Below, piece after piece: positions 1-64,000 of a stretch of DNA of 64,000 bases. Made by a program: the position numbers and the translations under genes. Every line of letters begins with the position of its first letter. The stretch's first letter is position 1. Under the pieces are notes generated by a model. That model had not been told where the DNA came from. It saw only the letters and a program-made list of their open reading frames with translations, and ran no database searches. Source of the DNA: Deinococcales bacterium (lineage in GTDB: Bacteria; Deinococcota; Deinococci; Deinococcales; JAAFIG01); NCBI GenBank assembly GCA_013298595.1, contig JAAFIG010000008.1:93259-157258 (forward strand), given 5' to 3'.

Positions 1-968
1 CTGGACGCACATTACTGCAAGCAACAGCTGATCGTTTAATACCACTATGTGATGGTTTAGAAGATATTCATATTGTCACAGGGCAAATGCACCGAGGTTT
101 AATTCTAGAGCAACTGCCAGAATTACCACTCGAGAATTTAATTGTTGAACCACAAGCAAAGGATACGGCTGCGGCAATATTGTTAGCAACGCTACGAATT
201 GTTGAAAGTCACGGTACAGACGCAATTATCGGTATTTTCCCATCGGATCATAATATAGGTAGTTCTCTCGAGTTCCAAAGTACGATGCGTGATGCAGTCG
301 AAGTTGCCCAAAATAATGATTCCATTGTTACCCTTGGTATGACACCAACATTTCCATCTACAGGATACGGCTATATTCAAAGTGGTCAGGATTATGATGC
401 CAAAGCCAAAGCTGTGCAGCGTTTTGTTGAAAAACCCAATCTTGAAACAGCCGAAATTTATCTTGAACGTGGCGGATTTTATTGGAATGGTGGTATGTTT
501 ATTTTCCGTGCAGCTGTGATGCTGGCAGCATTTGCTGAATACGCACCAGATATTGCTGCTATATTGCAACCAGTTAAAAACTACAAAGACCTCAAACTCG
601 CATTTCAAAGCTTGCGTAAAGTGAGCATTGATTACGCAATTCTCGAGCCAAGCAGTTTAGCTAATAAGGTACTGGTTGTTCCTACTGATTTTTTATGGGA
701 CGACCTTGGCGATTGGAATGCACTAGCTCGGTTATTACAAGGCGATAATCCAAACCTTGAAATTGGCTCACATGTCGGATTAGATACTTCTGGTGCAATT
801 TTGTACACAACAACAGGCGATGATTTAATCGTAACACTTGGACTCGAAGATGTTTTAATTGTTCGGGATGGAGCAGTGACACTGGTTGCACATAAAACCC
901 GAACGCAAGATATTCGTCGTTTAGTTGAAAAACTGAGAAGCGAACCTACACTCGAGAAATTTATTTAA
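1..968 (+). CDS. manC: Mannose-1-phosphate guanylyltransferase, 5'-truncated by window edge
   Basis: Makes GDP-mannose from mannose 1-phosphate and GTP in the cytoplasm, supplying the downstream dehydratases and mannosyltransferases. The open frame (codons from base 3) runs off the left edge, so the N-terminus with the GGxGTRLWP pyrophosphorylase loop is missing. An internal ATG at 87 is not the start, because the upstream codons read a family-like LLQATADRL segment. Visible motifs are VEPQAKDTAAAI, FPSDH, GYIQSG, VEKPN, WNGGMFIF and WDDLGDWNAL, in the family order. The C-terminal mannose-6-phosphate isomerase domain of bifunctional ManC is absent. Several CTCGAG sites mark it as resident DNA. 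The next gene starts 7 bp downstream. Confidence 0.9.
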   Translation, partial: GRTLLQATADRLIPLCDGLEDIHIVTGQMHRGLILEQLPELPLENLIVEPQAKDTAAAILLATLRIVESHGTDAIIGIFPSDHNIGSSLEFQSTMRDAVEVAQNNDSIVTLGMTPTFPSTGYGYIQSGQDYDAKAKAVQRFVEKPNLETAEIYLERGGFYWNGGMFIFRAAVMLAAFAEYAPDIAAILQPVKNYKDLKLAFQSLRKVSIDYAILEPSSLANKVLVVPTDFLWDDLGDWNALARLLQGDNPNLEIGSHVGLDTSGAILYTTTGDDLIVTLGLEDVLIVRDGAVTLVAHKTRTQDIRRLVEKLRSEPTLEKFI

Positions 969-975
969 AACAAAT

Positions 976-2007
976 ATGAAGAGAGCTTTGATCACAGGTA
1001 TTACTGGACAAGACGGTGCATATTTAGCACAGTTCTTGCTCGAGCATCAATATCAAGTATATGGTACACATCGTGCTACGTCGGCTGTGCCTGGCTGGCG
1101 TTTGCAAGCATTGGGGGTTGCACAAGACATAGCGTTTGTGTCACTTGATTTACTTGATTTTGAGAATATTGTACAAGTGATACGTCAAGTAGAGCCAGAT
1201 GAAATCTATCATTTGGCTGCTCAAAGTTTTGTTGCAAAGTCATTTGAGCAACCACTCTATATTACAGATGTTGATGCAATGGGTGTGACAAGAATACTCG
1301 AAGCAATTCGTACCATTAATCCAACTATTCGATTCTTCCAAGCTTCAACTGCAGAAATGTTTGGCGAAGTGCAGATTTCTCCACAATCCGAAAATACCCC
1401 TTTTTTGCCACGAAACCCGTATGGAACGGCTAAACTTTATGGACATTGGATAACTTCTAATTTTCGAGATACACTCAATATTCACGCTTCGAGTGGTATT
1501 TTATACAATCACGAATCGCCATTGCGTGGCGAAGAATTTGTGACCCGAAAAATAACCAAAAGCCTTACACAAATTAAATATGGATTGCAAACAACCCTCG
1601 AGTTAGGTAATCTCGAAGCGCAACGAGACTGGGGTTATGCCAAAGATTATGTTGAAGCAATGTGGAAGATGTTGCAGTCTGAAACAGCTGATAATTATAT
1701 TCTTGCAACTGGGAAAACCCGTTCAGTCAAGGAATTTGTTGAAATGGTAGCACAAGTACTCGAGATACAGATTTCTTGGCAAGGTCAAGCTGAGAATACT
1801 GTAGGAATTGACGCAAAAACAGGACAAACAATTGTAACTGTTAATCCAAATTTTTACCGACCAACAGAAACAACCGTACTGGTTGGTGATGCAAGTAAAG
1901 CCCAATCCAAACTCAACTGGCAACCAAAAACATCATTTGAAGAATTAGTGACCTTAATGACACTGGCTGATATTGAAAAAGTAATGCAATTTCGAGTTAA
2001 CGCATAA
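976..2007 (+). CDS. gmd: GDP-mannose 4,6-dehydratase, copy 1
   Basis: A 343-residue extended SDR predicted to convert GDP-mannose to GDP-4-keto-6-deoxymannose, the precursor of GDP-fucose, GDP-rhamnose or GDP-perosamine. The Rossmann motif TGITGQDG lies at residues 7-14. The STAEMFGEV segment, the YGTAK (YxxxK) catalytic motif and the [17 protein letters not shown] stretch typical of Gmd are all present. It follows the GDP-mannose synthase by 7 bp, so substrate supply and use are co-transcribed. A second Gmd-like gene lies at 8583. Both have the GQDG glycine loop rather than the GFVG loop of Rmd reductases, so I read both as dehydratases. This copy carries CTCGAG sites; the second has none. 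Confidence 0.88.
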   Translation: MKRALITGITGQDGAYLAQFLLEHQYQVYGTHRATSAVPGWRLQALGVAQDIAFVSLDLLDFENIVQVIRQVEPDEIYHLAAQSFVAKSFEQPLYITDVDAMGVTRILEAIRTINPTIRFFQASTAEMFGEVQISPQSENTPFLPRNPYGTAKLYGHWITSNFRDTLNIHASSGILYNHESPLRGEEFVTRKITKSLTQIKYGLQTTLELGNLEAQRDWGYAKDYVEAMWKMLQSETADNYILATGKTRSVKEFVEMVAQVLEIQISWQGQAENTVGIDAKTGQTIVTVNPNFYRPTETTVLVGDASKAQSKLNWQPKTSFEELVTLMTLADIEKVMQFRVNA

Positions 2008-2022
2008 GTTGAGGAGTTCATT

Positions 2023-3495
2023 GTGTTGAGTGTAGAAAAATATATAACCAAGATAGGTAAACTTGATCAACCGATCTATGGGTATCCACAGTACGATGCC
2101 CAACAAAATATCCATGCTGATCAATTGTTAACAATAAATCGTATTGTAGATTTGATTGCTAAAGACTTGAATCGCCCGCTTAAAATACTCGAGTTAAACT
2201 GTGCACAAGGATTTTTTTCGCTACATCTCGCGGCTAAAGGATTTGATGTGCTTGGTATAGATTCAAGTAAAAATAATATTGAACTATGTTGTGTTTTAGC
2301 AAAAGAAAATCCAACATTAAAAGTGAAGTTTGTCAAAGGTAAAATAGAAGATATTATTAAAAGTATCAAAAATCAACATTTTGATGTGATTATTGGCATG
2401 AATACATTTGCACAACAGATTCGAGACTGGAATTTGCAAAAAGTGCAAAGTTTTATGAAAAAATTAAACCCATTAAGCGATTTTGCAATTATTGAACTAT
2501 ATCTGCAAAAAAATAATGAATTAATCCCAGCTGTTGAGTTACTCGAGCCATATTCTTTTTTTTGTGAAATTCAGGATAACAGTGTAGAATCAAGTATAGT
2601 ATTTTACTTGTCGACAAATTCACTACTGCTTGATAATCAATTATGGAAATTTGATACTTGGAAACAAGAATCACATGCACTAGCTGGTAATAATCATCAA
2701 AAAAGCCGCCGTTACTATTTTAGAGATAATCGAATCATTAAATTCTTTCGATTTGATGGAATATTAGCAAAAAACAACCAAGATGAATTATTTCGAGAAT
2801 TCAATTTTTTAAGTACAAACAAAAACTATCCGTGTATTTTTCGACATCAATTTTCTCAATATTATGGTTGGATTGAAAGAGAATTAATTAATGGGGATAA
2901 TCTACTAGATTTAATTTTAAGCAAAAAAGATTTTAACACGTATAAAGTTATTTATTCCTTGCTTAAACAACTTGTTGCATTAGAAAAAAGCGGACTTTAT
3001 CATCGAGATTTGCGTTTATGGAATATTATTATTAGCAAAAACAATAATGTTCATTTGATTGACTATGGAGATATAACTAATATTAAAGCTGATGTTGTCT
3101 ATCCAGAAAATATTTTCTTTTCTTTTTTTATTACTATTAATGATCTAATTAATCGAGAAGTCCATCCAATATTACCGATTCGAGCTGCAAAAATCAGTCC
3201 ACATCATCTACCTAAGCCATATTGTGATTGGCTGAGTGAAGTCTGGTATGAGCCAATGAACCAATGGACTTTTAAGTTGATCTACAAAAAATGGTTAGAA
3301 ATCAATAAAAATCAGCTAAGCCGAGAGTTATTAGCTCAAGATCAGTGGAATGCAAAAACTGAGGAGTACATCAATACGTTAAGGCGGTATCATGATCATG
3401 AAATTTCGGAGTTGAATAAACGATTTAACCAATTAAAAGATAGTTATGATGCTATACTAAAACGTGTCATAAAACTTGAGAAAACACTTGACTAA
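2023..3495 (+). CDS. WbdD-like methyltransferase-kinase fusion (polysaccharide chain terminator)
   Basis: A 490-residue fusion. Residues about 30-190 form a SAM-dependent methyltransferase, with motif I ILELNCAQGF near 55-64, Asp80 after strand 2, and FDVIIGMN. Residues about 225-400 form a protein-kinase-like domain with the catalytic loop HRDLRLWN near 327 and IDYGD (the DFG equivalent) near 346. The last 70 residues are predicted coiled coil. This domain order is that of E. coli O9a WbdD, which caps polymannan chains with a methylphosphate and sets chain length. The coiled coil is short here, and the next gene encodes a long separate one. The start is GTG, 6 nt after GAGGAG (2011-2016). 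CTCGAG sites occur only in the methyltransferase half. The polysaccharide role is inferred from architecture and context. Confidence 0.72.
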   Translation: MLSVEKYITKIGKLDQPIYGYPQYDAQQNIHADQLLTINRIVDLIAKDLNRPLKILELNCAQGFFSLHLAAKGFDVLGIDSSKNNIELCCVLAKENPTLKVKFVKGKIEDIIKSIKNQHFDVIIGMNTFAQQIRDWNLQKVQSFMKKLNPLSDFAIIELYLQKNNELIPAVELLEPYSFFCEIQDNSVESSIVFYLSTNSLLLDNQLWKFDTWKQESHALAGNNHQKSRRYYFRDNRIIKFFRFDGILAKNNQDELFREFNFLSTNKNYPCIFRHQFSQYYGWIERELINGDNLLDLILSKKDFNTYKVIYSLLKQLVALEKSGLYHRDLRLWNIIISKNNNVHLIDYGDITNIKADVVYPENIFFSFFITINDLINREVHPILPIRAAKISPHHLPKPYCDWLSEVWYEPMNQWTFKLIYKKWLEINKNQLSRELLAQDQWNAKTEEYINTLRRYHDHEISELNKRFNQLKDSYDAILKRVIKLEKTLD

Positions 3496-3513
3496 CAGAT
3501 AAAAGGAGTTAGA

Positions 3514-4767
3514 ATGAAAACAAGAAAACCAAGAAAAATAAATAATATGGATTCTGCTCAGACAGCCGAAGTGAATCAAGTAAAAGCGGTTGAACTTGGA
3601 CGATCTCAAGAGCACTTTGAAGTAGAAAGCAACCACCGAGACCGAGATAAAGCCCGTATAATGCATCTTGAGCAAAAAGAATCCATGCTGAAGGTTGAGA
3701 TTCAGAATTATAAAGATACACTGCAACAAATGCAACAGCAAATGGCTGAACTACAAATACAAATTTTACAACAGCAAGAAGAGCATGCCAACGAGTTGCA
3801 AGTTATGGTTGAACAAGAACGAGTGCAAGCCCAACACATATTAGTGCAGACTCAGACTCTTGAAAATCTACAAGCTGAGTGGCAAGAGTCTATGGAAATT
3901 GAGCGATCAAAATTAGTTAATGCAGAAATTGAATGTGTGTCTATACAAGAACAACTAAGCGATGTAAGACAAAATTTTGCAATTGAACGTACTGTATTTG
4001 CAGAAACAACAATCCAACTTGAAGAGTTACATAAACGAGAAACTGCGTTGTTGTTAGAATTAAATGATGAAAGGCAAATTCTTCTAGATACTAAGAAATA
4101 TTTGGAGAATCTTGATGCCACACTTTCCAGTAAGGATCAAATCATTTACTTAAAAACTGAAAAGATTGACTATTTAGAATCAAAACTACGTGAAATGGAA
4201 AATCGCAAGTTCGCTCAGAATCGAGAATTGGTGTCAAAAAATGAGATCATCTCAAGTTTGCAATTTCGAGCAGAACATTTGTCTCAGACTCTTCAGTCTC
4301 GAGATGTTCAAGCGGCTTTAATAGAGGGGGCTATACGAGAGTTGGAAGCTAAGCTATTAGATGCTCAAGAAACAATTAAAGCCACACATACTAAATTAGA
4401 GGTTGTTAATAAAGAGTTAGACTTGTGTAATTACAAATTAGCAACAGCAAATCGGCAAATAGATCTGTCCAGGCATGAAGTATTAGTTATTCATGAAAGT
4501 CGATCTTGGAGACTAGCGGCACCGTTCCGATTTTGTAGCAATGTTATTCGGAATTTATTTGGATATATCAGAAATAACAGAGCATTTTTAACACCCAGTA
4601 TTCAATCGACAGAAGTTAAACATGAACATCTTTCGGTATCTGATCAAATTAATGTAGAAGCTACCACAAATGCCGATAGTATATCTGAGTTAATAAATAC
4701 CTCATCCAAAAACATTTATTTATCGTCTAAGGCAACTAAATTGCTAAAGAGGCAAAGAATAAATTAA
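3514..4767 (+). CDS. Long coiled-coil protein, candidate chain-length ruler
   Basis: A 417-residue protein, highly charged and Gln/Glu/Leu-rich, with heptad-like coiled coil over residues about 15-325. It has no signal peptide or membrane span. Near residue 330 is ESRSWRLAAPFR, matching the S-x-S-W-R-(LIM)-T/A-A-P-L/F-R motif often found at the ends of coiled coils and GT domains in O-antigen clusters, where it may be an amphipathic membrane anchor. The last 70 residues look disordered. It starts 18 bp after the methyltransferase-kinase gene, with AAGGAG before the ATG. In WbdD the coiled coil is fused and acts as the length ruler; here it may be supplied as a separate protein. That function is inferred. 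Confidence 0.6.
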   Translation: MKTRKPRKINNMDSAQTAEVNQVKAVELGRSQEHFEVESNHRDRDKARIMHLEQKESMLKVEIQNYKDTLQQMQQQMAELQIQILQQQEEHANELQVMVEQERVQAQHILVQTQTLENLQAEWQESMEIERSKLVNAEIECVSIQEQLSDVRQNFAIERTVFAETTIQLEELHKRETALLLELNDERQILLDTKKYLENLDATLSSKDQIIYLKTEKIDYLESKLREMENRKFAQNRELVSKNEIISSLQFRAEHLSQTLQSRDVQAALIEGAIRELEAKLLDAQETIKATHTKLEVVNKELDLCNYKLATANRQIDLSRHEVLVIHESRSWRLAAPFRFCSNVIRNLFGYIRNNRAFLTPSIQSTEVKHEHLSVSDQINVEATTNADSISELINTSSKNIYLSSKATKLLKRQRIN

Positions 4768-4784
4768 TTTGTTGCAAGTGGTGA

Positions 4785-4821
4785 ATTTTTTGTATAAATT
4801 TCAGAAATTTATACAAAAAAT
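4785..4821. repeat. Perfect 18-bp inverted repeat, AT-rich
   Basis: Arms 4785-4802 and 4804-4821 are exact reverse complements around one central base (a 37-bp odd palindrome) in the 177-bp gap between the coiled-coil gene and the tandem glycosyltransferase. The ends are T- and A-rich, so as RNA it would form an A-U hairpin with a terminal U-run on either strand, which allows a weak bidirectional terminator. A 12-bp piece of the right arm (ATTTATACAAAA, 4807-4818) recurs directly at 4912-4923 just before the next gene. It also sits at the edge of the CTCGAG-poor segment. Confidence 0.75.
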
Positions 4822-4944
4822 AAATAATATTAATAAAAAACCATATTGTTTATTTTCCCCCTAAGTTGAATTTGATGCCAAATGTAAAGTGTTATTTACG
4901 TGGATAAATTTATTTATACAAAATATCTAATGTAAAGGTGAATT

Positions 4945-7900
4945 ATGCGAATAGTTATAGATTTAATTGCTTGTCAGACAAGTTCTAGCAGAAATAGAGG
5001 TATAGGAAGATATTCAATGTCTTTAGTCAAGAAAATGTTGGAGATTGGTGTTAATCATGAATTTTATATTATACTTGACGGTTCTTTTGAGAATACAATA
5101 GACAAAATCACTGATGAATTGTCGAATTTTCTTGATAAAAGTCGTTTTAAAATATATAAACCTTCGCCATTTTCAAGTGAAATTTCTATTAATAATTCTT
5201 TAGTTCTTGAATTTAATCAAGAACTAAGAGAGATTTTTATTAATTCATTGAACCCAGATGCTATATTGCAAACCAGTTTATTTGAAGCCACAGCTCAATC
5301 TAGCAAAAGTATCCCAACAAGTGCTCTAAATTTTACTATTTTATATGATCTTATTCCTTTACTTAATAAAGAACGATACCTAACAAATCCAGGAGCAATG
5401 AAATGGTATTTTGGTAAACTACAATCGCTAGTTAGAAATGATTTTCTACTGGCAATTTCCGAATCAAGTCGTCAAGAAGCAATCGAGGCTCTTTCAGTTT
5501 CTCCAGATCGAGTGATAAATATTAGTTCCGCGATTGAACCTACATTTCGATTGATTGACATAAGTGAGTCTGAGAAACAGATAATAATGGATAAATATGC
5601 AATTAATAGTTCCTTCATATTATATACGGGTGGTATTGACTATAGAAAAAATATTGAAGGTTTAATTGAAGCCTATTCTTTATTAGATATAGATATACGA
5701 AAAAATCATCAACTTGTTGTGGTTTGCTCGATTCATGATACGGATCGAGCAAGGTTAATGGATTTAGCAAAAGTAAATGGACTGATGGATAGAGAAATTA
5801 TCTTTACTGGATTTATAACGGATGATGACTTGTTATTTTTATATAACATGTGTCACTTGTTCGTTTTTCCTTCTATCCATGAAGGTTTTGGGCTACCTGC
5901 ACTTGAAGCTATGGCGTGCGGAGCACCTGTTATTGTATCCAATACAAGCAGTTTACCTGAAGTGGTAAATAATCCGATTGCGCTTTTTGATCCTGCTGAG
6001 CCACAGGAAATTGCAAAAAAGATGTGGCTCGCACTGACAGATTCTGATTTTCGACTAGAATTATCTCAACATGGTTTAATTCAAGCCACGAAGTTTTCGT
6101 GGGGAAAATCAGCGCGAACTGCTTTAGTTGCGATTGAAGATGCTTTCTCTCAAAAAAGTTTGAATTCGATATCATCTAATTCAATGCAACAGCGTCTCAA
6201 GTTGGCTTTTGTTGCTCCTCTTCCCCCATTACGAACTGGAATCGCAGTATACTGTACCGATTTGTTGCCTAGTTTATCAAGGCACTATGATATCGATGTG
6301 ATTGTAAACCAAGACGTAGTTGATGATAGTTGGATTAGTGCAAACTTTCAGATACGTTCAGTAGATTGGTTTCGACAAAATCATAGCCAGTTTGATCGAG
6401 TGCTATACCATTTTGGTAATTCTGCATTCCACGTACACATGCCAGAGCTTTTAATAGAAATCCCAGGTGTTGTGGTAGCACATGATTTTTTCCTTAGTGG
6501 CATGATGCATTGGATGCATGCACAGGATAGTACATTAGATGAATTTGGTAAATTGATTTTTGAGAATCATGGCTATCAAGGCATTAAAGATATTTCCCCT
6601 GCTTCTTTGCCAAATTTTAACAACAAATATCCAATGAGTAAAACGATATTTTCAAATGCTTATGGAACTATTGCACATTCAGACTATTTGATAAATCAGG
6701 CAAAAACTTGGTTTGGGTTAAATCCACAGCACTTCAGAAAGATTTTGCTTGCCAGAAAACAACAAATGAAGATTAGTACTGCATCTATATCCAGCCGAAA
6801 TAACAAGCAGACAAGCAAAATCTTCACAGTTTGTTGTTTTGGTTTTTTGGGTGCAACTAAACTAAATCATAAACTACTTGAAGCATGGTTTTTGTCTTCC
6901 CTTGCGAGTGATCAGAACTGCCAATTAATTTTTATAGGTGAATTACCTACAAATGACTATGGGAAGCAACTGGAGGAACTGATGGCTACTCATCCAGAGG
7001 TTCAAAATATAGTCATCACAGGATTTGTATCAGTATCTGAGTACCAAGACTATTTAGCTAACTGTGATTGTGCTGTTCAACTGCGTACGCTTTCGCGAGG
7101 TGAAACATCAGGTGCAGTATTTGACTGCTTAGGGGCAGGTATTCCATTGATAGTAAACGCAAATGGAACTTTTGCTGAGCTTCCTGCGAATACTACCTTA
7201 ATGCTAGACGATGATTTCTCGATTCAAGATTTAGTTGATGCTCTTTACAAAATAAAGTCTGACCCGCAATTGCGCGATCAGATTTCGCAGCAGGGACAAG
7301 CATTTGTCAGAACTGAGTGTCATCCAGAAAGAATCGCTCAGGAATATGCTGATGCTATTGAACATTTTTATCAAAAAAATCCTTTTGCTCAGGGAAGATA
7401 TACGCTTGAAAAACTAGGCAAAATTTTGCAAAGTGACTTTTGTTCTCCTATACAAAAGCAGGTTGCTGTTGACGTTTTTTTTGCTAACTTAGATGAGATT
7501 GAAAAATGTTATATTGATCTTACACATATTGTTGAGACTCAGAATTTACCTGATCAACAGATGCTAAGTTTACTTCTTGATACTTTTTTATTGCACGAAA
7601 ATCAAGGCATTGTGTTTGTTGTATTCAAAAATGATAGATTTGTTTACGCACACGAAGCTGTATTGAAGCACCTCAACATTACAGATATAAATATAACTAA
7701 TGACACGGTGTATTTTAAACCACGAGCACCAATATTATTAATTAATCCTCACTACTATACTGCATCACAGTCTGAACTAATCACTGATAATCTACTTACA
7801 TCATTAAGGGTATTTATGCTTACTTCGAGTAATTTAGATGATGCAGTAAATATTCCTTCAAATATAGGATTGTTTGTAAAAAAAGGTGCTAGCTTCTTAG

Positions 7901-8586
7901 TCATGTCTAAATCAGATATGTCTAGAATAGCTATTGCATTAGATTCTTTGACCGACAATCTGAAACAATCGGTTGAGTTTTTCTTTTCGCAAGAGTTGGG
8001 TCAAATATTGACCAATGCAAATTTAATTTTCGATGATTCAGGATTCAATCCAAGTTCTTTTTTGTCAAAATTTTCTAGTGAAGTGCAACAATTCTCATTA
8101 CCTATTGGTAATGAATCATCTTATTTTTTTATTCACGACTGGCAAACTGCTCAATGGAAACCAAATCAACGATTTATTTTTGCAGCGAATTCACCGCAGT
8201 TATCAAGTCAAATTGGTATAAAGACAGACTATGCCATCCAGAGCACCCAAAAATCTGGATTTGTTATATACGGACCATATATAAGTATAAGTGCTGGGCA
8301 GTTTAAAGCAAGGATTTTTGCTTCTTTTACCTCGGAAATAAATGGAATAATTAACTTTGATGTTATCAGTTTTGGCGGTCAAACTCATAATATGTTGAGT
8401 TTTAATCAAGTAGATCTGATAGGTGCAAATATTATTGAAATACCATTCAATATTCAGGCTGAAATACACAATCTTGAAGTACGAATGTGGATTGCTGAAA
8501 CTGTTGAAGTCACTATATTCGGAATGAGTATTGAACGTGAAGATATCAGTATCATAACTGAGAAGGGTTTGGGAATAGAGAAATGA
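4945..8586 (+). CDS. Tandem GT4 glycosyltransferase, WbdA-like, with C-terminal beta module
   Basis: A 1213-residue protein with three parts. GT4 domain 1 (about 1-400) starts [19 protein letters not shown] and has [16 protein letters not shown] near 313. GT4 domain 2 (about 419-830) starts [17 protein letters not shown] and has [17 protein letters not shown] near 718. A C-terminal region (about 1075-1213) contains [10 protein letters not shown] and is shared with the 9682 gene. Two GT4 domains in one chain recall WbdA, the polymerising mannosyltransferase that works with WbdD, and the gene follows the WbdD-like one. It is probably a cytoplasmic, membrane-associated polymerase using GDP-sugars. 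I found no CTCGAG in its 3.6 kb, and codon use is AT-rich compared with its neighbours, suggesting recent acquisition. Linkage and sugar cannot be read from sequence. Confidence 0.8.
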
Positions 8587-9617
8587 AGCATAGTTTGATT
8601 ACAGGTATTTCGGGGCAAGATGGTGCTTACTTGGCACAATCGTTACTAGAGAAGGGATATAGTGTTTATGGCACATATCGCCGTACCAGTTCGGTTAATT
8701 TTTGGCGAATTCAAGAGTTGGGTATTGATAAACACCCTAATTTTCATTTGGTTGAGTATGATTTAACTGATTTAAGCTCGTCTATTCGTTTACTTGAGAG
8801 CACTCAAGCCACTGAGGTTTATAACTTAGCAGCCCAGAGCTTTGTGGGTGTTTCTTTTGATCAACCACTTGCCACTGCGCAAATTACAGGGTTAGGACCA
8901 GTGCACTTGCTTGAGGCTATTCGAATTGTCAATCCCAAAGTGCGTTTTTACCAAGCTAGTACTTCAGAGATGTTTGGCTTGGTACAAGCAATACCACAAT
9001 CTGAATCGACACCATTTTACCCAAGAAGCCCATATGGTGTTGCTAAGTTATATGCACATTGGATGACTGTCAATTACCGTGAGTCATATGATATTTTCGG
9101 TTCGAGTGGAATTTTGTTTAATCATGAATCGCCTTTACGTGGACAAGAGTTTGTCACTCGAAAAATAACTGATAGTTTTGCCAAAATGAAACTAGGGAAA
9201 TTAGACACTCTTGAATTGGGCAATATGGATGCTAAACGTGACTGGGGTTATGCTAAGGAATATGTGGATGGTATGTATAGAATGCTTCAAGCTGAACAGC
9301 CAGATACTTTTGTATTGGCAACCAACCGCACTGAGACTGTTCGTGATTTTGTGCATATGGCAGCGAAAGCGGCTGGTTTTCAACTTGAGTTCAAAGGAAG
9401 CGCTGAACAGGAAATAGCTGTAGATGTTGCCACTGGTAGAACGCTAGTGCGGGTTAATCCAAAGTTTTATCGCCCTGCAGAAGTTGAACTACTAATTGGT
9501 GATTATGCCAAAGCCGAACAAGTACTGGGTTGGAAACCAAACACAACTCTTGAGCAACTGTGTCAAATGATGGTAGAAGCCGATATCAGCCGTAATCAAC
9601 GTGGTTTTTCGTTTTAA
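8583..9617 (+). CDS. gmd: GDP-mannose 4,6-dehydratase, copy 2
   Basis: A 344-residue SDR with TGISGQDG (residues 7-14), [28 protein letters not shown] (YxxxK) and [17 protein letters not shown], all classical for Gmd. It overlaps the stop of the tandem glycosyltransferase by 4 bp (ATGA), so the two are translationally coupled. It is a paralogue of the copy at 976, with most motifs identical. It carries no CTCGAG while copy 1 has several, so it more likely arrived with the surrounding segment than arose by recent duplication. It would make GDP-4-keto-6-deoxymannose; no obvious reductase or aminotransferase for that product lies in the window. Confidence 0.88.
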
Positions 9618-9681
9618 AGCATATGACTGAGGAAAATATCTAGTATCAAAGTGTTGATATAGCCTAGGAATGGGAGAAGCG

Positions 9682-12069
9682 ATGTCACAGGAAGTCAAAA
9701 AATATACACCTGAATTTAAACAAAAAGCTATTAAATCGGTACGGAAAGGCAAAAGTATCAGTGAAGTAGCTGTAGAAGTGGGTGTGTCTCGAGCAACACT
9801 TAATCGTTGGGTAAATGCGGTTTTAGAAAGAGCAACTAAGCAAGAAAGTAAATCGGATAAAATAATAGCAGATAAGCCTAATATTGCTGTATCTGGACAA
9901 AGAAATATTCGATCAGTGCCACAAGAAACCCCTCAAATTATTGGGCAAAAACCAGTCGGAGAAATTACTTCAGAATTAGTGGCAGAGCCAAAAGAAATAT
10001 TTTCGGAAGTAATAGTACCAAAAGTTGGTACAACTTTGGATATACCTTTTTTGGATTGGGTTAAAATTAATGCCGAAGCCTTAGTTAAAGAGGCTTTTAT
10101 GGGACTATTTGAACGTGAAATTGATCAACCAAGTCTTGAAGTATTTGCAGATGTTTTAAGAGAAAATCCTCAAATGAGTCAAGTATTGATGAGACTTATT
10201 AAATCTCAGGAATTTGTAGCGAAATCATTGATGAGTCTTGAATTTCAGCAAAAAATACAATCAGTATTAGAAACCCTAGTAACCCACCTTGGTGGAGTAA
10301 AAATTGGTGTTTTTCATGAGGTAGCTTCAAACAAGTCAATCAAGCAACTTCTTATTTCTGCGATGAGTCGTGTATCTTTAGAAATAGAGGATCATTTTTT
10401 TTACCTTCATCAAAATCCAGGTGTTTACTTTCACTACAGTCATTTTTCTAGATTATCTTCTTTGAAAAACTTGGGAATCATTTTTATTGCAGATGAAGCA
10501 TGGTTGCCGTTTGCGCTTGCTATAGCAGGCTATGTGCATACTCAATATCAACTTGAAACAGTATTGGTATATGGACACTGGTCACCTGGAATTGCCGCTG
10601 CCGCTACATTATGTGCATCAGTGTTTGACGTGATTAGTTTGCAAAAATTGAAAGAACTTCCTCAAAGCTCAATGTTTTCTCCAAAAATCATTATTTCACA
10701 CTCCTATGGCTGGAAAGATGAAACAACGTATTTATTGAAGACCTTTCCGATGGCGGCTTTCTTTATTTATGCAGATGGTTTTAAGAATGAAGTAAGTATA
10801 GACTTAAACCAGCATAAAATAATAGGAGGTGCAATCTTTTTTGAGTACGAACCTCAGAATAAACCCATAAATGCACTTACAATAATTCCCGCTAAAGCAG
10901 TACTTTTAGCAAGCGATAAAATCTCTGCAATATACAAATTTCAGCCAAGTTTAAGCAATAGCAAGTTTGAAAACTATGCTGTGGTTTACTTGCGCTACTG
11001 GGGTAAAGGTGACTATAAATTTACATTTGAAGAAGTAATGCAATGCTTCTATGATACGATCACTCGCTATATTACCCCGAGTACAGTCGTAGTTATTAAA
11101 AATGATAAACGTGCTGATCAGATGTTATTTCCAGAGATCAGGAAACTACTTGTTAATCAGAAGTATACGGTATTTACTTTTGAGGAGTACTTATTACAAC
11201 ATCAAGTGGATATTGCTTACCAAGCATTACCTGTTGAATATTTTCTTGCACGTGGACTGTTATGTGATGCAAAAACGCATGTTGTTTTTGATAGTAGCAT
11301 TGGGTTTATCTTGGCGACACATCCTAATGTACGACGAGAGACAAATATTGTTATTGGTGCAGTCGTGGATACTTTTAAGGAGAAAATTGAATTTGAACCT
11401 GAACTGAGTGAAAAAGAAATTGAAACACAGCTTTATACTACTCATCCTGGACTCTACACCATTAGTTATTATTCAAAACAATATACTGATGCCATTTTTG
11501 CAACAGTAGGTTTTCGTAATTGTGAGCTTATAGAAAGTAAAGGAAATTTTCTATTCTACATAGTAATAAATAGACAAACGGTAGGGAAATTATTGGAAAT
11601 TGTTAATTCTGATTTGCAAACTATTGAACAGAAAAGAGATGCTGTCACTGTTTTTTTTGCTAATTTAGATTTGAATTTGATTAGCAATCAACAATTCGTT
11701 TTTCCTGCTTTTTCGGCACAAATATTGAATTTAGTAGGGAAAAAAATTGATAATTATATTCAAAGTACGCAACAATCTGGATTTGTTATGTATGGACCTT
11801 ATCTTAATTTAGGTAAGGGACAATATATAGCAAGGATTTTTACTGAATTCCCTACCAAAGTAGAAGGTCAAATTAAACTTGATGTGATTAGTGCTGGTGG
11901 TAAGATTCACAGCGCTATCACTCTAAATCAATCTGAGCTAGTTAATGAACATATCCTCGCGGTTTCATTTATTGTTGAACTAGAAGTACAAAGACTTGAG
12001 GTAAGGATGCGGATTTCAGAAACTGTTGATGTAATTATATACGGATTGACTATTTCTCGTGAAGATTAA
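9682..12069 (+). CDS. Transposase-type HTH fused to a polysialyltransferase-like protein
   Basis: A 795-residue chimera. Residues about 5-48 closely resemble the helix-turn-helix of IS3-type OrfA (YTPEFKQKAIKSV, then ISEVAVEVGVSRATLNRWV). A low-complexity linker follows, then a DUF4214-like helical segment (about 139-175). Residues about 205-630 lack strong motifs but recall polysialyltransferase/GT52-like GT-B proteins (FIADEAWLPFALAIAGY, VYGHWSPG, YADGF, and PVEYFL then VVFDSSIGF). The last 105 residues are the module shared with the 4945 gene. The start at ATG 9682 follows GGGAG; the in-frame ATG at 9670 has a poorer site. Only one CTCGAG occurs, inside the HTH. No DDE catalytic domain is present. 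A sugar-transfer role is inferred; a DNA-binding role for the HTH is untested. Confidence 0.55.
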   Translation: MSQEVKKYTPEFKQKAIKSVRKGKSISEVAVEVGVSRATLNRWVNAVLERATKQESKSDKIIADKPNIAVSGQRNIRSVPQETPQIIGQKPVGEITSELVAEPKEIFSEVIVPKVGTTLDIPFLDWVKINAEALVKEAFMGLFEREIDQPSLEVFADVLRENPQMSQVLMRLIKSQEFVAKSLMSLEFQQKIQSVLETLVTHLGGVKIGVFHEVASNKSIKQLLISAMSRVSLEIEDHFFYLHQNPGVYFHYSHFSRLSSLKNLGIIFIADEAWLPFALAIAGYVHTQYQLETVLVYGHWSPGIAAAATLCASVFDVISLQKLKELPQSSMFSPKIIISHSYGWKDETTYLLKTFPMAAFFIYADGFKNEVSIDLNQHKIIGGAIFFEYEPQNKPINALTIIPAKAVLLASDKISAIYKFQPSLSNSKFENYAVVYLRYWGKGDYKFTFEEVMQCFYDTITRYITPSTVVVIKNDKRADQMLFPEIRKLLVNQKYTVFTFEEYLLQHQVDIAYQALPVEYFLARGLLCDAKTHVVFDSSIGFILATHPNVRRETNIVIGAVVDTFKEKIEFEPELSEKEIETQLYTTHPGLYTISYYSKQYTDAIFATVGFRNCELIESKGNFLFYIVINRQTVGKLLEIVNSDLQTIEQKRDAVTVFFANLDLNLISNQQFVFPAFSAQILNLVGKKIDNYIQSTQQSGFVMYGPYLNLGKGQYIARIFTEFPTKVEGQIKLDVISAGGKIHSAITLNQSELVNEHILAVSFIVELEVQRLEVRMRISETVDVIIYGLTISRED

Positions 12070-12135
12070 AGGGGATATAAATGAGTTATATTCCAATACC
12101 CATTTTTTCAAAGATGGTTCTGTGATAAGGTGTAA

Positions 12136-12855
12136 ATGAATCCTGAAAATACTGTCAAAAATATACTGATAGCAATAAAGCAATTCATTGAAGATAACTC
12201 ATTTTCAATAAACGAAAATCGTTATCAAATTCAGTACAAATCAGATGGAAGCCCAGTCACAGCTGCCGATGTATTACTCGAGAATAAAATTAGAGATTTT
12301 TTGCAAGGCTTTGACTTACCTATCACACTGATTGGCGAAGAATCTTTTGATCATAAAACACTTGAAAAACTGGAGTATGTTGCCATTCTTGATCCAATAG
12401 ATGGTACAGAAAACTTTTGTTCGGGCTTCAAAGAATGGGGTGTTTCACTTGGTATTTGGCATCATCAAGAACACCTTGGTAGTTTATTAATGATGCCTGA
12501 ATTTGGGCTTTCCTTAATGACGGGTGATACTTGTGAGAAAGTTCCATTCTCGAGAATTACAGGTTTCTCGTCTTCATATCATGATGCGATTGCGACAGGT
12601 ATCAAGGATGCTGTTGAGTACCGAGTGATGGGTTGTGCGGTTTACAATATTTACAATGTGATTCGTGGTTCTTTTTGCCGTTTTATCAACCCCAAAGGTG
12701 CCTATATTTGGGATTTATTACCTGGCTTGATGCTTGCGCTCGAGCATGGTTGTGAGGTGTTACTTGATGATGAGCCTTTCTATGGCGGATTTCTCGACCC
12801 AACTCGAAAGTATCGCGTTGACATACGCCACCGATACGATCTTCATTCTGGGTAA
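12136..12855 (+). CDS. Inositol-monophosphatase-family phosphatase
   Basis: A 239-residue protein of the IMPase/CysQ Mg-dependent phosphatase fold. It shows VTAADVLLE, LIGEES (metal-binding Glu), ILDPIDGTENF (the DPxDGTxN signature) and a C-terminal WDLLPGLMLA in place of WDxAAG. It probably removes a phosphate from a sugar phosphate, nucleotide or phospho-intermediate. Its place directly before the NeuB and CMP-sugar genes suggests a nonulosonic-acid phosphatase role, but the substrate cannot be read. AAGGTG precedes the ATG. CTCGAG sites reappear here, so this gene starts the resident-looking part of the cluster again. Its last 89 bp overlap the next gene in another frame. Confidence 0.78.
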   Translation: MNPENTVKNILIAIKQFIEDNSFSINENRYQIQYKSDGSPVTAADVLLENKIRDFLQGFDLPITLIGEESFDHKTLEKLEYVAILDPIDGTENFCSGFKEWGVSLGIWHHQEHLGSLLMMPEFGLSLMTGDTCEKVPFSRITGFSSSYHDAIATGIKDAVEYRVMGCAVYNIYNVIRGSFCRFINPKGAYIWDLLPGLMLALEHGCEVLLDDEPFYGGFLDPTRKYRVDIRHRYDLHSG

Positions 12856-14314
12856 GGGACAGAGCGCTGATTTAATTGCCCCACAATTATTGATTGATTC
12901 GTTCGTAATCGCAGTCAATGATGCTGAACGAATTGCGCCTACCGATGTAACGGTGTTTCATGCGCCATGGGTAGTGCGTGGTCTTGCGGATGCAGGTTTT
13001 CGCTCGAGTTTATATGTAACAGCACAACCATTTGATGCAAAGGGTAAATCGGTGATGGTAGTGCCTTATCAGCCATTGAATCAAGGTTCAGCGGATTTGC
13101 TGATGCAACGTTTTATGTCCGATGAGTTTGTTCTCGAGGAGGTCTTGTTTTTATCAGCATTGCAAATTGCACGCCAAGTCGCAAAACTGCGTGGACGTTC
13201 ACAGACGGTTTATATGGTAGGTTTTGATTTTGATGCAAATGCTGGTTATAGCAAAGCGATTGATGTGGATTATGCACCGCCAAGTGCTGCTAAAAAATCC
13301 TTAGCAATTTCACCACAAGAACATTATTTTGTGCATGCTTTGTACTTACTCAAAGATTCGGATTTAATTGTTAAACATATTGGTTTGCGAAGTTTTAGTG
13401 CGATGTCGCCACTCGAGTTAAATTCGGCATTGTTGCACACAGTGAGCACCTTAGACCCTCAGCGTACCTTGAGGGTAGCAGTGGTGGCAGAATTAACCAC
13501 TAATCATTTCGGGGATCGTTTGCGACTTGAGCGTTTAATTCGGGCGAGTCGAGCAGCAGGAGCAGATTTTATTAAGTTGCAAAAACGTGATGTGACCAGT
13601 TTTTATACACCTAAGCAACTTAATTCACCGTATTTATCACCTTTTGGTAAGACCTTTGCAGATTATCGTTTGCAACTTGAATTAAGCGCTGATGATTTAC
13701 ATTTTGTAGACCGATTATGCAAAGACCTTGGTATTGCATGGTTTGCTTCGGTGTTAGATCAGCCTTCGTTTGAATTTATGCTGCAATTTACACCAAGCAT
13801 GGTTAAATTACCATCTACAATTTCTGAACACACAGATTATCTTCGGTTTGTGGCGAATAATCATACGGGTAAAGTTGTGTTGTCCACGGGTATGACCGAC
13901 ACGGCTTACGAAAATTTTGTGCTCGAGAATTTCTCAAAATGCGAGCGACTGTATTTATTGCAATGTAATTCGGCGTACCCAACACCACTCGAGGATTGTA
14001 ATGTAGCGGTTGTTCGTCATTATCATGAGCTGTCTTATTCTGATCCTAGAATAGTGGCTGGTTACTCGAGTCATGACTTTGGTTGGAAAGCGTCTGTATT
14101 AGCTGTGGCGGCAGGAGCACAAATGCTCGAGAAGCACGTTAAACTTGGGAATACTGAATGGGCACATTTTGATGCAGTGGCTGTGGACTTAACCACGTCG
14201 GCATTTACTGAATATGTTGGACATGTGCGTGAAGCCGAACTGATTATGGGTAGTCAAGTTAAGAAAGTGAATATCAGTGAGCACCATAAATATTCTCGAA
14301 GTGCAGCTCAGTGA
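12767..14314 (+). CDS. Fusion: MAF/GT42-like domain plus NeuB-type nonulosonic acid synthase, no SAF domain
   Basis: About 515 residues. The first 230 resemble motility-associated-factor/DUF115 or GT42 sialyltransferase folds (FILGKGQSADLI, FVIAVNDAE, VYMVGFDFD, then a late His). The remaining 280 are NeuB-like TIM barrel: ELTTNHFGD, GADFIKLQKRD, KLPSTIS, STGMTD, LLQCNSAYPTP, AGYSSHDFG and EKHVKLG. NeuB condenses PEP with an N-acyl hexosamine to give sialic, legionaminic or pseudaminic acid. The antifreeze-like SAF domain that normally follows EKH is missing. I chose the ATG at 12767 because GAGGTG (12754-12759) lies 7 nt upstream; ATGs at 12734 and 12782 are alternatives. It overlaps the phosphatase gene by 89 bp. 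Dense CTCGAG. Confidence 0.72.
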   Translation: MMSLSMADFSTQLESIALTYATDTIFILGKGQSADLIAPQLLIDSFVIAVNDAERIAPTDVTVFHAPWVVRGLADAGFRSSLYVTAQPFDAKGKSVMVVPYQPLNQGSADLLMQRFMSDEFVLEEVLFLSALQIARQVAKLRGRSQTVYMVGFDFDANAGYSKAIDVDYAPPSAAKKSLAISPQEHYFVHALYLLKDSDLIVKHIGLRSFSAMSPLELNSALLHTVSTLDPQRTLRVAVVAELTTNHFGDRLRLERLIRASRAAGADFIKLQKRDVTSFYTPKQLNSPYLSPFGKTFADYRLQLELSADDLHFVDRLCKDLGIAWFASVLDQPSFEFMLQFTPSMVKLPSTISEHTDYLRFVANNHTGKVVLSTGMTDTAYENFVLENFSKCERLYLLQCNSAYPTPLEDCNVAVVRHYHELSYSDPRIVAGYSSHDFGWKASVLAVAAGAQMLEKHVKLGNTEWAHFDAVAVDLTTSAFTEYVGHVREAELIMGSQVKKVNISEHHKYSRSAAQ

Positions 14315-14360
14315 TTTTTCAATGCCTTTTTTGGGATTTGCGTGATAAACTGCTGATTGC

Positions 14361-14376
14361 CCAAGCGTATGCTTGG
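14361..14376 (+). other. Short hairpin in leader of the CMP-sugar synthetase gene
   Basis: CCAAGC and GCTTGG form a 6-bp stem around GTAT, ending 16 nt before the GTG start at 14393. It sits in the only gap (78 bp) between the NeuB fusion and the transferase-exporter genes. No U-run follows, so it is not a convincing terminator. It could affect translation or be a processing site. Confidence 0.3.
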
Positions 14377-14392
14377 TATTAAAAGGTGATTT

Positions 14393-15058
14393 GTGAAAAT
14401 TGTTGCGTTTGTACCATTGAAACTGAATAACGAGCGTTTATCAAATAAAAACACGAAATTATTTGATAATGGCAAACCATTGCTTTCTTATATTTTAGAT
14501 ACCTTAACTCAGGTTGATAGTATTACAGCCTCGTATGTCTACTGTAGTCAAGAAAGTGTGACACAGTACTTGCCTGAAGGTATTCAATTCCTGCAACGAA
14601 GTCCTTCTTTAGATTTATCAACTACAAAAATGAATGAAATCATGCACGCTTTTGCAAAAGAAATTCCTGCTGATATTTATGTTTTAACACATGCCACTGC
14701 ACCTTTTTTAAATCAAGAATCGATACAATTGGGTATTCAAAAAGTTCTTACCCAAGGGTATGATTCTGCTTTGTCAGTTGTGAAAATGCAGGATTTTTTT
14801 TGGAAGAATGGTCAACCACTCAATTACAATCCAGAATCCATTCCTCGAACCCAAGATTTAGAACCTATATTTGTTGAAACAACTGGTTTATACATCTATA
14901 AACGTGAAGTTCTGCTCGAGAAAAATACAAGAATTGGTAGCAAACCATATTTAATAGAAGTTTCTAAAATAGAAGCCACAGATATTAACGAACCCATAGA
15001 TTTTGAAATAGCCAATGCGATTGCAATACAGCCTCTAGCGAGGACTACAAAGCCATGA
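14393..15058 (+). CDS. neuA: CMP-nonulosonate cytidylyltransferase (NeuA-like)
   Basis: A 221-residue acylneuraminate cytidylyltransferase-family protein, which activates a nonulosonic acid with CTP before transfer. It shows VPLKLNNERLSNKNTK (the nucleotide-binding start, variant of RxGSKxxxxKN), HATAPF, SALSVVKMQDFFW, a TGLYIY segment and a C-terminal DINEPIDFEIA resembling the family D-x-D metal region. The first motif lacks the usual RGGSK form, so the exact sugar is uncertain. The start is GTG with AAAAGGTG upstream. The stop overlaps the next start (ATGA), joining this gene to the exporter operon. Together with NeuB this is strong evidence for an acidic nine-carbon sugar in the glycan. 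Confidence 0.78.
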   Translation: MKIVAFVPLKLNNERLSNKNTKLFDNGKPLLSYILDTLTQVDSITASYVYCSQESVTQYLPEGIQFLQRSPSLDLSTTKMNEIMHAFAKEIPADIYVLTHATAPFLNQESIQLGIQKVLTQGYDSALSVVKMQDFFWKNGQPLNYNPESIPRTQDLEPIFVETTGLYIYKREVLLEKNTRIGSKPYLIEVSKIEATDINEPIDFEIANAIAIQPLARTTKP

Positions 15059-16050
15059 GCGGTGAAAGTCCTAAAACACAAATGGAAATACATCAAGCGA
15101 ATCAAGCAAACGATGACGCATTGCTTTTACGAAATGCACTCGAGCGTATTCAATTGCTCGAGCAACAATTGCAGCAACAACATATATCAGAAAAAGCCTC
15201 AGAGATTCAAGGCGTGATATCACGCAGTAAACCACCACCTGAACCTCCCGCATTTTTAGTACCACTCCAAAGTATTTGGAAGTACCGTTATTTTATTCGG
15301 AATTGGGTTTACCGTGACCTACTCAGTCGAGCAGTTCGGAGTCAACATGGGCTTATTTGGATGATTCTTAGCCCATTAGCTATGACAGCGGTCTACGTTT
15401 TTGCATTTTCATCAATTCTGGGTGGGCGTGTTGTTAATGGGGAAAATAATTCTTTTGTGTACCCGCTTTACATTACTTCGGGGTTAATTGCCTGGAATTT
15501 ATTCGCAGATTTATTGACTCGAGGAATGGGTGTTTTTGCGGAGAATTCAACTTTGATGAAAAAAATTTCATTCCCAAGAATTATTTTACCAATCAGTATG
15601 TCTTTAAGTGCTTTGATTACGAGTTTGGTAGCTTGTGCTGTGACAATATTTTTGTTTGCATTGGTGGGTCAGTTTCCTTCTGTGCATATTTTATGGTTGC
15701 CAGTTATTATTTTACCTGTTGCTTCGTTAGCGATTGGTATTGGTACAATTTTGGGTACATTTGTGGTGTTTTTTCGTGATTTAGTACGTATTGTTCCGAT
15801 TTTATTACAAGTTGTATTTTGGCTCACCCCAATTGTTTACACCATTGATTCATTAAAAAGCCCAATGAAAGAACTGATTGTTTATAACCCAATGGTTCCA
15901 GTGATTGCTTCGTACCGTGATGTGTTTGTTTATCATAAAAGCCCCGAATTCTTGGGTTTGTTATTTTCATTATTAATTGGTCTGGTTTTTCAAATTATTT
16001 CAACTTTTATTTTCTTTAAATCACGTAAAGAAATCGTGGATGCCTTATGA
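15055..16050 (+). CDS. wzm: ABC-2 polysaccharide export permease with N-terminal coiled coil
   Basis: A 331-residue permease. Residues about 75-331 are the Wzm/TagG/KpsM-like ABC-2 membrane domain with six predicted spans, starting YRYFIRNWVYRDLLSRAVRSQHGLIWMILSPL and ending in a basic cytoplasmic tail. The extra 70 N-terminal residues contain a predicted coiled coil (ERIQLLEQQLQQQ) followed by a Pro-rich linker; typical family members are about 260 residues and lack this. It might recruit the coiled-coil or terminator protein encoded at 2023-4767 (inference). ATGA overlaps with both neighbours show tight coupling with the CMP-sugar synthetase and the ATPase. Confidence 0.87.
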   Translation: MSGESPKTQMEIHQANQANDDALLLRNALERIQLLEQQLQQQHISEKASEIQGVISRSKPPPEPPAFLVPLQSIWKYRYFIRNWVYRDLLSRAVRSQHGLIWMILSPLAMTAVYVFAFSSILGGRVVNGENNSFVYPLYITSGLIAWNLFADLLTRGMGVFAENSTLMKKISFPRIILPISMSLSALITSLVACAVTIFLFALVGQFPSVHILWLPVIILPVASLAIGIGTILGTFVVFFRDLVRIVPILLQVVFWLTPIVYTIDSLKSPMKELIVYNPMVPVIASYRDVFVYHKSPEFLGLLFSLLIGLVFQIISTFIFFKSRKEIVDAL

Positions 16051-16793
16051 ACCCTGTTCGAGTCAGTCATGTTAGTAAAACGTATACCAAATACGATACC
16101 GAATTAAAACGTGTAGCCAATTGGTTTGGGGCATCTTTTGCGGCAAAACAAGAATTCCACGCTTTAACAGATATCAGTTTTGAAATCCAACCAAGACAAA
16201 CCATTGGCTTACTTGGTCGCAATGGCGCAGGCAAAAGCACGTTATTAAAAATTATCGCAGGTACGACATACCCAACAGCGGGTGAAGTGGAAATCCGAGG
16301 TACTGTTGCAGCGATTCTCGAGCTTGCACTTGGTTTTCACCCAGATTATAACGGGATCGAAAACGCTCAAAATGCCTTGAGCTTACGTGGTTTTACGCGT
16401 CGTGAAGTTGAAGCAATGATGCCTTATGTTGAAGACTTTGCCGAGTTAGGTAAACATTTCAAAGAGGATTTGCGTACATATTCGAGTGGTATGTCCTCGC
16501 GTTTAGCATTTGCTGTTGTGACGGCAGTACGCCCCGATGTTTTAATTGTAGATGAAGCATTATCAGTAGGCGATGCTTATTTTGCAAAGAAATCATATGC
16601 TCGAATCCGAGAATTCCGCGATTTGGGTACATCATTAGTAATAGCTTCTCATGGTATGCCAGTTATTGAAGAATTGTGTGACCGTGCAATTTTATTAGAT
16701 CAAGGACGTTTACTCGCTGATGGTACACCAGTCAGTGTGGCAAAAGAGTACGCAGATTTCATACGAATTCAAAACCCGTACACAGCATTATAA
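16047..16793 (+). CDS. wzt: ABC polysaccharide export ATPase
   Basis: A 248-residue Wzt/TagH/KpsT-type ATPase that powers glycan transfer across the inner membrane with the preceding permease. It shows Walker A GLLGRNGAGKST, signature YSSGMSSRLAFA, Walker B VLIVDEALSVGD and the switch His in IASHG. Wzt proteins that pair with WbdD-type terminators usually carry a C-terminal carbohydrate-binding domain of about 170 residues; this one ends soon after the nucleotide-binding domain. If WbdD-like capping operates here, the export signal must be read some other way. It overlaps the permease by 4 bp. Confidence 0.9.
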   Translation: MNPVRVSHVSKTYTKYDTELKRVANWFGASFAAKQEFHALTDISFEIQPRQTIGLLGRNGAGKSTLLKIIAGTTYPTAGEVEIRGTVAAILELALGFHPDYNGIENAQNALSLRGFTRREVEAMMPYVEDFAELGKHFKEDLRTYSSGMSSRLAFAVVTAVRPDVLIVDEALSVGDAYFAKKSYARIREFRDLGTSLVIASHGMPVIEELCDRAILLDQGRLLADGTPVSVAKEYADFIRIQNPYTAL

Positions 16794-16820
16794 ATCTAAT
16801 TGAACGGTGGCGTTGTTGTA

Positions 16821-19800
16821 GTGAGAAAGAAATCCACAGCTTTATTTACAATTGTTTCAAATAATTATTTACATTACGCTAAAACGTTGTTTGAAAGTGT
16901 GGCAACGCATATGCCCGAGTTTGCATTATATGTGGCTATTGTAGATAACGATCCTGCGTTGGCTCGAGATTTTATGCCAGAAGCCACGATATTATCACTC
17001 GAGGATTTAAATTTACCGCATCAACAACAATTTATTTTTCGCTATTCGGTACTCGAGTTAAACACAGCTGTAAAGCCTTGGGTTTTTGAGAAGATGATGG
17101 GTTTAGGCTATGAAAATATTATTTATGCTGACCCTGATATTTATTTTTATCAGCCTCTTGAGCAAGTGCTGCATTTATTACAAGACCATCATGTGGTTTT
17201 GACCCCTCATTTACTCGAGCCAATCACAGATCAAAAAGCACCTAGCGAATTGGATATTCGTCGAGTAGGAACGTATAATCTTGGCTTTGTAGCCCTCAAA
17301 AATTCACTAATAGGACAATCTGTAATTGCTTGGTGGCAGTCTAAACTCGAGTTTGATTGTGTGGTTGATCTTGAAGCGGGAATTTTTGTAGACCAGAGTT
17401 GGATGGATTTAGTACCAAGTTTGTTTTCAGGTGTCATGGTTTTACGTGACCTTGGGCATAATGTGGCTTACTGGAATGTTTTTCAGCGATCATTGCGTTA
17501 CGTTAAAAATCAATGGTTAGTTGGAACAGGTTTACCATTGGTATTTTTTCATTTTAGTGGTTTTAATGCGTTTGCATTTGAGAATGTTTCTAAGCATCAG
17601 AACCGAATAACTTTAGGTGATTTACCCAAGTTGCGTCCATTAATGCAAACGTATAGTCAGACTTTAATTGGTTTCGGTGCAAAAAACTGGGCTGATCAAG
17701 TGTATGGGTTTCATGCTTTTGCTGACGGTATTCAAATACCATCATTTTTTCGGGAATTATACCGTGCAGATAAGGGCTTGCAGATATTATTGAGTGTAAA
17801 TCCGTTTGCTTCGTCAGATATTTTGTTTACTTTTGTTAAGCAATTTACTCGAGATGGTTTATCTATTACATATGCCATGTGGTCTCTATGGGAGGCTCGT
17901 GCCGATTTACGTAATGCTTTTCCTTTGACTTCGTTTCAAAATATTGCTGCTTATTACAATTGGTTTGTGAGTAAGGCGGACATATATTTTGATGCTTTTG
18001 TTATTCAAAAACATGTTGAAATCGCTTCGGGTTTTCAATCTCGAGTTCAGATTTTACCTAAATATCATCATCTTGATTTGCGAGAAAGCCGAATTTCTTT
18101 GCTGTACGAAGCTATTCTTGGACGCGAAGTGGATTCGCAAGGTTTGGCTTCATACACACAAGTGATGGGAACCCGATTTGGTTTACTCAAAACTATTTTA
18201 TCTTTAGTGTTCTCGAGGGAAAGTCGTTTTCTGCCAAAGAAAATGGAACGACTTCTGAATCTCGGAAGTGTATTATTACGTAAACAAAAGCCTGAAGAGC
18301 AGATTGTCTGGACACCTAAGATTGCCTTTGCAGATGCTAATCAAGGTATGAACACATCAGATTTAGGTATTTACTTAAATAGTAGCACTGAAGCTGCTGA
18401 TGGTTTTTGGGTAAAACGCATTGTACTGATACCAGTGTCTGATGAGTTTTCAGGTACATTATTTGTTTCAGGTTTTTATGTAGCTGATTTTATGCCAAAT
18501 TCTCATGTGACATTCTTAATTTCTGTATTCGTGAATGATCAATTGCTTTATGAATGTCGTATGGTTGAGTCACAACATTTTGAGTTTAGTGTTGATTGGA
18601 AAGTATCATTTATTGGTGTCAGATATTTGCGATTGGAATCCAGCCAAGCATGGATTCCAAAAGATATTGGCTTTGGAGAGGATCAACGCGAATTAAGTTG
18701 GCGTTTAAAGAATATCCGTGTTGGCAATGTTCAATTATTTGATTCACATCGTCAGCCTGCTTTGTTACCTCTTGAGGCTTATTTGCCAACGCCAGGTATT
18801 AATTTAGTCGGTTATTTAGCAGCAGAGTTGGGTATCGGTGAGGCAGCCCGATTATTAGCAAAATCCTGCGCTGAAGTCCAAGTTCCTTACAGTATTGTAG
18901 ATGTTGGTTATCAAAGCTCAAACTTGCAACGTGACCGAAGCGCTTGGGAGACAGCTTCAGATAAAATATTTGATCTTGATCTTTTGTATGTCAACGCCGA
19001 TCAAATGATTCATACCATGGCATTTCTAGAGAAAAAGGGTTACGAGGGAAGTAAGAAAATTGCTTTTTGGCACTGGGAGCAACCGACATTACCAAGACAT
19101 TATCAATCGAGTTTTCGTGGTTTAAATGAAGTTTGGGTACCTTCTAACTTTGTTTTGGATGCAGTTGCAAAAATCGCTCCAGTGCCTGTGTTTAAAGTTG
19201 CCCATGCAATAGATTTTTCAATTTCTCAGACAGCTTCTCGAGCTTATTTTGGCTTACCCGAATCTCAGTTTCTGGTTTTAATCATGTATGATTTTCATTC
19301 AGTACAGTATCGTAAGAACCCGCAAGCAGCGATTGAAACTTTTAAGCGAGTGGCTAAGAAACATCAGAATATGTGTTTGGTAGTGAAAACCATCAATGCA
19401 GATCAGTATCCAGCGGAGTACCAAGCGTTGCAAGCCGATTTGGCAGAGTTGAATGTGGTGTTACTGAATCAGTATTTGACGCGTCAAGAAGTGTTTGATC
19501 TCGAGTCGTGTTGTGATACGTTGCTTTCTTTACATCGAGCGGAGGGTTTTGGTTTTGCACTTGCTGAAATGATGTTTTTGGGTAAACCTGTGATTGCTAC
19601 TGGTTGGTCTGGGAACATGGAATTTATGACTCCAATGAATTCATTTCCTGTGCAATATGCACTAAAACCACTTGAAGTGGCTGTTGGTCCGTATGAGCTT
19701 GGTCAGGTATGGGCAGAGGCGGATGTTGAACATGCCGCTTTTTGTCTCGAGCAATTACTGCTTGATTCAGTGTTGAATCGTAAAATTAGTGCTCAGGCGA

Positions 19801-19883
19801 GATTGGATATCCAAACCAATTTTTCACCTAAGGTCATTGGTCAGCAGATTCGGCAGCGCTTAGCATTGTTGCAGTTAAAGTGA
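16821..19883 (+). CDS. Large two-domain glycosyltransferase (GT-A-like plus GT4) with DUF4214-like linker
   Basis: About 1020 residues. Residues 1-260 are GT-A-like (ALFTIVSNNYLHYAKTL, IIYADPDIYFY with a DxD-type motif, YNLGFVALKN). A DUF4214-like helical unit follows near 430-490 (YEAILGREVDSQGL). Residues about 510-640 form a predicted beta-rich segment. Residues about 660-1020 are GT4-like (GINLVGYLAAELGIGEAAR, FWHWEQPTLP, EVWVPSNF, HRAEGFGFALAEMMFLGKPVIAT). I favour the GTG at 16821, which keeps the KKSTALFTIVSNN start; a TTG at 16800 is also in frame but has no ribosome site. It is the last plus-strand gene of the export operon and converges on the minus-strand genes with a 2-bp gap. Probably a cytoplasmic glycan-assembly enzyme; specificity unknown. 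Confidence 0.78.
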   Translation: MRKKSTALFTIVSNNYLHYAKTLFESVATHMPEFALYVAIVDNDPALARDFMPEATILSLEDLNLPHQQQFIFRYSVLELNTAVKPWVFEKMMGLGYENIIYADPDIYFYQPLEQVLHLLQDHHVVLTPHLLEPITDQKAPSELDIRRVGTYNLGFVALKNSLIGQSVIAWWQSKLEFDCVVDLEAGIFVDQSWMDLVPSLFSGVMVLRDLGHNVAYWNVFQRSLRYVKNQWLVGTGLPLVFFHFSGFNAFAFENVSKHQNRITLGDLPKLRPLMQTYSQTLIGFGAKNWADQVYGFHAFADGIQIPSFFRELYRADKGLQILLSVNPFASSDILFTFVKQFTRDGLSITYAMWSLWEARADLRNAFPLTSFQNIAAYYNWFVSKADIYFDAFVIQKHVEIASGFQSRVQILPKYHHLDLRESRISLLYEAILGREVDSQGLASYTQVMGTRFGLLKTILSLVFSRESRFLPKKMERLLNLGSVLLRKQKPEEQIVWTPKIAFADANQGMNTSDLGIYLNSSTEAADGFWVKRIVLIPVSDEFSGTLFVSGFYVADFMPNSHVTFLISVFVNDQLLYECRMVESQHFEFSVDWKVSFIGVRYLRLESSQAWIPKDIGFGEDQRELSWRLKNIRVGNVQLFDSHRQPALLPLEAYLPTPGINLVGYLAAELGIGEAARLLAKSCAEVQVPYSIVDVGYQSSNLQRDRSAWETASDKIFDLDLLYVNADQMIHTMAFLEKKGYEGSKKIAFWHWEQPTLPRHYQSSFRGLNEVWVPSNFVLDAVAKIAPVPVFKVAHAIDFSISQTASRAYFGLPESQFLVLIMYDFHSVQYRKNPQAAIETFKRVAKKHQNMCLVVKTINADQYPAEYQALQADLAELNVVLLNQYLTRQEVFDLESCCDTLLSLHRAEGFGFALAEMMFLGKPVIATGWSGNMEFMTPMNSFPVQYALKPLEVAVGPYELGQVWAEADVEHAAFCLEQLLLDSVLNRKISAQARLDIQTNFSPKVIGQQIRQRLALLQLK

Positions 19884-19885
19884 CA

Positions 19886-20458
19886 TTACTTGAGGATTCG
19901 TTGTAAGACTGCTGCAAAAGTTGCAACAATAATTTGGGCATCTAACCAAAGTGTATGACTGCGAGCGTACACAGCATCCCATTTGGCTTTGCGTGGCACG
20001 TTGAGGTTATCCAATCCGTGCACTTGAGCTAAGCCTGTTAAACCAGGTAGGCATTGATCTGCGCCCGAAATTTTACGTAATTCAAGTAATTCGTATTGGA
20101 TTGCTAAGGCTGGGCGTGGTCCAACAAAACTCATTTCGCCTTGGATGATGTTGAGTAATTGTGGTAATTCGTCCAGTCCAGTGCGGCGAATAAAGCTGCC
20201 AACTCGAGTGATTGGGTTAATTGAGAGTGTACCAAGATCTTCGGTGGGTACATTGGGTGTGCCTTGTTGCATACTGCGAAATTTGTAAAGGTAAAAAGTA
20301 GTGTTTTTTCGACCAACTCGAGCTTGAATAAAAAAAATGGGTAATCCATCATCAAGCCATATCAGTAAAGCAGTCAGCAACATAATAGGCAGTACCAATA
20401 GTAAAATAACAATTGCAAAAACCAAGTCTAAAACCCGTTTGATACTGAGTTCACGCAT
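19886..20458 (-). CDS. Initiating sugar-phosphate transferase (polyprenyl-phosphate, PglC/WcaJ catalytic core)
   Basis: A 190-residue bacterial sugar transferase (PF02397 type) that would start a glycan on undecaprenyl phosphate. It has one N-terminal re-entrant or membrane helix (VLDLVFAIVILLLVLPIMLLTA), then PIFFIQARVGR, FYLYKFRSM, RRTGLDELPQLLNII, SFVGPRPAL and CLPGLTGLAQVHG. The ATG at 20458 keeps the usual SIKRVLDL start and overlaps the upstream gene's stop by 8 bp; an in-frame start at 20491 would add 11 residues. It is co-transcribed after the GT4 gene at 20451-21584. It probably provides the lipid-linked primer for the cluster's glycan. Confidence 0.9.
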   Translation of the reverse strand: MRELSIKRVLDLVFAIVILLLVLPIMLLTALLIWLDDGLPIFFIQARVGRKNTTFYLYKFRSMQQGTPNVPTEDLGTLSINPITRVGSFIRRTGLDELPQLLNIIQGEMSFVGPRPALAIQYELLELRKISGADQCLPGLTGLAQVHGLDNLNVPRKAKWDAVYARSHTLWLDAQIIVATFAAVLQRILK

Positions 20459-21584
20459 GGTTATCGAGGGCTTCTTGGTATAAATTTGCATAAGCTTTTC
20501 CTAATTGCTGACTAGAGAGTACTGTATCAAACCTGACTCGAGCAGCTTTTCCCATAGTGTGACAGAGGGCTTGGTTGTGCAGTAAAGTGTTGACAGCTTC
20601 GGCTAAGGCTTGTGCATTGCTTGGGGTAACGACCAAACCAGTTTCTTGGTGTTGGTTAACGTATGAAGTGCCAGTTTGGATTTCGCAGGTAATCATGGCT
20701 TTGGAGCACATGGCTGCTTCGAGTAAAACCATACCAAAAGACTCTGCACGCGAATCTGAGGGTAAAATAAAAGCCTGGCAATGCTGCAATAAAGTCATTT
20801 TTTCTGCATGACTGACTTGCCCTGCAAAAATAATATGAGGTAAATTGAGGTGCTCGGCTCGAGTTTTTAATTGTGCTAATTCTGGTCCCGAGCCAGCAAT
20901 GACAATCGGTACAGCCACTTGAGCAGATGCTTTGAGCAGTGTGTCCAGACCTTTGTAGTAGCAGATTGCGCCAAGAAAGAGAAAGAATGGTTGTCCTGCT
21001 GTTAATTGGAGTTTTTGTAAAATAGTTGTATCCGTTTCTTTAGCATAACTTGTTTCATCAATGCCAAATGGAATAATTCTGACTTTAGGTTGTATTCGCG
21101 GGTCAGACAAAATTGGGCTGCTTTGTGCATAATTTGGTGAGGTTGCCACAATAAATTTCATCTCAAGTAGCATTTTCCACATCAGCGGAGCATAGAGTTT
21201 ACCTATTGTGCGTTGACGAATAATATCTGAATCGTATGTCAGGATACTTGGCGTTTTTTGTTTTCTCGAGAAGTGCAGCATATCGGCAAAAGGATATGGG
21301 AAATGATAATGCAACACATCGGCTTGATCGGCTAAACGCTGATAAGCTCGAAAAGCCGCAAAGCTTCCTAAATCACAAGAAGCAGGTGCAAGCCACGAGC
21401 GTTCACGAACCACTAAACCTTCGGGGTAATGTAATTCTCGAGGATTTGGCTCTGGTGAAAGCGTAAAAATGGTGTTCTGTACATTGTTTCTTTGAGTTGC
21501 CAAACTGATTTGGCGAATACTCTCGAGAATGCCGCGAGGTTTATTCGGAAAGTAACTGCGGTAAGTGTGGAGAACACGAATCAT
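20451..21584 (-). CDS. GT4 family glycosyltransferase
   Basis: A 377-residue GT-B enzyme with N-terminal VLHTYRSYFPNKPRGILESIRQIS, HYHFPYP, YDSDIIRQR, FFLFLGAICYYKGLDTLL (acceptor/donor interface) and a C-terminal RAESFGMVLLEAAMCSKAMI (the E-x7-E nucleotide-sugar motif). It resembles WbpY/WbdB-like transferases that add early sugars, but the donor is unknown. It lies between another GT4 gene (23 bp upstream) and the initiating transferase, so the three minus-strand genes probably form one operon that builds the linkage region. Confidence 0.85.
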   Translation of the reverse strand: MIRVLHTYRSYFPNKPRGILESIRQISLATQRNNVQNTIFTLSPEPNPRELHYPEGLVVRERSWLAPASCDLGSFAAFRAYQRLADQADVLHYHFPYPFADMLHFSRKQKTPSILTYDSDIIRQRTIGKLYAPLMWKMLLEMKFIVATSPNYAQSSPILSDPRIQPKVRIIPFGIDETSYAKETDTTILQKLQLTAGQPFFLFLGAICYYKGLDTLLKASAQVAVPIVIAGSGPELAQLKTRAEHLNLPHIIFAGQVSHAEKMTLLQHCQAFILPSDSRAESFGMVLLEAAMCSKAMITCEIQTGTSYVNQHQETGLVVTPSNAQALAEAVNTLLHNQALCHTMGKAARVRFDTVLSSQQLGKAYANLYQEALDNHA

Positions 21585-21607
21585 GGATGGAATGATGACC
21601 TTTCGAG

Positions 21608-22729
21608 CTACTTACTATTGCGTTGCTGCCGTAACTGGATGGCTTCCTCGAGCACCGAGTGAACTTCTGTGGCTGTTTGTTGCCAAGTGAATTTTGAAGC
21701 TCGTTCTTTGGCTTTTTGGCTCAAAGTGGCATAAGTCACTTCGTTGTTACAGAGTTCGAGTAAACCATCACGAATGGTTTGGATATTGAACGGATCAATT
21801 AGTACGGCGGCATCAGCGGCAACCTCGAGCATAGATGATGTATTACTGGTGAGCACAGGTGTACCATATTGAAAAGCTTCGACAATTGGTAAACCAAAGC
21901 CTTCATGCAATGAGGGTAAGCATAAAGCTCGAGCTTTTTGGTACAAAGCAGCTAATTGTTGATCCGAGACATAGCCAAATACTTTGACATGATCTTGGAT
22001 ATTGTATTGCTTGACGAGGTCAGGAATATGGATTCCTCCCCAGCCGTTTTGCCCAACCAATACCATTTTTGTGGTTTGGCGGATACTTTCAGGGAGTTGA
22101 CTATATGCTTCAAGTAAACGTGCTAGGTTTTTGCGTGGCTCGAATGTGCCAACAAAAAGAAAATATGGTTGCGCTACACCTAAGTTACGCAGTTCTAGTT
22201 CACTATCGACAGTAGCAAATTGACTAGCACCTAAATGCACAACACGAATTTTTGCTTCACTATTTGGCAGGGTTCTGAGTAAATCACTGGCAGTGCTGTG
22301 CGAATCAACCATGATTAAATCTGCCATTTGCACAGCTTTTGGCATTAATAATCGCTCGAGAATAAGCCCTTCAACTCGCATTGTCTGAGCAGCATATTTC
22401 CAGACTAAATCATGAATTGTCACAACTCGAGCCACAGTTGGCGGCAACCATATGGGTAAACGATGATTTGGTCCCCAGAAGATATCTGGTTGATCGTGTT
22501 GAATTTGAAACGGCAAGTATGTTTGTGTCCATAGGAGTCGTCCGCCAGGAATCGGAATATTACCAATACGAACTTCGGCTTGAAAATCGGTTAAACCATG
22601 CGGTAACGGTAAAGGCGAATAGAGAAGACATTGGTGTTGTAATTTCAGTAATTGAATCACTTCAAGCGTATACCGACCAATGCCGGTTAAAGGGCTAAGG
22701 AGTGGTGACGCATCAATGCCTAACTTCAT
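21608..22729 (-). CDS. GT4 family glycosyltransferase, mannosyltransferase-like
   Basis: A 373-residue GT-B enzyme with KLGIDASPLLSPLTGIGRYT at the start, WGPNHRLP, TIHDLVW, YFLFVGTFEPRKNLARLLEAY and HEGFGLPIVEAFQYGTPVLTSNTSSMLEV (the E-x7-E motif), a pattern common in GDP-mannose-using enzymes. The start is ATG 22729; a TTG one codon upstream is in frame. A TATGAT box lies 9 nt before the ATG on the minus strand (22739-22744), suggesting a leaderless or nearly leaderless operon promoter. It is the first gene of the three-gene minus-strand unit, divergent from the phosphatase-like gene at 23020. Confidence 0.85.
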   Translation of the reverse strand: MKLGIDASPLLSPLTGIGRYTLEVIQLLKLQHQCLLYSPLPLPHGLTDFQAEVRIGNIPIPGGRLLWTQTYLPFQIQHDQPDIFWGPNHRLPIWLPPTVARVVTIHDLVWKYAAQTMRVEGLILERLLMPKAVQMADLIMVDSHSTASDLLRTLPNSEAKIRVVHLGASQFATVDSELELRNLGVAQPYFLFVGTFEPRKNLARLLEAYSQLPESIRQTTKMVLVGQNGWGGIHIPDLVKQYNIQDHVKVFGYVSDQQLAALYQKARALCLPSLHEGFGLPIVEAFQYGTPVLTSNTSSMLEVAADAAVLIDPFNIQTIRDGLLELCNNEVTYATLSQKAKERASKFTWQQTATEVHSVLEEAIQLRQQRNSK

Positions 22730-22998
22730 CAAGAACGTATCATACTGTAAAAAATTGTTAAAGCAGAAAAATTATCTGCACAGCACTGACTAAATTGCAA
22801 CATGTTTATCCTTAAGGTTAGCAAGAGCATGGGCAATGGTGTCGTTACTGACAATTTACTTGTTTCTCGAAACATACTCAGAATTTGACCAAAGATGAAG
22901 ATTTGTTAAACACTACAATGCAATAATCTTGACGTGCAATAAACGCAATCAACTTTTCTTGGATTGCATGTTGATACGTAAGTGAAACGCATGCTTGC

Positions 22999-23004
22999 TA
23001 TAGT
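22999..23004 (+). promoter_or_regulatory. Extended -10 box of the LMW-PTP-like gene
   Basis: TGC precedes TATAGT at 22999-23004, an extended -10 element 15 nt before the ATG at 23020. The predicted leader is only about 8 nt, with no clear Shine-Dalgarno. The 290-bp divergent gap otherwise holds no ORF I can support. Confidence 0.5.
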
Positions 23005-23019
23005 GCAACTTGAGTAATT

Positions 23020-23334
23020 ATGAAAATCTTGTTTGTCTGCTCGAGAAACCGACTGCGTAGCCCAACAGCCGAAAGCATTTTTGCTGATTACGCAGGTATT
23101 GAAACCCGTTCAGCTGGCACAGCCAAAGATGCTGAAAATCCGATTGCTTTTGATGATCTCGAGTGGGCAGATATTGTCTTTGTCATGGAAAAACGCCATG
23201 CTAAACAACTGAGGCATTTATTTCCTAAGCTCGAGCCTCGAGTGATTTGTCTGGGTATTCCTGATAATTACGAGTTCATGCAGCCAGAGTTAATCGAAAT
23301 TCTCGAGCAGAAAGTCTTACCATTACTTGGCTAG
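23020..23334 (+). CDS. Short low-molecular-weight protein-tyrosine-phosphatase-like protein
   Basis: A 104-residue protein with the P-loop CSRNRLRSPTAE (C-x5-R-S) at residues 7-18, followed by SAGT and a DNYEF acidic segment near 86. It belongs to the short LMW-PTP/arsenate-reductase-like family, about two thirds the length of Wzb-type phosphatases. It sits at the end of the polysaccharide locus, where LMW-PTPs often control tyrosine kinases of export systems, but no such kinase is visible and this ABC-type locus would not need one. It may be an independent gene. CTCGAG-rich, so resident. Confidence 0.75.
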   Translation: MKILFVCSRNRLRSPTAESIFADYAGIETRSAGTAKDAENPIAFDDLEWADIVFVMEKRHAKQLRHLFPKLEPRVICLGIPDNYEFMQPELIEILEQKVLPLLG

Positions 23335-23538
23335 AGGAGAGTGGGTATTTATTTGTTGAAATATGTTCTGGAATAAATGCATTTTTTAAACTATGTGTTT
23401 GGAGAAATAAATTTAAGATTTTGTTTTGCTTTGTTATTTTTTTAATGTATTTTTTAATTTAACCTTTTAAAAACAAATCGAATACAATTTAAATATTTTT
23501 TATTTTTTGATAATTTAATAATTTGATTGTGATTTTTC

Positions 23539-23568
23539 TTGACATCCCGAGTAATTGTTACTTATGCT
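23539..23568 (+). promoter_or_regulatory. gltB promoter (TTGACA / TATGCT), leaderless
   Basis: -35 TTGACA at 23539-23544, an 18-bp spacer and -10 TATGCT at 23563-23568. The ATG at 23577 follows 8 nt later, so the predicted transcript starts at or beside the A of the ATG. The preceding 200 bp (23335-23538) are very AT-rich with runs of T and A, hold no gene and could act as an UP-like element. Confidence 0.7.
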
Positions 23569-23576
23569 GCATCCTG

Positions 23577-26500
23577 ATGAAACCCATGCCTAGAAAACTC
23601 GAGTCATTGCATCGCGCCCATGAACGTAAGCGTTTGCGAGAAACCATTCCTAATGCCTTACACGAAGGTGTTGGACGTGATGCTTGCGGTGTGATTGGCA
23701 CCATTCGTAAAACAGGTTTGCCCAGCCATGGCAATGTCAAACGGGCGCTCGAGGCATTAACCCAAATGGCGCATAGAAGTGGTGAAGTACGCGGTGAAGG
23801 TGATGGTTGTGGTATTCAAACCGATATCCCGAAGAAACTCTGGAAAAGTTGGTTGACCGAAGCTGGTATCGAACCGAGTGTAGTAGATGAAACAGGTTTT
23901 TTTGTTGCCCATTTGTTTATTCCTGTGAATGTCAACCCTCGAGATGTGCTTGATCATATTCGGGCAAATACCATGAAATTTGGTACTCGAGTCATTCTTG
24001 AACGGCGTGGTCAAACCCATGGCAGTGTGCTTGGTCCAGTGGCTGCAATTTCTGAACCTGCATTTTATCAAGTGGCTGGTGTGGTGAACGGAGATTCCGA
24101 ACAAACTCGAGTGGCAGCATTGTTTAGTTTGGCATTAGAACTCGAGAATGCTTTGCCTGTGCACGTGGTTTCGCTTTCGCAGCATACAGTTGTCTATAAG
24201 GTGCGCGGGGCAGCGGATATTCTCGATCGGTATTACCCAGAGTTGCGCCGTCCAGATTTTGAATCGGTTTGTACCATTGGACATAATCGTTACAGCACCA
24301 ACACCATGTCCACTTTCGAGCAAGTGCAACCTTTTACCTTACTTGGGCATAATGGCGAAATTAACACTATTGAACGTTTGCGTCGTGAACTGGATTTCCT
24401 TGGTATCTCGAGAACAGGTGGGTCAGACAGCCAAGACCTCAATCGTTTACTCGAGGGTCTGATGTGCCAGCAGGGTTTGAGTTTGTTTGAATCGCTCGAG
24501 ATGGCATTCCCACCTGTGCTTGGTGAAATTAAAACCTTTAGCCCAGCCTTGCAAGATGCGTATATGAGCTTTAGGCAGCAGCTTGGACCACTTGCTCAAG
24601 GACCAGCAGCTTTAGTCATGCGTTTTGGGCAAGAATGTGCTTTTAGTGTGGATGCGTTGGGTTTGCGTCCATTGTGGTTTGGTGAAACCGAAAAAGAATT
24701 TTTCTGGTCATCGGAACGTGGTGTTGTACCACTCGGTTCTTTTGTCAACGATCCACGCCCACTGGCTCCTGGTGAGAAAATGCTCTGCACCATCCGCCCT
24801 AATGGTGTGCAACCAATGCCGCACTTTGAAGCCCAACGTGTTCTGCTCGAGCGAGTGCATAACCGCAGTGCAGTCGTGGTTGGTGCCAGAGCACATGTTT
24901 CTGGTCCACTTGAGCGCCCTAGTAATGTGCCAGAATTTGACCCAGAAGTGCATGTGCCAAGCGCAGCAGCTTTAGCCGCTTTTGGTTGGGAAAAATGGGA
25001 TGAAGAATACGTCAAAGCACTGGCTGAAAAAGGCAACGAACCAATCTCGAGTCTTGGTTTTGATGGTCCGATAGCGGCTCTGCGCGACCCTAAACCAAAC
25101 CTCGCAGAATTCCTCAAAGAAACCGTAGCAGTTGTCACTAACCCAGCCATAGACCGTGAACGCGAAATCGAACAATTTAGCACTCGAGTTGTACTTGGTA
25201 AACGGGCTTTACCCAATGGTAAATACGCTGGGCAAATTTGTGAACTGATCACCCCCGTTATTCCGCTCGATTCTGAAACAGCCGCTAAACACGGAACGAT
25301 GACATTACCAGAACTCGAGAGTCACTTAAAAACAGTGCGAATAAAACTCGAGTTACAAGTGGCTAATAATTTTCCTGAGCCACTTGAAAAAGCCCTTGAT
25401 CGTTTACGCGATGAAGTGATTAAAGCTGCACATTCTGGGGCAGAACTGATTATTCTCGAGGATAGACTTGTTTACCGTTCTGGGCATATGCCACTCGACC
25501 CAAGTTTATGTGTTGCTGAAGCCAACAAAGCTTTAGAAAACCTGAACTCCGATGGCATTGCGTATCGTCGTCAAACCAGTGTAATTGTCTCGAGCGGTTC
25601 GATCAGAAATTTGCATGACATCATGATGCTGCTTGGACTTGGCGCAGATGCTGTTGAACCGTGGTTATTGTTAGCTGCGTTTTCGGGTGCTGATAAGCAA
25701 TCGGCTGATAAAATTGTATCGGCATTAACCAAAGGTGTTGAAAAAGTCATGTCCACCATGGGTATCCACGAATTACGCGGCTACGGACGGGTTTTTGCTG
25801 CGATTGGTTTAAAACCAGACCTAGCCGATAAACTTGGTATCAAGAGCTTTTTGGCTTCTGAAACTGCTGGTTACGGTATGGCTGACCTCGAGAAAACCAT
25901 GCAGGATCGCCGTCATCGGTGGACACTGGGTGGTGCTTCCCTCGAGCGTGACGCACGTCTCAACACCCGCGTTTATAAACACGCAGCAGCAGCAGCGAAT
26001 GGCGAAATTGCCGCTACCGATTACACTGGTCGGATTCGAGCATTAGAACTCGAGTTTCCTGTGGCTGCCCGAAATTTACTCGAGGTAAAAGGTTTAGCTG
26101 GTCCTGCCACCGAAGACGAAATGCGGGCTGCTGAAGAAGTGGATATTAGCGCTGGTTCGCATCGTTTACCATTTGTGATTTCTGCTATGAGTTTTGGTTC
26201 ACAAGGCGAAACAGCCTTCAGAGCTTATCCAGAAGCCGCTAAACGCCTTGATATGGTTTCGATGAATGGTGAGGGTGGCGAAATATCGGACATGATCGGG
26301 CAATACACCCGTTGGCGCGGACAACAAGTTGCCTCGGGGCGCTTTGGTGTTTCATCCGAAATGCTGAACAGCTCTGGTTTTATTGAAATTAAAATTGGAC
26401 AAGGCGCGAAACCAGGCGAAGGTGGGCACTTACCAGGCAGTAAAGTAACCGCTAAAGTTGCCAAGGCACGCCATGCCACCCAAGGTGTAGATTTGATTAG

Positions 26501-28127
26501 CCCAAGTAACAACCACGACCTTTACAGCATCGAAGACCTTGCCCAATTAATCGAAGAACTCAAAACCATCAACCCATATGCCAAAGTCTGTGTCAAAGTG
26601 CCAGTCGTACCAGACATTGGTACAATCGCCGTGGGTATCACCAAAGCAGGCGCAGACGTGATTACCCTTTCAGGATTTGAAGGTGGAACAGGCGCAGCTC
26701 GAGCACATGCGCTCAAGTACGCTGGTTTCCCAGCCGAAATTGGTTTGCGTCGCACCCACCGCGCCCTTGTTATGGCAGGTATCCGCGACCGTGTTGAACT
26801 CTGGGTAGACGGTGGTATGAAAACGGCTCTCGATGTGGTCAAAATGGTTTGTTTAGGCGCAAACCGCGTTGGTTTCGGCACTATTTCGATGGCGGCTATT
26901 GGTTGCACCATCTGCCGAGGCTGCCAACTCGATACTTGTCACGTTGGTATTGCCACCCAAGTCGAAACCTTTGAGGAAGCCGAAGAAAAAGGCATGAAGC
27001 GCTTCGTCCCACGTGAACTTGACAAAGCAGTCGAAAACCTCACCCGTTTCTTTACAGGCATGGCATCCGAACTGCGTGCTATGGTCGCCACACTCGGCTA
27101 CGAAAGACTCGAGGATATGGTCGGGCAAGTGCAGCACCTCGGGCATTTTATGGGTAAAGACAAACTTGACCTAAGTTACTTACTCGAGGAAGTCGAACCA
27201 CTAGCATTACCAAAAACCGAACGAGTCATTCGTAAACCACTCAACAGCCTCACCCGTATGGTTTCGGGTTGGATGGTAGACGCAGCCGTCAGTGGCGACG
27301 AAGTTCTTACTTATCAAGATGGTCCTGTTGCCAGTGCCGACCGAGCCTTAGGTACACACCTTGCAGGTGAATTATCCAGACGCAAAAACGATAAATCCAT
27401 GAAACTCGAGAAAGCCAAACTCTACTTTGATGGGGGCAGCATTCCAGGTAACGGATTAGCCGCCTTCAACACCGCACAACTCGAGATTCTGGTCGATGGT
27501 GGCGCTCAAGATGGTGTTGGCAAAGGCAGTTTTGGTGGCAAAGTTGTCATTATGAAAGGCTTAAACGACCAAGGTGTACGCGTGGACGGCTCGGTAGGAA
27601 AAAGCTTTGGTTACGGCGCAATTGGTGGCAAATTCATCATCCAAGGCAACGCCGACAGCCGTTTTTGTATCCGACTCAGCGGCGCAGATGTTGTACTTGG
27701 TGGCGAAGTCAAAAAACCACTCGAGGATGCCTTAGGTATGTTGGCAGCTCGAGCCAATGCTAAAGGTTTTGCTTTTGAATACATGACCAACGGACGCGTT
27801 GTGGTACTCGGCGACCCAGGACCTTGGATTTGCAGCGGTATGACAGGCGGCGTTGTTTACTTACGCTACCAACCAACAATGGGCTTAGACGACACAGCCC
27901 ACGCCCGCCGCCTTGCTAAAGGAGCCAATGTTAAAGTTCACAAACTTGGCGAACGTGGCGTTGCAGACATCCGTGAAATGCTTGGCGAATACCACAAAGC
28001 CCTTGTCTCGAGCGAACAAACCGATGCTGCCAGACGAGTTGCAGAATTGCTCGTAGACCCAGCCGCGCATTTCAGAATGGTTGTACCAGCTAACCAACAA
28101 GTGGATGCCAGCGTTAGCACCGAGTAA
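23577..28127 (+). CDS. gltB: Glutamate synthase large subunit (GOGAT)
   Basis: About 1516 residues, the usual GltB length. It makes glutamate from glutamine and 2-oxoglutarate. Parts in order: class II glutamine amidotransferase (nucleophile region RDACGVIGTI, then HRSGEVRGEGDGCGIQTDIP and the HNRYSTNT loop), a central domain, the FMN-binding synthase barrel (MSFGSQGETAFRAYPEAA, GEGGEI, GQGAKPGEGGHLPG, PSNNHDLYSIEDLAQLI, GFEGGTGAAR) with an iron-sulfur Cys cluster (CTICRGCQLDTC), and the C-terminal GXGXG beta-helix (GGAQDGVGKGSFGGKVV). I place the start at ATG 23577 from the promoter position. No GltD lies beside it, so the electron donor (ferredoxin or a distant GltD) is open. Very dense CTCGAG. 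Confidence 0.95.
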   Translation: MKPMPRKLESLHRAHERKRLRETIPNALHEGVGRDACGVIGTIRKTGLPSHGNVKRALEALTQMAHRSGEVRGEGDGCGIQTDIPKKLWKSWLTEAGIEPSVVDETGFFVAHLFIPVNVNPRDVLDHIRANTMKFGTRVILERRGQTHGSVLGPVAAISEPAFYQVAGVVNGDSEQTRVAALFSLALELENALPVHVVSLSQHTVVYKVRGAADILDRYYPELRRPDFESVCTIGHNRYSTNTMSTFEQVQPFTLLGHNGEINTIERLRRELDFLGISRTGGSDSQDLNRLLEGLMCQQGLSLFESLEMAFPPVLGEIKTFSPALQDAYMSFRQQLGPLAQGPAALVMRFGQECAFSVDALGLRPLWFGETEKEFFWSSERGVVPLGSFVNDPRPLAPGEKMLCTIRPNGVQPMPHFEAQRVLLERVHNRSAVVVGARAHVSGPLERPSNVPEFDPEVHVPSAAALAAFGWEKWDEEYVKALAEKGNEPISSLGFDGPIAALRDPKPNLAEFLKETVAVVTNPAIDREREIEQFSTRVVLGKRALPNGKYAGQICELITPVIPLDSETAAKHGTMTLPELESHLKTVRIKLELQVANNFPEPLEKALDRLRDEVIKAAHSGAELIILEDRLVYRSGHMPLDPSLCVAEANKALENLNSDGIAYRRQTSVIVSSGSIRNLHDIMMLLGLGADAVEPWLLLAAFSGADKQSADKIVSALTKGVEKVMSTMGIHELRGYGRVFAAIGLKPDLADKLGIKSFLASETAGYGMADLEKTMQDRRHRWTLGGASLERDARLNTRVYKHAAAAANGEIAATDYTGRIRALELEFPVAARNLLEVKGLAGPATEDEMRAAEEVDISAGSHRLPFVISAMSFGSQGETAFRAYPEAAKRLDMVSMNGEGGEISDMIGQYTRWRGQQVASGRFGVSSEMLNSSGFIEIKIGQGAKPGEGGHLPGSKVTAKVAKARHATQGVDLISPSNNHDLYSIEDLAQLIEELKTINPYAKVCVKVPVVPDIGTIAVGITKAGADVITLSGFEGGTGAARAHALKYAGFPAEIGLRRTHRALVMAGIRDRVELWVDGGMKTALDVVKMVCLGANRVGFGTISMAAIGCTICRGCQLDTCHVGIATQVETFEEAEEKGMKRFVPRELDKAVENLTRFFTGMASELRAMVATLGYERLEDMVGQVQHLGHFMGKDKLDLSYLLEEVEPLALPKTERVIRKPLNSLTRMVSGWMVDAAVSGDEVLTYQDGPVASADRALGTHLAGELSRRKNDKSMKLEKAKLYFDGGSIPGNGLAAFNTAQLEILVDGGAQDGVGKGSFGGKVVIMKGLNDQGVRVDGSVGKSFGYGAIGGKFIIQGNADSRFCIRLSGADVVLGGEVKKPLEDALGMLAARANAKGFAFEYMTNGRVVVLGDPGPWICSGMTGGVVYLRYQPTMGLDDTAHARRLAKGANVKVHKLGERGVADIREMLGEYHKALVSSEQTDAARRVAELLVDPAAHFRMVVPANQQVDASVSTE

Positions 28128-28141
28128 AAACTACACTCTCG

Positions 28142-28176
28142 AGAAACGCGGATGGCTTTTAGCTGTCCGCGTTTCT
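28142..28176 (+). terminator. Intrinsic terminator after gltB
   Basis: AGAAACGCGGA (28142-28152) pairs with TCCGCGTTTCT (28166-28176), an 11-bp stem with a 13-nt loop, 15 bp after the gltB stop. The U-run is short (CTTAGTT), so strength is uncertain. Confidence 0.65.
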
Positions 28177-28210
28177 TAGTTCAAATACAGACAAGCCAAA
28201 CAAGATGCAC

Positions 28211-28216
28211 TATAAT
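28211..28216 (+). promoter_or_regulatory. -10 box TATAAT, leaderless start of antitoxin-like gene
   Basis: A consensus TATAAT lies 6 nt before the ATG at 28223, putting the transcription start at the start codon. ACAAGCCAAACAAGATG (28191-28207) just upstream recurs with 15 of 17 bases matching at 28579-28595, before another TATAAT. Confidence 0.6.
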
Positions 28217-28222
28217 TTGGTC

Positions 28223-28459
28223 ATGCCAACCATTGAACTTTCTTCAGATAATTTAAGTCGTCTTGAAGCAATTCGTAAAGCTCAAGGCATCAGCCAAGAA
28301 GCTGCGCTCGAGTTAGCCCTTGAAGCAGCTCAATACGCACATTTGGATGAGGCTACCCGAAGTGCAATTCTCAATGCGCCTATTTTAACCAAAGAGTTTT
28401 TACGCCAAGATACCGATCCAAGTGCGCCACCTTATGAGGAATCGGAGCATAAAGCGTGA
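28223..28459 (+). CDS. VapB/RHH-like antitoxin candidate
   Basis: A 78-residue acidic protein, IELSSDNLSRLEAIRKAQGISQEAALELALEAA at the start and a disordered acidic tail, in keeping with a ribbon-helix-helix antitoxin: short, DNA-binding N-terminus and flexible C-terminus that would wrap a toxin. The start codon is ATG 28223 on the evidence of the TATAAT 6 nt upstream; the in-frame ATG at 28205 overlaps that promoter. Its stop overlaps a GTG that opens a truncated PIN-domain frame, the classical antitoxin-toxin arrangement. Family assignment is tentative because the RHH strand is not clear-cut. Confidence 0.6.
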   Translation: MPTIELSSDNLSRLEAIRKAQGISQEAALELALEAAQYAHLDEATRSAILNAPILTKEFLRQDTDPSAPPYEESEHKA

Positions 28460-28551
28460 CACCTCAATCCGTTGTATTGGATACCAATGTCATCAGCATA
28501 AAATGCCAACTGAAGCTGAGCAAAAAGCCGAACTCGAGTGAGAACTACTGA
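28456..28551 (+). pseudogene. Truncated PIN-domain (VapC-type) toxin remnant
   Basis: A GTG overlapping the antitoxin stop (GTGA) opens a 31-codon frame. It starts VTPQSVVLDTNVIS, which matches the first strand and catalytic Asp of PIN nucleases (LDTNVLS), and then stops. Another frame in the same stretch reads MPTEAEQKAELE, like the tail of a longer protein, so the body of the toxin seems deleted. PIN toxins are normally about 130 residues. The antitoxin may persist as an orphan repressor or anti-addiction gene. Confidence 0.6.
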
Positions 28552-28604
28552 GCGGTTAAATTTTTGGCTGTGTTATAAACAAGCCAAAAAGGATGAGATT
28601 ATCG

Positions 28605-28610
28605 TATAAT
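28605..28610 (+). promoter_or_regulatory. -10 box TATAAT upstream of the accessory two-gene cassette
   Basis: TATAAT lies 63 nt before the ATG at 28674 and is preceded by a near copy (28579-28595) of the segment upstream of the antitoxin promoter. It may be a duplicated antitoxin promoter now driving the cassette. Confidence 0.4.
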
Positions 28611-28673
28611 TAATCTGAAAATAGCTACAATACTGTAATACTGTGGTTCATTTCTTTATATAATTGGAGAAGA

Positions 28674-29897
28674 ATGATAAACTGTCCGAATTGTGATTCT
28701 AGTATAAATGACGATACACTCAACTTTTGTCCAAGTTGTGAAAGACAAGTTAGGTGTTTGAATAAAGAATGTAGAGCTATGCTAAAGCCAAACAACTCAA
28801 TTTGTTTGACTTGTGGTGAAACGGTAAAAAATAGAGGGGATTCTGCTACTTTCAACACATTAACTATTGATACAACGCAAGACGGGAATTCTTTTTCGCA
28901 AAAAATTGCTGTGAAAGCCACTGATGCCTCTGTTGGGCATATGTCAGGTATTGCAATGCAATTAATAAACGTGAATAAGGGTACTGGTACTATTCAACGA
29001 CAAATAAATGCGCCTATTGGAAACCGTTCTGGTTTGCCAGCGAACACTGTCGAAGCTCAAGTAAAAAATTCTAACGACAATCAAGTAAGACAAATACATG
29101 AAGATATTGAAGCCCAAAATCAAGAACGAGTTCAAATTGATGATACAGTTTTGATGGACGCAGTCGAAGAATTTTTTCGATTAGACGAAACAAACAACTT
29201 AGTGTTGTTGGATGCCTTCAGAAAAAGAGATTTTGGCGACGGGAAAAAAACTAAGAGTGGAAAAGCTACTAACATAGTTTTATTTTATATTTTTGCCTGT
29301 GAGCATTTTAGGATTACTGCACCTACTCGAGAGCAAATATTTAACATGCTGGAAAAAGAAAAATTATTAAATTCTAATTCAAGATTCTTTTTTGATAAAA
29401 CTATAGTTTCCGAATATCTGAGTAAAGAGCAAAATGGTTATAAACTGCATTACGCAGGAAAAGAAAAATTACTTTTAATACTCAGTGAAATTTATAACCC
29501 AACTCCGCATAGCAGCATAAAAAGAGTGAACAAGTCTAAGTCATCTCGAAAAAATACCTCAACAGCAAAAATAAATCCGACAATACAGTCTTGGATAGAA
29601 AAAACCATAGATATAGACAAACTGGGAACATCAGCAATAAAGAGTGTTTCAGATTGGGCTTTATTTGTAGTTTATTTGCTTACAAAACATCTGAACTTAG
29701 TTGAAACTATTAAGCCTGGTGATGCCTATGTATATATAACAACTCTTAAAACAGCTACATCTTTAGATAGAAAACAATTCAGAGATTCAATCAGCAGAAA
29801 TAAGAAATTATTCGATAAGAACGCAAAGGGTGAATACTTTCTTACACAAGCAGGGATTGAGAAAGCAAAAACCGATTTTTTTGAGGCATCATTGTGA
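28674..29897 (+). CDS. Double zinc-ribbon / winged-helix protein, unrecognised family
   Basis: 407 residues. Residues 4-47 hold eight cysteines in four C-x2-C or C-x4-C pairs (4/7, 19/22, 28/33, 44/47), two zinc ribbons of the DZANK kind. A low-complexity polar segment (50-150) follows, then two alpha-helical winged-helix-like blocks (about 150-280 and 305-405). It has no signal peptide or membrane span, so it probably binds nucleic acid or protein in the cytoplasm. It has a normal Shine-Dalgarno (GGAGAAG) and a 63-nt leader, unlike most genes here, and only one CTCGAG, which points to foreign origin. It overlaps the next gene by 4 bp (GTGA). Function unknown; an anti-phage or regulatory role is a guess from context. 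Confidence 0.6.
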   Translation: MINCPNCDSSINDDTLNFCPSCERQVRCLNKECRAMLKPNNSICLTCGETVKNRGDSATFNTLTIDTTQDGNSFSQKIAVKATDASVGHMSGIAMQLINVNKGTGTIQRQINAPIGNRSGLPANTVEAQVKNSNDNQVRQIHEDIEAQNQERVQIDDTVLMDAVEEFFRLDETNNLVLLDAFRKRDFGDGKKTKSGKATNIVLFYIFACEHFRITAPTREQIFNMLEKEKLLNSNSRFFFDKTIVSEYLSKEQNGYKLHYAGKEKLLLILSEIYNPTPHSSIKRVNKSKSSRKNTSTAKINPTIQSWIEKTIDIDKLGTSAIKSVSDWALFVVYLLTKHLNLVETIKPGDAYVYITTLKTATSLDRKQFRDSISRNKKLFDKNAKGEYFLTQAGIEKAKTDFFEASL

Positions 29898-30670
29898 GCT
29901 TTTCTGAAGCAATACTCCTTAATTCCTTAAAAGCTCATATTCCACAAAGTATTTGTATTGAATTAATCAAGGAGTATAAACAAATTAAAAGCCAATTTTT
30001 TCTTAGAAAATGGCGACCCGCAGAATTGAGTGGTGGACGGTTTTGCGAATGTGTGCTCAGGGCTATTGAGCATTTAGATACTGGGTCTTTTACCCCTTTT
30101 GGCGTTTCGTTGAAATCAGATGTTATTATCCGAAGCGTTGAGACTAATGTTTCGCTCTCAGATTCAATACGGTTCATTATTCCTCGTCTTGTGCGTGTTA
30201 TTTTGGATTTTCGTAATAAACGAGATGTTGCACATACTGGAGGAGAAGTTTCACCAAATCAATTGGATTCGATCTTGATTTCGCATACATCAGATTGGAT
30301 ATTGGCGGAATTAGTTAGAAAGTTCTATCTTGTTGACTTGGTTGAAGCCAAAAAATTGATTGATTCTATTATTGAAATTAAGATTCCAATAATAGATGAC
30401 ATAAATGGTTTTCCAAAAATCCTTAATACGAAACTTGATGCAACTGAAAAGACACTACTGCTTTTGTATTATAAAAGCCCTGATACAGTACTAGATACTG
30501 ATTTATTCAATTGGGTTGCATACTCTAATATTGGAAACTATAGAACTCGAATCCTAAATGTTTTAGATGATAAAGCATTACTTCATAGAGCAAATCTCAA
30601 AAGCTCAATTACAAGTAAAGGTGTTTTGTTTGTCGAAACAAAAATACATATTCAGGAAATTATTTTATAA
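29894..30670 (+). CDS. Unrecognised helical protein with HEPN/Abi-like R-x6-H motif
   Basis: 258 residues, GTG start overlapping the preceding stop (GTGA). It is mostly helical by composition. Near residues 107-120 is DFRNKRDVAHTGGEVSPN; R-N-K-R-D-V-A-H fits the R-x4-6-H motif of HEPN RNases, and HTGG followed by SPNQLD resembles segments seen in abortive-infection-type proteins. The last 80 residues look like a winged helix (a DNA- or partner-binding tail). No CTCGAG was seen. As the second gene of a compact two-gene unit beside a decayed toxin-antitoxin module, it is a plausible effector of an undescribed defence or regulatory pair, but no homology could be confirmed here. Confidence 0.5.
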   Translation: MSFSEAILLNSLKAHIPQSICIELIKEYKQIKSQFFLRKWRPAELSGGRFCECVLRAIEHLDTGSFTPFGVSLKSDVIIRSVETNVSLSDSIRFIIPRLVRVILDFRNKRDVAHTGGEVSPNQLDSILISHTSDWILAELVRKFYLVDLVEAKKLIDSIIEIKIPIIDDINGFPKILNTKLDATEKTLLLLYYKSPDTVLDTDLFNWVAYSNIGNYRTRILNVLDDKALLHRANLKSSITSKGVLFVETKIHIQEIIL

Positions 30671-30677
30671 GCTAAGA

Positions 30678-30722
30678 TAGTGTCACAAAACCTGCTCAGG
30701 ACAGTTTATTGTATTGACACTA
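30678..30722. repeat. 8-bp inverted repeat, possible element end or scar
   Basis: TAGTGTCA (30678-30685) and TGACACTA (30715-30722) are exact inverted copies 29 bp apart, directly after the accessory cassette. The 192 bp between the cassette and the next recognisable frame hold no other feature I can support. Confidence 0.4.
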
Positions 30723-30862
30723 CTGTGAATGATACAGTGTACTTTGGTCAACCTGTCGTAATTCGAGTTTTTCAAGTCTTAAATTGTTTATTTTGGTTTT
30801 TGTAAAATCTAAAGTGTATTGCCACAATTTACTTTCTCGAGTTTTGTACTATACTTTTAACC

Positions 30863-31078
30863 ATGTCTCCGACCTTGCAATTGGATGCTGAACTCAAGGC
30901 TTGAGTACGTTTTTTGGCTGCCCAACAAGGTGTCATTTGTATCTTCTTTCCAAGCCTCGAGACAGTTGTGAAAATCGAGATTTGCTGGTTTTTTATTTTT
31001 GGCAATTGTCTAAGAATTGACATTGCTGCTTGGCAGCTCAATAAGCTTGCAGGTGATTTGCTACTTATGGAACAATAA
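30863..31078 (+). pseudogene. Decayed RHH/antitoxin-like gene with one in-frame TGA
   Basis: TATACT (30850-30855) lies 7 nt before an ATG that opens MSPTLQLDAELKA, then TGA, then continues in frame VRFLAAQQG and on to a TAA at 31078 with no further stop (72 codons in all). The start reads like a ribbon-helix-helix antitoxin if the TGA was once CGA (Arg): LDAELKA-R-VRFLAAQQG. The later part (IFFPSLETVVKIEICWFFIFG) is not antitoxin-like and may be frame-shifted. The end (AAWQLNKLAGDLL) looks protein-like again. One CTCGAG lies inside. Probably a dead gene rather than a recoded one. Confidence 0.4.
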
Positions 31079-31081
31079 TGC

Positions 31082-32251
31082 GTGAATTCATCACCTTTGC
31101 TTGCTGATCTAGCTCCGACGCGTTCTCTGATTCTTGCTCGTTGGGCTGTGGCAGCCGTTTTTTTCCTCAACGGTTTTGCAATTGCTAATTGGGTGGTACG
31201 AATTCCTGCGGTCAGTCAGAAGCTCAATTTATCGCCTGGTGCTTTGGGTTTGGTGCTGCTGGCTTCGGCTGTTGGGGCTTTAATCAGTATGCCGATTGTT
31301 GGGCGTTTATGTGTTCGGTTGGGTTCTAAGCAAACAACTTTGCTGTTTAGTGTCGGTTTTGCACTAACCACCATGCTACTGACTTTAGCGCCTAGTGTAT
31401 TGGTACTGGTGTTGGTGTTGTTTTTCTGGGGTGCTTTGAATGCTGGTTTGGATGTGGCTATGAACACTCAAGGCACCACGGTTGAACGTGGTTTTCAGCG
31501 TCCTGTCCTCTCGAGCTTTCACGCTTTTTGGAGTGTGGGTAGTTTGTTTGGCGCAGCGGTTGGTGGGGTGTTTGCTCGTTTTGCGGTTGCTCCGAGTTTG
31601 CATTTGATTGTTGTGGGTTGTTTGGTTTTGCTTGGTTTTTTGTTTGTCTCGAGGTTTTTAATTGCCGATGAGATATCCGATCAATCCGAGAAAACATCGG
31701 GTTTGCAGTTATCGGTTGGGTTATTGGTGCTTGGTGCGATTGCTTTTTGTGCGTTGCTGGGTGAAGGTGCAATTGCCGATTGGGGTGCGTTGTATTTGCA
31801 AAATTCGCTGGGTGCCGATGCTGGTTTAGCGGCGGCTGGTTTTGTGGCGTTTCAGTTGTCTATGGCTTCGCTGCGTTTTGCTGGTGATGCGTTGCGTTTG
31901 CGCTTAGGCGATGCTCGAGTAGTGTTGCTTAGTGGTATTGTTGCTACTTTTGGTTTAGCGTTGGCTGTTGTTCCACAATTTGTTTGGACGACGATTATTG
32001 GTTTTGGTTTTGTTGGGGCTGGTTTTGCAATTATTTTTCCAGCTGCTCTTGGTTTGGTTTCAAAGCTCGAGGCGCGTTCGAGTGGTCCTGCAATTGCTTG
32101 GGTTGGTGGCGTGGGTTACGCTGGTTTTTTGGTTGGACCGCCACTGATTGGCTTGGTTGCAGAATTTACGACTTTGCGTTTTGGTTTGCTGGTTGTTTTG
32201 CTGGCTGGTGTAGCAATTGCGGGTTTATCGAAATTGCTTAAAACTGCCTAA
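31082..32251 (+). CDS. MFS transporter, YbjJ-like
   Basis: A 389-residue major facilitator carrier with 12 predicted spans. It opens ARWAVAAVFFLNGFAIANWVVRIPAVSQKLNLSPGALG and has GALNAGLDVAMNTQG then RPVLSSFHAFWSVGS, the pattern of the E. coli YbjJ subgroup, whose substrate is not settled. The start is GTG 31082 (no clear ribosome site; out-of-frame ATG at 31079). The very G- and T-rich coding strand produces long artefactual frames on the other strand. It stands alone, between a decayed gene and a 250-bp gap. Few CTCGAG sites compared with neighbours, but present. Confidence 0.85.
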   Translation: MNSSPLLADLAPTRSLILARWAVAAVFFLNGFAIANWVVRIPAVSQKLNLSPGALGLVLLASAVGALISMPIVGRLCVRLGSKQTTLLFSVGFALTTMLLTLAPSVLVLVLVLFFWGALNAGLDVAMNTQGTTVERGFQRPVLSSFHAFWSVGSLFGAAVGGVFARFAVAPSLHLIVVGCLVLLGFLFVSRFLIADEISDQSEKTSGLQLSVGLLVLGAIAFCALLGEGAIADWGALYLQNSLGADAGLAAAGFVAFQLSMASLRFAGDALRLRLGDARVVLLSGIVATFGLALAVVPQFVWTTIIGFGFVGAGFAIIFPAALGLVSKLEARSSGPAIAWVGGVGYAGFLVGPPLIGLVAEFTTLRFGLLVVLLAGVAIAGLSKLLKTA

Positions 32252-32487
32252 GCAGTCTCGAGTAGCGTTTTTAAGGTTAATGCCAGAATGGTGTTTGTTT
32301 TCGAGGTGTTTGTGTACCTAGGGGCAAGGTTTTAGTCTCTCGAAAGGGGAAGTAATGCTTTGTGTTTCTTGTCTCGAGACATAAACCACTACCTGTTGTA
32401 TGGGTAACGGCATAAGGAACTGTATCAAGTAGGGTTAATTAGGTAGCTCGAGTCTTTTGCTATTTGACTGGGCATCGAAAATCTGTG

Positions 32488-32493
32488 CATAAT
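32488..32493 (+). promoter_or_regulatory. -10 box CATAAT of exported-protein gene
   Basis: CATAAT preceded by TGTG lies 9 nt before the ATG at 32503, giving a leader of 2-3 nt. The 250-bp gap upstream (32252-32502) contains several CTCGAG sites, one inside GTCTCGAGAC, but no gene or clear hairpin terminator. Confidence 0.5.
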
Positions 32494-32502
32494 GTAAAGT
32501 AG

Positions 32503-33309
32503 ATGAAGAAGATTTTGTTTGCATTGGCGCTTTTAATTGGTTTAGTAGGTGCTGCTTTTGGCACAGTGCAATTCTCGCCGACCCCGTGGGCAGATCATGG
32601 TTTACGTGTTGACCCTGATTCAAAAATTCGTGGTAATACGTTGTTTAAAATCGTTAAAGATGGTGTCACCAAGCGCAGTATTTCAGCTTTGGATTTTGAA
32701 GCATACTTGGTTGAACTGACTGGGCAGGGCGGCAGCGAATTATGGCTGCGTGCTAAGAACGCTGGTAATGCTTGGACAGATTACTTTTTTACGCTCGAGG
32801 GCGGTTTACGTAATATTGGTGTGGTGGATGGACAGGGGAGTGGTGTCACCCAAGTTGAGGATTTAGATGGTGATGGCAAATCCGAAATTGCCATGTTCGG
32901 TACGCCATTGTCTTTCTTGGTTGGTTTAGATAATACTCGTTCACCATTTTTAACCAATGTTTTATCGTGGGATGGTTTGCGTTTAGCTGATGCCACAGCC
33001 CAATTCCCTAAGCGTATTCGCACTACAATTTTGTTTCATTACTACGATTACTTGCGTGCCGTGGAACAAAACGATATGAATGGTCAAAAAAGTGGGGCAC
33101 TTGGTTACTATGCCAACAGCTTACAAATTGGTGAAGGTCGTATTGCCAAGGCTTGGCTAATGAATAACGTGCCAGACAAAGATATGCGTCGTTGGTTACT
33201 CGATAACGAATCGCGCATGGTCAATACTTTCTACAGCTACCCTGGTTGCCGTATCGCTGTGACCCAAACCCGTTTGTTACCAGTCCCGTATCCGACTTGC
33301 GCTAAATAA
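32503..33309 (+). CDS. Exported protein of unknown function
   Basis: 268 residues with a Sec signal peptide (MKKILFALALLIGLVGAAFG, cleavage near residue 20). The mature part is probably beta-rich. Near residue 124 it has VEDLDGDGKSEIAM, an FG-GAP/EF-hand-like D-x-D-G-D-G calcium-binding loop. A Cys pair near the C-terminus (Cys249 and Cys266 region) could form a disulfide. No family recognised. It has its own near-leaderless promoter and is followed 12 bp later by a strong bidirectional terminator, so it is monocistronic. Confidence 0.75.
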   Translation: MKKILFALALLIGLVGAAFGTVQFSPTPWADHGLRVDPDSKIRGNTLFKIVKDGVTKRSISALDFEAYLVELTGQGGSELWLRAKNAGNAWTDYFFTLEGGLRNIGVVDGQGSGVTQVEDLDGDGKSEIAMFGTPLSFLVGLDNTRSPFLTNVLSWDGLRLADATAQFPKRIRTTILFHYYDYLRAVEQNDMNGQKSGALGYYANSLQIGEGRIAKAWLMNNVPDKDMRRWLLDNESRMVNTFYSYPGCRIAVTQTRLLPVPYPTCAK

Positions 33310-33321
33310 ATTGAGATGAAC

Positions 33322-33350
33322 AAAAAGGCTGCCAAGTGGCAGCCTTTTTT
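33322..33350. terminator. Bidirectional intrinsic terminator
   Basis: AAAAAGGCTGCCA and TGGCAGCCTTTTT pair exactly around AG, with six T on the plus strand and a matching A-run giving U on the minus strand. It lies between the exported-protein gene and the convergent sufE gene (stop 33353) and serves both. Confidence 0.92.
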
Positions 33351-33352
33351 GG

Positions 33353-33775
33353 TTAAGTAGCACTGGCTTCTTGCACTTGGCGTTTAATACGCCGCAAGAC
33401 CGCCTGTAAGCCCCGTAAACGCAATGGCGTGATGATTTCCTCGAGTTTGCCCAAGCGATAAAAATCTTCGGGAATAGCCAGTACTGTGGACACAGATTCG
33501 CCCTCGAGACCATCGGAGAGTAAACCAGCAAAGGCTCGCACTGTTGGGGCTTCTTCTGGGGCATCAAACCATAAGTGCACAATACCAGCCTCGAGTTCAG
33601 CATGAACAAAAAAAGGTGTGGTACATTCATGAACTTGCTCGAGTGTACCTTTGATATGGTCTGGTAGGGCTGGCATGCGTTTGGCAAAGTCGAGCAAGAT
33701 TTCGATTTTTATTTGTTTTGGGGCATTTGCCATAATTTTTAAGGCACTTTGTAATTTCTCTGGGAGGTCGCTCAT
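33353..33775 (-). CDS. sufE: SufE-family cysteine desulfurase sulfur acceptor
   Basis: A 140-residue SufE-fold protein that accepts persulfide sulfur from SufS and passes it to the SufBCD scaffold. The acceptor Cys lies in VHECTTPFFVHAE near residue 51, in the loop where SufE has its Cys51, followed by the WFDAPEEAPTVRAFAGLLSDGLEG segment. The start at ATG 33775 follows TATGCT by 6 nt on the minus strand (33782-33787), a leaderless arrangement. No sufS or sufB neighbours are in the window. Confidence 0.85.
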   Translation of the reverse strand: MSDLPEKLQSALKIMANAPKQIKIEILLDFAKRMPALPDHIKGTLEQVHECTTPFFVHAELEAGIVHLWFDAPEEAPTVRAFAGLLSDGLEGESVSTVLAIPEDFYRLGKLEEIITPLRLRGLQAVLRRIKRQVQEASAT

Positions 33776-33807
33776 GGCTGTAGCATACCTTGGAATAATT
33801 TGAGTCG

Positions 33808-33890
33808 TTTGTCATGCCTGCAATGCACCGCTTTGTCATGCCTGCAATGCACTGCTTTGTCATGCCTGCAATGCACTGCTTTGTCATGCC
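33808..33890. repeat. 24-bp tandem repeat, about 3.5 copies
   Basis: Units at 33808-33831, 33832-33855 and 33856-33879, and a partial one at 33880-33890. The unit is TTTGTCATGCCTGCAATGCA plus CTGC; unit 1 differs by one base (CCGC). There are no spacers, so it is not a CRISPR. It sits upstream of the sufE promoter and downstream of the terminator of the 33976 gene. The repeat also gives an open frame on the minus strand with a repeated peptide, which I do not consider a gene. Copy number may vary between strains. Confidence 0.9.
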
Positions 33891-33891
33891 A

Positions 33892-33930
33892 TAAAAAAGT
33901 GGAGCATCGGGTGGGAGGATCCGATGCTCC
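33892..33930 (-). terminator. Intrinsic terminator of the 33976 gene
   Basis: GGAGCATCGG and CCGATGCTCC (33901-33910 and 33921-33930) form a 10-bp stem. On the minus strand the stem is followed by AC and six T (33893-33898), 45 bp after the stop of the small gene at 33976. A second small hairpin (AGCGCG/CGCGCT, 33945-33960) lies between the two. Confidence 0.8.
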
Positions 33931-33975
33931 TAGGGGAGAAAAATAGCGCGGGAGCGCGCTGAGAACGGGGCAGAA

Positions 33976-34320
33976 TTAGGCTTGCGGTGTGGCAAAAACT
34001 TGGGGATTGCATTGGGCAAAAAAGCGAATCACCATTTCACCTGTGTTATCACCATCTCGGACTAAAATGGTTGAAAGCGTGTATGTCCGACCATGTAAGC
34101 GCAAACGGACCTCACTGGAAACATTGCTGGGTAAACCACTGGATTGAGCGGTCACTAAACCTCGAGCTTCGCCAGTGCGTTCGTTCCAAGCCCAAAGTTG
34201 TCCACTAGTAGCAACAAAATGACGACCGAAAAACTCGAGATCAGCGCCACGTAAGTCAATGGTTTCGTGGTTAAAATGGACGATTGGCTGAGCTTGGTTT
34301 TCGTAGTTTGGCATGGTCAT
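33976..34320 (-). CDS. Small protein of unknown function
   Basis: 114 residues from ATG 34320, which has AAGGAG 8 nt upstream; a longer frame from 34401 would run through the regulatory leader and is less likely. There is no signal peptide. It contains DLRGADLEFFGRHFVATSG, LWAWNERTGEARG and a basic beta-like segment RLRLHGRTYTLSTILVR. No family recognised. It has its own leader with a GAGGT/ACCTC hairpin and a stem-loop operator-like region (34394-34430), and a good terminator, so it looks like a regulated single gene. Confidence 0.65.
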   Translation of the reverse strand: MTMPNYENQAQPIVHFNHETIDLRGADLEFFGRHFVATSGQLWAWNERTGEARGLVTAQSSGLPSNVSSEVRLRLHGRTYTLSTILVRDGDNTGEMVIRFFAQCNPQVFATPQA

Positions 34321-34393
34321 GGCGTTGCTCCTTTCGGTGTCTTTGGTTGAGGTTCGCACCTCTTCTTGAGGACTGGTGTTAGTGTACAGAGCA

Positions 34394-34430
34394 AGCGTCA
34401 CACGAGCGTCACATGGGCGTGTGACGCTCG
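34394..34430. promoter_or_regulatory. Repeated AGCGTCACA motif and 11-bp inverted repeat, operator-like
   Basis: AGCGTCACA occurs directly at 34394-34402 and 34405-34413 (11-bp period) and inverted at 34420-34428. The last two form CGAGCGTCACA/TGTGACGCTCG with a 6-bp loop. It lies just upstream of a minus-strand TACACT box (34383-34388) that would drive the 34320 gene, so it could be an operator. It also lies after the permease gene at 34453 and could fold in its 3' end; no U-run follows. Confidence 0.5.
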
Positions 34431-34452
34431 AGACGCTTAGTAAAAAAAGAGT

Positions 34453-35172
34453 TTAGGAGGCTAAAACCATACTTAGCCGAGCCAGTAGTGCATCAAACCA
34501 TAACGCTAAAAGCATCACAGGTATTGCGCCTTCTAAGACCAAAGCAAAGTTTTGCGACTCGAGTCCAGCAAAAATCGGTAAACCTAGTCCACCTGCGCCA
34601 ATCGCTGCACCTATGGCGGCTGTGCCGATGTTAATGACCACACTGGTGCGAATACCACCGAGGATACTGGGTAATGCTAAAGGTAGGGCAGCACGCCAAA
34701 ATAATTGACTTTCGGACATGCCTAAACCTTTGGCTGCCTCGAGTACATCGGTTGGTACGTTCTCGAGACCAGCGATGGTGCCTGAGACAATGGGCAGTAA
34801 GCCGTATAAAATCAGGGCTAAGAGTGTTGGTGCAAAACCAAAACCCAAGGCTGGATAGGCTAATGCCAGTACTGCTACGGGTGGGAAAACTTGTGCCAGA
34901 CTCGAGATACCAAGGGCGAGTGGCAAAAAATCGCGCCAAGATGCTCGAGTGACAACCGCACCAATGCTCACACCAATCAGGATGCTGCATAAACTAGAAG
35001 CCAGTAACAGTGCCAAATGCACAGCCACCAATGCCAGCAAAGATTGTTCGTGCACCACTTTGTTCTCGAGTGGATACAGGGCTTTGAGGGTGGTTTGCCA
35101 CAGTGGTTGCGCGGCGAACAAAACAAGCAGCAAAACACCAGCAATGCCAATACGTTCCCAACCTCGAGTCAT
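34453..35172 (-). CDS. Osmoprotectant-type ABC permease (ProW/OpuCB-like)
   Basis: A 239-residue integral membrane permease with about six spans. It has the EAA-loop region EAAKGLGMSESQLFWRAALPLALPSILGGIRTS and the GAAIGAGGLGLPIFAGLE segment typical of quaternary-amine/glycine-betaine permeases. It overlaps the ATPase gene by 4 bp. It is the last gene of the three-gene operon 37010-34453, which has two permeases around one ATPase as in OpuC/YehWXY systems. No substrate-binding protein gene is visible. Confidence 0.85.
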   Translation of the reverse strand: MTRGWERIGIAGVLLLVLFAAQPLWQTTLKALYPLENKVVHEQSLLALVAVHLALLLASSLCSILIGVSIGAVVTRASWRDFLPLALGISSLAQVFPPVAVLALAYPALGFGFAPTLLALILYGLLPIVSGTIAGLENVPTDVLEAAKGLGMSESQLFWRAALPLALPSILGGIRTSVVINIGTAAIGAAIGAGGLGLPIFAGLESQNFALVLEGAIPVMLLALWFDALLARLSMVLAS

Positions 35173-35888
35173 CGGCGGGTCATCCTCATAAAATCTTCGA
35201 CATACTCGGATATTGGTTGCTCGAGAAAATCTTTGGGTGTGCCATCTTGTTCAATACGACCGTTTTTTAGTAGCACGATACGGTCAGCAAGCAAGACCGC
35301 TTCGTTCATATCGTGGGTCACAAGCACAACTGTTTTTTGTAAACGCTGCTGTAAAGCAAGAAATTCGCGTTGCAAACGCTCTCGAGTCAGTGGGTCAACC
35401 GCGCCAAATGGTTCATCCATCAATAAAATTGGTGGGTCGGCAGCCAAAGCTCGAGCCACACCAATTCGCTGGGCTTGACCACCCGATAAGGACTTTGGCA
35501 ACGATTTCGCTAAATGGGCTAAACCAACCAACTCGAGCATTTCGGTGACTCGAGCTTCGATTTTTGGTTTCTCCCATTGTAATAATGTTGGTACCACAGC
35601 GATGTTCTGTGCTACGGTTAAATGTGGTAATAAGCCTACACTTTGAATGGCATAACCCATTGTCCTGCGTAAATCATGGGCAATTAAAGTACTCGAGTCC
35701 ACACCATCAATCAAGATTGTGCCACTACTTGGTTCGATTAAACGATTAATCATTTTTAATGTTGTGGTTTTGCCGCAACCACTCGAGCCAATCAGCACAC
35801 AGAGTTGCCCTGTGGGAATCTCGAGTGAGAGTCGATCGACTGCCACTGTGGTGTGAAAGGTTTTACTGATGTTTTCAAGTTGAATCAT
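35169..35888 (-). CDS. Osmoprotectant-type ABC ATPase
   Basis: A 239-residue OpuCA/ProV-like ATPase. It shows Walker A GSSGCGKTT, the Q-loop YAIQSVGLLPHLTVAQNI (the pattern of this subfamily), signature LSGGQAQRIGVARAL, Walker B PILLMDEPFGAVDP and switch VTHDMNEA. It ends without the CBS-domain pair found in osmosensing ProV/OpuCA, so regulation by ionic strength through CBS is not expected. It lies between the two permease genes, 9 bp after one and overlapping the other. Confidence 0.9.
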   Translation of the reverse strand: MIQLENISKTFHTTVAVDRLSLEIPTGQLCVLIGSSGCGKTTTLKMINRLIEPSSGTILIDGVDSSTLIAHDLRRTMGYAIQSVGLLPHLTVAQNIAVVPTLLQWEKPKIEARVTEMLELVGLAHLAKSLPKSLSGGQAQRIGVARALAADPPILLMDEPFGAVDPLTRERLQREFLALQQRLQKTVVLVTHDMNEAVLLADRIVLLKNGRIEQDGTPKDFLEQPISEYVEDFMRMTRR

Positions 35889-35897
35889 AGAAAATCC

Positions 35898-37010
35898 TTA
35901 ACGAATACCGTGGGGTGTTAAACGCAGCTCGAGTCCACGCATCAGACTATTAACCAGTAAAGCCAGTATCAAAATTGGAATTGCTCCGAGTAAAACCCGA
36001 TCAATTGCACCACTGCCTAAACCCGTAAAAATAAAGCCACCTAAGCCACCTGCACCAATTAAACTCGATAGCGAAACCAAACCAATTAACGAAACAGAGG
36101 TTAAACGTAATCCCTCGAGCACAATAGGAATCGAAAGCGGCAAACGGATTTGAACAAAAATTTGCCAAGGATTAAAGCCTAAACCTCGAGCCGCTTCGAG
36201 TGGTGCTTCGGCAACGCTTTGTAAACCAAGAATTGTGCCACGCAGCACAGGCAGTAATCCGTACAAAGTGAGTGTGGTTAAAGCAGGTGCAATGCCAATA
36301 CCACGAATTCCAATGGTCTCGAGCAGAGGAAATGTGCGGGCAATCGCACTAAAAAACGGAATCAGTAAGGCAAATAAGGCAATACTCGGAATGGTCTGAA
36401 AAGCGTTTGCCACACCCAGCGACCACCTCGAAACCATCGGACGTGAAGCAGCAAAAATGCCAAGTGCAATACCCAAACAACTCGAGAGCAGAAATGCCCA
36501 GAGCGTTAATTGGCAGTGCCGCAACACTTCTTGCCAGAATTCGTTTTGATTCGCATAGTATTCACGCATGACACTAATCGCATCAAAAAACCCAAAAAGC
36601 AACATGGCAACACCAACCACAACGCCAATCAGTACTAACCACAGTTTTTGTAACTCGAGTGCCCCAGCATACGCAATCAGGGTTGCTCCGATTAGCAATA
36701 ACCAGAAACCCGCAGCTGGTGACACTCGAGCAATGAGATTGACTCCTAAATCCTTGCTGATTATGCTTAGTAAAATAAATAAGGCAATCATTAGCCCAGT
36801 TCCTAGCAGCCAAAGCAATACTGCTCGAGCTTTAACAAACAAACCCGCTACGATGAACAAGAGTAACGGCAACACAATTTGTAGTAACCAAGGCACTTGT
36901 AAAACAGAAATCGCTGTGCCAGCCAATAAACGATTGGCTTTGAACAAAACAAAGGCTTGCAGCAACGCCACACCACAACACGCCAAACCAAGCCAGGCAA
37001 TTCGGTTCAT
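35898..37010 (-). CDS. ABC permease with extra N-terminal membrane domain
   Basis: About 370 residues. Residues 170-370 form a ProW-like permease (QTIPSIALFALLIPFF, EAARGLGFNPWQIFVQIRLPLSIPIVLEGLR, LIGAGGLGGFIFTGLG). The first 160 residues add four or five predicted spans, as in YehY/OpuBB-like proteins. The start at ATG 37010 lies 7 nt after a minus-strand TATGCT; the 11-residue upstream extension in frame would cover that promoter. It is the first gene of the transporter operon, divergent from the DUF1802 gene. Confidence 0.82.
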   Translation of the reverse strand: MNRIAWLGLACCGVALLQAFVLFKANRLLAGTAISVLQVPWLLQIVLPLLLFIVAGLFVKARAVLLWLLGTGLMIALFILLSIISKDLGVNLIARVSPAAGFWLLLIGATLIAYAGALELQKLWLVLIGVVVGVAMLLFGFFDAISVMREYYANQNEFWQEVLRHCQLTLWAFLLSSCLGIALGIFAASRPMVSRWSLGVANAFQTIPSIALFALLIPFFSAIARTFPLLETIGIRGIGIAPALTTLTLYGLLPVLRGTILGLQSVAEAPLEAARGLGFNPWQIFVQIRLPLSIPIVLEGLRLTSVSLIGLVSLSSLIGAGGLGGFIFTGLGSGAIDRVLLGAIPILILALLVNSLMRGLELRLTPHGIR

Positions 37011-37017
37011 GGCGCAC

Positions 37018-37040
37018 AGCATAACGGGTTTTGATATGCT
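37018..37040. promoter_or_regulatory. Symmetric divergent leaderless promoter pair
   Basis: TATGCT on the plus strand (37035-37040) lies 6 nt before ATG 37047. TATGCT on the minus strand (37018-37023) lies 7 nt before ATG 37010. The two boxes are 11 bp apart, so the start codons are separated by only 36 bp and each -35 region lies within the opposite gene. Confidence 0.65.
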
Positions 37041-37046
37041 CAAACG

Positions 37047-37586
37047 ATGAACGTTGCTTTAAAAGAATGGGATGCCCAAATACAAATCCTCGAGTCAGGT
37101 CAGACCACATTGCTGATACGCAAAGGTGGAATTGTCGAACAACGCGGAGAATTTACGCTCGAGCACACAAAATTCTGGTTCTACCCAACTTTCTTGCACC
37201 AGAATCATGGCGAGTTGCGAAACGAATTTCATGGGTTATTACGCGAAAACCCGCAAGTTGGTAAAGTTGAATTGCGCTCCTATGCCGAAGTTATTGCTAC
37301 TTATAAACTCGAGGATTTACCAACCATTCGGCAACTCGAGACCAGCAATGCCTTAAATGCAGATGCACTCGAACGAAAATACCATTATCGCAACAAGCCC
37401 TACGTACACGCATTACTACTGAGAGTCTATACCACCCAACCCACCATCCTCCTCGAGACTCCTGAGTACGCAGGTTGTGTTTCATGGGTTAATTTTGAAC
37501 AAAATATCATGCCAATCAACCCTCAGCCTGCTTTACCCGAAACAGTTTTTCTCGAGCAACAAAAGAAATTAGAGGCAATACTATGA
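37047..37586 (+). CDS. DUF1802-family protein
   Basis: A 179-residue protein opening ALKEWDAQIQILESGQTTLLIRKGGIVEQRGEF and continuing EHTKFWFYPTFLHQN, the conserved pattern of DUF1802, a family of unknown function found in cyanobacteria, Deinococcus and Firmicutes. No signal peptide or membrane span. It overlaps hslO by 4 bp (ATGA), so it is coupled to the redox chaperone gene; whether they act together is unknown. Leaderless start. Confidence 0.8.
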   Translation: MNVALKEWDAQIQILESGQTTLLIRKGGIVEQRGEFTLEHTKFWFYPTFLHQNHGELRNEFHGLLRENPQVGKVELRSYAEVIATYKLEDLPTIRQLETSNALNADALERKYHYRNKPYVHALLLRVYTTQPTILLETPEYAGCVSWVNFEQNIMPINPQPALPETVFLEQQKKLEAIL

Positions 37587-38449
37587 GTTACTTATTATCT
37601 GGAACAGCGGCGAACACCACACTACGCGTTTTTGCAGCGGACACCACAGCTTTAGTGCAATTGGCTCGAGAACGCCACGACCTTAGCCCCACTGCAACAG
37701 CTGCTTTAGGGCGTTCATTAACGGGTGCCTTACTCACCGCCCAAGTGTTGACAAAACGCGACCAAGACCGAGTCACACTGCGAATCCAAGGCGATGGAGC
37801 ACTCGGCTATATTGTAGCTGAAGGTGGTTTAGACGGCGCAGCCAGAGGGTATGTGAAAAACCCAGACGCAGATTTACCCCCTCGAGTTTCAGATAACAAA
37901 TTAGATGTTGGTGGTCTGGTTGGCAAAAATGGTGAATTTGCTGTCATGCGTTTACTCGAGAATACCGAACCCTACACAGGCAGTGTGCCACTGGTCTCTG
38001 GTGAAATCGCTGATGACTTAGCAGCGTACCTCTGGCAATCCGAGCAAATCCCCAGTGCAGTATTACTTGGTGTACACCTCGACTCGAGCGGAGTCACCCA
38101 CGCAGGTGGCATTCTGATTCAAGCCATTGCAGGCGCAGCCGACAGCACACTCGCCCAACTCGAGCAAAACATCGCTAACCTAGGGCAATTAACCAATGCC
38201 ATGCGAACAATAGGTTTACTCGGCGCAGTACAACAAACCCTTGAAGGCTTAGACCTCGCACTACAACCCGATGCCTTAGCCCTCGAGTTCAAATGCCGAT
38301 GCAGCATGGAACGCTCCCTCGCCAGCCTTGTTTACTTCTCGAGCAGCGAACGCCAAGAAATGATCGAAGCAGGCGGGCAAGAAGTGATTTGCCACTGGTG
38401 TGGACAGAAATACCAAGTTCTTCCAGAACAAATTCGTAGCCTCGAGTAA
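37583..38449 (+). CDS. hslO: Redox-regulated chaperone Hsp33
   Basis: 288 residues. Hsp33 is a holdase that is switched on when oxidation releases zinc from four cysteines. The C-terminal redox switch is present: FKCRCSMER (C-x-C) and ICHWCGQKY (C-x2-C), separated by about 28 residues as in the family. The N-terminal domain has ALGRSLTGALLTA, QGDGALGYIVAEG, ARGYVKNP and the TGSVPLVSGEIADDLAAYL segment. It overlaps the DUF1802 gene by 4 bp. CTCGAG-dense. Confidence 0.94.
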   Translation: MSYLLSGTAANTTLRVFAADTTALVQLARERHDLSPTATAALGRSLTGALLTAQVLTKRDQDRVTLRIQGDGALGYIVAEGGLDGAARGYVKNPDADLPPRVSDNKLDVGGLVGKNGEFAVMRLLENTEPYTGSVPLVSGEIADDLAAYLWQSEQIPSAVLLGVHLDSSGVTHAGGILIQAIAGAADSTLAQLEQNIANLGQLTNAMRTIGLLGAVQQTLEGLDLALQPDALALEFKCRCSMERSLASLVYFSSSERQEMIEAGGQEVICHWCGQKYQVLPEQIRSLE

Positions 38450-38482
38450 AGCAAAATAATGCACGTTTTACCCAGAACATGC

Positions 38483-38488
38483 TATCGT
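38483..38488 (+). promoter_or_regulatory. -10 box TATCGT of fabI
   Basis: TGC precedes TATCGT at 38483-38488 (extended -10), 7 nt before ATG 38496, so the message is probably leaderless. A CTCGAG lies exactly between the box and the ATG. Confidence 0.5.
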
Positions 38489-38495
38489 CTCGAGC

Positions 38496-39287
38496 ATGGT
38501 TAGCATAGACTTATCCGATAAAGTAGCTTTAATCGCAGGCGTTCAAAACGAATACAGCCTAGGCTGGGCAGCCGCTAAGAAACTGCTGGCAGCTGGTTGC
38601 AAGTGTATTTTCTCGTTTCAAGGCGAACGCAACATTCCTGCCCTCGAGAAATTAACCGCACCATATGGTGAACAAGTCTTAATGCTCGAGGTTTGCGATG
38701 TGATGTTTGATGACCAAATTGAAAGCTTATTTGAAAAAATCAAAGCCAAAGTTGGACATATAGACTACTTAATGCACGCCATTGCTTTCACACCTCGAGA
38801 AACCCAAGAAAACCCATTTGTGCAAACCTCAAGGGAAGGCTGGAAAATCGCGCTCGATGTCAGTGCATACAGCTTACTTGCCCTAGCCCAACGCGCCGCG
38901 CCAATCATGCCAGCAGGCTCGAGTATTGTTGCGCTGACCTACTATGCCTCCGAGAAGGTCGTACCAAAATACAATGTCATGGGTGTCGCCAAAGCTGCTC
39001 TTGAAGCAACTAGCCGATACCTTGCTTACGATCTAGGTAGTGCGGGCATTCGGGTCAATTGCGTTTCACCCGGACCTATGCGAACAGTTGCTGCGAAAAG
39101 CATTCCCGGTTTCACGCAAATGCTCGAGAAAGCTGCCAAAACCAGTGCGATGGGCAAAAATGCTACCTTTGATGATGTTGGCAATATGTGCTTATTCTTG
39201 TTTAGCCCGATGTCAGGTGCAACCACAGGCGAAACCATTTACGTGGATGGTGGGTACAGCGTAATGGGCATGAGTTTCGAGAGTTAA
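38496..39287 (+). CDS. fabI: Enoyl-[acyl-carrier-protein] reductase (NADH)
   Basis: 263 residues. FabI catalyses the last reduction of fatty-acid elongation and is the triclosan target. It shows the modified Rossmann motif GVQNEYSLGWAAAKKL, the HAIAFTP segment, the catalytic YNVMGVAK (Tyr-x6-Lys) near residues 159-166, NCVSPGPMRTVAAKSIPGF and TTGETIYVDGGYSVMG. The length is typical. It stands alone, separated by 46 bp from hslO with its own leaderless promoter. Confidence 0.94.
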   Translation: MVSIDLSDKVALIAGVQNEYSLGWAAAKKLLAAGCKCIFSFQGERNIPALEKLTAPYGEQVLMLEVCDVMFDDQIESLFEKIKAKVGHIDYLMHAIAFTPRETQENPFVQTSREGWKIALDVSAYSLLALAQRAAPIMPAGSSIVALTYYASEKVVPKYNVMGVAKAALEATSRYLAYDLGSAGIRVNCVSPGPMRTVAAKSIPGFTQMLEKAAKTSAMGKNATFDDVGNMCLFLFSPMSGATTGETIYVDGGYSVMGMSFES

Positions 39288-39403
39288 ATGCGATAAAAAC
39301 CAGAATTAGTCGAAATGTATCAGCTTTTTGCACGCTAGGAAGAAATGTTTGACTTGTTCTGGTGAGTACTTGCCGCAAGTAAAGCTATTGATTTCAACTT
39401 AAA

Positions 39404-40009
39404 TTAAAGCTGTGTATCTAACTCATTTGCTATGGCATCAAGCCTAATATATTTCTGTGGCAAAAAATTACATTCAGTTTTTTCTTGCGAGTTGAATTCA
39501 ATACAGTTGTTAAGAACGACATTTAAGAACTCCATATTCCAATCGCGTGACCAATTTTCCGTAAATATTTGGAATTTTTCAAATACTGTTTCTTGCTCAT
39601 GTTGAAAGAACTGTAAACTCAATTCCTTGTTTGAAAACAGAATCCCATATTCAATCCCAGAAAAGAAAAAAAGCCATGTAAAAGATGTGTCGTAGAAATA
39701 TAGCTTACAGTTTGAGAAAATTACACTCAAATCCGTTAAATCTATTTCGTTTGCTAAACAGGCAAAATGAGCATAGAAATTGTATTCTTCATTAAATACC
39801 CCGCCAAAAATCGAGTGGTTTTCAACTTTGAATAGTGCTCGCAGTCGAGTAATATCCTCATCCAGAAAATGATTTGCTGCTTCAAATGGGTATGCTTTCC
39901 ATTCTGACTTACTGGTCACAAAAAATCCTGATTCCCTGATTTCAAAAAAATCACTTGGGATACCTGAATTTAAGTGAGTTAGGCTTTGGCTTTCCGTGTA
40001 ATTCAACAT
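39404..40009 (-). CDS. Orphan protein of unknown function
   Basis: 201 residues, acidic, rich in Phe, Tyr and Asn, without signal peptide or clear membrane segment. The middle (LYFYDTSFTWLFFFSGIEYGILFSNKEL) is aromatic and beta-like, and the composition resembles immunity-type (SUKH/Imm) proteins, but I see no diagnostic motif. It has no CTCGAG in 606 bp and higher AT than its neighbours, and neither a good Shine-Dalgarno nor a TANNNT box at the expected distance. Probably acquired. The 116 bp between fabI and its stop hold nothing recognisable. Confidence 0.55.
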   Translation of the reverse strand: MLNYTESQSLTHLNSGIPSDFFEIRESGFFVTSKSEWKAYPFEAANHFLDEDITRLRALFKVENHSIFGGVFNEEYNFYAHFACLANEIDLTDLSVIFSNCKLYFYDTSFTWLFFFSGIEYGILFSNKELSLQFFQHEQETVFEKFQIFTENWSRDWNMEFLNVVLNNCIEFNSQEKTECNFLPQKYIRLDAIANELDTQL

Positions 40010-40065
40010 ACGAAACTCGTTTTAACAGATGAACATTTTTTCAAAAATCGATTAAGCTGCAAAGA

Positions 40066-41427
40066 TTAGATCATTAAATTACTCGAGTGAACCACGCTTT
40101 GATCGTGTAATTGCATAGGCAAGAAGTCGGCTTGTTTTACAATCTCAGTCACTTTGCCAAACAACATGTGTGGTGTGGCGTGCTCAACTCGAGCTTTGTA
40201 AATTCCTGGGATTGGTGCTTGGTCAAACGGTACCAGTACCGCGTGATTACCTTCGGTATGACCTTCGGCAAAACTTGGTTCGTAGGCTGCTCCGCGAATT
40301 AAGCATTGCATTTCGCGCCCAATCAGACTCGAGTATTTCAGTTGCGACCAATGTTTTTGCCGTTCGATTAAGCGGTTTAAGCGCTCGGTTTTGACTTCTT
40401 TTGGCATGTCCGAAAAGTGCTTATGGCTTGGTGTTCCTGGGCGAGCGCTGTAAATGTACATAAAAGCTGCGTCGTACTGCACAACATCGTACAAGGACAT
40501 GGTCTCGAGAAAATCGTCTTCGGTTTCGGTAGGGAATCCAACAATAAAATCGGTGGTGATGTACAAATTTGGAATGAGGGAACGCATTTTCTCGATGCGC
40601 TCGAGATACCATTCTCTGGTGTACTCGCGTCCCATGTTTTTTAATACTTTATTCGAGCCACTCTGCACTGGTAGATGAATGTATTTGCAGACATTGGGTG
40701 TTTCAGCAATTGCCTGAATAATATTGTCCGAGAAATCCATTGGATGACTGGTGGTGAATTTAACCCTTGGAATGCCGCTTTGCCCAACTTTTCGTAGTAA
40801 ATCGCCAAAGTCGGGGAAACCAATTTGATCGTGACCATAGGAATTGACGTTCTGCCCAAGGAGTGTCACCTCGAGCGCTCCTGCTGCAACTAAGGCATCT
40901 AGTTCACGCAAAATCAAATCTGGGTGACGGCTGACTTGTGGACCTCGAGTCTCTGGCACAATGCAGTACGTGCAATGATGATCGCAACCACGTTGAATCG
41001 TCAGGTGTGCCGAGAGTTTATTTTGTGGGGCTGGCGGCACATAATCATGGATGTCATCCTTGAACGCCATGCTCCAAAAACGCTTGTTGCTCTCGAGCGC
41101 AGCGCCAATATCGAGCAATGCGCCTGGTCCGAGCAAAATATCCACATCGTATTTCTTAGCAATTTCTTGCCCTTCCTCGAGTTGGGCTAAGCAACCCATC
41201 ATGCCTACCAACAACCCGCGTTCACGCTTGGTTTTGCGTAAATTCCCAAGCACAGCTCGTACTTTATCGACTGGTTTTCCACGTACTGCACAGGTGTTGA
41301 CCAAAACAAAATCGGCTTCGTCTACGGCTTTGACCAGTTCCACACCCAACGCCACCAGTTGCGATTCAACCACGTGGGTATCGTATTCGTTCATTTGACA
41401 ACCATAAGTTACTAAATGCGCTTTCAT
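40066..41427 (-). CDS. miaB: tRNA-2-methylthio-N6-dimethylallyladenosine synthase
   Basis: 453 residues. A radical-SAM methylthiotransferase that modifies A37 of tRNAs reading UNN codons. UPF0004 domain: [19 protein letters not shown] and MGCLAQ provide the three auxiliary-cluster cysteines. Radical [19 protein letters not shown] (C-x3-C-x2-C). It ends with a TRAM domain. The start at ATG 41427 has GAGGAG, overlapping a CTCGAG, just upstream; 13 more codons are in frame before it but lack a site. The 111-bp gap upstream carries a near-perfect palindrome around GGCATGCC (41518-41535 region). Confidence 0.94.
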
Positions 41428-41538
41428 AAACTCCTCGAGCACTGCAAGTACAGCGCAAAACACCACAGGGTACGCAACACAACCCCAAAACGCAAGTGGC
41501 AGATTTCAACCATAGTGGCAAGGCATGCCTCGCCTTTG

Positions 41539-42585
41539 TTACAAACGGGGTTTAGGCAAAGACGTTAGGATTTCGCAACCCGTCGCAGTGACCACCAATA
41601 AATCCTCAATCCGCACACCACCAACACCCTCGAGATAGACCCCTGGTTCGATGGTGACAATATTACCAACCTCGAGTACATCGGTATCTTTGGCACGCTG
41701 CGATAAACTTGGGGCTTCGTGCACCGCTAAGCCAACACCATGCCCAAGGCTGTGGGCGAATTCTTTCTCAAAACCCTGTTTGGTCAGGTAATCCCGAGCA
41801 ATCGTATCGAGTTCCTTACAGCCCACACCTGCTTTGACGTGCGAGATTGCCAGTAAATTAGCCTCGAGCACTGCGTTGTACATTTCACGTAATTGCCGTG
41901 GCACATCACCAATCGGATAAGCCCTTGTGCAATCGGAGTGATACCCATTCAGGGCTGCTCCCCAATCAATGGTGACCAAATCCCCGTTTTGCATGACTCG
42001 AGAACTGGCAGTACCATGTGGCATGGCACTGCGTTCGCCACTAGCAACAATGATTTCAAAAGCGGCGCTGTCCGCACCTCGTTTACGCATTTCAAACTCG
42101 AGTTCCAGTGCAAAATCGCGTTCGCGCACCCCAGCTTGCAGTTTTGGACGCAACGCCTCGAGGGCAGCATCGGCGATTTGGGCAGCTTGACGAATTCCAG
42201 CCACTTCGCTGGCTACTTTGGCTGCGCGGAAGGCTTCGATCAAACCATCAACTGGCTCGAGGGTCGCTGCCAATGCCGCAAGTTCTTGGAATTGCTTGTA
42301 TAGCACCGCGTCAGCTTCAAAACCAATTTTCTTACCTGTGGTGAACTGCTTAGCATGTTCGTACACTTCATCAAATCGAGCGATTTCAAAAGGTACTCGA
42401 GATTCTTCTGTGGCTTGTACGGTGTAACGCGAATCGGTGTACAAAAGTTCCGAGTCTAACATCACCAATAACTTGCCATCTTTTGGCGTGGTAAACCCTG
42501 TTAAATAACGAATATTCTCGGGTTTTGCCACCCATAAACCATCCAAGCCTTTAGCTACTAGCACTTCACGTAATTGTTGCAACAT
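41539..42585 (-). CDS. M24-family Xaa-Pro aminopeptidase-like metallopeptidase
   Basis: 348 residues. N-terminal creatinase-like domain (DGLWVAKPENIRYLTGFT), C-terminal pita-bread fold with the metal ligands in TIDWGAALNGYHSDCTRAY (two Asp), HSLGHGVGLAVHE (His), IVTIEPGVYLEGVGGVRIED (two Glu). It cleaves N-terminal residues before proline. The start at ATG 42585 lies 6 nt after a minus-strand TAGCCT (42592-42597), again leaderless. It is divergent from the oxidoreductase gene. Confidence 0.9.
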   Translation of the reverse strand: MLQQLREVLVAKGLDGLWVAKPENIRYLTGFTTPKDGKLLVMLDSELLYTDSRYTVQATEESRVPFEIARFDEVYEHAKQFTTGKKIGFEADAVLYKQFQELAALAATLEPVDGLIEAFRAAKVASEVAGIRQAAQIADAALEALRPKLQAGVRERDFALELEFEMRKRGADSAAFEIIVASGERSAMPHGTASSRVMQNGDLVTIDWGAALNGYHSDCTRAYPIGDVPRQLREMYNAVLEANLLAISHVKAGVGCKELDTIARDYLTKQGFEKEFAHSLGHGVGLAVHEAPSLSQRAKDTDVLEVGNIVTIEPGVYLEGVGGVRIEDLLVVTATGCEILTSLPKPRL

Positions 42586-42652
42586 AAAACTAGGCTAACA
42601 CAGGATTTGTCAGACTCGAGGTCTATTTGACACCTCCAGAACCAAAACTGAA

Positions 42653-42658
42653 TATACT
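42653..42658 (+). promoter_or_regulatory. -10 box TATACT of the Gfo/Idh gene
   Basis: TATACT lies 5 nt before ATG 42664; TTGACA at 42627-42632 could serve as -35 with a long 20-bp spacer. It fixes the start at ATG 42664 rather than the TTG two codons upstream, which overlaps the box. Confidence 0.6.
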
Positions 42659-42663
42659 TGACC

Positions 42664-43647
42664 ATGAAAACAATTCGTTGGGGCATCTTAGGTACAGGCT
42701 TAATCGCTCAAGCATTCGCCAAGGGATTAAACAATTTACCCGCTACAGAATTGGTTGCTGTTGGCTCGCGCAACCAAGCCAGTGCAGACGCATTTGGCAA
42801 TGAGTTTGCCATTGCTACTCGACATGGCAGTTATCAAGCCCTGGCTCGAGACCCAAATATAGATGTGATTTATGTTTCTTCGCCGCACACCGAACACAAA
42901 GAAAATAGTTTACTGTGCATGAATTATGGTAAAGCTGTACTTTGCGAGAAACCATTTTCACTTAATTTAATGCAAGCCCAAACAATGATTGAGTATGCTC
43001 GAGAGAACAATATTTTTCTGATGGAAGCGATGTGGACACGATTCTTGCCTCATATTAAAAAAATAAAAGAACTGATTGCTGATGGTGCAATTGGCGAACC
43101 GAGAATGCTGCAAGCTGATTTTGGTTTTCGTTTTCCACATCAACCAGAGCATCGGCTTTTGAACCCAGACTTAGGCGGCGGCGCGCTGCTTGACGCTGGT
43201 GTTTATCCTGTTTCGCTGGCTCATTACTTATTTGGCGAACCAAAAGAAATTAAAAGTTTTGCTAATTTTGGTAAAACAGGCGTGGATGAAGAAGTTGCGA
43301 TTACCATGCAGCACGGCAACGGGCAGCTTTCACTCCTTTCGACTTCGCTGACCCTAGATTTGCCACATGAGGCACTGATCCTTGGCACAAAAGGCAGCAT
43401 TCGCATAGATAAGTCATGGTTTACGCCAACATCATTTACCTTGCAACAAACAGGCAAAAACCCAGAAAAATTTGTATTCAACCTCGAGTACGAAGGCTAT
43501 AATTACGAAGCCCTCGAGGTTAATCAGTGCTTACGAAACGGTAAACTCGAGTCTGACATTATGCCTTGGAAAGATACGCTTGCCGTCATGAAAACCCTAG
43601 ATGTTTTGCGCGAACAATGGGGATTAAAATACCCTTCGGAAAACTAG
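42664..43647 (+). CDS. Gfo/Idh/MocA-family oxidoreductase
   Basis: 327 residues, an NAD(P)-dependent dehydrogenase acting on a sugar, inositol or trans-dihydrodiol type substrate. Rossmann start IRWGILGTGLIAQAFAKGL, then VYVSSPHTEHKENSLLCMNYGKAVLCEKPFSLN (the CEKP motif with the catalytic Lys) and GGGALLDAGVYPVSLAHYLFG, with the conserved Asp-x3-Tyr/His region. The substrate is unknown. Its 3' end overlaps the BTAD regulator's 3' end by 4 bp (convergent). Confidence 0.88.
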   Translation: MKTIRWGILGTGLIAQAFAKGLNNLPATELVAVGSRNQASADAFGNEFAIATRHGSYQALARDPNIDVIYVSSPHTEHKENSLLCMNYGKAVLCEKPFSLNLMQAQTMIEYARENNIFLMEAMWTRFLPHIKKIKELIADGAIGEPRMLQADFGFRFPHQPEHRLLNPDLGGGALLDAGVYPVSLAHYLFGEPKEIKSFANFGKTGVDEEVAITMQHGNGQLSLLSTSLTLDLPHEALILGTKGSIRIDKSWFTPTSFTLQQTGKNPEKFVFNLEYEGYNYEALEVNQCLRNGKLESDIMPWKDTLAVMKTLDVLREQWGLKYPSEN

Positions 43648-46478
43648 AGCAAAGCTGATTGCCATTGGTCAAGTGATAACGGGTTACCCAGAATTTGCAG
43701 ATTATCTAGCAAGTTTTGGGTTGTCTGCTTGGTTTCTGCTGATGTACTCGGGTGCTCAAAGACTGTTTGGAGAATTCGACTTGCCAACATAGGATTGCTT
43801 TCAATGTACCATTCTCCTAAGACTTTGAATGCATCTAAAGCTCGAGGAATAAAGTTAAGCTGCAAGGCTAAAGATAGTGCAGTACGAAGCGATTGAGTGA
43901 CAAGATGAGCATTTTTAATAGCAACTCCAAGAGCTGCTAGATTTGTTAATACAGTCACCTCTCCTGCTTGGTCACCAATGATTTTACGAATCTCGAGACT
44001 GGTATTTAAGTGTTCTCGAGCCGATTCAAATTGTTTTAATTTTGTCGCTAGAAAACCAAGATTAGAATGCAGCACTGCGATCGGACGTTGATGCCCCATT
44101 TTCGTAAAAATCTCGAGACACTGCTGATATGTTTCAAAAGCAGCTGTATCTTCATTGAGCACTTCATGTATATTGGCAATGTTATTGAGCACAGTTCCTA
44201 AACCCAGAATATTATTGAGTCGAGCTTGAATTTCTCGAGCTTGAGTGTAATGTACAAGTGCATCTCGGTAGTTTAATTGGCGCTTGGCGACAGCGCCTAA
44301 GAGACTGTAACTTTCAGCAAGATTCGTATCAAGTTGAAAGCAATTTTGTGCCTTTCTGACTGCTTTTTCGGTTTCTAGGAAATTGGCTTGTTCAAAAAAA
44401 ATGAATCCCACGTACAGCCATGCTCGACCTGATTCTTCGGTTAAGTCAACTTGAGCAAGTTGCTTTGCTGAAAGCTCAAGGATTTTGAGTGCATTTGGGT
44501 AGTCACTGGTTACGCGTAAAAAAGAACCTCGCCAAAAATTTGTTCGCCCTTCAAGACTCGAACCGTTTTTGGTAGAGTAACTGGCTAGATAATCCAGTGC
44601 AGTAGAGCCTAATCCACGCATATCCCAATATTGGGCGATGAGCTGTAAATTTTCCTCGAGAGTTTGCTGTTGATATTGCGCCCAATATAAAAACGCAAGA
44701 TGAATATTGGGGCGTTCTAAATCCATAGTTTGAAACGTGGCTGGTTGACGAGAGGATTGTTTCCAATGACGACACAATTCTGCAAAATAGATCGCATGAC
44801 GCTCTTGTAAGTCTAAGTGTATTGCAGAGTTCGTTTGTGCAAATTCTCGAATCATTTCATGGCACGAAAACCGATTTAGCTCATCTCGATGAATTAAACC
44901 TTTGTTCATGAGTGCCAGTAAAGTTGGTAGTTGTGTCTGCCCAACAGCTTGTAATGCCTCGAGCGTTGCACCACCACGAAAAACCGATAATGCCTCGAGT
45001 GCTTGTTTTTCTCGAGGCATTAATTGCGCCCAAGTGCTATGCAGTACCGATTGTAAACTCCGATGGCGTTCGGGAACATCGGTGGTGTCTGTCTCGAGCC
45101 AAAGTTGGCTTTTCTCGAGTTCAGTTAAAATTTGTTGCACACTCAGTATGCGTGTCCAACGAGCCGCTAACTCAATTGCCAGTGGTAAACCCTCGAGTCT
45201 CTGCACAATTTTTGCGACCAGTTCTGGCTCGAGTGATTGTTTGGTTAAGCGCCCAGCAACTTGAGAAAATAAACGCATCGCTTGGTTGGTGGGTATCTCG
45301 AGCGTATTTTTGGGAATTGGTAAGCCCAATAAATCAAGGATTGTTTCATCGCTCATACCTAAGCGAACTCGGCTCGTTACCAAGACTCGTATATGCTCGC
45401 AAGCAGTCAGCAATTGCCCGATAAAGCTTGTTGTCTCGAGTAAGTGCTCCATATTGTCCAGAACAAGTAACATGGCTTTTTCTTTAAGGAAAACTAAGAC
45501 GGTTTGCTCGAGGTTTTTTGCATTTTGACTTGGCGTGTTCAGTGCCGCTGCGATGGCTGTCACAAGTTGGTTCGCGTGACTTAACGCTGTTCCGTCAATA
45601 AAGACTGTGCCATGTGCAAACTCTGGGCGCAATAAGCGAGCTGCCTCGAGGGCTAATCTGGTTTTTCCAGTGCCACCAATGCCAACAACACTGACCAAAC
45701 GATGAATCCCGATGAGCCAAATTTTCAGTTGCTCGAGTTCAGATTCACGACCAATGATTGGCAAAAAACCGTGTGTGATTTCCACGGATGTATGAACAGC
45801 AACTGAGTCGAGTAAAGCAGTTGTGCTGGCATCGGGCAAAGAACCAACTTCGATTTGTAAAAAATTCGAGAAACGCTTAAACACTTTTTCGGCTTCGACA
45901 CGATTTTTTTGTGCTAAATAACAACGCATTAAAGCTTGCGTTGCTGATTCGGATATCGGCTCGAGATGCAATAATTTCTCGAGCCACGCAATGGCAACAC
46001 CATACTCTCTGGTTGATTCAAGTTCGGCTACTCGATGCAAGATAGCTTCGCGCCATAATCCATGTAGGCGTTCTCGTTCAAAATCCAGCCATGCTTCTAA
46101 ACCAGCCAACGCGGGTGGCGTAAACCCCTCGAGCAAACCACCTTTGTATAGTTCGAGCGCCTCGAGCCAATTTTTGTGTTGACAACGGTTTGCAAAATCT
46201 TCGATGTCTGTTTTTATCAAAAAACGGGCACGTTTTGCTTCGACCTCGAGATTTGCTGCCCACGGAAATTGTTTAGCACGATGGAAAATCAACCTGAGGG
46301 CATTGCGAGCCGTTTCGTCGTCGTCTTCTGGGCGAAACAAACAAGCCAGTTCATCTCGAGCCACCCAATCACCGCGCAAAGCCAAATAGACCAGCAGCCA
46401 CGACGGACGGGCTAAAGGCAAAGGCTCTGAAGCGCCATTAAAAAAAACATTTGCTGCTCCAAGTAATTGTAGCTGCAT
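43644..46478 (-). CDS. BTAD/NB-ARC-like/TPR transcriptional regulator (AfsR/SARP type)
   Basis: 944 residues. Residues 1-90 are an OmpR-like winged helix (MQLQLLGAANVFFNG, SWLLVYLALRGDWVARDELACLF). Residues about 95-235 are a bacterial transcriptional-activation (BTAD) domain. A STAND ATPase follows (Walker A GIGGTGKTR near 267, Walker B MLLVLDNME, and GLPLAIELAARW). The C-terminal half is TPR-like helical repeats. Such proteins activate transcription after sensing a ligand through the repeats. A minus-strand TATACT lies 5 nt before the ATG (leaderless). It faces the exported-protein cassette at 46571, with an 11-bp-period direct repeat between, so that cassette is a likely target. Confidence 0.85.
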   Translation of the reverse strand: MQLQLLGAANVFFNGASEPLPLARPSWLLVYLALRGDWVARDELACLFRPEDDDETARNALRLIFHRAKQFPWAANLEVEAKRARFLIKTDIEDFANRCQHKNWLEALELYKGGLLEGFTPPALAGLEAWLDFERERLHGLWREAILHRVAELESTREYGVAIAWLEKLLHLEPISESATQALMRCYLAQKNRVEAEKVFKRFSNFLQIEVGSLPDASTTALLDSVAVHTSVEITHGFLPIIGRESELEQLKIWLIGIHRLVSVVGIGGTGKTRLALEAARLLRPEFAHGTVFIDGTALSHANQLVTAIAAALNTPSQNAKNLEQTVLVFLKEKAMLLVLDNMEHLLETTSFIGQLLTACEHIRVLVTSRVRLGMSDETILDLLGLPIPKNTLEIPTNQAMRLFSQVAGRLTKQSLEPELVAKIVQRLEGLPLAIELAARWTRILSVQQILTELEKSQLWLETDTTDVPERHRSLQSVLHSTWAQLMPREKQALEALSVFRGGATLEALQAVGQTQLPTLLALMNKGLIHRDELNRFSCHEMIREFAQTNSAIHLDLQERHAIYFAELCRHWKQSSRQPATFQTMDLERPNIHLAFLYWAQYQQQTLEENLQLIAQYWDMRGLGSTALDYLASYSTKNGSSLEGRTNFWRGSFLRVTSDYPNALKILELSAKQLAQVDLTEESGRAWLYVGFIFFEQANFLETEKAVRKAQNCFQLDTNLAESYSLLGAVAKRQLNYRDALVHYTQAREIQARLNNILGLGTVLNNIANIHEVLNEDTAAFETYQQCLEIFTKMGHQRPIAVLHSNLGFLATKLKQFESAREHLNTSLEIRKIIGDQAGEVTVLTNLAALGVAIKNAHLVTQSLRTALSLALQLNFIPRALDAFKVLGEWYIESNPMLASRILQTVFEHPSTSAETKQTTQNLLDNLQILGNPLSLDQWQSALL

Positions 46479-46483
46479 ACAAA

Positions 46484-46489
46484 AGTATA
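46484..46489 (-). promoter_or_regulatory. -10 box TATACT of the BTAD regulator gene
   Basis: TATACT read on the minus strand lies 5 nt before the ATG at 46478. The predicted message is leaderless. Confidence 0.55.
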
Positions 46490-46515
46490 GCGTATTTTTT
46501 AAAACCTTTATTGGT

Positions 46516-46536
46516 ATGAAACGCTAATGAAACGCT
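46516..46536 (+). promoter_or_regulatory. 11-bp-period direct repeat, candidate BTAD/SARP operator
   Basis: ATGAAACGCT occurs at 46516-46525 and 46527-46536, one helical turn apart, in the 92-bp gap between the BTAD regulator and the lipoprotein gene, 35 bp before the latter's ATG. SARP-type winged helices bind tandem repeats with 11-bp period next to the -35/-10 region. The match in spacing is seen; the binding is inferred. Confidence 0.5.
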
Positions 46537-46570
46537 GCTTTGGCAAAGTACCTGCCGAAAGGAGCAAATT

Positions 46571-48274
46571 ATGAAAAAGTATTGGATACTCGCCGTGTTA
46601 TTTGTCGCTTTGTTGGCTGCTTGTAACACACCAACGCTACCCGTAGTCATTCAACCTGAGGATGACCCTGTTACCACGGCAATTATAGAAGGTGCACCAG
46701 AAGATGTGACAAACCTATCCACAACAACTGTCTCGAACAAAGCAGTTGTGATCGATGCAGCCTTACTCGCAGCAATTGTCAAAGTAGACCGCAGCACAGG
46801 CGAAGTCATTTTTGAGGAAAGCAAATTGCCAGTTGGACTGTTAGCCGCAGGAGGTAAGCTCGAGGTTGGCAATACCATTGTGGCTCGAGGAACACCAAAG
46901 TTACGGCGCGGTATTTTAAGAAAAATCACGCAAGTGACACGCGAAAACGGTTTTGTTCGGGTCAAAACAACGCAAGGTAAACTGAATGAAGTCTTTAACG
47001 CTGGTGGTTTCCGCGTCAAACGCAAAATGCGTTTAGCCGATGCCGAGTACATTCTTTTACCCAACGGTCAAAAACAACGTTTACAACAAAATACTGGACT
47101 CTCGCCGCAATCTCTTGGTTTTCCTGTGCAAATCAATTTTTGCCCTGTTAATATCGATGGTAATACTGCCACTAAAAATGATCAGGTTTGCGTATCTGGC
47201 AGTGTTAACATCGAACTGGAATTTACTTTTGTGTTTAAGTGTGAAGGGTTTTTGTGTAGCAATCCTTTCCTTGATACCAATGTCAAAGTCATCCAAACAA
47301 CCAATCTTACCGTAACTGGCGAGTTGGGACGTACTATCAATAAACGCGTACCACTTGGCACTGTCTTACTGCCAATTATTGTGATTCCAGTTGCTTTTGT
47401 GCCGCTGACTTTTGTTCCCGAAATTGACCTCGAGGCAAGTTTAGATGGGCAAGTCAGTGTAAATTTTAAATGGAGTGCTAATCAACGCATGGAATTTACT
47501 GCAGGGTTAGCCCTCGAGAATGGCGCTTTTAGAACCTATGATCGTTTTAGTAATGATATTGATACTTCAGGAATTGATGTCAGTGTCAATATGAGTGCTG
47601 AGGCTCGAGTTGAAGCTGAAGCCAGTGTTTTGGTTTTTGGTATTGGTGGTCCAACTGTAACAGCCGGATTATTTGTCAGTTTTGAAGCAGGTTTTCCAAG
47701 GTCTCCAACGTGGTCTTTGCAAGGCGGGTTTGATGTCAGTATTGGCTTAGAGGTCGATATTTTTGGGTTGCTCCAAGCCGATACAAAGCAAGAGATTTTT
47801 GAGAAACGCTATGACCTTGCTGAAGCGCCGAATTCCAAACCGAGTATTATTGTGCAGTCCCCACTGGTGAATGAAGAGATCGAATTAGCGGTCAACACAT
47901 TTTCGAGCGGTCCTAATGCTGGCAAGAAATACATTAAGTTGCCCAAAGCGGATATCAAAACCGATGATGCAGAGGATGGTGAACGGTGTTGTAGTGTCAC
48001 ATGGGATTTTGGTAATACAGCAGATACCTCACCTCCAGGACCTCATATCCTTGAAGATGTCGTCATTATTGGTGGTCCAAATGGTGTTGCCAAAAATCAA
48101 ACAATTACGGTAACGGCAACGGACTCCAGCGGTGGAACAACAACCAAAAGCTGGAATTACAAGTATAGGGAATGTAGCAATTACGTGACCTTCGCTGCCA
48201 CAGGTTTGCGTTCATGTGTAGAACCAATGGATCCTAAATCCTTTGAAGACTTTGGTCCAAGAAGTTTTCCATAA
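46571..48274 (+). CDS. Lipoprotein, beta-rich, with C-terminal PKD-like segment
   Basis: 567 residues with a lipoprotein signal peptide ending LLAAC (lipidated Cys18). The mature part has a segment AIVKVDRSTGEVIF, GNTIVARGTPKLRRGILRKITQVTRENG and alternating hydrophobic strands, in keeping with a surface or cell-wall beta protein. The end holds WDFGNTAD and ITVTATDSSGGTTTKSWNYKY, like an Ig/PKD domain, and paired cysteines (Cys-Cys near 476). A good AAAGGAG precedes the ATG, unlike the leaderless genes nearby. It is the first gene of a four-gene cassette and is probably controlled by the divergent regulator. Function unknown. Confidence 0.75.
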   Translation: MKKYWILAVLFVALLAACNTPTLPVVIQPEDDPVTTAIIEGAPEDVTNLSTTTVSNKAVVIDAALLAAIVKVDRSTGEVIFEESKLPVGLLAAGGKLEVGNTIVARGTPKLRRGILRKITQVTRENGFVRVKTTQGKLNEVFNAGGFRVKRKMRLADAEYILLPNGQKQRLQQNTGLSPQSLGFPVQINFCPVNIDGNTATKNDQVCVSGSVNIELEFTFVFKCEGFLCSNPFLDTNVKVIQTTNLTVTGELGRTINKRVPLGTVLLPIIVIPVAFVPLTFVPEIDLEASLDGQVSVNFKWSANQRMEFTAGLALENGAFRTYDRFSNDIDTSGIDVSVNMSAEARVEAEASVLVFGIGGPTVTAGLFVSFEAGFPRSPTWSLQGGFDVSIGLEVDIFGLLQADTKQEIFEKRYDLAEAPNSKPSIIVQSPLVNEEIELAVNTFSSGPNAGKKYIKLPKADIKTDDAEDGERCCSVTWDFGNTADTSPPGPHILEDVVIIGGPNGVAKNQTITVTATDSSGGTTTKSWNYKYRECSNYVTFAATGLRSCVEPMDPKSFEDFGPRSFP

Positions 48275-48275
48275 G

Positions 48276-48470
48276 ATGCCAGACCTCGAGTATCACTTGA
48301 AAATCATTCCAGCCCAAGCAGGGCAGCCTTGGAGCGCCCTGCTTGAAGGCAACGGTGTTGTGTTGCGATTCTCGAGTTTACTTGAATTAGCGCGTTACCT
48401 CGAGGGTGTGGCACAGCAACAAAAAGCGGTTGAAATTAATCCGATTATTAAAAAGGAAGTGCGGTTATGA
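48276..48470 (+). CDS. Small protein of unknown function in exported-protein cassette
   Basis: 64 residues from ATG 48276, which follows the lipoprotein stop by 1 bp; an in-frame ATG at 48243 lies inside the lipoprotein gene. No signal peptide. It reads as one short alpha/beta unit (YHLKIIPAQAGQPWSALLEGNGVVLRFSSLLELARYLEGV), similar in build to small partner or HicB-like folds, but not recognised. It overlaps the next gene by 4 bp (ATGA). Its conserved place between secreted products suggests a cytoplasmic partner or regulator. Confidence 0.6.
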   Translation: MPDLEYHLKIIPAQAGQPWSALLEGNGVVLRFSSLLELARYLEGVAQQQKAVEINPIIKKEVRL

Positions 48471-49009
48471 AAAAATATGGATTTCTTTTAGTTTGCTTGT
48501 TGCCAATTGCTTTGGCACAAACAAATTACCCTGAAACCGTTACTCGGCTGATTGCTGTTGAACGCGGCAAAACAGTTGTTATAGACAGTAAGCTCGAGAC
48601 AGGTATCGAAATGCCAGATTTAAGTTGGGCATGGCGTTCAGACATGGCTTGTTTTGTGCAATTACAAGCTTGGAAATTTGAAAACAAACACAAGTTATTT
48701 GCTATTCCAACCAAGTTCTCTGGTATTGGCGAAATCACGGTGCGAGTGATTCCAAAAGATCCTGAAATCAATCTTAGCCTCTGGTACTACATGGCTGGAG
48801 CAACAGATTACCGATTGCCGCCAAAGGTCTCGAGTATGCGTGCCTGTGAAGCAGATTTTAAATGGGATCGCCCATTCAAAGGTCAAACCCAAGACCATAC
48901 CCGCTGGGTTTCAACAGGAGCTAAAGGTAACGAAAATGTGGTGATTGGTGTCAGTGCACCAAAAGATGTGACCGCTGCAGACTTTAGACTCGAGGTTACT
49001 GTTAGATGA
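48467..49009 (+). CDS. Exported protein of unknown function
   Basis: 180 residues with a Sec signal peptide (MKKYGFLLVCLLPIALAQ, cleavage near 18). The mature part is probably a beta sandwich (GKTVVIDSKLETG, IGEITVRVIPKDPEI, LSLWYYMAGATDYRLPP), with two cysteines that could pair. No family recognised. Coupled by 4-bp overlaps to both neighbours, so the products are made in fixed proportion and may form one envelope complex. Confidence 0.72.
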   Translation: MKKYGFLLVCLLPIALAQTNYPETVTRLIAVERGKTVVIDSKLETGIEMPDLSWAWRSDMACFVQLQAWKFENKHKLFAIPTKFSGIGEITVRVIPKDPEINLSLWYYMAGATDYRLPPKVSSMRACEADFKWDRPFKGQTQDHTRWVSTGAKGNENVVIGVSAPKDVTAADFRLEVTVR

Positions 49010-49578
49010 AATACCTTTTAGCCGTTTTGCTTATCTCGAGCTTGGTTTTAGCTGAAAACACATTCATGCGCTCATTACGAATAGAATGGTTAAAGGCAGG
49101 AAGTATCAACAGTATGTCGGCAGCACAAACCATGACCATTTCAGGTGCTAAAGCAGCCTATCGGTACAGTATTGGCTTAGTTGGCAATCAAAAAAACGTA
49201 ATCCCATTTGGCTATTCAATGGTTGCCAATACAGATGCTCGAGTCGCCAACAGCATTGGGTTCTCATATCAAGGTAAACCAAAGGTATTTAATGAATTTG
49301 CTACTGCCACAGGTTGGCTATTTGGAGCATTAGCAGGAACGTGTTTAGGTGCTACTGAAGTTATAGGAAGACCCATGACAGATTTTTTAATGGAAACATT
49401 ATCTAAAGCAGGACAATCTGGGAAACTCACCACAGCTCAAAAACAATTTGGTGTGTTCAATATGTATATGGGTAACGTTCTTGTGACACAACCCAAAATT
49501 AGTTACAGTATCGTCATCTCGAGAACAGGTGTGGTCGGACAAGGCGGTTGGCTCGAGTATTGCAATCCTAAACAATGA
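49006..49578 (+). CDS. Exported protein of unknown function
   Basis: 190 residues with a Sec signal peptide (KYLLAVLLISSLVLAE, cleavage near 17). The mature part contains SLRIEWLKAGSINSMSAAQTM, a Gly/Ala-rich segment near 105-118 (ATGWLFGALAGTCLGATEV), two cysteines and a polar end. It overlaps the preceding gene by 4 bp and ends 2 bp before the convergent RicT gene, with no room for a terminator between. No family recognised. Confidence 0.72.
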   Translation: MKYLLAVLLISSLVLAENTFMRSLRIEWLKAGSINSMSAAQTMTISGAKAAYRYSIGLVGNQKNVIPFGYSMVANTDARVANSIGFSYQGKPKVFNEFATATGWLFGALAGTCLGATEVIGRPMTDFLMETLSKAGQSGKLTTAQKQFGVFNMYMGNVLVTQPKISYSIVISRTGVVGQGGWLEYCNPKQ

Positions 49579-49580
49579 TT

Positions 49581-50372
49581 TTATCGCACTGCTTTGATTT
49601 GTTCTTTGGCAATTTCAAACCATGCCCCTTCATCAGACTTGACTTCAACTGTCTGCTTGAGGGGGTTTATTTTCATGACTTTGCCGCATTGAGTTTCGTC
49701 TTCGCTGCTGCATACTTTGGCACCTTTGCGTGGCAAGCCTTTGAGTAAATCTAAGTACATCTCGTGTTCGTATTGCAAGCAGCAGAGTAACCGCCCGCAA
49801 GGACCAGAAATTTTTTCTGGGTTCAGTGGTAATTGCTGATCTCTCGACATACGAATGGTGACTGGCGTAAATTCTTGTAAATGGTGGCTCGAGCAATTTT
49901 CTCGCCCACACACGCCAAGTACGCCAAGAATTCGAGCTTGATCGCGTGCTCCAACGGCATGAAAATGAATATGGGCAGAGGTGCGGTTGTTTAGGTCTTG
50001 GATTAATTGGCGCAACTCTTGTTTTTCTTCGCTCGAGTACGAAACAGTTAAGTTGCTGCCATCCAACGTAAACTCGAGTGTGACCACTTTGATTGGTAAG
50101 CGGTAATCGCGTACTTTGGCGCGTAGAAACCATTTTAAGTCGTTGGCATCTGCGCTTAATTTATCCCAGCGTTGCACATCTTCGGGGGTTGCTACGCGTA
50201 AGATTTCGCCGCCAACATGCTCGGAATTGCCTCGAGCTGTATCGCGCACAGTTGCAACTTCTAAGCCTCGGCGTGAATTGACCACCACTCGAGTGTTCAG
50301 TTCAAACTCGAGATCGGTTTTGAATGGATATAGCTTTGGACCATTATCAAAGCGAATAGACTGCGTAGGCAT
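49581..50372 (-). CDS. ricT: PSP1-domain protein, RicT/YaaT-like
   Basis: 263 residues. The PSP1 C-terminal domain is clear (VTLEFTLDGSNLTVSYSSEEKQELRQLIQDLN, then a Cys-rich region CGRENCSSHHL and SGPCGRLLCCLQYEHEMY). In Bacillus, RicT works with RicA and RicF as an Fe-S complex that promotes RNA maturation by RNase Y; the cysteines for cluster binding are kept here. In bacteria of this type the partner proteins are often absent. The ATG at 50372 lies 9 nt after a minus-strand TAGACT (50382-50387). Confidence 0.88.
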   Translation of the reverse strand: MPTQSIRFDNGPKLYPFKTDLEFELNTRVVVNSRRGLEVATVRDTARGNSEHVGGEILRVATPEDVQRWDKLSADANDLKWFLRAKVRDYRLPIKVVTLEFTLDGSNLTVSYSSEEKQELRQLIQDLNNRTSAHIHFHAVGARDQARILGVLGVCGRENCSSHHLQEFTPVTIRMSRDQQLPLNPEKISGPCGRLLCCLQYEHEMYLDLLKGLPRKGAKVCSSEDETQCGKVMKINPLKQTVEVKSDEGAWFEIAKEQIKAVR

Positions 50373-50421
50373 AATGGCGTTAGTCTAAGGCAAAAAGGTG
50401 AAAGGTTAAAGGGTTAAGTTG

Positions 50422-50805
50422 TTAATCTTGAACTGGGAATACTTTGCGGTTCATGACAAAGGCAAAACACCACAATGCAATGCCAAAAACGGGTAGTAGC
50501 CATTTGATTTCCATTTGTACGATATGGGCAACCAATGCCAGCAATAAATCGAATAAGAAACCTGCAAATGCAAAGTCTTTTAAGGTTCGGGATTTATTCC
50601 AAAAAATGGCTATCAAACCTAAGAATTTGGCAAGGCTGTTGAAAAACACCGACCAATTGGGGAATCCTAAGTGTGTGTATTCCTCATAAGATGCGTTGAG
50701 GTCGCCAAGTCCTAAGATGATTGAACCAGCAAACAACAACGTAAATAAGCCTGTGGCAAGCCAGTAGAGACGAACAGTAGCGGGTGAACCTGGGATATTG
50801 AACAT
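50422..50805 (-). CDS. DoxX-like small membrane protein
   Basis: 127 residues with four predicted spans (WLATGLFTLLFAGSIILGLG, then FFNSLAKFLGLIAIFW, AFAGFLFDLLLALVAHIV and LLPVFGIALWCFAFVM), matching the DoxX_2 family. A TAGGAGT Shine-Dalgarno precedes the ATG at 50805. It is divergent from the TetR gene across a double operator, so it is the probable target of that repressor. Members are often induced by organic solvents or oxidative stress; the actual job is unknown. Confidence 0.75.
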   Translation of the reverse strand: MFNIPGSPATVRLYWLATGLFTLLFAGSIILGLGDLNASYEEYTHLGFPNWSVFFNSLAKFLGLIAIFWNKSRTLKDFAFAGFLFDLLLALVAHIVQMEIKWLLPVFGIALWCFAFVMNRKVFPVQD

Positions 50806-50870
50806 GGTATGACTCCTAAAACTTGAGTGAATTGCTTATTAAAAATACGTATGAGGAAGGTTTTTTCTAA

Positions 50871-50915
50871 ACTCTACACCGTAGAGTAGACCAACTTTAC
50901 TCTACGGTGTAGAGT
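50871..50915. promoter_or_regulatory. Double palindromic TetR operator
   Basis: Two 18-bp arms (50871-50888 and 50898-50915) are perfect inverted copies across a 9-bp spacer. Each arm itself contains a 15-bp palindrome, CTCTAC-N3-GTAGAG, the size of one TetR dimer site. It lies 10 bp before the tetR ATG and covers the likely promoters of tetR (TAAAGT at 50915-50920) and the divergent DoxX-like gene, so the repressor probably controls both. Confidence 0.85.
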
Positions 50916-50924
50916 AAAGTCAAG

Positions 50925-51551
50925 ATGGCAAAACCTCGAGCACCTTTAACAATCCAGCGCATTCAAGAAGCCGCACTTGTTTTGATCGAACAAGTAGGAC
51001 TCGAGGCGCTTTCTATGCGAAGCCTCGCTAAAAACCTAAAAGTTGACCCAATGGCGATTTATCACCATATTCCCAATAAAGCCACACTGTTAGCAGGAGT
51101 TTACGAAAGTGTTCTTTTGGAACTATCTACTGAACAAGTTAAGAATAATTCGTGGCAAGAACAACTTAAACAATTGCTCAGGCGTTTTCGTACTCTCTCG
51201 ACGCGACACCCCAAATTATTTCCTGGACTAATTGCCTCGAGTCACACTTCAGAAGGGATTGCTAAAGCCATAGACACAATACTAGGAATTTTACTCGAGG
51301 CAGGACTGGAACCAAAAATAACAGTGCAAACAGGAGATACAGTTTTTTCACTGGTTACAGGATTTGTATTGCTCGAGTTAAATCATCTCAATGCACCGAT
51401 CATCAATGCTGAAGCTGCTCCTGCAACAAATTTGCTACTCAACAACATGGAACGATTACAACTCGAGTTGCAAAATAATCAATTTGCCGAAAGTTTTGAA
51501 TTTACCTTGCAATTCTTGGTGTCAGGTATTGAAATGCAGCTCAAGTCTTAA
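50925..51551 (+). CDS. TetR-family repressor
   Basis: 208 residues. The N-terminal HTH is clear (TIQRIQEAALVLIEQVGLEALSMRSLAKNLKVDPMAIYHHIPNKATLLAGV). The C-terminal domain (about 75-208) is of the TetR_C type found in tetracycline-repressor-like members (SGIEMQL end). It probably binds the double palindrome directly upstream, repressing itself and the DoxX-like gene until a small ligand binds. Its 3' end is followed by tdk after 46 bp. Confidence 0.9.
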   Translation: MAKPRAPLTIQRIQEAALVLIEQVGLEALSMRSLAKNLKVDPMAIYHHIPNKATLLAGVYESVLLELSTEQVKNNSWQEQLKQLLRRFRTLSTRHPKLFPGLIASSHTSEGIAKAIDTILGILLEAGLEPKITVQTGDTVFSLVTGFVLLELNHLNAPIINAEAAPATNLLLNNMERLQLELQNNQFAESFEFTLQFLVSGIEMQLKS

Positions 51552-51597
51552 CAAACGTGCTTCCTCTTTTGACTGCTTCTTGTTAAACTTCTGCTTC

Positions 51598-52233
51598 ATG
51601 CCTCTCGAGCCTTTTTTTCCCAGCGGTCATATCGAAGTTGTTTGCGGACCCATGTTTAGCGGTAAATCCGAAGAACTGATTCGTCGTGTGACTCGAGCTT
51701 TAATTGCCAAACAAGATGTTCGTGTTTTCAAACCAGCCATAGATGATCGCTACCATGTGACTGCTGTCGCCAGCCATGCAGGACGCACTGTCGAAGCCAT
51801 AGCAATCCGTAGCACCGCAGAAATTCGCAACTCGCTTGGTTTAGCGCCACAACCCGCCTTATTCGGACTCGAGAACCCAGATGCGTTCGAGGTTAAACTG
51901 CCTGATGTTGTCGCATTCGACGAAGCTCAATTTATGGATACTGGCGTGGTTGCCTTGGCGCTCGAGTTAGCCAGAGCAGGTGTACGCGTTATTTGTGGTG
52001 GATTAGACTTAGACTTTCGCGCCGAACCATTTGGCATCATGCCAGAGCTGCTGGCTCGAGCCGAACATGTTGAAAAACTAACAGCGATTTGCCCAATTTG
52101 TGGAGCACCAGCCACTCGTACTCAGCGTTTAGTCAATGGAATGCCCGCCCGTTTCGACGACCCAGTAATCATGGTTGGAGCTGCCGAAGCTTACGAACCA
52201 CGCTGTGGAAAACATCATCAAGTTCCACGCTAA
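51598..52233 (+). CDS. tdk: Thymidine kinase
   Basis: 211 residues, type II (TK1-like) thymidine kinase of the salvage pathway. P-loop GPMFSGKSEELIRR near 17-30, VVAFDEAQF (Walker B-like), GLDLDF, and the zinc-binding CPICGAPA with later Cys. The start is ATG 51598, 8 nt after a TAAACT box (51584-51589); longer in-frame starts lie inside the tetR gene. Thymidylate salvage is coupled to no neighbour here. It ends 20 bp before the next gene. Confidence 0.93.
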   Translation: MPLEPFFPSGHIEVVCGPMFSGKSEELIRRVTRALIAKQDVRVFKPAIDDRYHVTAVASHAGRTVEAIAIRSTAEIRNSLGLAPQPALFGLENPDAFEVKLPDVVAFDEAQFMDTGVVALALELARAGVRVICGGLDLDFRAEPFGIMPELLARAEHVEKLTAICPICGAPATRTQRLVNGMPARFDDPVIMVGAAEAYEPRCGKHHQVPR

Positions 52234-52253
52234 ACCAGTGATACGCTACAACC

Positions 52254-53783
52254 ATGAAAACAATCTCGAGACGAGAATTCCTAGAAAAAGCGGGTTTGTC
52301 CGCAATGGCAACCATGCTGAGCAGTTGCCCTCGAGAAACCATTGTTTTACCACCAGAACCAATTCCCTCGAGCAGTACAAATTGGGATGGTTTGTACACC
52401 ACGGCTCTTGGCGCAATTCCCAGCAATGCCAGATGGGTTGCCACCACAGGCAACGATACCAACTCTGGCAGTGCGACCCAACCATTTCTAACCATTGCTC
52501 GAGCACTCGAAGGACTACCAAAAGGCGGACAAATCATTATTAAAGATGGTGTGTATAGCGGTGCTGCTAACTGGATTAACCCAAATCTGACAGCTATCCC
52601 CAATGGTTTATCCGATTCACAACGCACCATCATCCGCGCCGAGAATCGCTTTGGCGTTCGTATTGTGCAAACTGCCCGACCAAGTGGTTACTATCAATCC
52701 ATTGTGCATCTCGCACCAAGCAGCGAGTTCATTTGGATCGATGGCATCATTGCCGAAACCACTTGGACAGCCGCTCGAGCCGATGACAGTGCCGCTTTTG
52801 TGGTCTCAGATTTAGGGCAGAACAACCGAATCACTCGAGTAATCGTGAAAAAATCTTCGTGTTGTCAATACGGTGGTTCGTTTGCTTATGGTCGTGGCGC
52901 GGTACTCGAGGATTGCCACGCCATTGGCAGTGGTCGTTACGCGTTTTACGGTGGTTCAGGCGGAGATTCCGAGCCAATGGGCAACGCCGTTTTGCGCCGA
53001 TGCACATCGTACATGCCATTTGGACCATCTATCGAACCCACTGCATCGTTTGCATTTTATGGCAGTAATGATGGTGCTTACGAGTTATGCCGCGATGTCC
53101 TGTTCGCCAATTGTTACGAACTCGACAGCCCGCATATCAAAGCGACACCTTCCAATGGTGACAATCTCAAATGGGGTTCGTTTTACTTCCCTAAAAGCGT
53201 GCGAAATGTGCGTTTGATTGGTTGCGGTAGCCTCAACGGAGGAGCCGAATATGGGGCATACTCAACCGATAACTATGGTGGCAATACTGATGTCCTAGCC
53301 GAATTTACCGATTGCTTTGCATGGGATATGCGCGTTGGCAGCTCTAATTCACTAACCGCTTTTCGCAAAGCTGATAATGGCATTATCCGCGTCAAGCAAT
53401 GCTCGGCAGGACTGATTCCAGGCGATGATCTGAGTGTACCCAGCAGCACCGAAACCAGCAACAACAACTTCTCCGACACAATAGAATACTTAACACTTCG
53501 CAACAACGGTAAAGGCGCAGAACAAAAATATGCCATTGGTAAATTTCTCTCGAGTTACGGACAAACAGGTTTTGACCAACCACAAACAAGTCTCAGGCTC
53601 TGGAATTTCCCATACGAAACCGAACTTGCATCCATCAGTGCCGAACTTATCAGCAAACCAAGTGGCGATTTACCAACCACTGCCTCGAGCAGCAGCAACC
53701 CGTTTGCCACCTCGAGTTTCACAAAGCGCATTTGGCAAGCCACGGGTCGAACTATGCCAGCACTCAGCACAATTTATGGCTAG
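52254..53783 (+). CDS. Tat-exported beta-helix lipoprotein
   Basis: 509 residues. The N-terminus has a twin-arginine motif (SRREFLEKAG) and a lipobox-like MLSSC, so it would be folded in the cytoplasm, exported by Tat and lipidated on Cys25. The rest is a right-handed parallel beta-helix of the pectate-lyase/DUF1565 type: VATTGNDTNSGSATQPFLTIARALEGLPKGGQIIIKDGVY, then repeated strands (IWIDGIIAE, RVIVKKSSC, AVLEDCHAIGSG, AVLRRCTSY). It may bind or cut a polysaccharide at the cell surface. TACGCT (52242-52247) lies 6 nt before the ATG. Confidence 0.78.
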   Translation: MKTISRREFLEKAGLSAMATMLSSCPRETIVLPPEPIPSSSTNWDGLYTTALGAIPSNARWVATTGNDTNSGSATQPFLTIARALEGLPKGGQIIIKDGVYSGAANWINPNLTAIPNGLSDSQRTIIRAENRFGVRIVQTARPSGYYQSIVHLAPSSEFIWIDGIIAETTWTAARADDSAAFVVSDLGQNNRITRVIVKKSSCCQYGGSFAYGRGAVLEDCHAIGSGRYAFYGGSGGDSEPMGNAVLRRCTSYMPFGPSIEPTASFAFYGSNDGAYELCRDVLFANCYELDSPHIKATPSNGDNLKWGSFYFPKSVRNVRLIGCGSLNGGAEYGAYSTDNYGGNTDVLAEFTDCFAWDMRVGSSNSLTAFRKADNGIIRVKQCSAGLIPGDDLSVPSSTETSNNNFSDTIEYLTLRNNGKGAEQKYAIGKFLSSYGQTGFDQPQTSLRLWNFPYETELASISAELISKPSGDLPTTASSSSNPFATSSFTKRIWQATGRTMPALSTIYG

Positions 53784-53804
53784 TAAAAGTCGTTGAGTTG
53801 AGGC

Positions 53805-53834
53805 TTTCAATTTAAGCTGAGACATTTCAATTTA
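53805..53834. repeat. Two copies of TTTCAATTTA, 20 bp apart
   Basis: TTTCAATTTA at 53805-53814 and 53825-53834 lie in the 52-bp gap between the convergent beta-helix and phosphoesterase genes. No clear terminator hairpin is visible there, so these could be leftover or processing sequence. Confidence 0.3.
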
Positions 53835-53835
53835 G

Positions 53836-54582
53836 CTAAATCTCGAGTACTAAATTTTCTTGAAATCCATGATTTGTTTCATCAGGATATCCTCGAGGGT
53901 TGGCAATAATTCTTGTCTGTCCAATTAAATAATCTTGTGCTTGGTGAATATGCCCATGAATCCATAGTGCCGCACCTGACTTTTTGATCAATTCATCTAA
54001 GCTCGAGGCGTATGCGGCACTCAGCAGATCGTTTTGATATTCCACAGGTAATGACTGCTTGCTGGGCGCGTGATGGGTAATGACAACAAGTTTTTTACCT
54101 TGCAATTCGAGAAATCGTTGCTCGAGAAAGCGCTTAGATTTTTGATGAATCATGACGGTATTGATTGAGCGTAACTTAGAAAATTGTGGACTGATCCGAA
54201 TCTTTTTGTAATCACTCATGATTCGAGTAGCCTCTATTCCTGCTACTCGAGCATCGCCAAAAAGAGCAAAATCTGTCCATAATGTGCAACCCACAAAGGT
54301 TGTATCTTCGATGGTGAAAGTATCGTTCTCGAGGATATGAATGTTGCTACCTCGAGTTTGGTTTTTGAGTTCTTCAAGCAATTTTGGATAGGCTTGCCCG
54401 TAGTATTCGTGATTGCCTAAAATGTAAAGCACAGGTTGATTGGGAAAATGTTCTTGTGCCCAGCGAACACCTTTAACCCCAAGGTGCGTGTCTCCTGCCA
54501 AAATAACAACGTCTGCGTCTGTTTGTTCGGGTGCAAATTCAGCAAACTCGAGATGCAGGTCTGAGTAAATCAGGATTTTCAT
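53836..54582 (-). CDS. Calcineurin-like metallophosphoesterase
   Basis: 248 residues with the five metal-binding blocks in order: YSDLHLEF (D-x-H), LAGDTHLG (GD), ILGNHEYYG (GNHE), VITHHAPS (H) and IHGHIHQA (GHxH). The substrate (cyclic nucleotide, phosphodiester or capped RNA) is unknown. It overlaps the Dus gene by 4 bp (ATGA), and both are read from the minus-strand promoter before 55613. The length fits the small cytoplasmic class. Confidence 0.88.
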   Translation of the reverse strand: MKILIYSDLHLEFAEFAPEQTDADVVILAGDTHLGVKGVRWAQEHFPNQPVLYILGNHEYYGQAYPKLLEELKNQTRGSNIHILENDTFTIEDTTFVGCTLWTDFALFGDARVAGIEATRIMSDYKKIRISPQFSKLRSINTVMIHQKSKRFLEQRFLELQGKKLVVITHHAPSKQSLPVEYQNDLLSAAYASSLDELIKKSGAALWIHGHIHQAQDYLIGQTRIIANPRGYPDETNHGFQENLVLEI

Positions 54583-55613
54583 TCTCGAGCGATGTGTCCA
54601 TTCAGTGTAGCGGCTTTGTGCCCTTCAAAAGCTGCTCCCATGACTACATCGTCTAAGCTAACTTCTGGAAAAATTTCGTTTAGGAGTAATCGCACATTTT
54701 CTAAACTCGAGACTTGGGTAATTTGTTGGCGAACCCTATTTGCTCCTGCAAAACCTTTGAAGTAATGCGGTAGCACTCCACGCATTTGGCGCATTCCAGT
54801 GTGTTCGCCGTACCATTCGACGTTTAATAAGCAGTGTCGGTAGGCGAGGCGCACAATGTCAGGAATCTCGAGGCTTACACCGCCGAGGACTTCTTGGAAT
54901 ATCCACGGGCGACCAATTGCACCACGTCCGATCATAATGCCGCTGGCTTTGTGTTTGCGTTCTTCAAACATGGCTTTGGTGGTCACATCGCCGCTGCCAA
55001 TCAGTGGAACTTGTAAATGGCTCGAGACTTCTTCGATTTTGTCCCAATCGGCTTGTCCTGTGTAGGCTTGTGCTCGAGTCCGTCCGTGTAGGGCGATGCT
55101 GGCTGCGCCGCCGCTCTCGAGGGCTTTGGCAACTTCGATGGCATTGTATTTATCCCAGCCAAGGCGGATTTTTGCTGATACTGGAATGGGTACAGCTTTG
55201 CCCAGTGCCGAGATTAAATCGTGGGCAAGGTCTGGGGTTTGTAGTAAACATGCCCCGCCGCCATTTTTAACAATTTTTGGAACTGGGCAACCCATGTTGA
55301 TATCAAGTGCCACTGGCTTGAATTCCTCATAGAGTTTGGCACCAGCTTCTGCCATGATTTGCGGGTCGGCTCCAAATAATTGGATTACAAGGTTTGGTTC
55401 GCCTTCGTATGGTTCACCAATTTCAAAAGATTTCTTGCCATTCATCACCACACCCATGCTCGAGACCATTTCGGTGACTGCCCAAGCAGCGCCGTACTCG
55501 CGGCAGAGCAAACGAAATGGGGCATCGGAGAAGCCTGCCATTGGGGCTAAAACAGCGCCGCCTTGCTCGAGTTGCTGGCGGTGAAAATTTGGTTTTGCAG
55601 GTGTGTTGCTCAT
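54579..55613 (-). CDS. dus: tRNA-dihydrouridine synthase (DusB-like)
   Basis: 344 residues. An FMN enzyme that reduces uridine in tRNA. Motifs: LAPMAGFSDAPFRLLCREYGA, LDINMGCPVPKIVKNGGGACLLQ (catalytic Cys in the GGAC loop), KIRLGWD, LHGRTRAQAYTGQADWD, LIGSGDVTT and GIMIGRGAIGRPW. I place the start at ATG 55613 because it opens the conserved region and a minus-strand TACACT (55624-55629) lies 10 nt upstream. In-frame codons up to 55766 run through the typA leader and are unlikely. Confidence 0.92.
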   Translation of the reverse strand: MSNTPAKPNFHRQQLEQGGAVLAPMAGFSDAPFRLLCREYGAAWAVTEMVSSMGVVMNGKKSFEIGEPYEGEPNLVIQLFGADPQIMAEAGAKLYEEFKPVALDINMGCPVPKIVKNGGGACLLQTPDLAHDLISALGKAVPIPVSAKIRLGWDKYNAIEVAKALESGGAASIALHGRTRAQAYTGQADWDKIEEVSSHLQVPLIGSGDVTTKAMFEERKHKASGIMIGRGAIGRPWIFQEVLGGVSLEIPDIVRLAYRHCLLNVEWYGEHTGMRQMRGVLPHYFKGFAGANRVRQQITQVSSLENVRLLLNEIFPEVSLDDVVMGAAFEGHKAATLNGHIARE

Positions 55614-55677
55614 AGCGCCGCCGAGTGTAGCAAAAATCCCGTGATTGGTGAAGGGTTTTATGGTACAGTAACTTTTG

Positions 55678-55731
55678 GGCGTGAAAATCACGCCGTTGTG
55701 CATTGCGAGCCGCACGCTCGCCATTTTTTTT
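55678..55731 (+). promoter_or_regulatory. typA leader with terminator-like hairpin (attenuator candidate)
   Basis: A first hairpin GGCGTGA-AAA-TCACGCC spans 55678-55694. A second GCGAGC-CGCAC-GCTCGC spans 55705-55721 and is followed by CCA and eight T (55724-55731), an intrinsic terminator in the leader. The T-run ends just before GAGG and the ATG at 55741. Both stems are perfect. A TACAGT box (55664-55669) upstream could be the -10. Confidence 0.6.
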
Positions 55732-55740
55732 GAGGTTTTC

Positions 55741-57528
55741 ATGCAGGAATTTCGTAATATCGCCATTATCGCCCACGTAGACCACGGTAAAACAACTTTG
55801 GTGGATGGGTTACTTAAACAAACGCATACTTTCCGCGATAATCAAGCTGTGGCTGATCGCGTTATGGATTCCAATGCCTTAGAACGTGAACGTGGCATTA
55901 CCATTTTGGCTAAGAACACAGCTGTCGAGTACCACGGAATTAAAATTAACATCATGGATACACCTGGTCACGCCGATTTCGGTGGTGAAGTTGAACGTGT
56001 GCTTGGCATGGTGGATGGTTGTTTGTTGTTGGTGGATGCTTCCGAAGGTCCGATGCCACAAACTCGCTTTGTGTTGAAAAAAGCCCTCGAGCTTGGTTTG
56101 CGCCCAATTGTTGTGATTAATAAAATTGATCGTAAAGATCAGCGCATTACCGAAGTGGTGAATTTAACCTTTGATCTGATGGCAAGTTTAGAAGCTACCG
56201 ACGAACAACTTGATTTCCCAATTATTTATGCGATTGCCAGAGAAGGTAAAGCCTTTAAGGATTTAGAATCCCCTAAAGAAGATTTAGACGAATTGCTCGA
56301 GTTAATTGTTAAGCATGTTCCACCACCCAGCATCGAAATTGATAAGCCGTTTCAAATGCTGGTGACCAATTTGGATTACTCGGATTACTTGGGTCGTATT
56401 GCTATTGGTCGTGTGCGTCGCGGTAAGGTTAAACGCAATGAGTACGTCATGCTGATGCACAAAGATGGTACAAAAAGCAAAGCCAAAGTCTCACAAGTTT
56501 TTACCCACATGGGTTTAGCCCGTATCGATGTCGAAGAAGTCTACGCTGGTGATGTTGTGGCAATTGCTGGTCTCGAGGATGTTGGTGTGGGCGAAACGGT
56601 TGCCGATTTTGCCGATCCTGAAGCTTTGCCAGTGCTGACAGTGGATGAGCCAACTGTTTCGATGACGTTCGGTCCGAATACCAGCCCATTTGCTGGTAAA
56701 GAAGGTAAGTACGTAACAACTCGTCACATTCGGGATCGTTTGTTCAAAGAAGCTATGACCAACGTGGCGTTGCGTGTCGAGGAAGACAGCACCGACGAAT
56801 ACAAAGTTTCTGGTCGTGGTGAGTTGCACCTTTCTATTTTGATTGAAACCATGCGCCGTGAAGGGTACGAAATGCAGGTTTCGACCCCGCAAGTGATTAC
56901 CAGAGAAATTGATGGCAAAACCCATGAGCCTTACGAACACTTAGTGATTGATGTTCCCGAAGGTAAAATGGGTGGCGTTATGGAAACCCTCGGTAGTCGC
57001 CGTGGCGAAATGCTAAACATGGATAACCAAAATGGGCGAATGAGACTCGAGTATAAAATCCCAGCCCGCAGTTTGTTTGGTTTCCGCACCCAATTCCTCA
57101 GTATGACCCAAGGCGAAGGCATCATGAACCACGTATTTGATGGCTACGCCCCAATGGCAGGCGACATCAAAACCCGTCTCAATGGTTCTTTGGTGGCAAT
57201 GGAAGCTGGTCAAACATTTCCTTACGCCATTTGGAAACTCGAGGATCGCGGTAAGTTCTTTATCGAACCTGGTATCGAGGTATATGTTGGCATGATCGTT
57301 GGTGCTCACAGCAGTGCCAAGGATTTAAACGTCAATGTCTGCAAATCCAAGAAACTGACCAACATGCGAACCAGCGGAGCGGACGACGCAACTACCCTGA
57401 CCCCAGTCTCGCCAATGAGTCTCGAGGAAGCACTCGAATACATCTCCGATGATGAATTGGTTGAAGTTACCCCAAAGAGCATCCGTTTGCGTAAGCGGGT
57501 TCTCGAGCCGAATCAACGCAAGATTTAA
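55741..57528 (+). CDS. typA: Ribosome-associated GTPase TypA/BipA
   Basis: 595 residues. A translational GTPase related to EF-G, active in 50S assembly and stress growth. G1 [10 protein letters not shown]2 region RERGITI, G3 DTPGHADF, G4 NKIDR, then domain II ([14 protein letters not shown]), domain III and domain V, and the BipA-specific C-terminal domain ([14 protein letters not shown], then [47 protein letters not shown]). The start at ATG 55741 has a short GAGGT site; 22 further in-frame codons upstream run through the hairpin leader. Terminator at 57545. Confidence 0.95.
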
Positions 57529-57544
57529 GGTATTTAAGCATCTT

Positions 57545-57571
57545 ATCCCCTCGAGTCTCGAGGGGATTTTT
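57545..57571 (+). terminator. Intrinsic terminator of typA built from two CTCGAG
   Basis: ATCCCCTCGAG (57545-57555) and CTCGAGGGGAT (57557-57567) are exact inverted copies around one T, followed by TTTT. It lies 16 bp after the typA stop. Confidence 0.85.
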
Positions 57572-57614
57572 CTTGTCCTGTTGCATCGTAGCCTTGACTA
57601 AGCCAGTTCTCGTA

Positions 57615-57643
57615 TTGGCTCGAAGTTGCAAACCCCATAAGCT
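57615..57643 (+). promoter_or_regulatory. Promoter TTGGCT / TAAGCT, leaderless
   Basis: -35 TTGGCT (57615-57620), 17-bp spacer, -10 TAAGCT (57638-57643), then 6 nt to ATG 57650. The best-formed leaderless promoter in the window after that of gltB. Confidence 0.6.
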
Positions 57644-57649
57644 GTTGGT

Positions 57650-57952
57650 ATGGGCTGGGCTTCGATGCTAATTCTCAAACTTCAAGCAGGTGAAACAGTC
57701 CAGTTTCGTCCTCGAGGGCATTCGATGCGGGGTAAAATCGAATCTAAACAACTGTGTACTGTCGAACCTGTTGACCCTGATTCGTTGGCAGTCGGCGATA
57801 TTGTGCTGTGTAAAGTTTCTGGGAATCAGTATTTGCATTTGGTTTTAGCAATAGACGCTGGGCGGTTTCAGATTGGCAATAATCGGGGCGGAGTTAACGG
57901 GTGGATTGGGCGCAACGGGATTTATGGTCGTTTGACTCGAGTCGAAAATTAG
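57650..57952 (+). CDS. S24/S26-like small protein
   Basis: 100 residues. It has GHSMRGKI (the Ser of the S-M pair), TVEPVDPDSLAVGDIVLCKVSG and YLHLVLAIDAGRFQIGNNRG followed by NGW, the pattern of S24/S26 (LexA/signal peptidase I-like) beta folds. The general-base Lys could be Lys50-region of VLCKV or be missing, so catalysis is unsure. No DNA-binding domain or membrane span, unlike LexA or LepB. It may be a free-standing protease-like domain of unknown job. It lies between typA and topA. Confidence 0.6.
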   Translation: MGWASMLILKLQAGETVQFRPRGHSMRGKIESKQLCTVEPVDPDSLAVGDIVLCKVSGNQYLHLVLAIDAGRFQIGNNRGGVNGWIGRNGIYGRLTRVEN

Positions 57953-58059
57953 CTCGAGTTTAGTGTGTTTTACAGCTTTTCCACACTTGACCTTTCCGTT
58001 TTTGGTTTTCGTGTGCTACCCTACCCGCAATTGTTGGTTTGAATTGAAGGGGAATTACT

Positions 58060-60945
58060 TTGAGTACACTTGTGATTGTTGAATCGCCTGCGAAGGCAAA
58101 AACCATTGGGAAATTCCTTGGACGTGGGTATATTGTCGAATCGAGTTATGGGCATATTCGGGATTTACCTAAAGGTGCGGATGAAGTCCCTGCTAAGTTC
58201 AAAGGTGAGTCTTGGGCGCGTTTGGGTTTAAACATCGATGCAGGTTTTGAACCTTTGTACATTGTTTCTGCTGATAAACGAGCGCAAGTGGCAAAATTGC
58301 GAAGCCTTGCTAAGGATGCTGATGAAATTTTTCTGGCAACCGATGAGGACCGCGAAGGTGAAGCGATTGCTTGGCATTTATTTGACGAGTTAAAACCAAA
58401 AGTGCCAGTCAAACGCATGGTTTTCCATGAAATTACCAAAGAAGCCATTGACCATGCGATTTCGCATCCACGCAGCATTAACCAAAATATGGTGCAAGCC
58501 CAAGAAACACGGCGAGCCTTAGATCGTTTGTATGGCTACGAAGTTTCACCTGTGTTGTGGAAAAAAGTCAAACCCAAACTCAGTGCTGGACGAGTGCAAT
58601 CTGTAGCAACTCGTTTAATTGTCGAACGTGAACGTGAACGTATGGCATTTATCTCGAGTAGCTGGTGGGATATCGAAGCGCAATTTAGCACACCAAAAAA
58701 CGAATCTTTTCCAGCCATTCTCTACGAACTCGAGGGGAAGCGTTTAGCACTTGGTAAGGACTTTGACTCGAGTGGCAAGTTTACAGGCGAAGGCAAAGTG
58801 GTGCGTTTATCCGAAGCCGAAGCTCGAGCTTTGGCAAGCGGTTTACGCGGTGTGCCGTTTACTGTGCTTGGTACAGAAGAAAAGCCATTTACGCAACGTC
58901 CTTATGCCCCTTTTATTACCAGTACCTTGCAACAAGAGGGTGTGCGTAAGCTTGGTTTTGATTCAAAACGCACCATGCGAGCCGCTCAGAGCCTCTACGA
59001 GAATGGTTACATCACCTATATGCGTACTGACAGCACAAACCTTTCTAAAGAAGCTTTAAGCGCGGCTCGAGCGCAAGTGGTGGATTTGTACGGACAAGAG
59101 TATTTACATCCAACGCCGCGCACTTACGAGAAAAAAGTCAAGAATGCCCAAGAAGCCCACGAAGCGATTCGTCCCGCTGGTGAGCGTTTTCGTACCCCTC
59201 AAGAAGTTAAAGCCGAATTAGGCAACGACGAATGGCGTTTATATGACCTTATCTGGAAACGCACCGTGGCTTCGCAAATGGCAGATGCCAGGGGTCGTAG
59301 GTTATCGGCTCGGATTGGTGGTACTGCCACAGATTCCCGCAAAGCCGTGTTTAATGCCACAGGTAAAGTTATCGATTTCGCAGGTTTTTTGCGGGCTTAT
59401 GTCGAAGGTTCAGACGACCCAGATGCAGCCCTCGAGGATAAAGAAGTGATGTTGCCCGCGCTTGCTACCAACGATCGAGTGCGCGACGATACCCTCAACC
59501 CTAAAGGGCATAACACGCAACCACCATCGCGGTTTACCGAAGCCAGCTTGATTCAAGGTCTCGAGGAACGCGGTATTGGCAGACCCAGTACCTACTCGAG
59601 CATCATTCAAACTGTGCAAGACCGAGGCTACGTTTTTAAGCGCGCTCAAGCCTTAATTCCAACGATTACTGGTTTTAGTGTGGTGCAATTACTCGAGCAG
59701 CATTTTGCAAAATTGGTCGATTATAGTTTTACTGCCCGAATGGAAGACGACCTTGACCATATTTCAATGGGTGAGCAAAAACGCATTCCTTATCTCGAGC
59801 GGTTTTACTCGAGCGAAGAGGGTTTGAAACAACAAATTGAAAGCCGTTTAGATACGATTGATGCCCGACAAGTCAGCACGATTTTTGTACCAGCTTTGGT
59901 GGATACAGGTATTTCGGTACGTTTAGCCAAATTTGGTCCAATTGTTGAATTTGAAGGCAAACTGGCAACCATTCCAGATGATCTTGCCCCAGACGAATTA
60001 AACCGTGAAAAAGCCGAGGAGCTGCTAACCAAACGCTCGAGTGAACAAGTGCTGGGTACAGACCCAGTGTCGGCTTTGCAAATTTATGCCAAAAATGGGC
60101 GTTTTGGTCCATATGTGCAACTTGGCGAGAACGGCGCAACAAATGTCAAAATGGCATCGCTTTTCCCAAACGATACTTTAGAAGATTTAACCTTGGAGCG
60201 GGCTTTATTATTGCTTTCTTTACCACGTCATGTTGGCGATTTAGACGGCGAGGAAGTCTGGGGTTACAATGGTAAATTTGGTCCATACTTGAAAAAAGGC
60301 AAAGACTCGAGAAGCCTTGGCAAACACGATGAGCTTTTTACAGTGGATATTGCCCAAGCCAAAGCCATTTTCGAGCAACCAAAAACTCGAGGTCGTGGCA
60401 CTCCCAAAGACCCTGTGCAAATTTTTGAGTACACCGACCGTTTACCAATTAAATTACTCGATGGACGCTTTGGTTTATACCTCTCGGATGGCGAATTAAA
60501 TGCGTACTTGCGCCGCGAAGATAACGCCCAAACCTTAGATGCCGATGCGGTTCGTAGCATTTTTGAAGAACGTGGTAAGCCACCAAAATCCAAAGCCAAA
60601 CCAGCTAAAGCCTCGAGTGGCAAAGCTGCTGGTAAAAATACTGCGACGGCAAAACGGGCTGTGACTAGCAAAGCCTCAAGTAAAAAAACCACAACCAAGA
60701 AAAAACCTGCTGCCAAAGCCAAAGCTGATGCTCCTGCTAAAGAAAAACCATCGTGGGAATCGCTCGAGCCGTTTACCAAGGATTTTGATCCAACTACTGC
60801 TCAGCTTTTGAAACTGATTAACGGTGATCGAATTCCAATGGCAACAGCGGCTGCCCAATTGCGAATCAGCTCCGAAGATGCAATGAGCCGTTATCGTGCC
60901 AGCAATTTTAAGTTGTATAACTTGTACCGAAAATCTAAAGTCTAA
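58060..60945 (+). CDS. topA: DNA topoisomerase I
   Basis: 961 residues, type IA topoisomerase that relaxes negative supercoils. N-terminal Toprim (LVIVESPAKAKTIGKFLG, DEDREGEAIAWHL), the catalytic tyrosine in GYITYMRTDSTN near residue 320, and repeats of the C-terminal FGPYV/FGPYL type (three copies). There is no Cys4 zinc finger. A Lys/Ala/Thr-rich tail (about 840-900) is followed by a short conserved end. The start is TTG 58060 with GAAGGGGA ahead, one of the few housekeeping genes here with a strong Shine-Dalgarno. Terminator at 60951. Confidence 0.95.
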   Translation: MSTLVIVESPAKAKTIGKFLGRGYIVESSYGHIRDLPKGADEVPAKFKGESWARLGLNIDAGFEPLYIVSADKRAQVAKLRSLAKDADEIFLATDEDREGEAIAWHLFDELKPKVPVKRMVFHEITKEAIDHAISHPRSINQNMVQAQETRRALDRLYGYEVSPVLWKKVKPKLSAGRVQSVATRLIVERERERMAFISSSWWDIEAQFSTPKNESFPAILYELEGKRLALGKDFDSSGKFTGEGKVVRLSEAEARALASGLRGVPFTVLGTEEKPFTQRPYAPFITSTLQQEGVRKLGFDSKRTMRAAQSLYENGYITYMRTDSTNLSKEALSAARAQVVDLYGQEYLHPTPRTYEKKVKNAQEAHEAIRPAGERFRTPQEVKAELGNDEWRLYDLIWKRTVASQMADARGRRLSARIGGTATDSRKAVFNATGKVIDFAGFLRAYVEGSDDPDAALEDKEVMLPALATNDRVRDDTLNPKGHNTQPPSRFTEASLIQGLEERGIGRPSTYSSIIQTVQDRGYVFKRAQALIPTITGFSVVQLLEQHFAKLVDYSFTARMEDDLDHISMGEQKRIPYLERFYSSEEGLKQQIESRLDTIDARQVSTIFVPALVDTGISVRLAKFGPIVEFEGKLATIPDDLAPDELNREKAEELLTKRSSEQVLGTDPVSALQIYAKNGRFGPYVQLGENGATNVKMASLFPNDTLEDLTLERALLLLSLPRHVGDLDGEEVWGYNGKFGPYLKKGKDSRSLGKHDELFTVDIAQAKAIFEQPKTRGRGTPKDPVQIFEYTDRLPIKLLDGRFGLYLSDGELNAYLRREDNAQTLDADAVRSIFEERGKPPKSKAKPAKASSGKAAGKNTATAKRAVTSKASSKKTTTKKKPAAKAKADAPAKEKPSWESLEPFTKDFDPTTAQLLKLINGDRIPMATAAAQLRISSEDAMSRYRASNFKLYNLYRKSKV

Positions 60946-60950
60946 ATATC

Positions 60951-60984
60951 AATCGGGCGAGCCAAATTCTCGCCCGATTTTGAT
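60951..60984 (+). terminator. Intrinsic terminator of topA
   Basis: AATCGGGCGAG (60951-60961) pairs with CTCGCCCGATT (60969-60979) around a 7-nt loop, followed by a T-rich tail. The tail and the end of the stem are duplicated at 61156, see the MITE-like element. Confidence 0.88.
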
Positions 60985-61169
60985 TTCAGGGCAACCGCAA
61001 AGTTGGAAAAATCGTTTATTGGTGTGAGACCCCCTCATTGTTGTGCAGGGCGATCACAAGGATCGCTCCTACAGGACGTTATTTGAACTTCATGTTCGCC
61101 AAGTTTGCAATAGCAAATGCTTTGGAATTTCCCCCAATAAGGACTTTGCGGTTGCCCCGATTTTGATTT
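60975..61169. mobile_element. MITE-like element with 15-bp TIR and 12-14-bp direct repeats
   Basis: GGGCAACCGCAAAGT (60989-61003) and ACTTTGCGGTTGCCC (61143-61157) are exact inverted copies. Outside them CGATTTTGATTT is repeated directly (60975-60986 and 61158-61169), as expected for a target duplication, and the left copy belongs to the topA terminator. The 169-bp core has no ORF and carries GCGATC-ACAAG-GATCGC (61050-61066), a REP-like hairpin ending in CTCCTACAGG. No CTCGAG occurs inside. A non-autonomous element mobilised by a transposase elsewhere is likely; it is the main content of the 258-bp gap. Confidence 0.65.
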
Positions 61170-61203
61170 TGTTGTTCAAACGTATGGATAAAGACCTGTG
61201 TCG

Positions 61204-62349
61204 TTAGATCAAAGCCCCAATACGCCGCACAGCTTCGTTGATTTGCTCGAGACTACACGCATAGGATAATCGCACTTTGCCAAAGGCTCTGAAATCTGTC
61301 CCTGGAACAACAGCCACTTTGGCTTGCTCGAGAATGATTTTGGCAGCTTCGGTTTCGTCTGAGTGGATACGGCTGGTGTCGGCTAAAACATAGAATGCGC
61401 CATCGGGCGTTGGTGTTGGGCAGCCAATACTATTTAAACCTGCCACGATGGTATTGCGCCGCTCAAGAAAGGCTTGGCGGGCACTTTCAATATAGGCTCG
61501 AGTGTCGTTCAGAGCTGCGATGGTTGCCCACTGAGCGATGCTGTTAGCACTGCTGGTGGTTTGTCCTTGGATGGCATCCATAGCTTTAATCACATGGGTC
61601 GGTGCAGCTGCGAATCCGATGCGCCAGCCTGTCATGCTGTAGGCTTTGCTTGCACCATTAATCGTAATAACGCGTTCTGGATTAAATGTACCAGCACTGA
61701 TTGGCAGTGCACCTGTGTAAGTAATATGTTCGTACATTTCGTCGGTCATGACCCAAAGATCGTGTTGCTCGGCGAGTTTCATGATTCCAGCGATGGTATC
61801 GTTACTATAAACAACTCCAGATGGATTACTCGGGCTATTAATAATGATCATTTTGGTTTTATTGGTAATAGCTGCCTCGAGTTGCGCGAGGTCTAATTGA
61901 TAGCCTTTTGTTGCTTCGGTATCCACAAAAACAGGAATAGCCCCAAACATTTGCACCTGCTCGGGGTATGTCACCCAAAAAGGTGCTGGGATAATCACTT
62001 CATCACCTTGGTTCAGCAAAGCAAAACAGGCATTATACAAAGCTTGTTTGCCACCACCTGTAACCTGAATTTGGTTAATAGCATACTCGAGCTGATTTTC
62101 ACGCTTAAATTTTGCAGCTATCGCTTCGCGCAACTCTGGTACACCAAGGCTGGGCGTGTACTTGGTTTTACCCTGTGCTAATGCGTCTCGAGCCGCTTGT
62201 TTAATATGTTCGGGAGTATCAAAATCGGGTTCACCGACCGACATTGAAATGATATCCACACCAGCCCTTTTTAATTCCATGGCTCGAGCAGTGACGGCAA
62301 CGGTGCTCGAGGGTTTGAGTTGGGTACTGGCATGAGAAAGTGGTTTCAT
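61204..62349 (-). CDS. Class I aspartate/aromatic aminotransferase
   Basis: 381 residues, PLP-dependent type I fold, AspC/AAT-like subgroup Ib. GEPDFDTPEHIKQAARDAL, TGGGKQALYN, NSPSNPSGVVY, TDEMYEHI and the PLP lysine in GASKAYSMTGWRIGFAAAP. The Arg in RLSYACSLEQI binds the substrate carboxylate. It probably makes aspartate or glutamate. The start is ATG 62349, 8 nt after TATAAT on the minus strand (62358-62363); a TTG three codons upstream overlaps that box. Confidence 0.92.
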   Translation of the reverse strand: MKPLSHASTQLKPSSTVAVTARAMELKRAGVDIISMSVGEPDFDTPEHIKQAARDALAQGKTKYTPSLGVPELREAIAAKFKRENQLEYAINQIQVTGGGKQALYNACFALLNQGDEVIIPAPFWVTYPEQVQMFGAIPVFVDTEATKGYQLDLAQLEAAITNKTKMIIINSPSNPSGVVYSNDTIAGIMKLAEQHDLWVMTDEMYEHITYTGALPISAGTFNPERVITINGASKAYSMTGWRIGFAAAPTHVIKAMDAIQGQTTSSANSIAQWATIAALNDTRAYIESARQAFLERRNTIVAGLNSIGCPTPTPDGAFYVLADTSRIHSDETEAAKIILEQAKVAVVPGTDFRAFGKVRLSYACSLEQINEAVRRIGALI

Positions 62350-62357
62350 TACGCTCA

Positions 62358-62363
62358 ATTATA
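62358..62363 (-). promoter_or_regulatory. -10 box TATAAT of the aminotransferase gene
   Basis: Consensus TATAAT on the minus strand, 8 nt before ATG 62349, in the 22-bp gap after the membrane-protein gene. Leaderless. Confidence 0.55.
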
Positions 62364-62371
62364 AGCGAGGT

Positions 62372-63157
62372 TTATGGGTTCACCCAAAGTTTACCCGCTC
62401 CAAGTTCGTCTCGAGTTTTTTCTGGCAGAATGGTTTGTAAAAAACCAAGATAGTATTTAGCTTCGGTTAAATTATCGGTTTGTGTGTTGAGTACAAAGTA
62501 CTGGTGAGGTTTGAGAATATCAATACGGATCATATGATGCTTAATTGAAGACTTTCCAGCTGCTGAAAAAGCCAAGATTTGCTTGATGTTGGCAAATTGA
62601 AACAACTGTGTTTGGTCTTGTCCTTTCCAAGTTTTCCCGTTGACTGTCAATGTTTCTTCGGCAGTATCAAACACATAAGAAAGTGGCATAAATGGTGTTT
62701 TTTGCAAATTAAAAGCGAAATTATAAGCGATGCCCAGACCAATCAGTGTGCTGAGAACAAATATTAAAAGCTCTGCTTTTACATCCGAAAGGAATACGAT
62801 GAATGCAATAACAGAAAATCCTGCGAGAAAAATTCCAAAAACAACAAATAATCCCAGAAAAACTCGAGTTGCATAATACCCTCGAGCTTGGGCTTTAGCA
62901 TCTCGAGCATCAATAATCAGTTGTGTTTCGTTGCTTTTGACACGCCATAAGTACATGATTTTTTGGTCAAAATCACCACTGGGTAAGCTTAGGTGAATAA
63001 GCCAAAACATGATGCCAATACCAACAACGAACGGTATCATAAACCAAGGGAAATCCACTTTGTTTAAGGCTAAGCCCACCATTCCTAGTGCTGCAATCAA
63101 GCCAATGAGCACACATAGAAAAAGAGCAATTCCCTCACTGATTCGTGGTGGTTTCAT
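62372..63157 (-). CDS. Membrane protein of unknown function
   Basis: 261 residues. Two spans near the N-terminus (ALFLCVLIGLIAALGMVGLAL, FMIPFVVGIGIMFWLIHLSL), a basic Arg/Lys-rich segment, then two more (VFLGLFVVFGIFLAGFSVIAFIVFL, LLIFVLSTLIGLGIAYNFAF), and a soluble C-terminal half with a PH/bacterial-PH-like strand pattern (AEETLTVNGKTW, HHMIRIDILKPHQYFVLNT). No family recognised. Minus-strand TATACT lies about 45 nt upstream, so it may have an ordinary leader. Confidence 0.72.
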   Translation of the reverse strand: MKPPRISEGIALFLCVLIGLIAALGMVGLALNKVDFPWFMIPFVVGIGIMFWLIHLSLPSGDFDQKIMYLWRVKSNETQLIIDARDAKAQARGYYATRVFLGLFVVFGIFLAGFSVIAFIVFLSDVKAELLIFVLSTLIGLGIAYNFAFNLQKTPFMPLSYVFDTAEETLTVNGKTWKGQDQTQLFQFANIKQILAFSAAGKSSIKHHMIRIDILKPHQYFVLNTQTDNLTEAKYYLGFLQTILPEKTRDELGAGKLWVNP

Positions 63158-63324
63158 ACTGGATCACTCGAGTTTGTTGCAAAAAATTGCATTTGTATTT
63201 AGTATAACTAAGTAAACCAACTTTGCGTATTCATAAGTATACTCGAGCTGATGAATGCACTTGTGGCTCCAGAGATTTCTGCTGAACTTTGGTAAACCAA
63301 TAGCAGCACAAAAACTAACAATGC

Positions 63325-63330
63325 TATGCT
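63325..63330 (+). promoter_or_regulatory. -10 box TATGCT of the glyoxalase gene
   Basis: TATGCT lies 5 nt before ATG 63336, which sets the start; the in-frame upstream codons from 63255 are inside the promoter. Confidence 0.55.
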
Positions 63331-63335
63331 CAGCT

Positions 63336-63752
63336 ATGAAACAAATCATTGCTCATATTGCTTTGGTGGTTCGGGAATACGACGAAGCAATTGCTTTTTA
63401 CACGCAAAAACTGGGGTTTACACTACTCGAGGATACCTACCAACCTGAACAAGATAAACGTTGGGTAGTAATTGCACCCGCTCACTCAAGTGGGGTCACT
63501 ATTTTACTGGCTCGAGCTTCTACACCAGAGCAAGCTGCATTTATTGGTAACCAAGCTGGTGGACGGGTTTTCTTGTTTCTCGGTACCGATGATTTCTGGC
63601 GCGATTACCGTGCTATGCAAACCAAAGGTGTGGAATTTACTCGGGAACCAAAAACGCTTGAGTATGGCACAGTGGCTGTGTTTAAGGATTTATATGGCAA
63701 TTTATGGGATTTAATTGAGTATGCGCCTGAGCATCCAATGCGTTTGCGGTGA
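63336..63752 (+). CDS. Glyoxalase/bleomycin-resistance/dioxygenase (VOC) family protein
   Basis: 138 residues with two beta-alpha-beta-beta-beta units: IAHIALVVREYDEAIAFYTQKLGFTLLED at the start and VAVFKDLYGNLWDLIEYA at the end. Metal ligands would be His7 in the first unit and the Glu of DLIEY in the second. Members include lactoylglutathione lyase, antibiotic-binding proteins and dioxygenases; the substrate here is not predictable. Leaderless start. Confidence 0.85.
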   Translation: MKQIIAHIALVVREYDEAIAFYTQKLGFTLLEDTYQPEQDKRWVVIAPAHSSGVTILLARASTPEQAAFIGNQAGGRVFLFLGTDDFWRDYRAMQTKGVEFTREPKTLEYGTVAVFKDLYGNLWDLIEYAPEHPMRLR

Positions 63753-63766
63753 GTCAAGACAAAGTG

Positions 63767-64000
63767 TTACGCAAAGACATCAAATTCCTCGAGGATGGTT
63801 TCGAGTTCTTTGCGTCTCGAGGTGTCGCAGCGTTGGGCTGTGCCAATCACCAGTAAATGCGCTAGGCTCGACATTAACCCAGAAGCTCCGTATTGTTGAA
63901 TGGCTTGGGTTGGTACGCGAATCACTAAGTTTGCATGGGGTAGTAACGGTGCTGTGCCATTATCGGTAATCAGAATTAGGGTTGCGCCTCGAGCTTTTAA
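63767..64000 (-). CDS. C-terminal end of a SIS-domain protein (RpiR-type regulator), cut by window edge
   Basis: The minus-strand frame from 64000 to a TAA at 63767 reads 77 residues without a stop: ARGATLILITDNGTAPLLPHAN then LVIRVPTQAI, an Ile/Leu-rich helix and an Arg/Glu-rich end. The first part fits the last strands of a SIS sugar-isomerase domain, as in RpiR/MurR regulators or KpsF/GutQ isomerases. Three CTCGAG sites support a real resident gene. The N-terminus lies beyond the window, so regulator and isomerase cannot be told apart. Confidence 0.65.
   Translation of the reverse strand, partial: LKARGATLILITDNGTAPLLPHANLVIRVPTQAIQQYGASGLMSSLAHLLVIGTAQRCDTSRRKELETILEEFDVFA

Follow-up and report, generated by a model that had tools for sequence, protein, structure and literature searches.

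The closest described systems are the highly iterated palindromes (HIPs) of cyanobacteria, namely HIP1, GCGATCGC, and the alternate HIPs GGCGCC, RCCGGY and GCSGC (Elhai 2015, PMC4390886). In cyanobacteria, a HIP or alternate HIP is accompanied in the genome by a methyltransferase that can modify it; HIP densities are quoted at about 500-2,500 sites per Mb, with an observed/expected (O/E) ratio of 15.5 for GGCGCC in Calothrix D253 (PMC4390886). The published HIP1 repair model predicts about 1 site per 1000 nt and requires a G-methyl-C step. While cyanobacteria supplied all known examples, no answer emerged as to the cause of HIP1; the example described here is a distinct one, of higher density, from a different phylum. 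The CTCGAG excess is real and lineage-wide, and its behaviour makes the motif a highly iterated palindrome of HIP type; it is neither HIP1 nor the footprint of a restriction-modification system. No earlier report of its over-representation was found in the literature searched.

CTCGAG in the window and in the source genome

The window, i.e. the whole stretch of 64,000 nucleotides analysed (GC 42.6%), contains 299 copies of the bare hexamer by direct count, palindromic and so present on both strands, a mean of 4.7 per kb against an expectation of 10.8 copies from independent and identically distributed (iid) bases. CTCGAG is the most over-represented 6-mer of the window and lies inside nearly all of the top 7- and 8-mers. 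Pattern searches of the whole assembly (4.58 Mb, 68 contigs) returned 27,159 CTCGAG and only 15 copies of the reversed control GAGCTC, with a mean distance between CTCGAG sites of about 165-169 bases. The excess first noticed in a sequence-only reading of the window is thus confirmed and is larger than was stated there.

Assembly-wide counts are pattern searches; the other statistics for the source genome (G000) come from a 459-kb sample made of the window and 20 sampled stretches (L079-L098). In this sample, CTCGAG is 30-fold above iid base composition and 65-fold above a first-order Markov model trained on site-masked sequence, and hexamers without overlap to CTCGAG stay below about 4-fold. 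The Markov count that the sequence-only reading had proposed as a check therefore leaves the excess standing. In line with its remark on the usual avoidance of palindromic restriction sites, other palindromes are mostly avoided, the median O/E of the 64 palindromic hexamers being 0.27 in G000 compared to 29.6 for CTCGAG. Besides CTCGAG, the only palindromic hexamers with O/E above 1.5 in the same material are TTGCAA (2.6-fold), CAATTG (1.9-fold) and AAATTT (1.8-fold). Among shorter palindromes, GGCC is almost absent (none in the window; O/E 0.02) and CCGG is rare (0.08) in the window and the G000 samples; this avoidance of GGCC is shared by G001 and G003, is weak in G002 (0.34) and is not seen in G012 and G016.

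The excess had been ascribed to the window as a whole. This is correct for most of it, but low-GC islands are nearly devoid of sites (Table 1), and without the island the density of the window rises to 5.45 per kb in 2-kb bins. Site-free stretches longer than 1 kb are mostly of low GC (0.31-0.39), the glycosyltransferase segment of the window among them. Judging from its GC content and scarcity of sites, this segment is probably recently acquired DNA that has not had time to gain sites, and acquired DNA seems to gain CTCGAG only with time.

Table 1. Features of the window, with positions counted from its first nucleotide
Feature	Coordinates	Strand	Evidence
Island of low GC (0.33-0.36); glycosyltransferase and transposase-like genes, only 3 CTCGAG	2542..12276		GC, site count
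Typical chromosomal part, CTCGAG-dense (~5.5/kb outside the island)	12277..64000		2-kb bins
typA (translational GTPase; lineage marker, outside the mechanism)	55675..57528	+	TIGR01394, 960 bits
Intrinsic-terminator-like stem downstream of typA	57545..57567	+	CTCGAG at 57550-57555 and 57557-57562, complementary flanks, then T run

As the sequence-only reading had proposed, sites occur in all three reading frames and between genes. Coding copies are distributed 1410/578/421 over the frames, the CTC GAG frame holding 59% of them, and the density is 5.7 per kb in coding and 6.2 per kb in intergenic DNA. A 12-fold excess is left after synonymous codons were shuffled among genes with proteins and codon usage kept, and intergenic DNA alone is enriched 32.6-fold. 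The Leu-Glu dipeptide reaches 2.39 times its expectation in G000; these pairs, described earlier as nearly always CTC GAG, are so coded in 66% of cases (1410/2143). Leu-Glu is similarly raised, 2.2- to 2.5-fold, in the positive genomes described below, compared to 1.1- to 1.2-fold in G004 and G007. CTCGAG is thus a DNA-level motif strong enough to double one dipeptide across a proteome.

Lineage range and turnover of the sites

In a search with TypA among named genomes, the nearest relatives were Deinococcales metagenome-assembled genomes (MAGs; JAAFJQ010000018 and JANYHH010000041), followed by a Truepera MAG at 67%. The palindrome was surveyed in 111 genomes of the phylum, a set in which Deinococcaceae are apparently not included. 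All four genomes of the source family (f1) carry the excess, with 27,159 CTCGAG in the source and 26,619, 27,118 and 28,178 in its three relatives, as do the two genomes of genus g11 in the sister family f2 (21,868 and 14,690, the latter in a genome that is 58% complete). The reversed control GAGCTC numbers 2-25 in these six positive genomes. The comparison of related genomes suggested at the outset thus extends the excess beyond the source genome.

The six positives range in GC from 45 to 59% and contain 5,900-7,700 sites per Mb; in samples, CTCGAG is 20-30 times the iid expectation, 6-12 times the synonymous shuffle and 24-36 times the expectation in intergenic DNA. Genomes of family f5 that resemble Meiothermus in size are intermediate (5-12 times iid, 1.6-5 times the codon shuffle), and no excess was found in the sister-family genome G004 or in the Thermus-like G007; the Meiothermus and Thermus labels of the f5 genera are ones that we infer. 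Other counts were 13,552 in genus g8 and 683 in g4. A second, separate lower-GC genome, G070 of family f3 (GC 48%; L217-L218), has 11 times the iid and 10 times the codon-shuffle expectation with a Leu-Glu ratio of only 1.28. The trait is therefore graded, being absent in Thermus-like, weak in Meiothermus-like and extreme in f1 and f2 g11 genomes. This gradation allows ideas based on methylation, repair, uptake and the nucleoid to be compared, and the Meiothermus-like genomes, if truly Meiothermus, would give cultured strains for tests.

To follow the fate of individual sites, 27.5 kb of aligned G000 and G001 sequence (75.5% identity) were compared: 119 of 180 CTCGAG were intact (66%), compared to 22.8% of hexamers in general. 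Over six genome pairs within f1, 44-64% of CTCGAG were unchanged, and one-off aligned states accounted for 4-9% at CTCGAG compared to 30-35% for hexamers in general. Where a Leu-Glu pair coded CTCGAG in G000 was conserved, G001 matched all six bases in 82 of 96 instances compared to 16% for other Leu-x pairs, although part of this identity follows from the equilibrium preference itself. In the 459-kb sample, perfect sites are in large excess (2,637 seen, 89 expected) and one-off hexamers number 1,312 for 1,698 expected; our own arithmetic converts the frequencies of the two into a strength of selection or drive, on a scaled basis, near ln(38)=3.6. Losses of CTCGAG are mostly transitions, and the CpG cytosine is no hot spot. 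Conservation, the perfect and one-off frequencies and the loss pattern together indicate that selection or biased fixation maintains the motif and replenishes it.

Candidate readers of the palindrome

The flanks of CTCGAG carry at most 0.06 bit in f1, and a weak outer G/C preference (0.17 bit) in f2 g11. Edges this sharp around a 6-bp palindrome point to a dimer as the reader of the sequence, and the exact borders in f1 fit what is expected of a dimeric recognition enzyme. In G000, only 132 pairs lie less than 20 bp apart, compared to 347 expected with local density fixed (z -13). The other positive sets likewise have too few sites within 20-40 bp of each other, and most control hexamers are flat. 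This depletion is limited to coding DNA, and intergenic pairs 10-30 bp apart are enriched, which weakens the depletion at short gaps as proof of a spacing function. The stem is extended in 24% of intergenic close pairs compared to 7% of coding pairs, and extension together with a T run is found in 13% compared to 1%. The stem downstream of typA contains two CTCGAG, as had been read from the sequence (Table 1). Since CTCGAG pairs with itself, avoidance of hairpins in messages and use as terminators between genes would explain both the coding depletion and the intergenic enrichment.

We tentatively propose that CTCGAG is read by a palindrome-recognising protein, for which a solitary methyltransferase that acts in repair or in replication is the likeliest candidate, while granting that this leading reading could well prove wrong. 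A cellular protein would bind exactly CTCGAG in double-stranded DNA, and binding would give each site a small advantage, or new sites would fix preferentially; one-off hexamers would thereby keep turning into CTCGAG while existing sites resist decay. This reader would be a solitary DNA methyltransferase with a specificity like that of XhoI/PaeR7I, perhaps a different enzyme from genus to genus, whose methyl mark may be used for the choice of strand in repair or in replication, along the lines of Elhai's proposal for HIP1. Close intergenic pairs of sites may have been co-opted as transcription terminators. A reader of this kind is favoured over uptake drive, and uptake drive over nucleoid binding.

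The search for the enzyme itself speaks on both sides. No DNA methyltransferase ortholog common to G000-G003 and G012 was found in PF00145, PF01555, PF07669, PF02384 and PF02086, which counts against a methyltransferase. All five families are mosaic: PF00145 gave one cluster (L005/L009/L008) limited to G000, G001 and G012, and PF02086, which first seemed to follow CTCGAG, was set aside as its members are not orthologous. The main MAGs are 91-94% complete each, so that a true ortholog missing from several at once is unlikely, though not impossible; possibly each genome uses a different, non-orthologous methyltransferase. For a methyltransferase count the XhoI-like methyltransferases without a working XhoI nuclease that occur in the phylum (G009, G077 and G002). 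At L406:5788-8300 (G009:C1, ~1093787-1096226), an intact XhoI-like gamma methyltransferase adjoins an XhoI-family endonuclease gene with TGA and TAG stops. Its relatives without a nuclease are two copies in G077 (47-49% identity; CTCGAG 3 per kb) and a remote full-length one in G002 (24.6%), and no close relative was found in G000, G001, G003 and G012. From the adjoining nuclease family and their similarity, the G009, G077 and G002 enzymes are predicted to recognise CTCGAG. Solitary methyltransferases of CTCGAG type thus probably exist in the phylum but, within the searches made, are not common to the extreme genomes. The likeness to HIP1 put forward in the sequence-only reading stands as regards extreme frequency, use of all frames, intergenic occurrence and conserved positions, and its orphan CTCGAG methyltransferase, for which the five families hold no shared ortholog, is plausible at most. 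A further putative restriction-modification pair was seen in the source genome (L006:1396-3245, G000:C34), where a PF01555 methyltransferase is followed by a NotI-family (PF12183) endonuclease.

It is possible, though on balance doubtful, that CTCGAG tags self-DNA throughout the lineage and has a dedicated reader protein other than a methyltransferase, for uptake, recombination or defence; the spread of the tag would have added some 1,250 Leu-Glu pairs in every 460 kb. A narrower form, which we consider rather unlikely, is that it marks self-DNA for natural transformation, as an uptake signal sequence spread through preferred uptake and recombination by molecular drive. Thermus and Deinococcus are naturally competent, and the sites are dense, conserved in position and poor in low-GC islands, as this explanation would have it. 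Intergenic close pairs moreover form terminator stems, as do the uptake signals of Neisseria and Pasteurellaceae (PMC1852404). However, known uptake signals are about 9-11 nt long and generally number a thousand or more per genome (PMC1852404), whereas CTCGAG is a bare 6-mer without flanks in more than 27,000 copies. The near-even density and the scarcity of sites less than 20-40 bp apart would also agree with a binding site for a nucleoid or chromosome-organising protein, spaced along the chromosome. This we hold to be improbable, as the scarcity is confined to coding DNA where avoidance of mRNA hairpins fits equally well, intergenic close pairs are enriched, site-free islands several kb long are tolerated, and no candidate protein is at hand. 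The palindromic form of CTCGAG also speaks against the uptake explanation, since uptake signals are not known to be palindromic.

It is very improbable that an active restriction-modification system of XhoI type has CTCGAG as its target. XhoI-family endonucleases (PF04555) do occur in 4 of the 111 phylum genomes (G018, G042, G048 and, broken, G009), but none of these is CTCGAG-rich and the family is absent from G000-G004, G008, G012 and G016, thus from the six positive genomes. Restriction sites are, besides, normally avoided, as most other palindromes are in G000. The endonucleases of G018, G042 and G048 (L398, L399 and L400) stand with a PF01555-like methyltransferase, not one of the gamma class of G009. 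Avoidance of CTCGAG in these three carriers was considered and rejected, since the density is below that of genus-mates but GAGCTC, the control, declines in parallel. Viral contigs in which three CTCGAG lie close together were likewise discarded: among the matches listed, those of highest excess look compositional (repeat proteins, high-GC contigs), L354, the strongest match of low GC, is a serine-repeat gene, and no phage of the Deinococcales lineage was found. Finally, it is hardly credible that the excess merely follows from codon usage, preferred codon pairs or a bias in dinucleotides: such a cause would suit the weight of the CTC GAG frame and the Thermus-like G007, where codon usage alone accounts for the count (19 seen, 20 expected), but as a full cause, the outcome that would have overturned the sequence-only reading, it is ruled out by the shuffle and Markov excesses and is already refuted for the source genome by the use of all three frames and by the intergenic excess, which codon-pair bias fails to explain and which recurs in all six positives.

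Comparison with known systems

CTCGAG is also the recognition sequence of XhoI/PaeR7I systems, and other members of the phylum have relatives of the nuclease and of the methyltransferase gene; unlike the sites of such systems, it is hugely enriched rather than avoided, in genomes without an XhoI-family nuclease. Like the uptake signals of Pasteurellaceae and Neisseria (PMC1852404), it is iterated and conserved, and its paired copies serve as transcription terminators, close pairs forming such stems between genes here also; it differs from them as a palindromic bare hexamer present in many times more copies.

The closest likeness is to HIP1 and the alternate HIPs: like them, CTCGAG is a short palindrome confined to lineages, in extreme excess throughout the genome, both within and outside coding DNA, and the single dominant motif of the genomes that carry it. 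Counts above Markov genome-wide, presence in coding and non-coding DNA beyond codon use, and conservation (66% compared to 23%) all place it with this class. It is not HIP1 proper, as GCGATCGC does not occur in the window and the host lineage is Deinococcales, not cyanobacterial. Unlike HIPs, CTCGAG is a new sequence in another phylum and has no GC step; together with a site every ~165 nt, this means that the published HIP1 repair model does not fit it. It is denser (5,900-7,700 compared to ~500-2,500 per Mb; O/E 20-30 compared to 15.5) and, in contrast to the sporadic alternate HIPs, extends over one complete family and some of another. A matching methyltransferase was found in cyanobacteria, whereas the five families searched in the CTCGAG genomes gave no shared ortholog. 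Taken together, these comparisons make CTCGAG an unusually dense new counterpart of the HIP1 repeats outside cyanobacteria.
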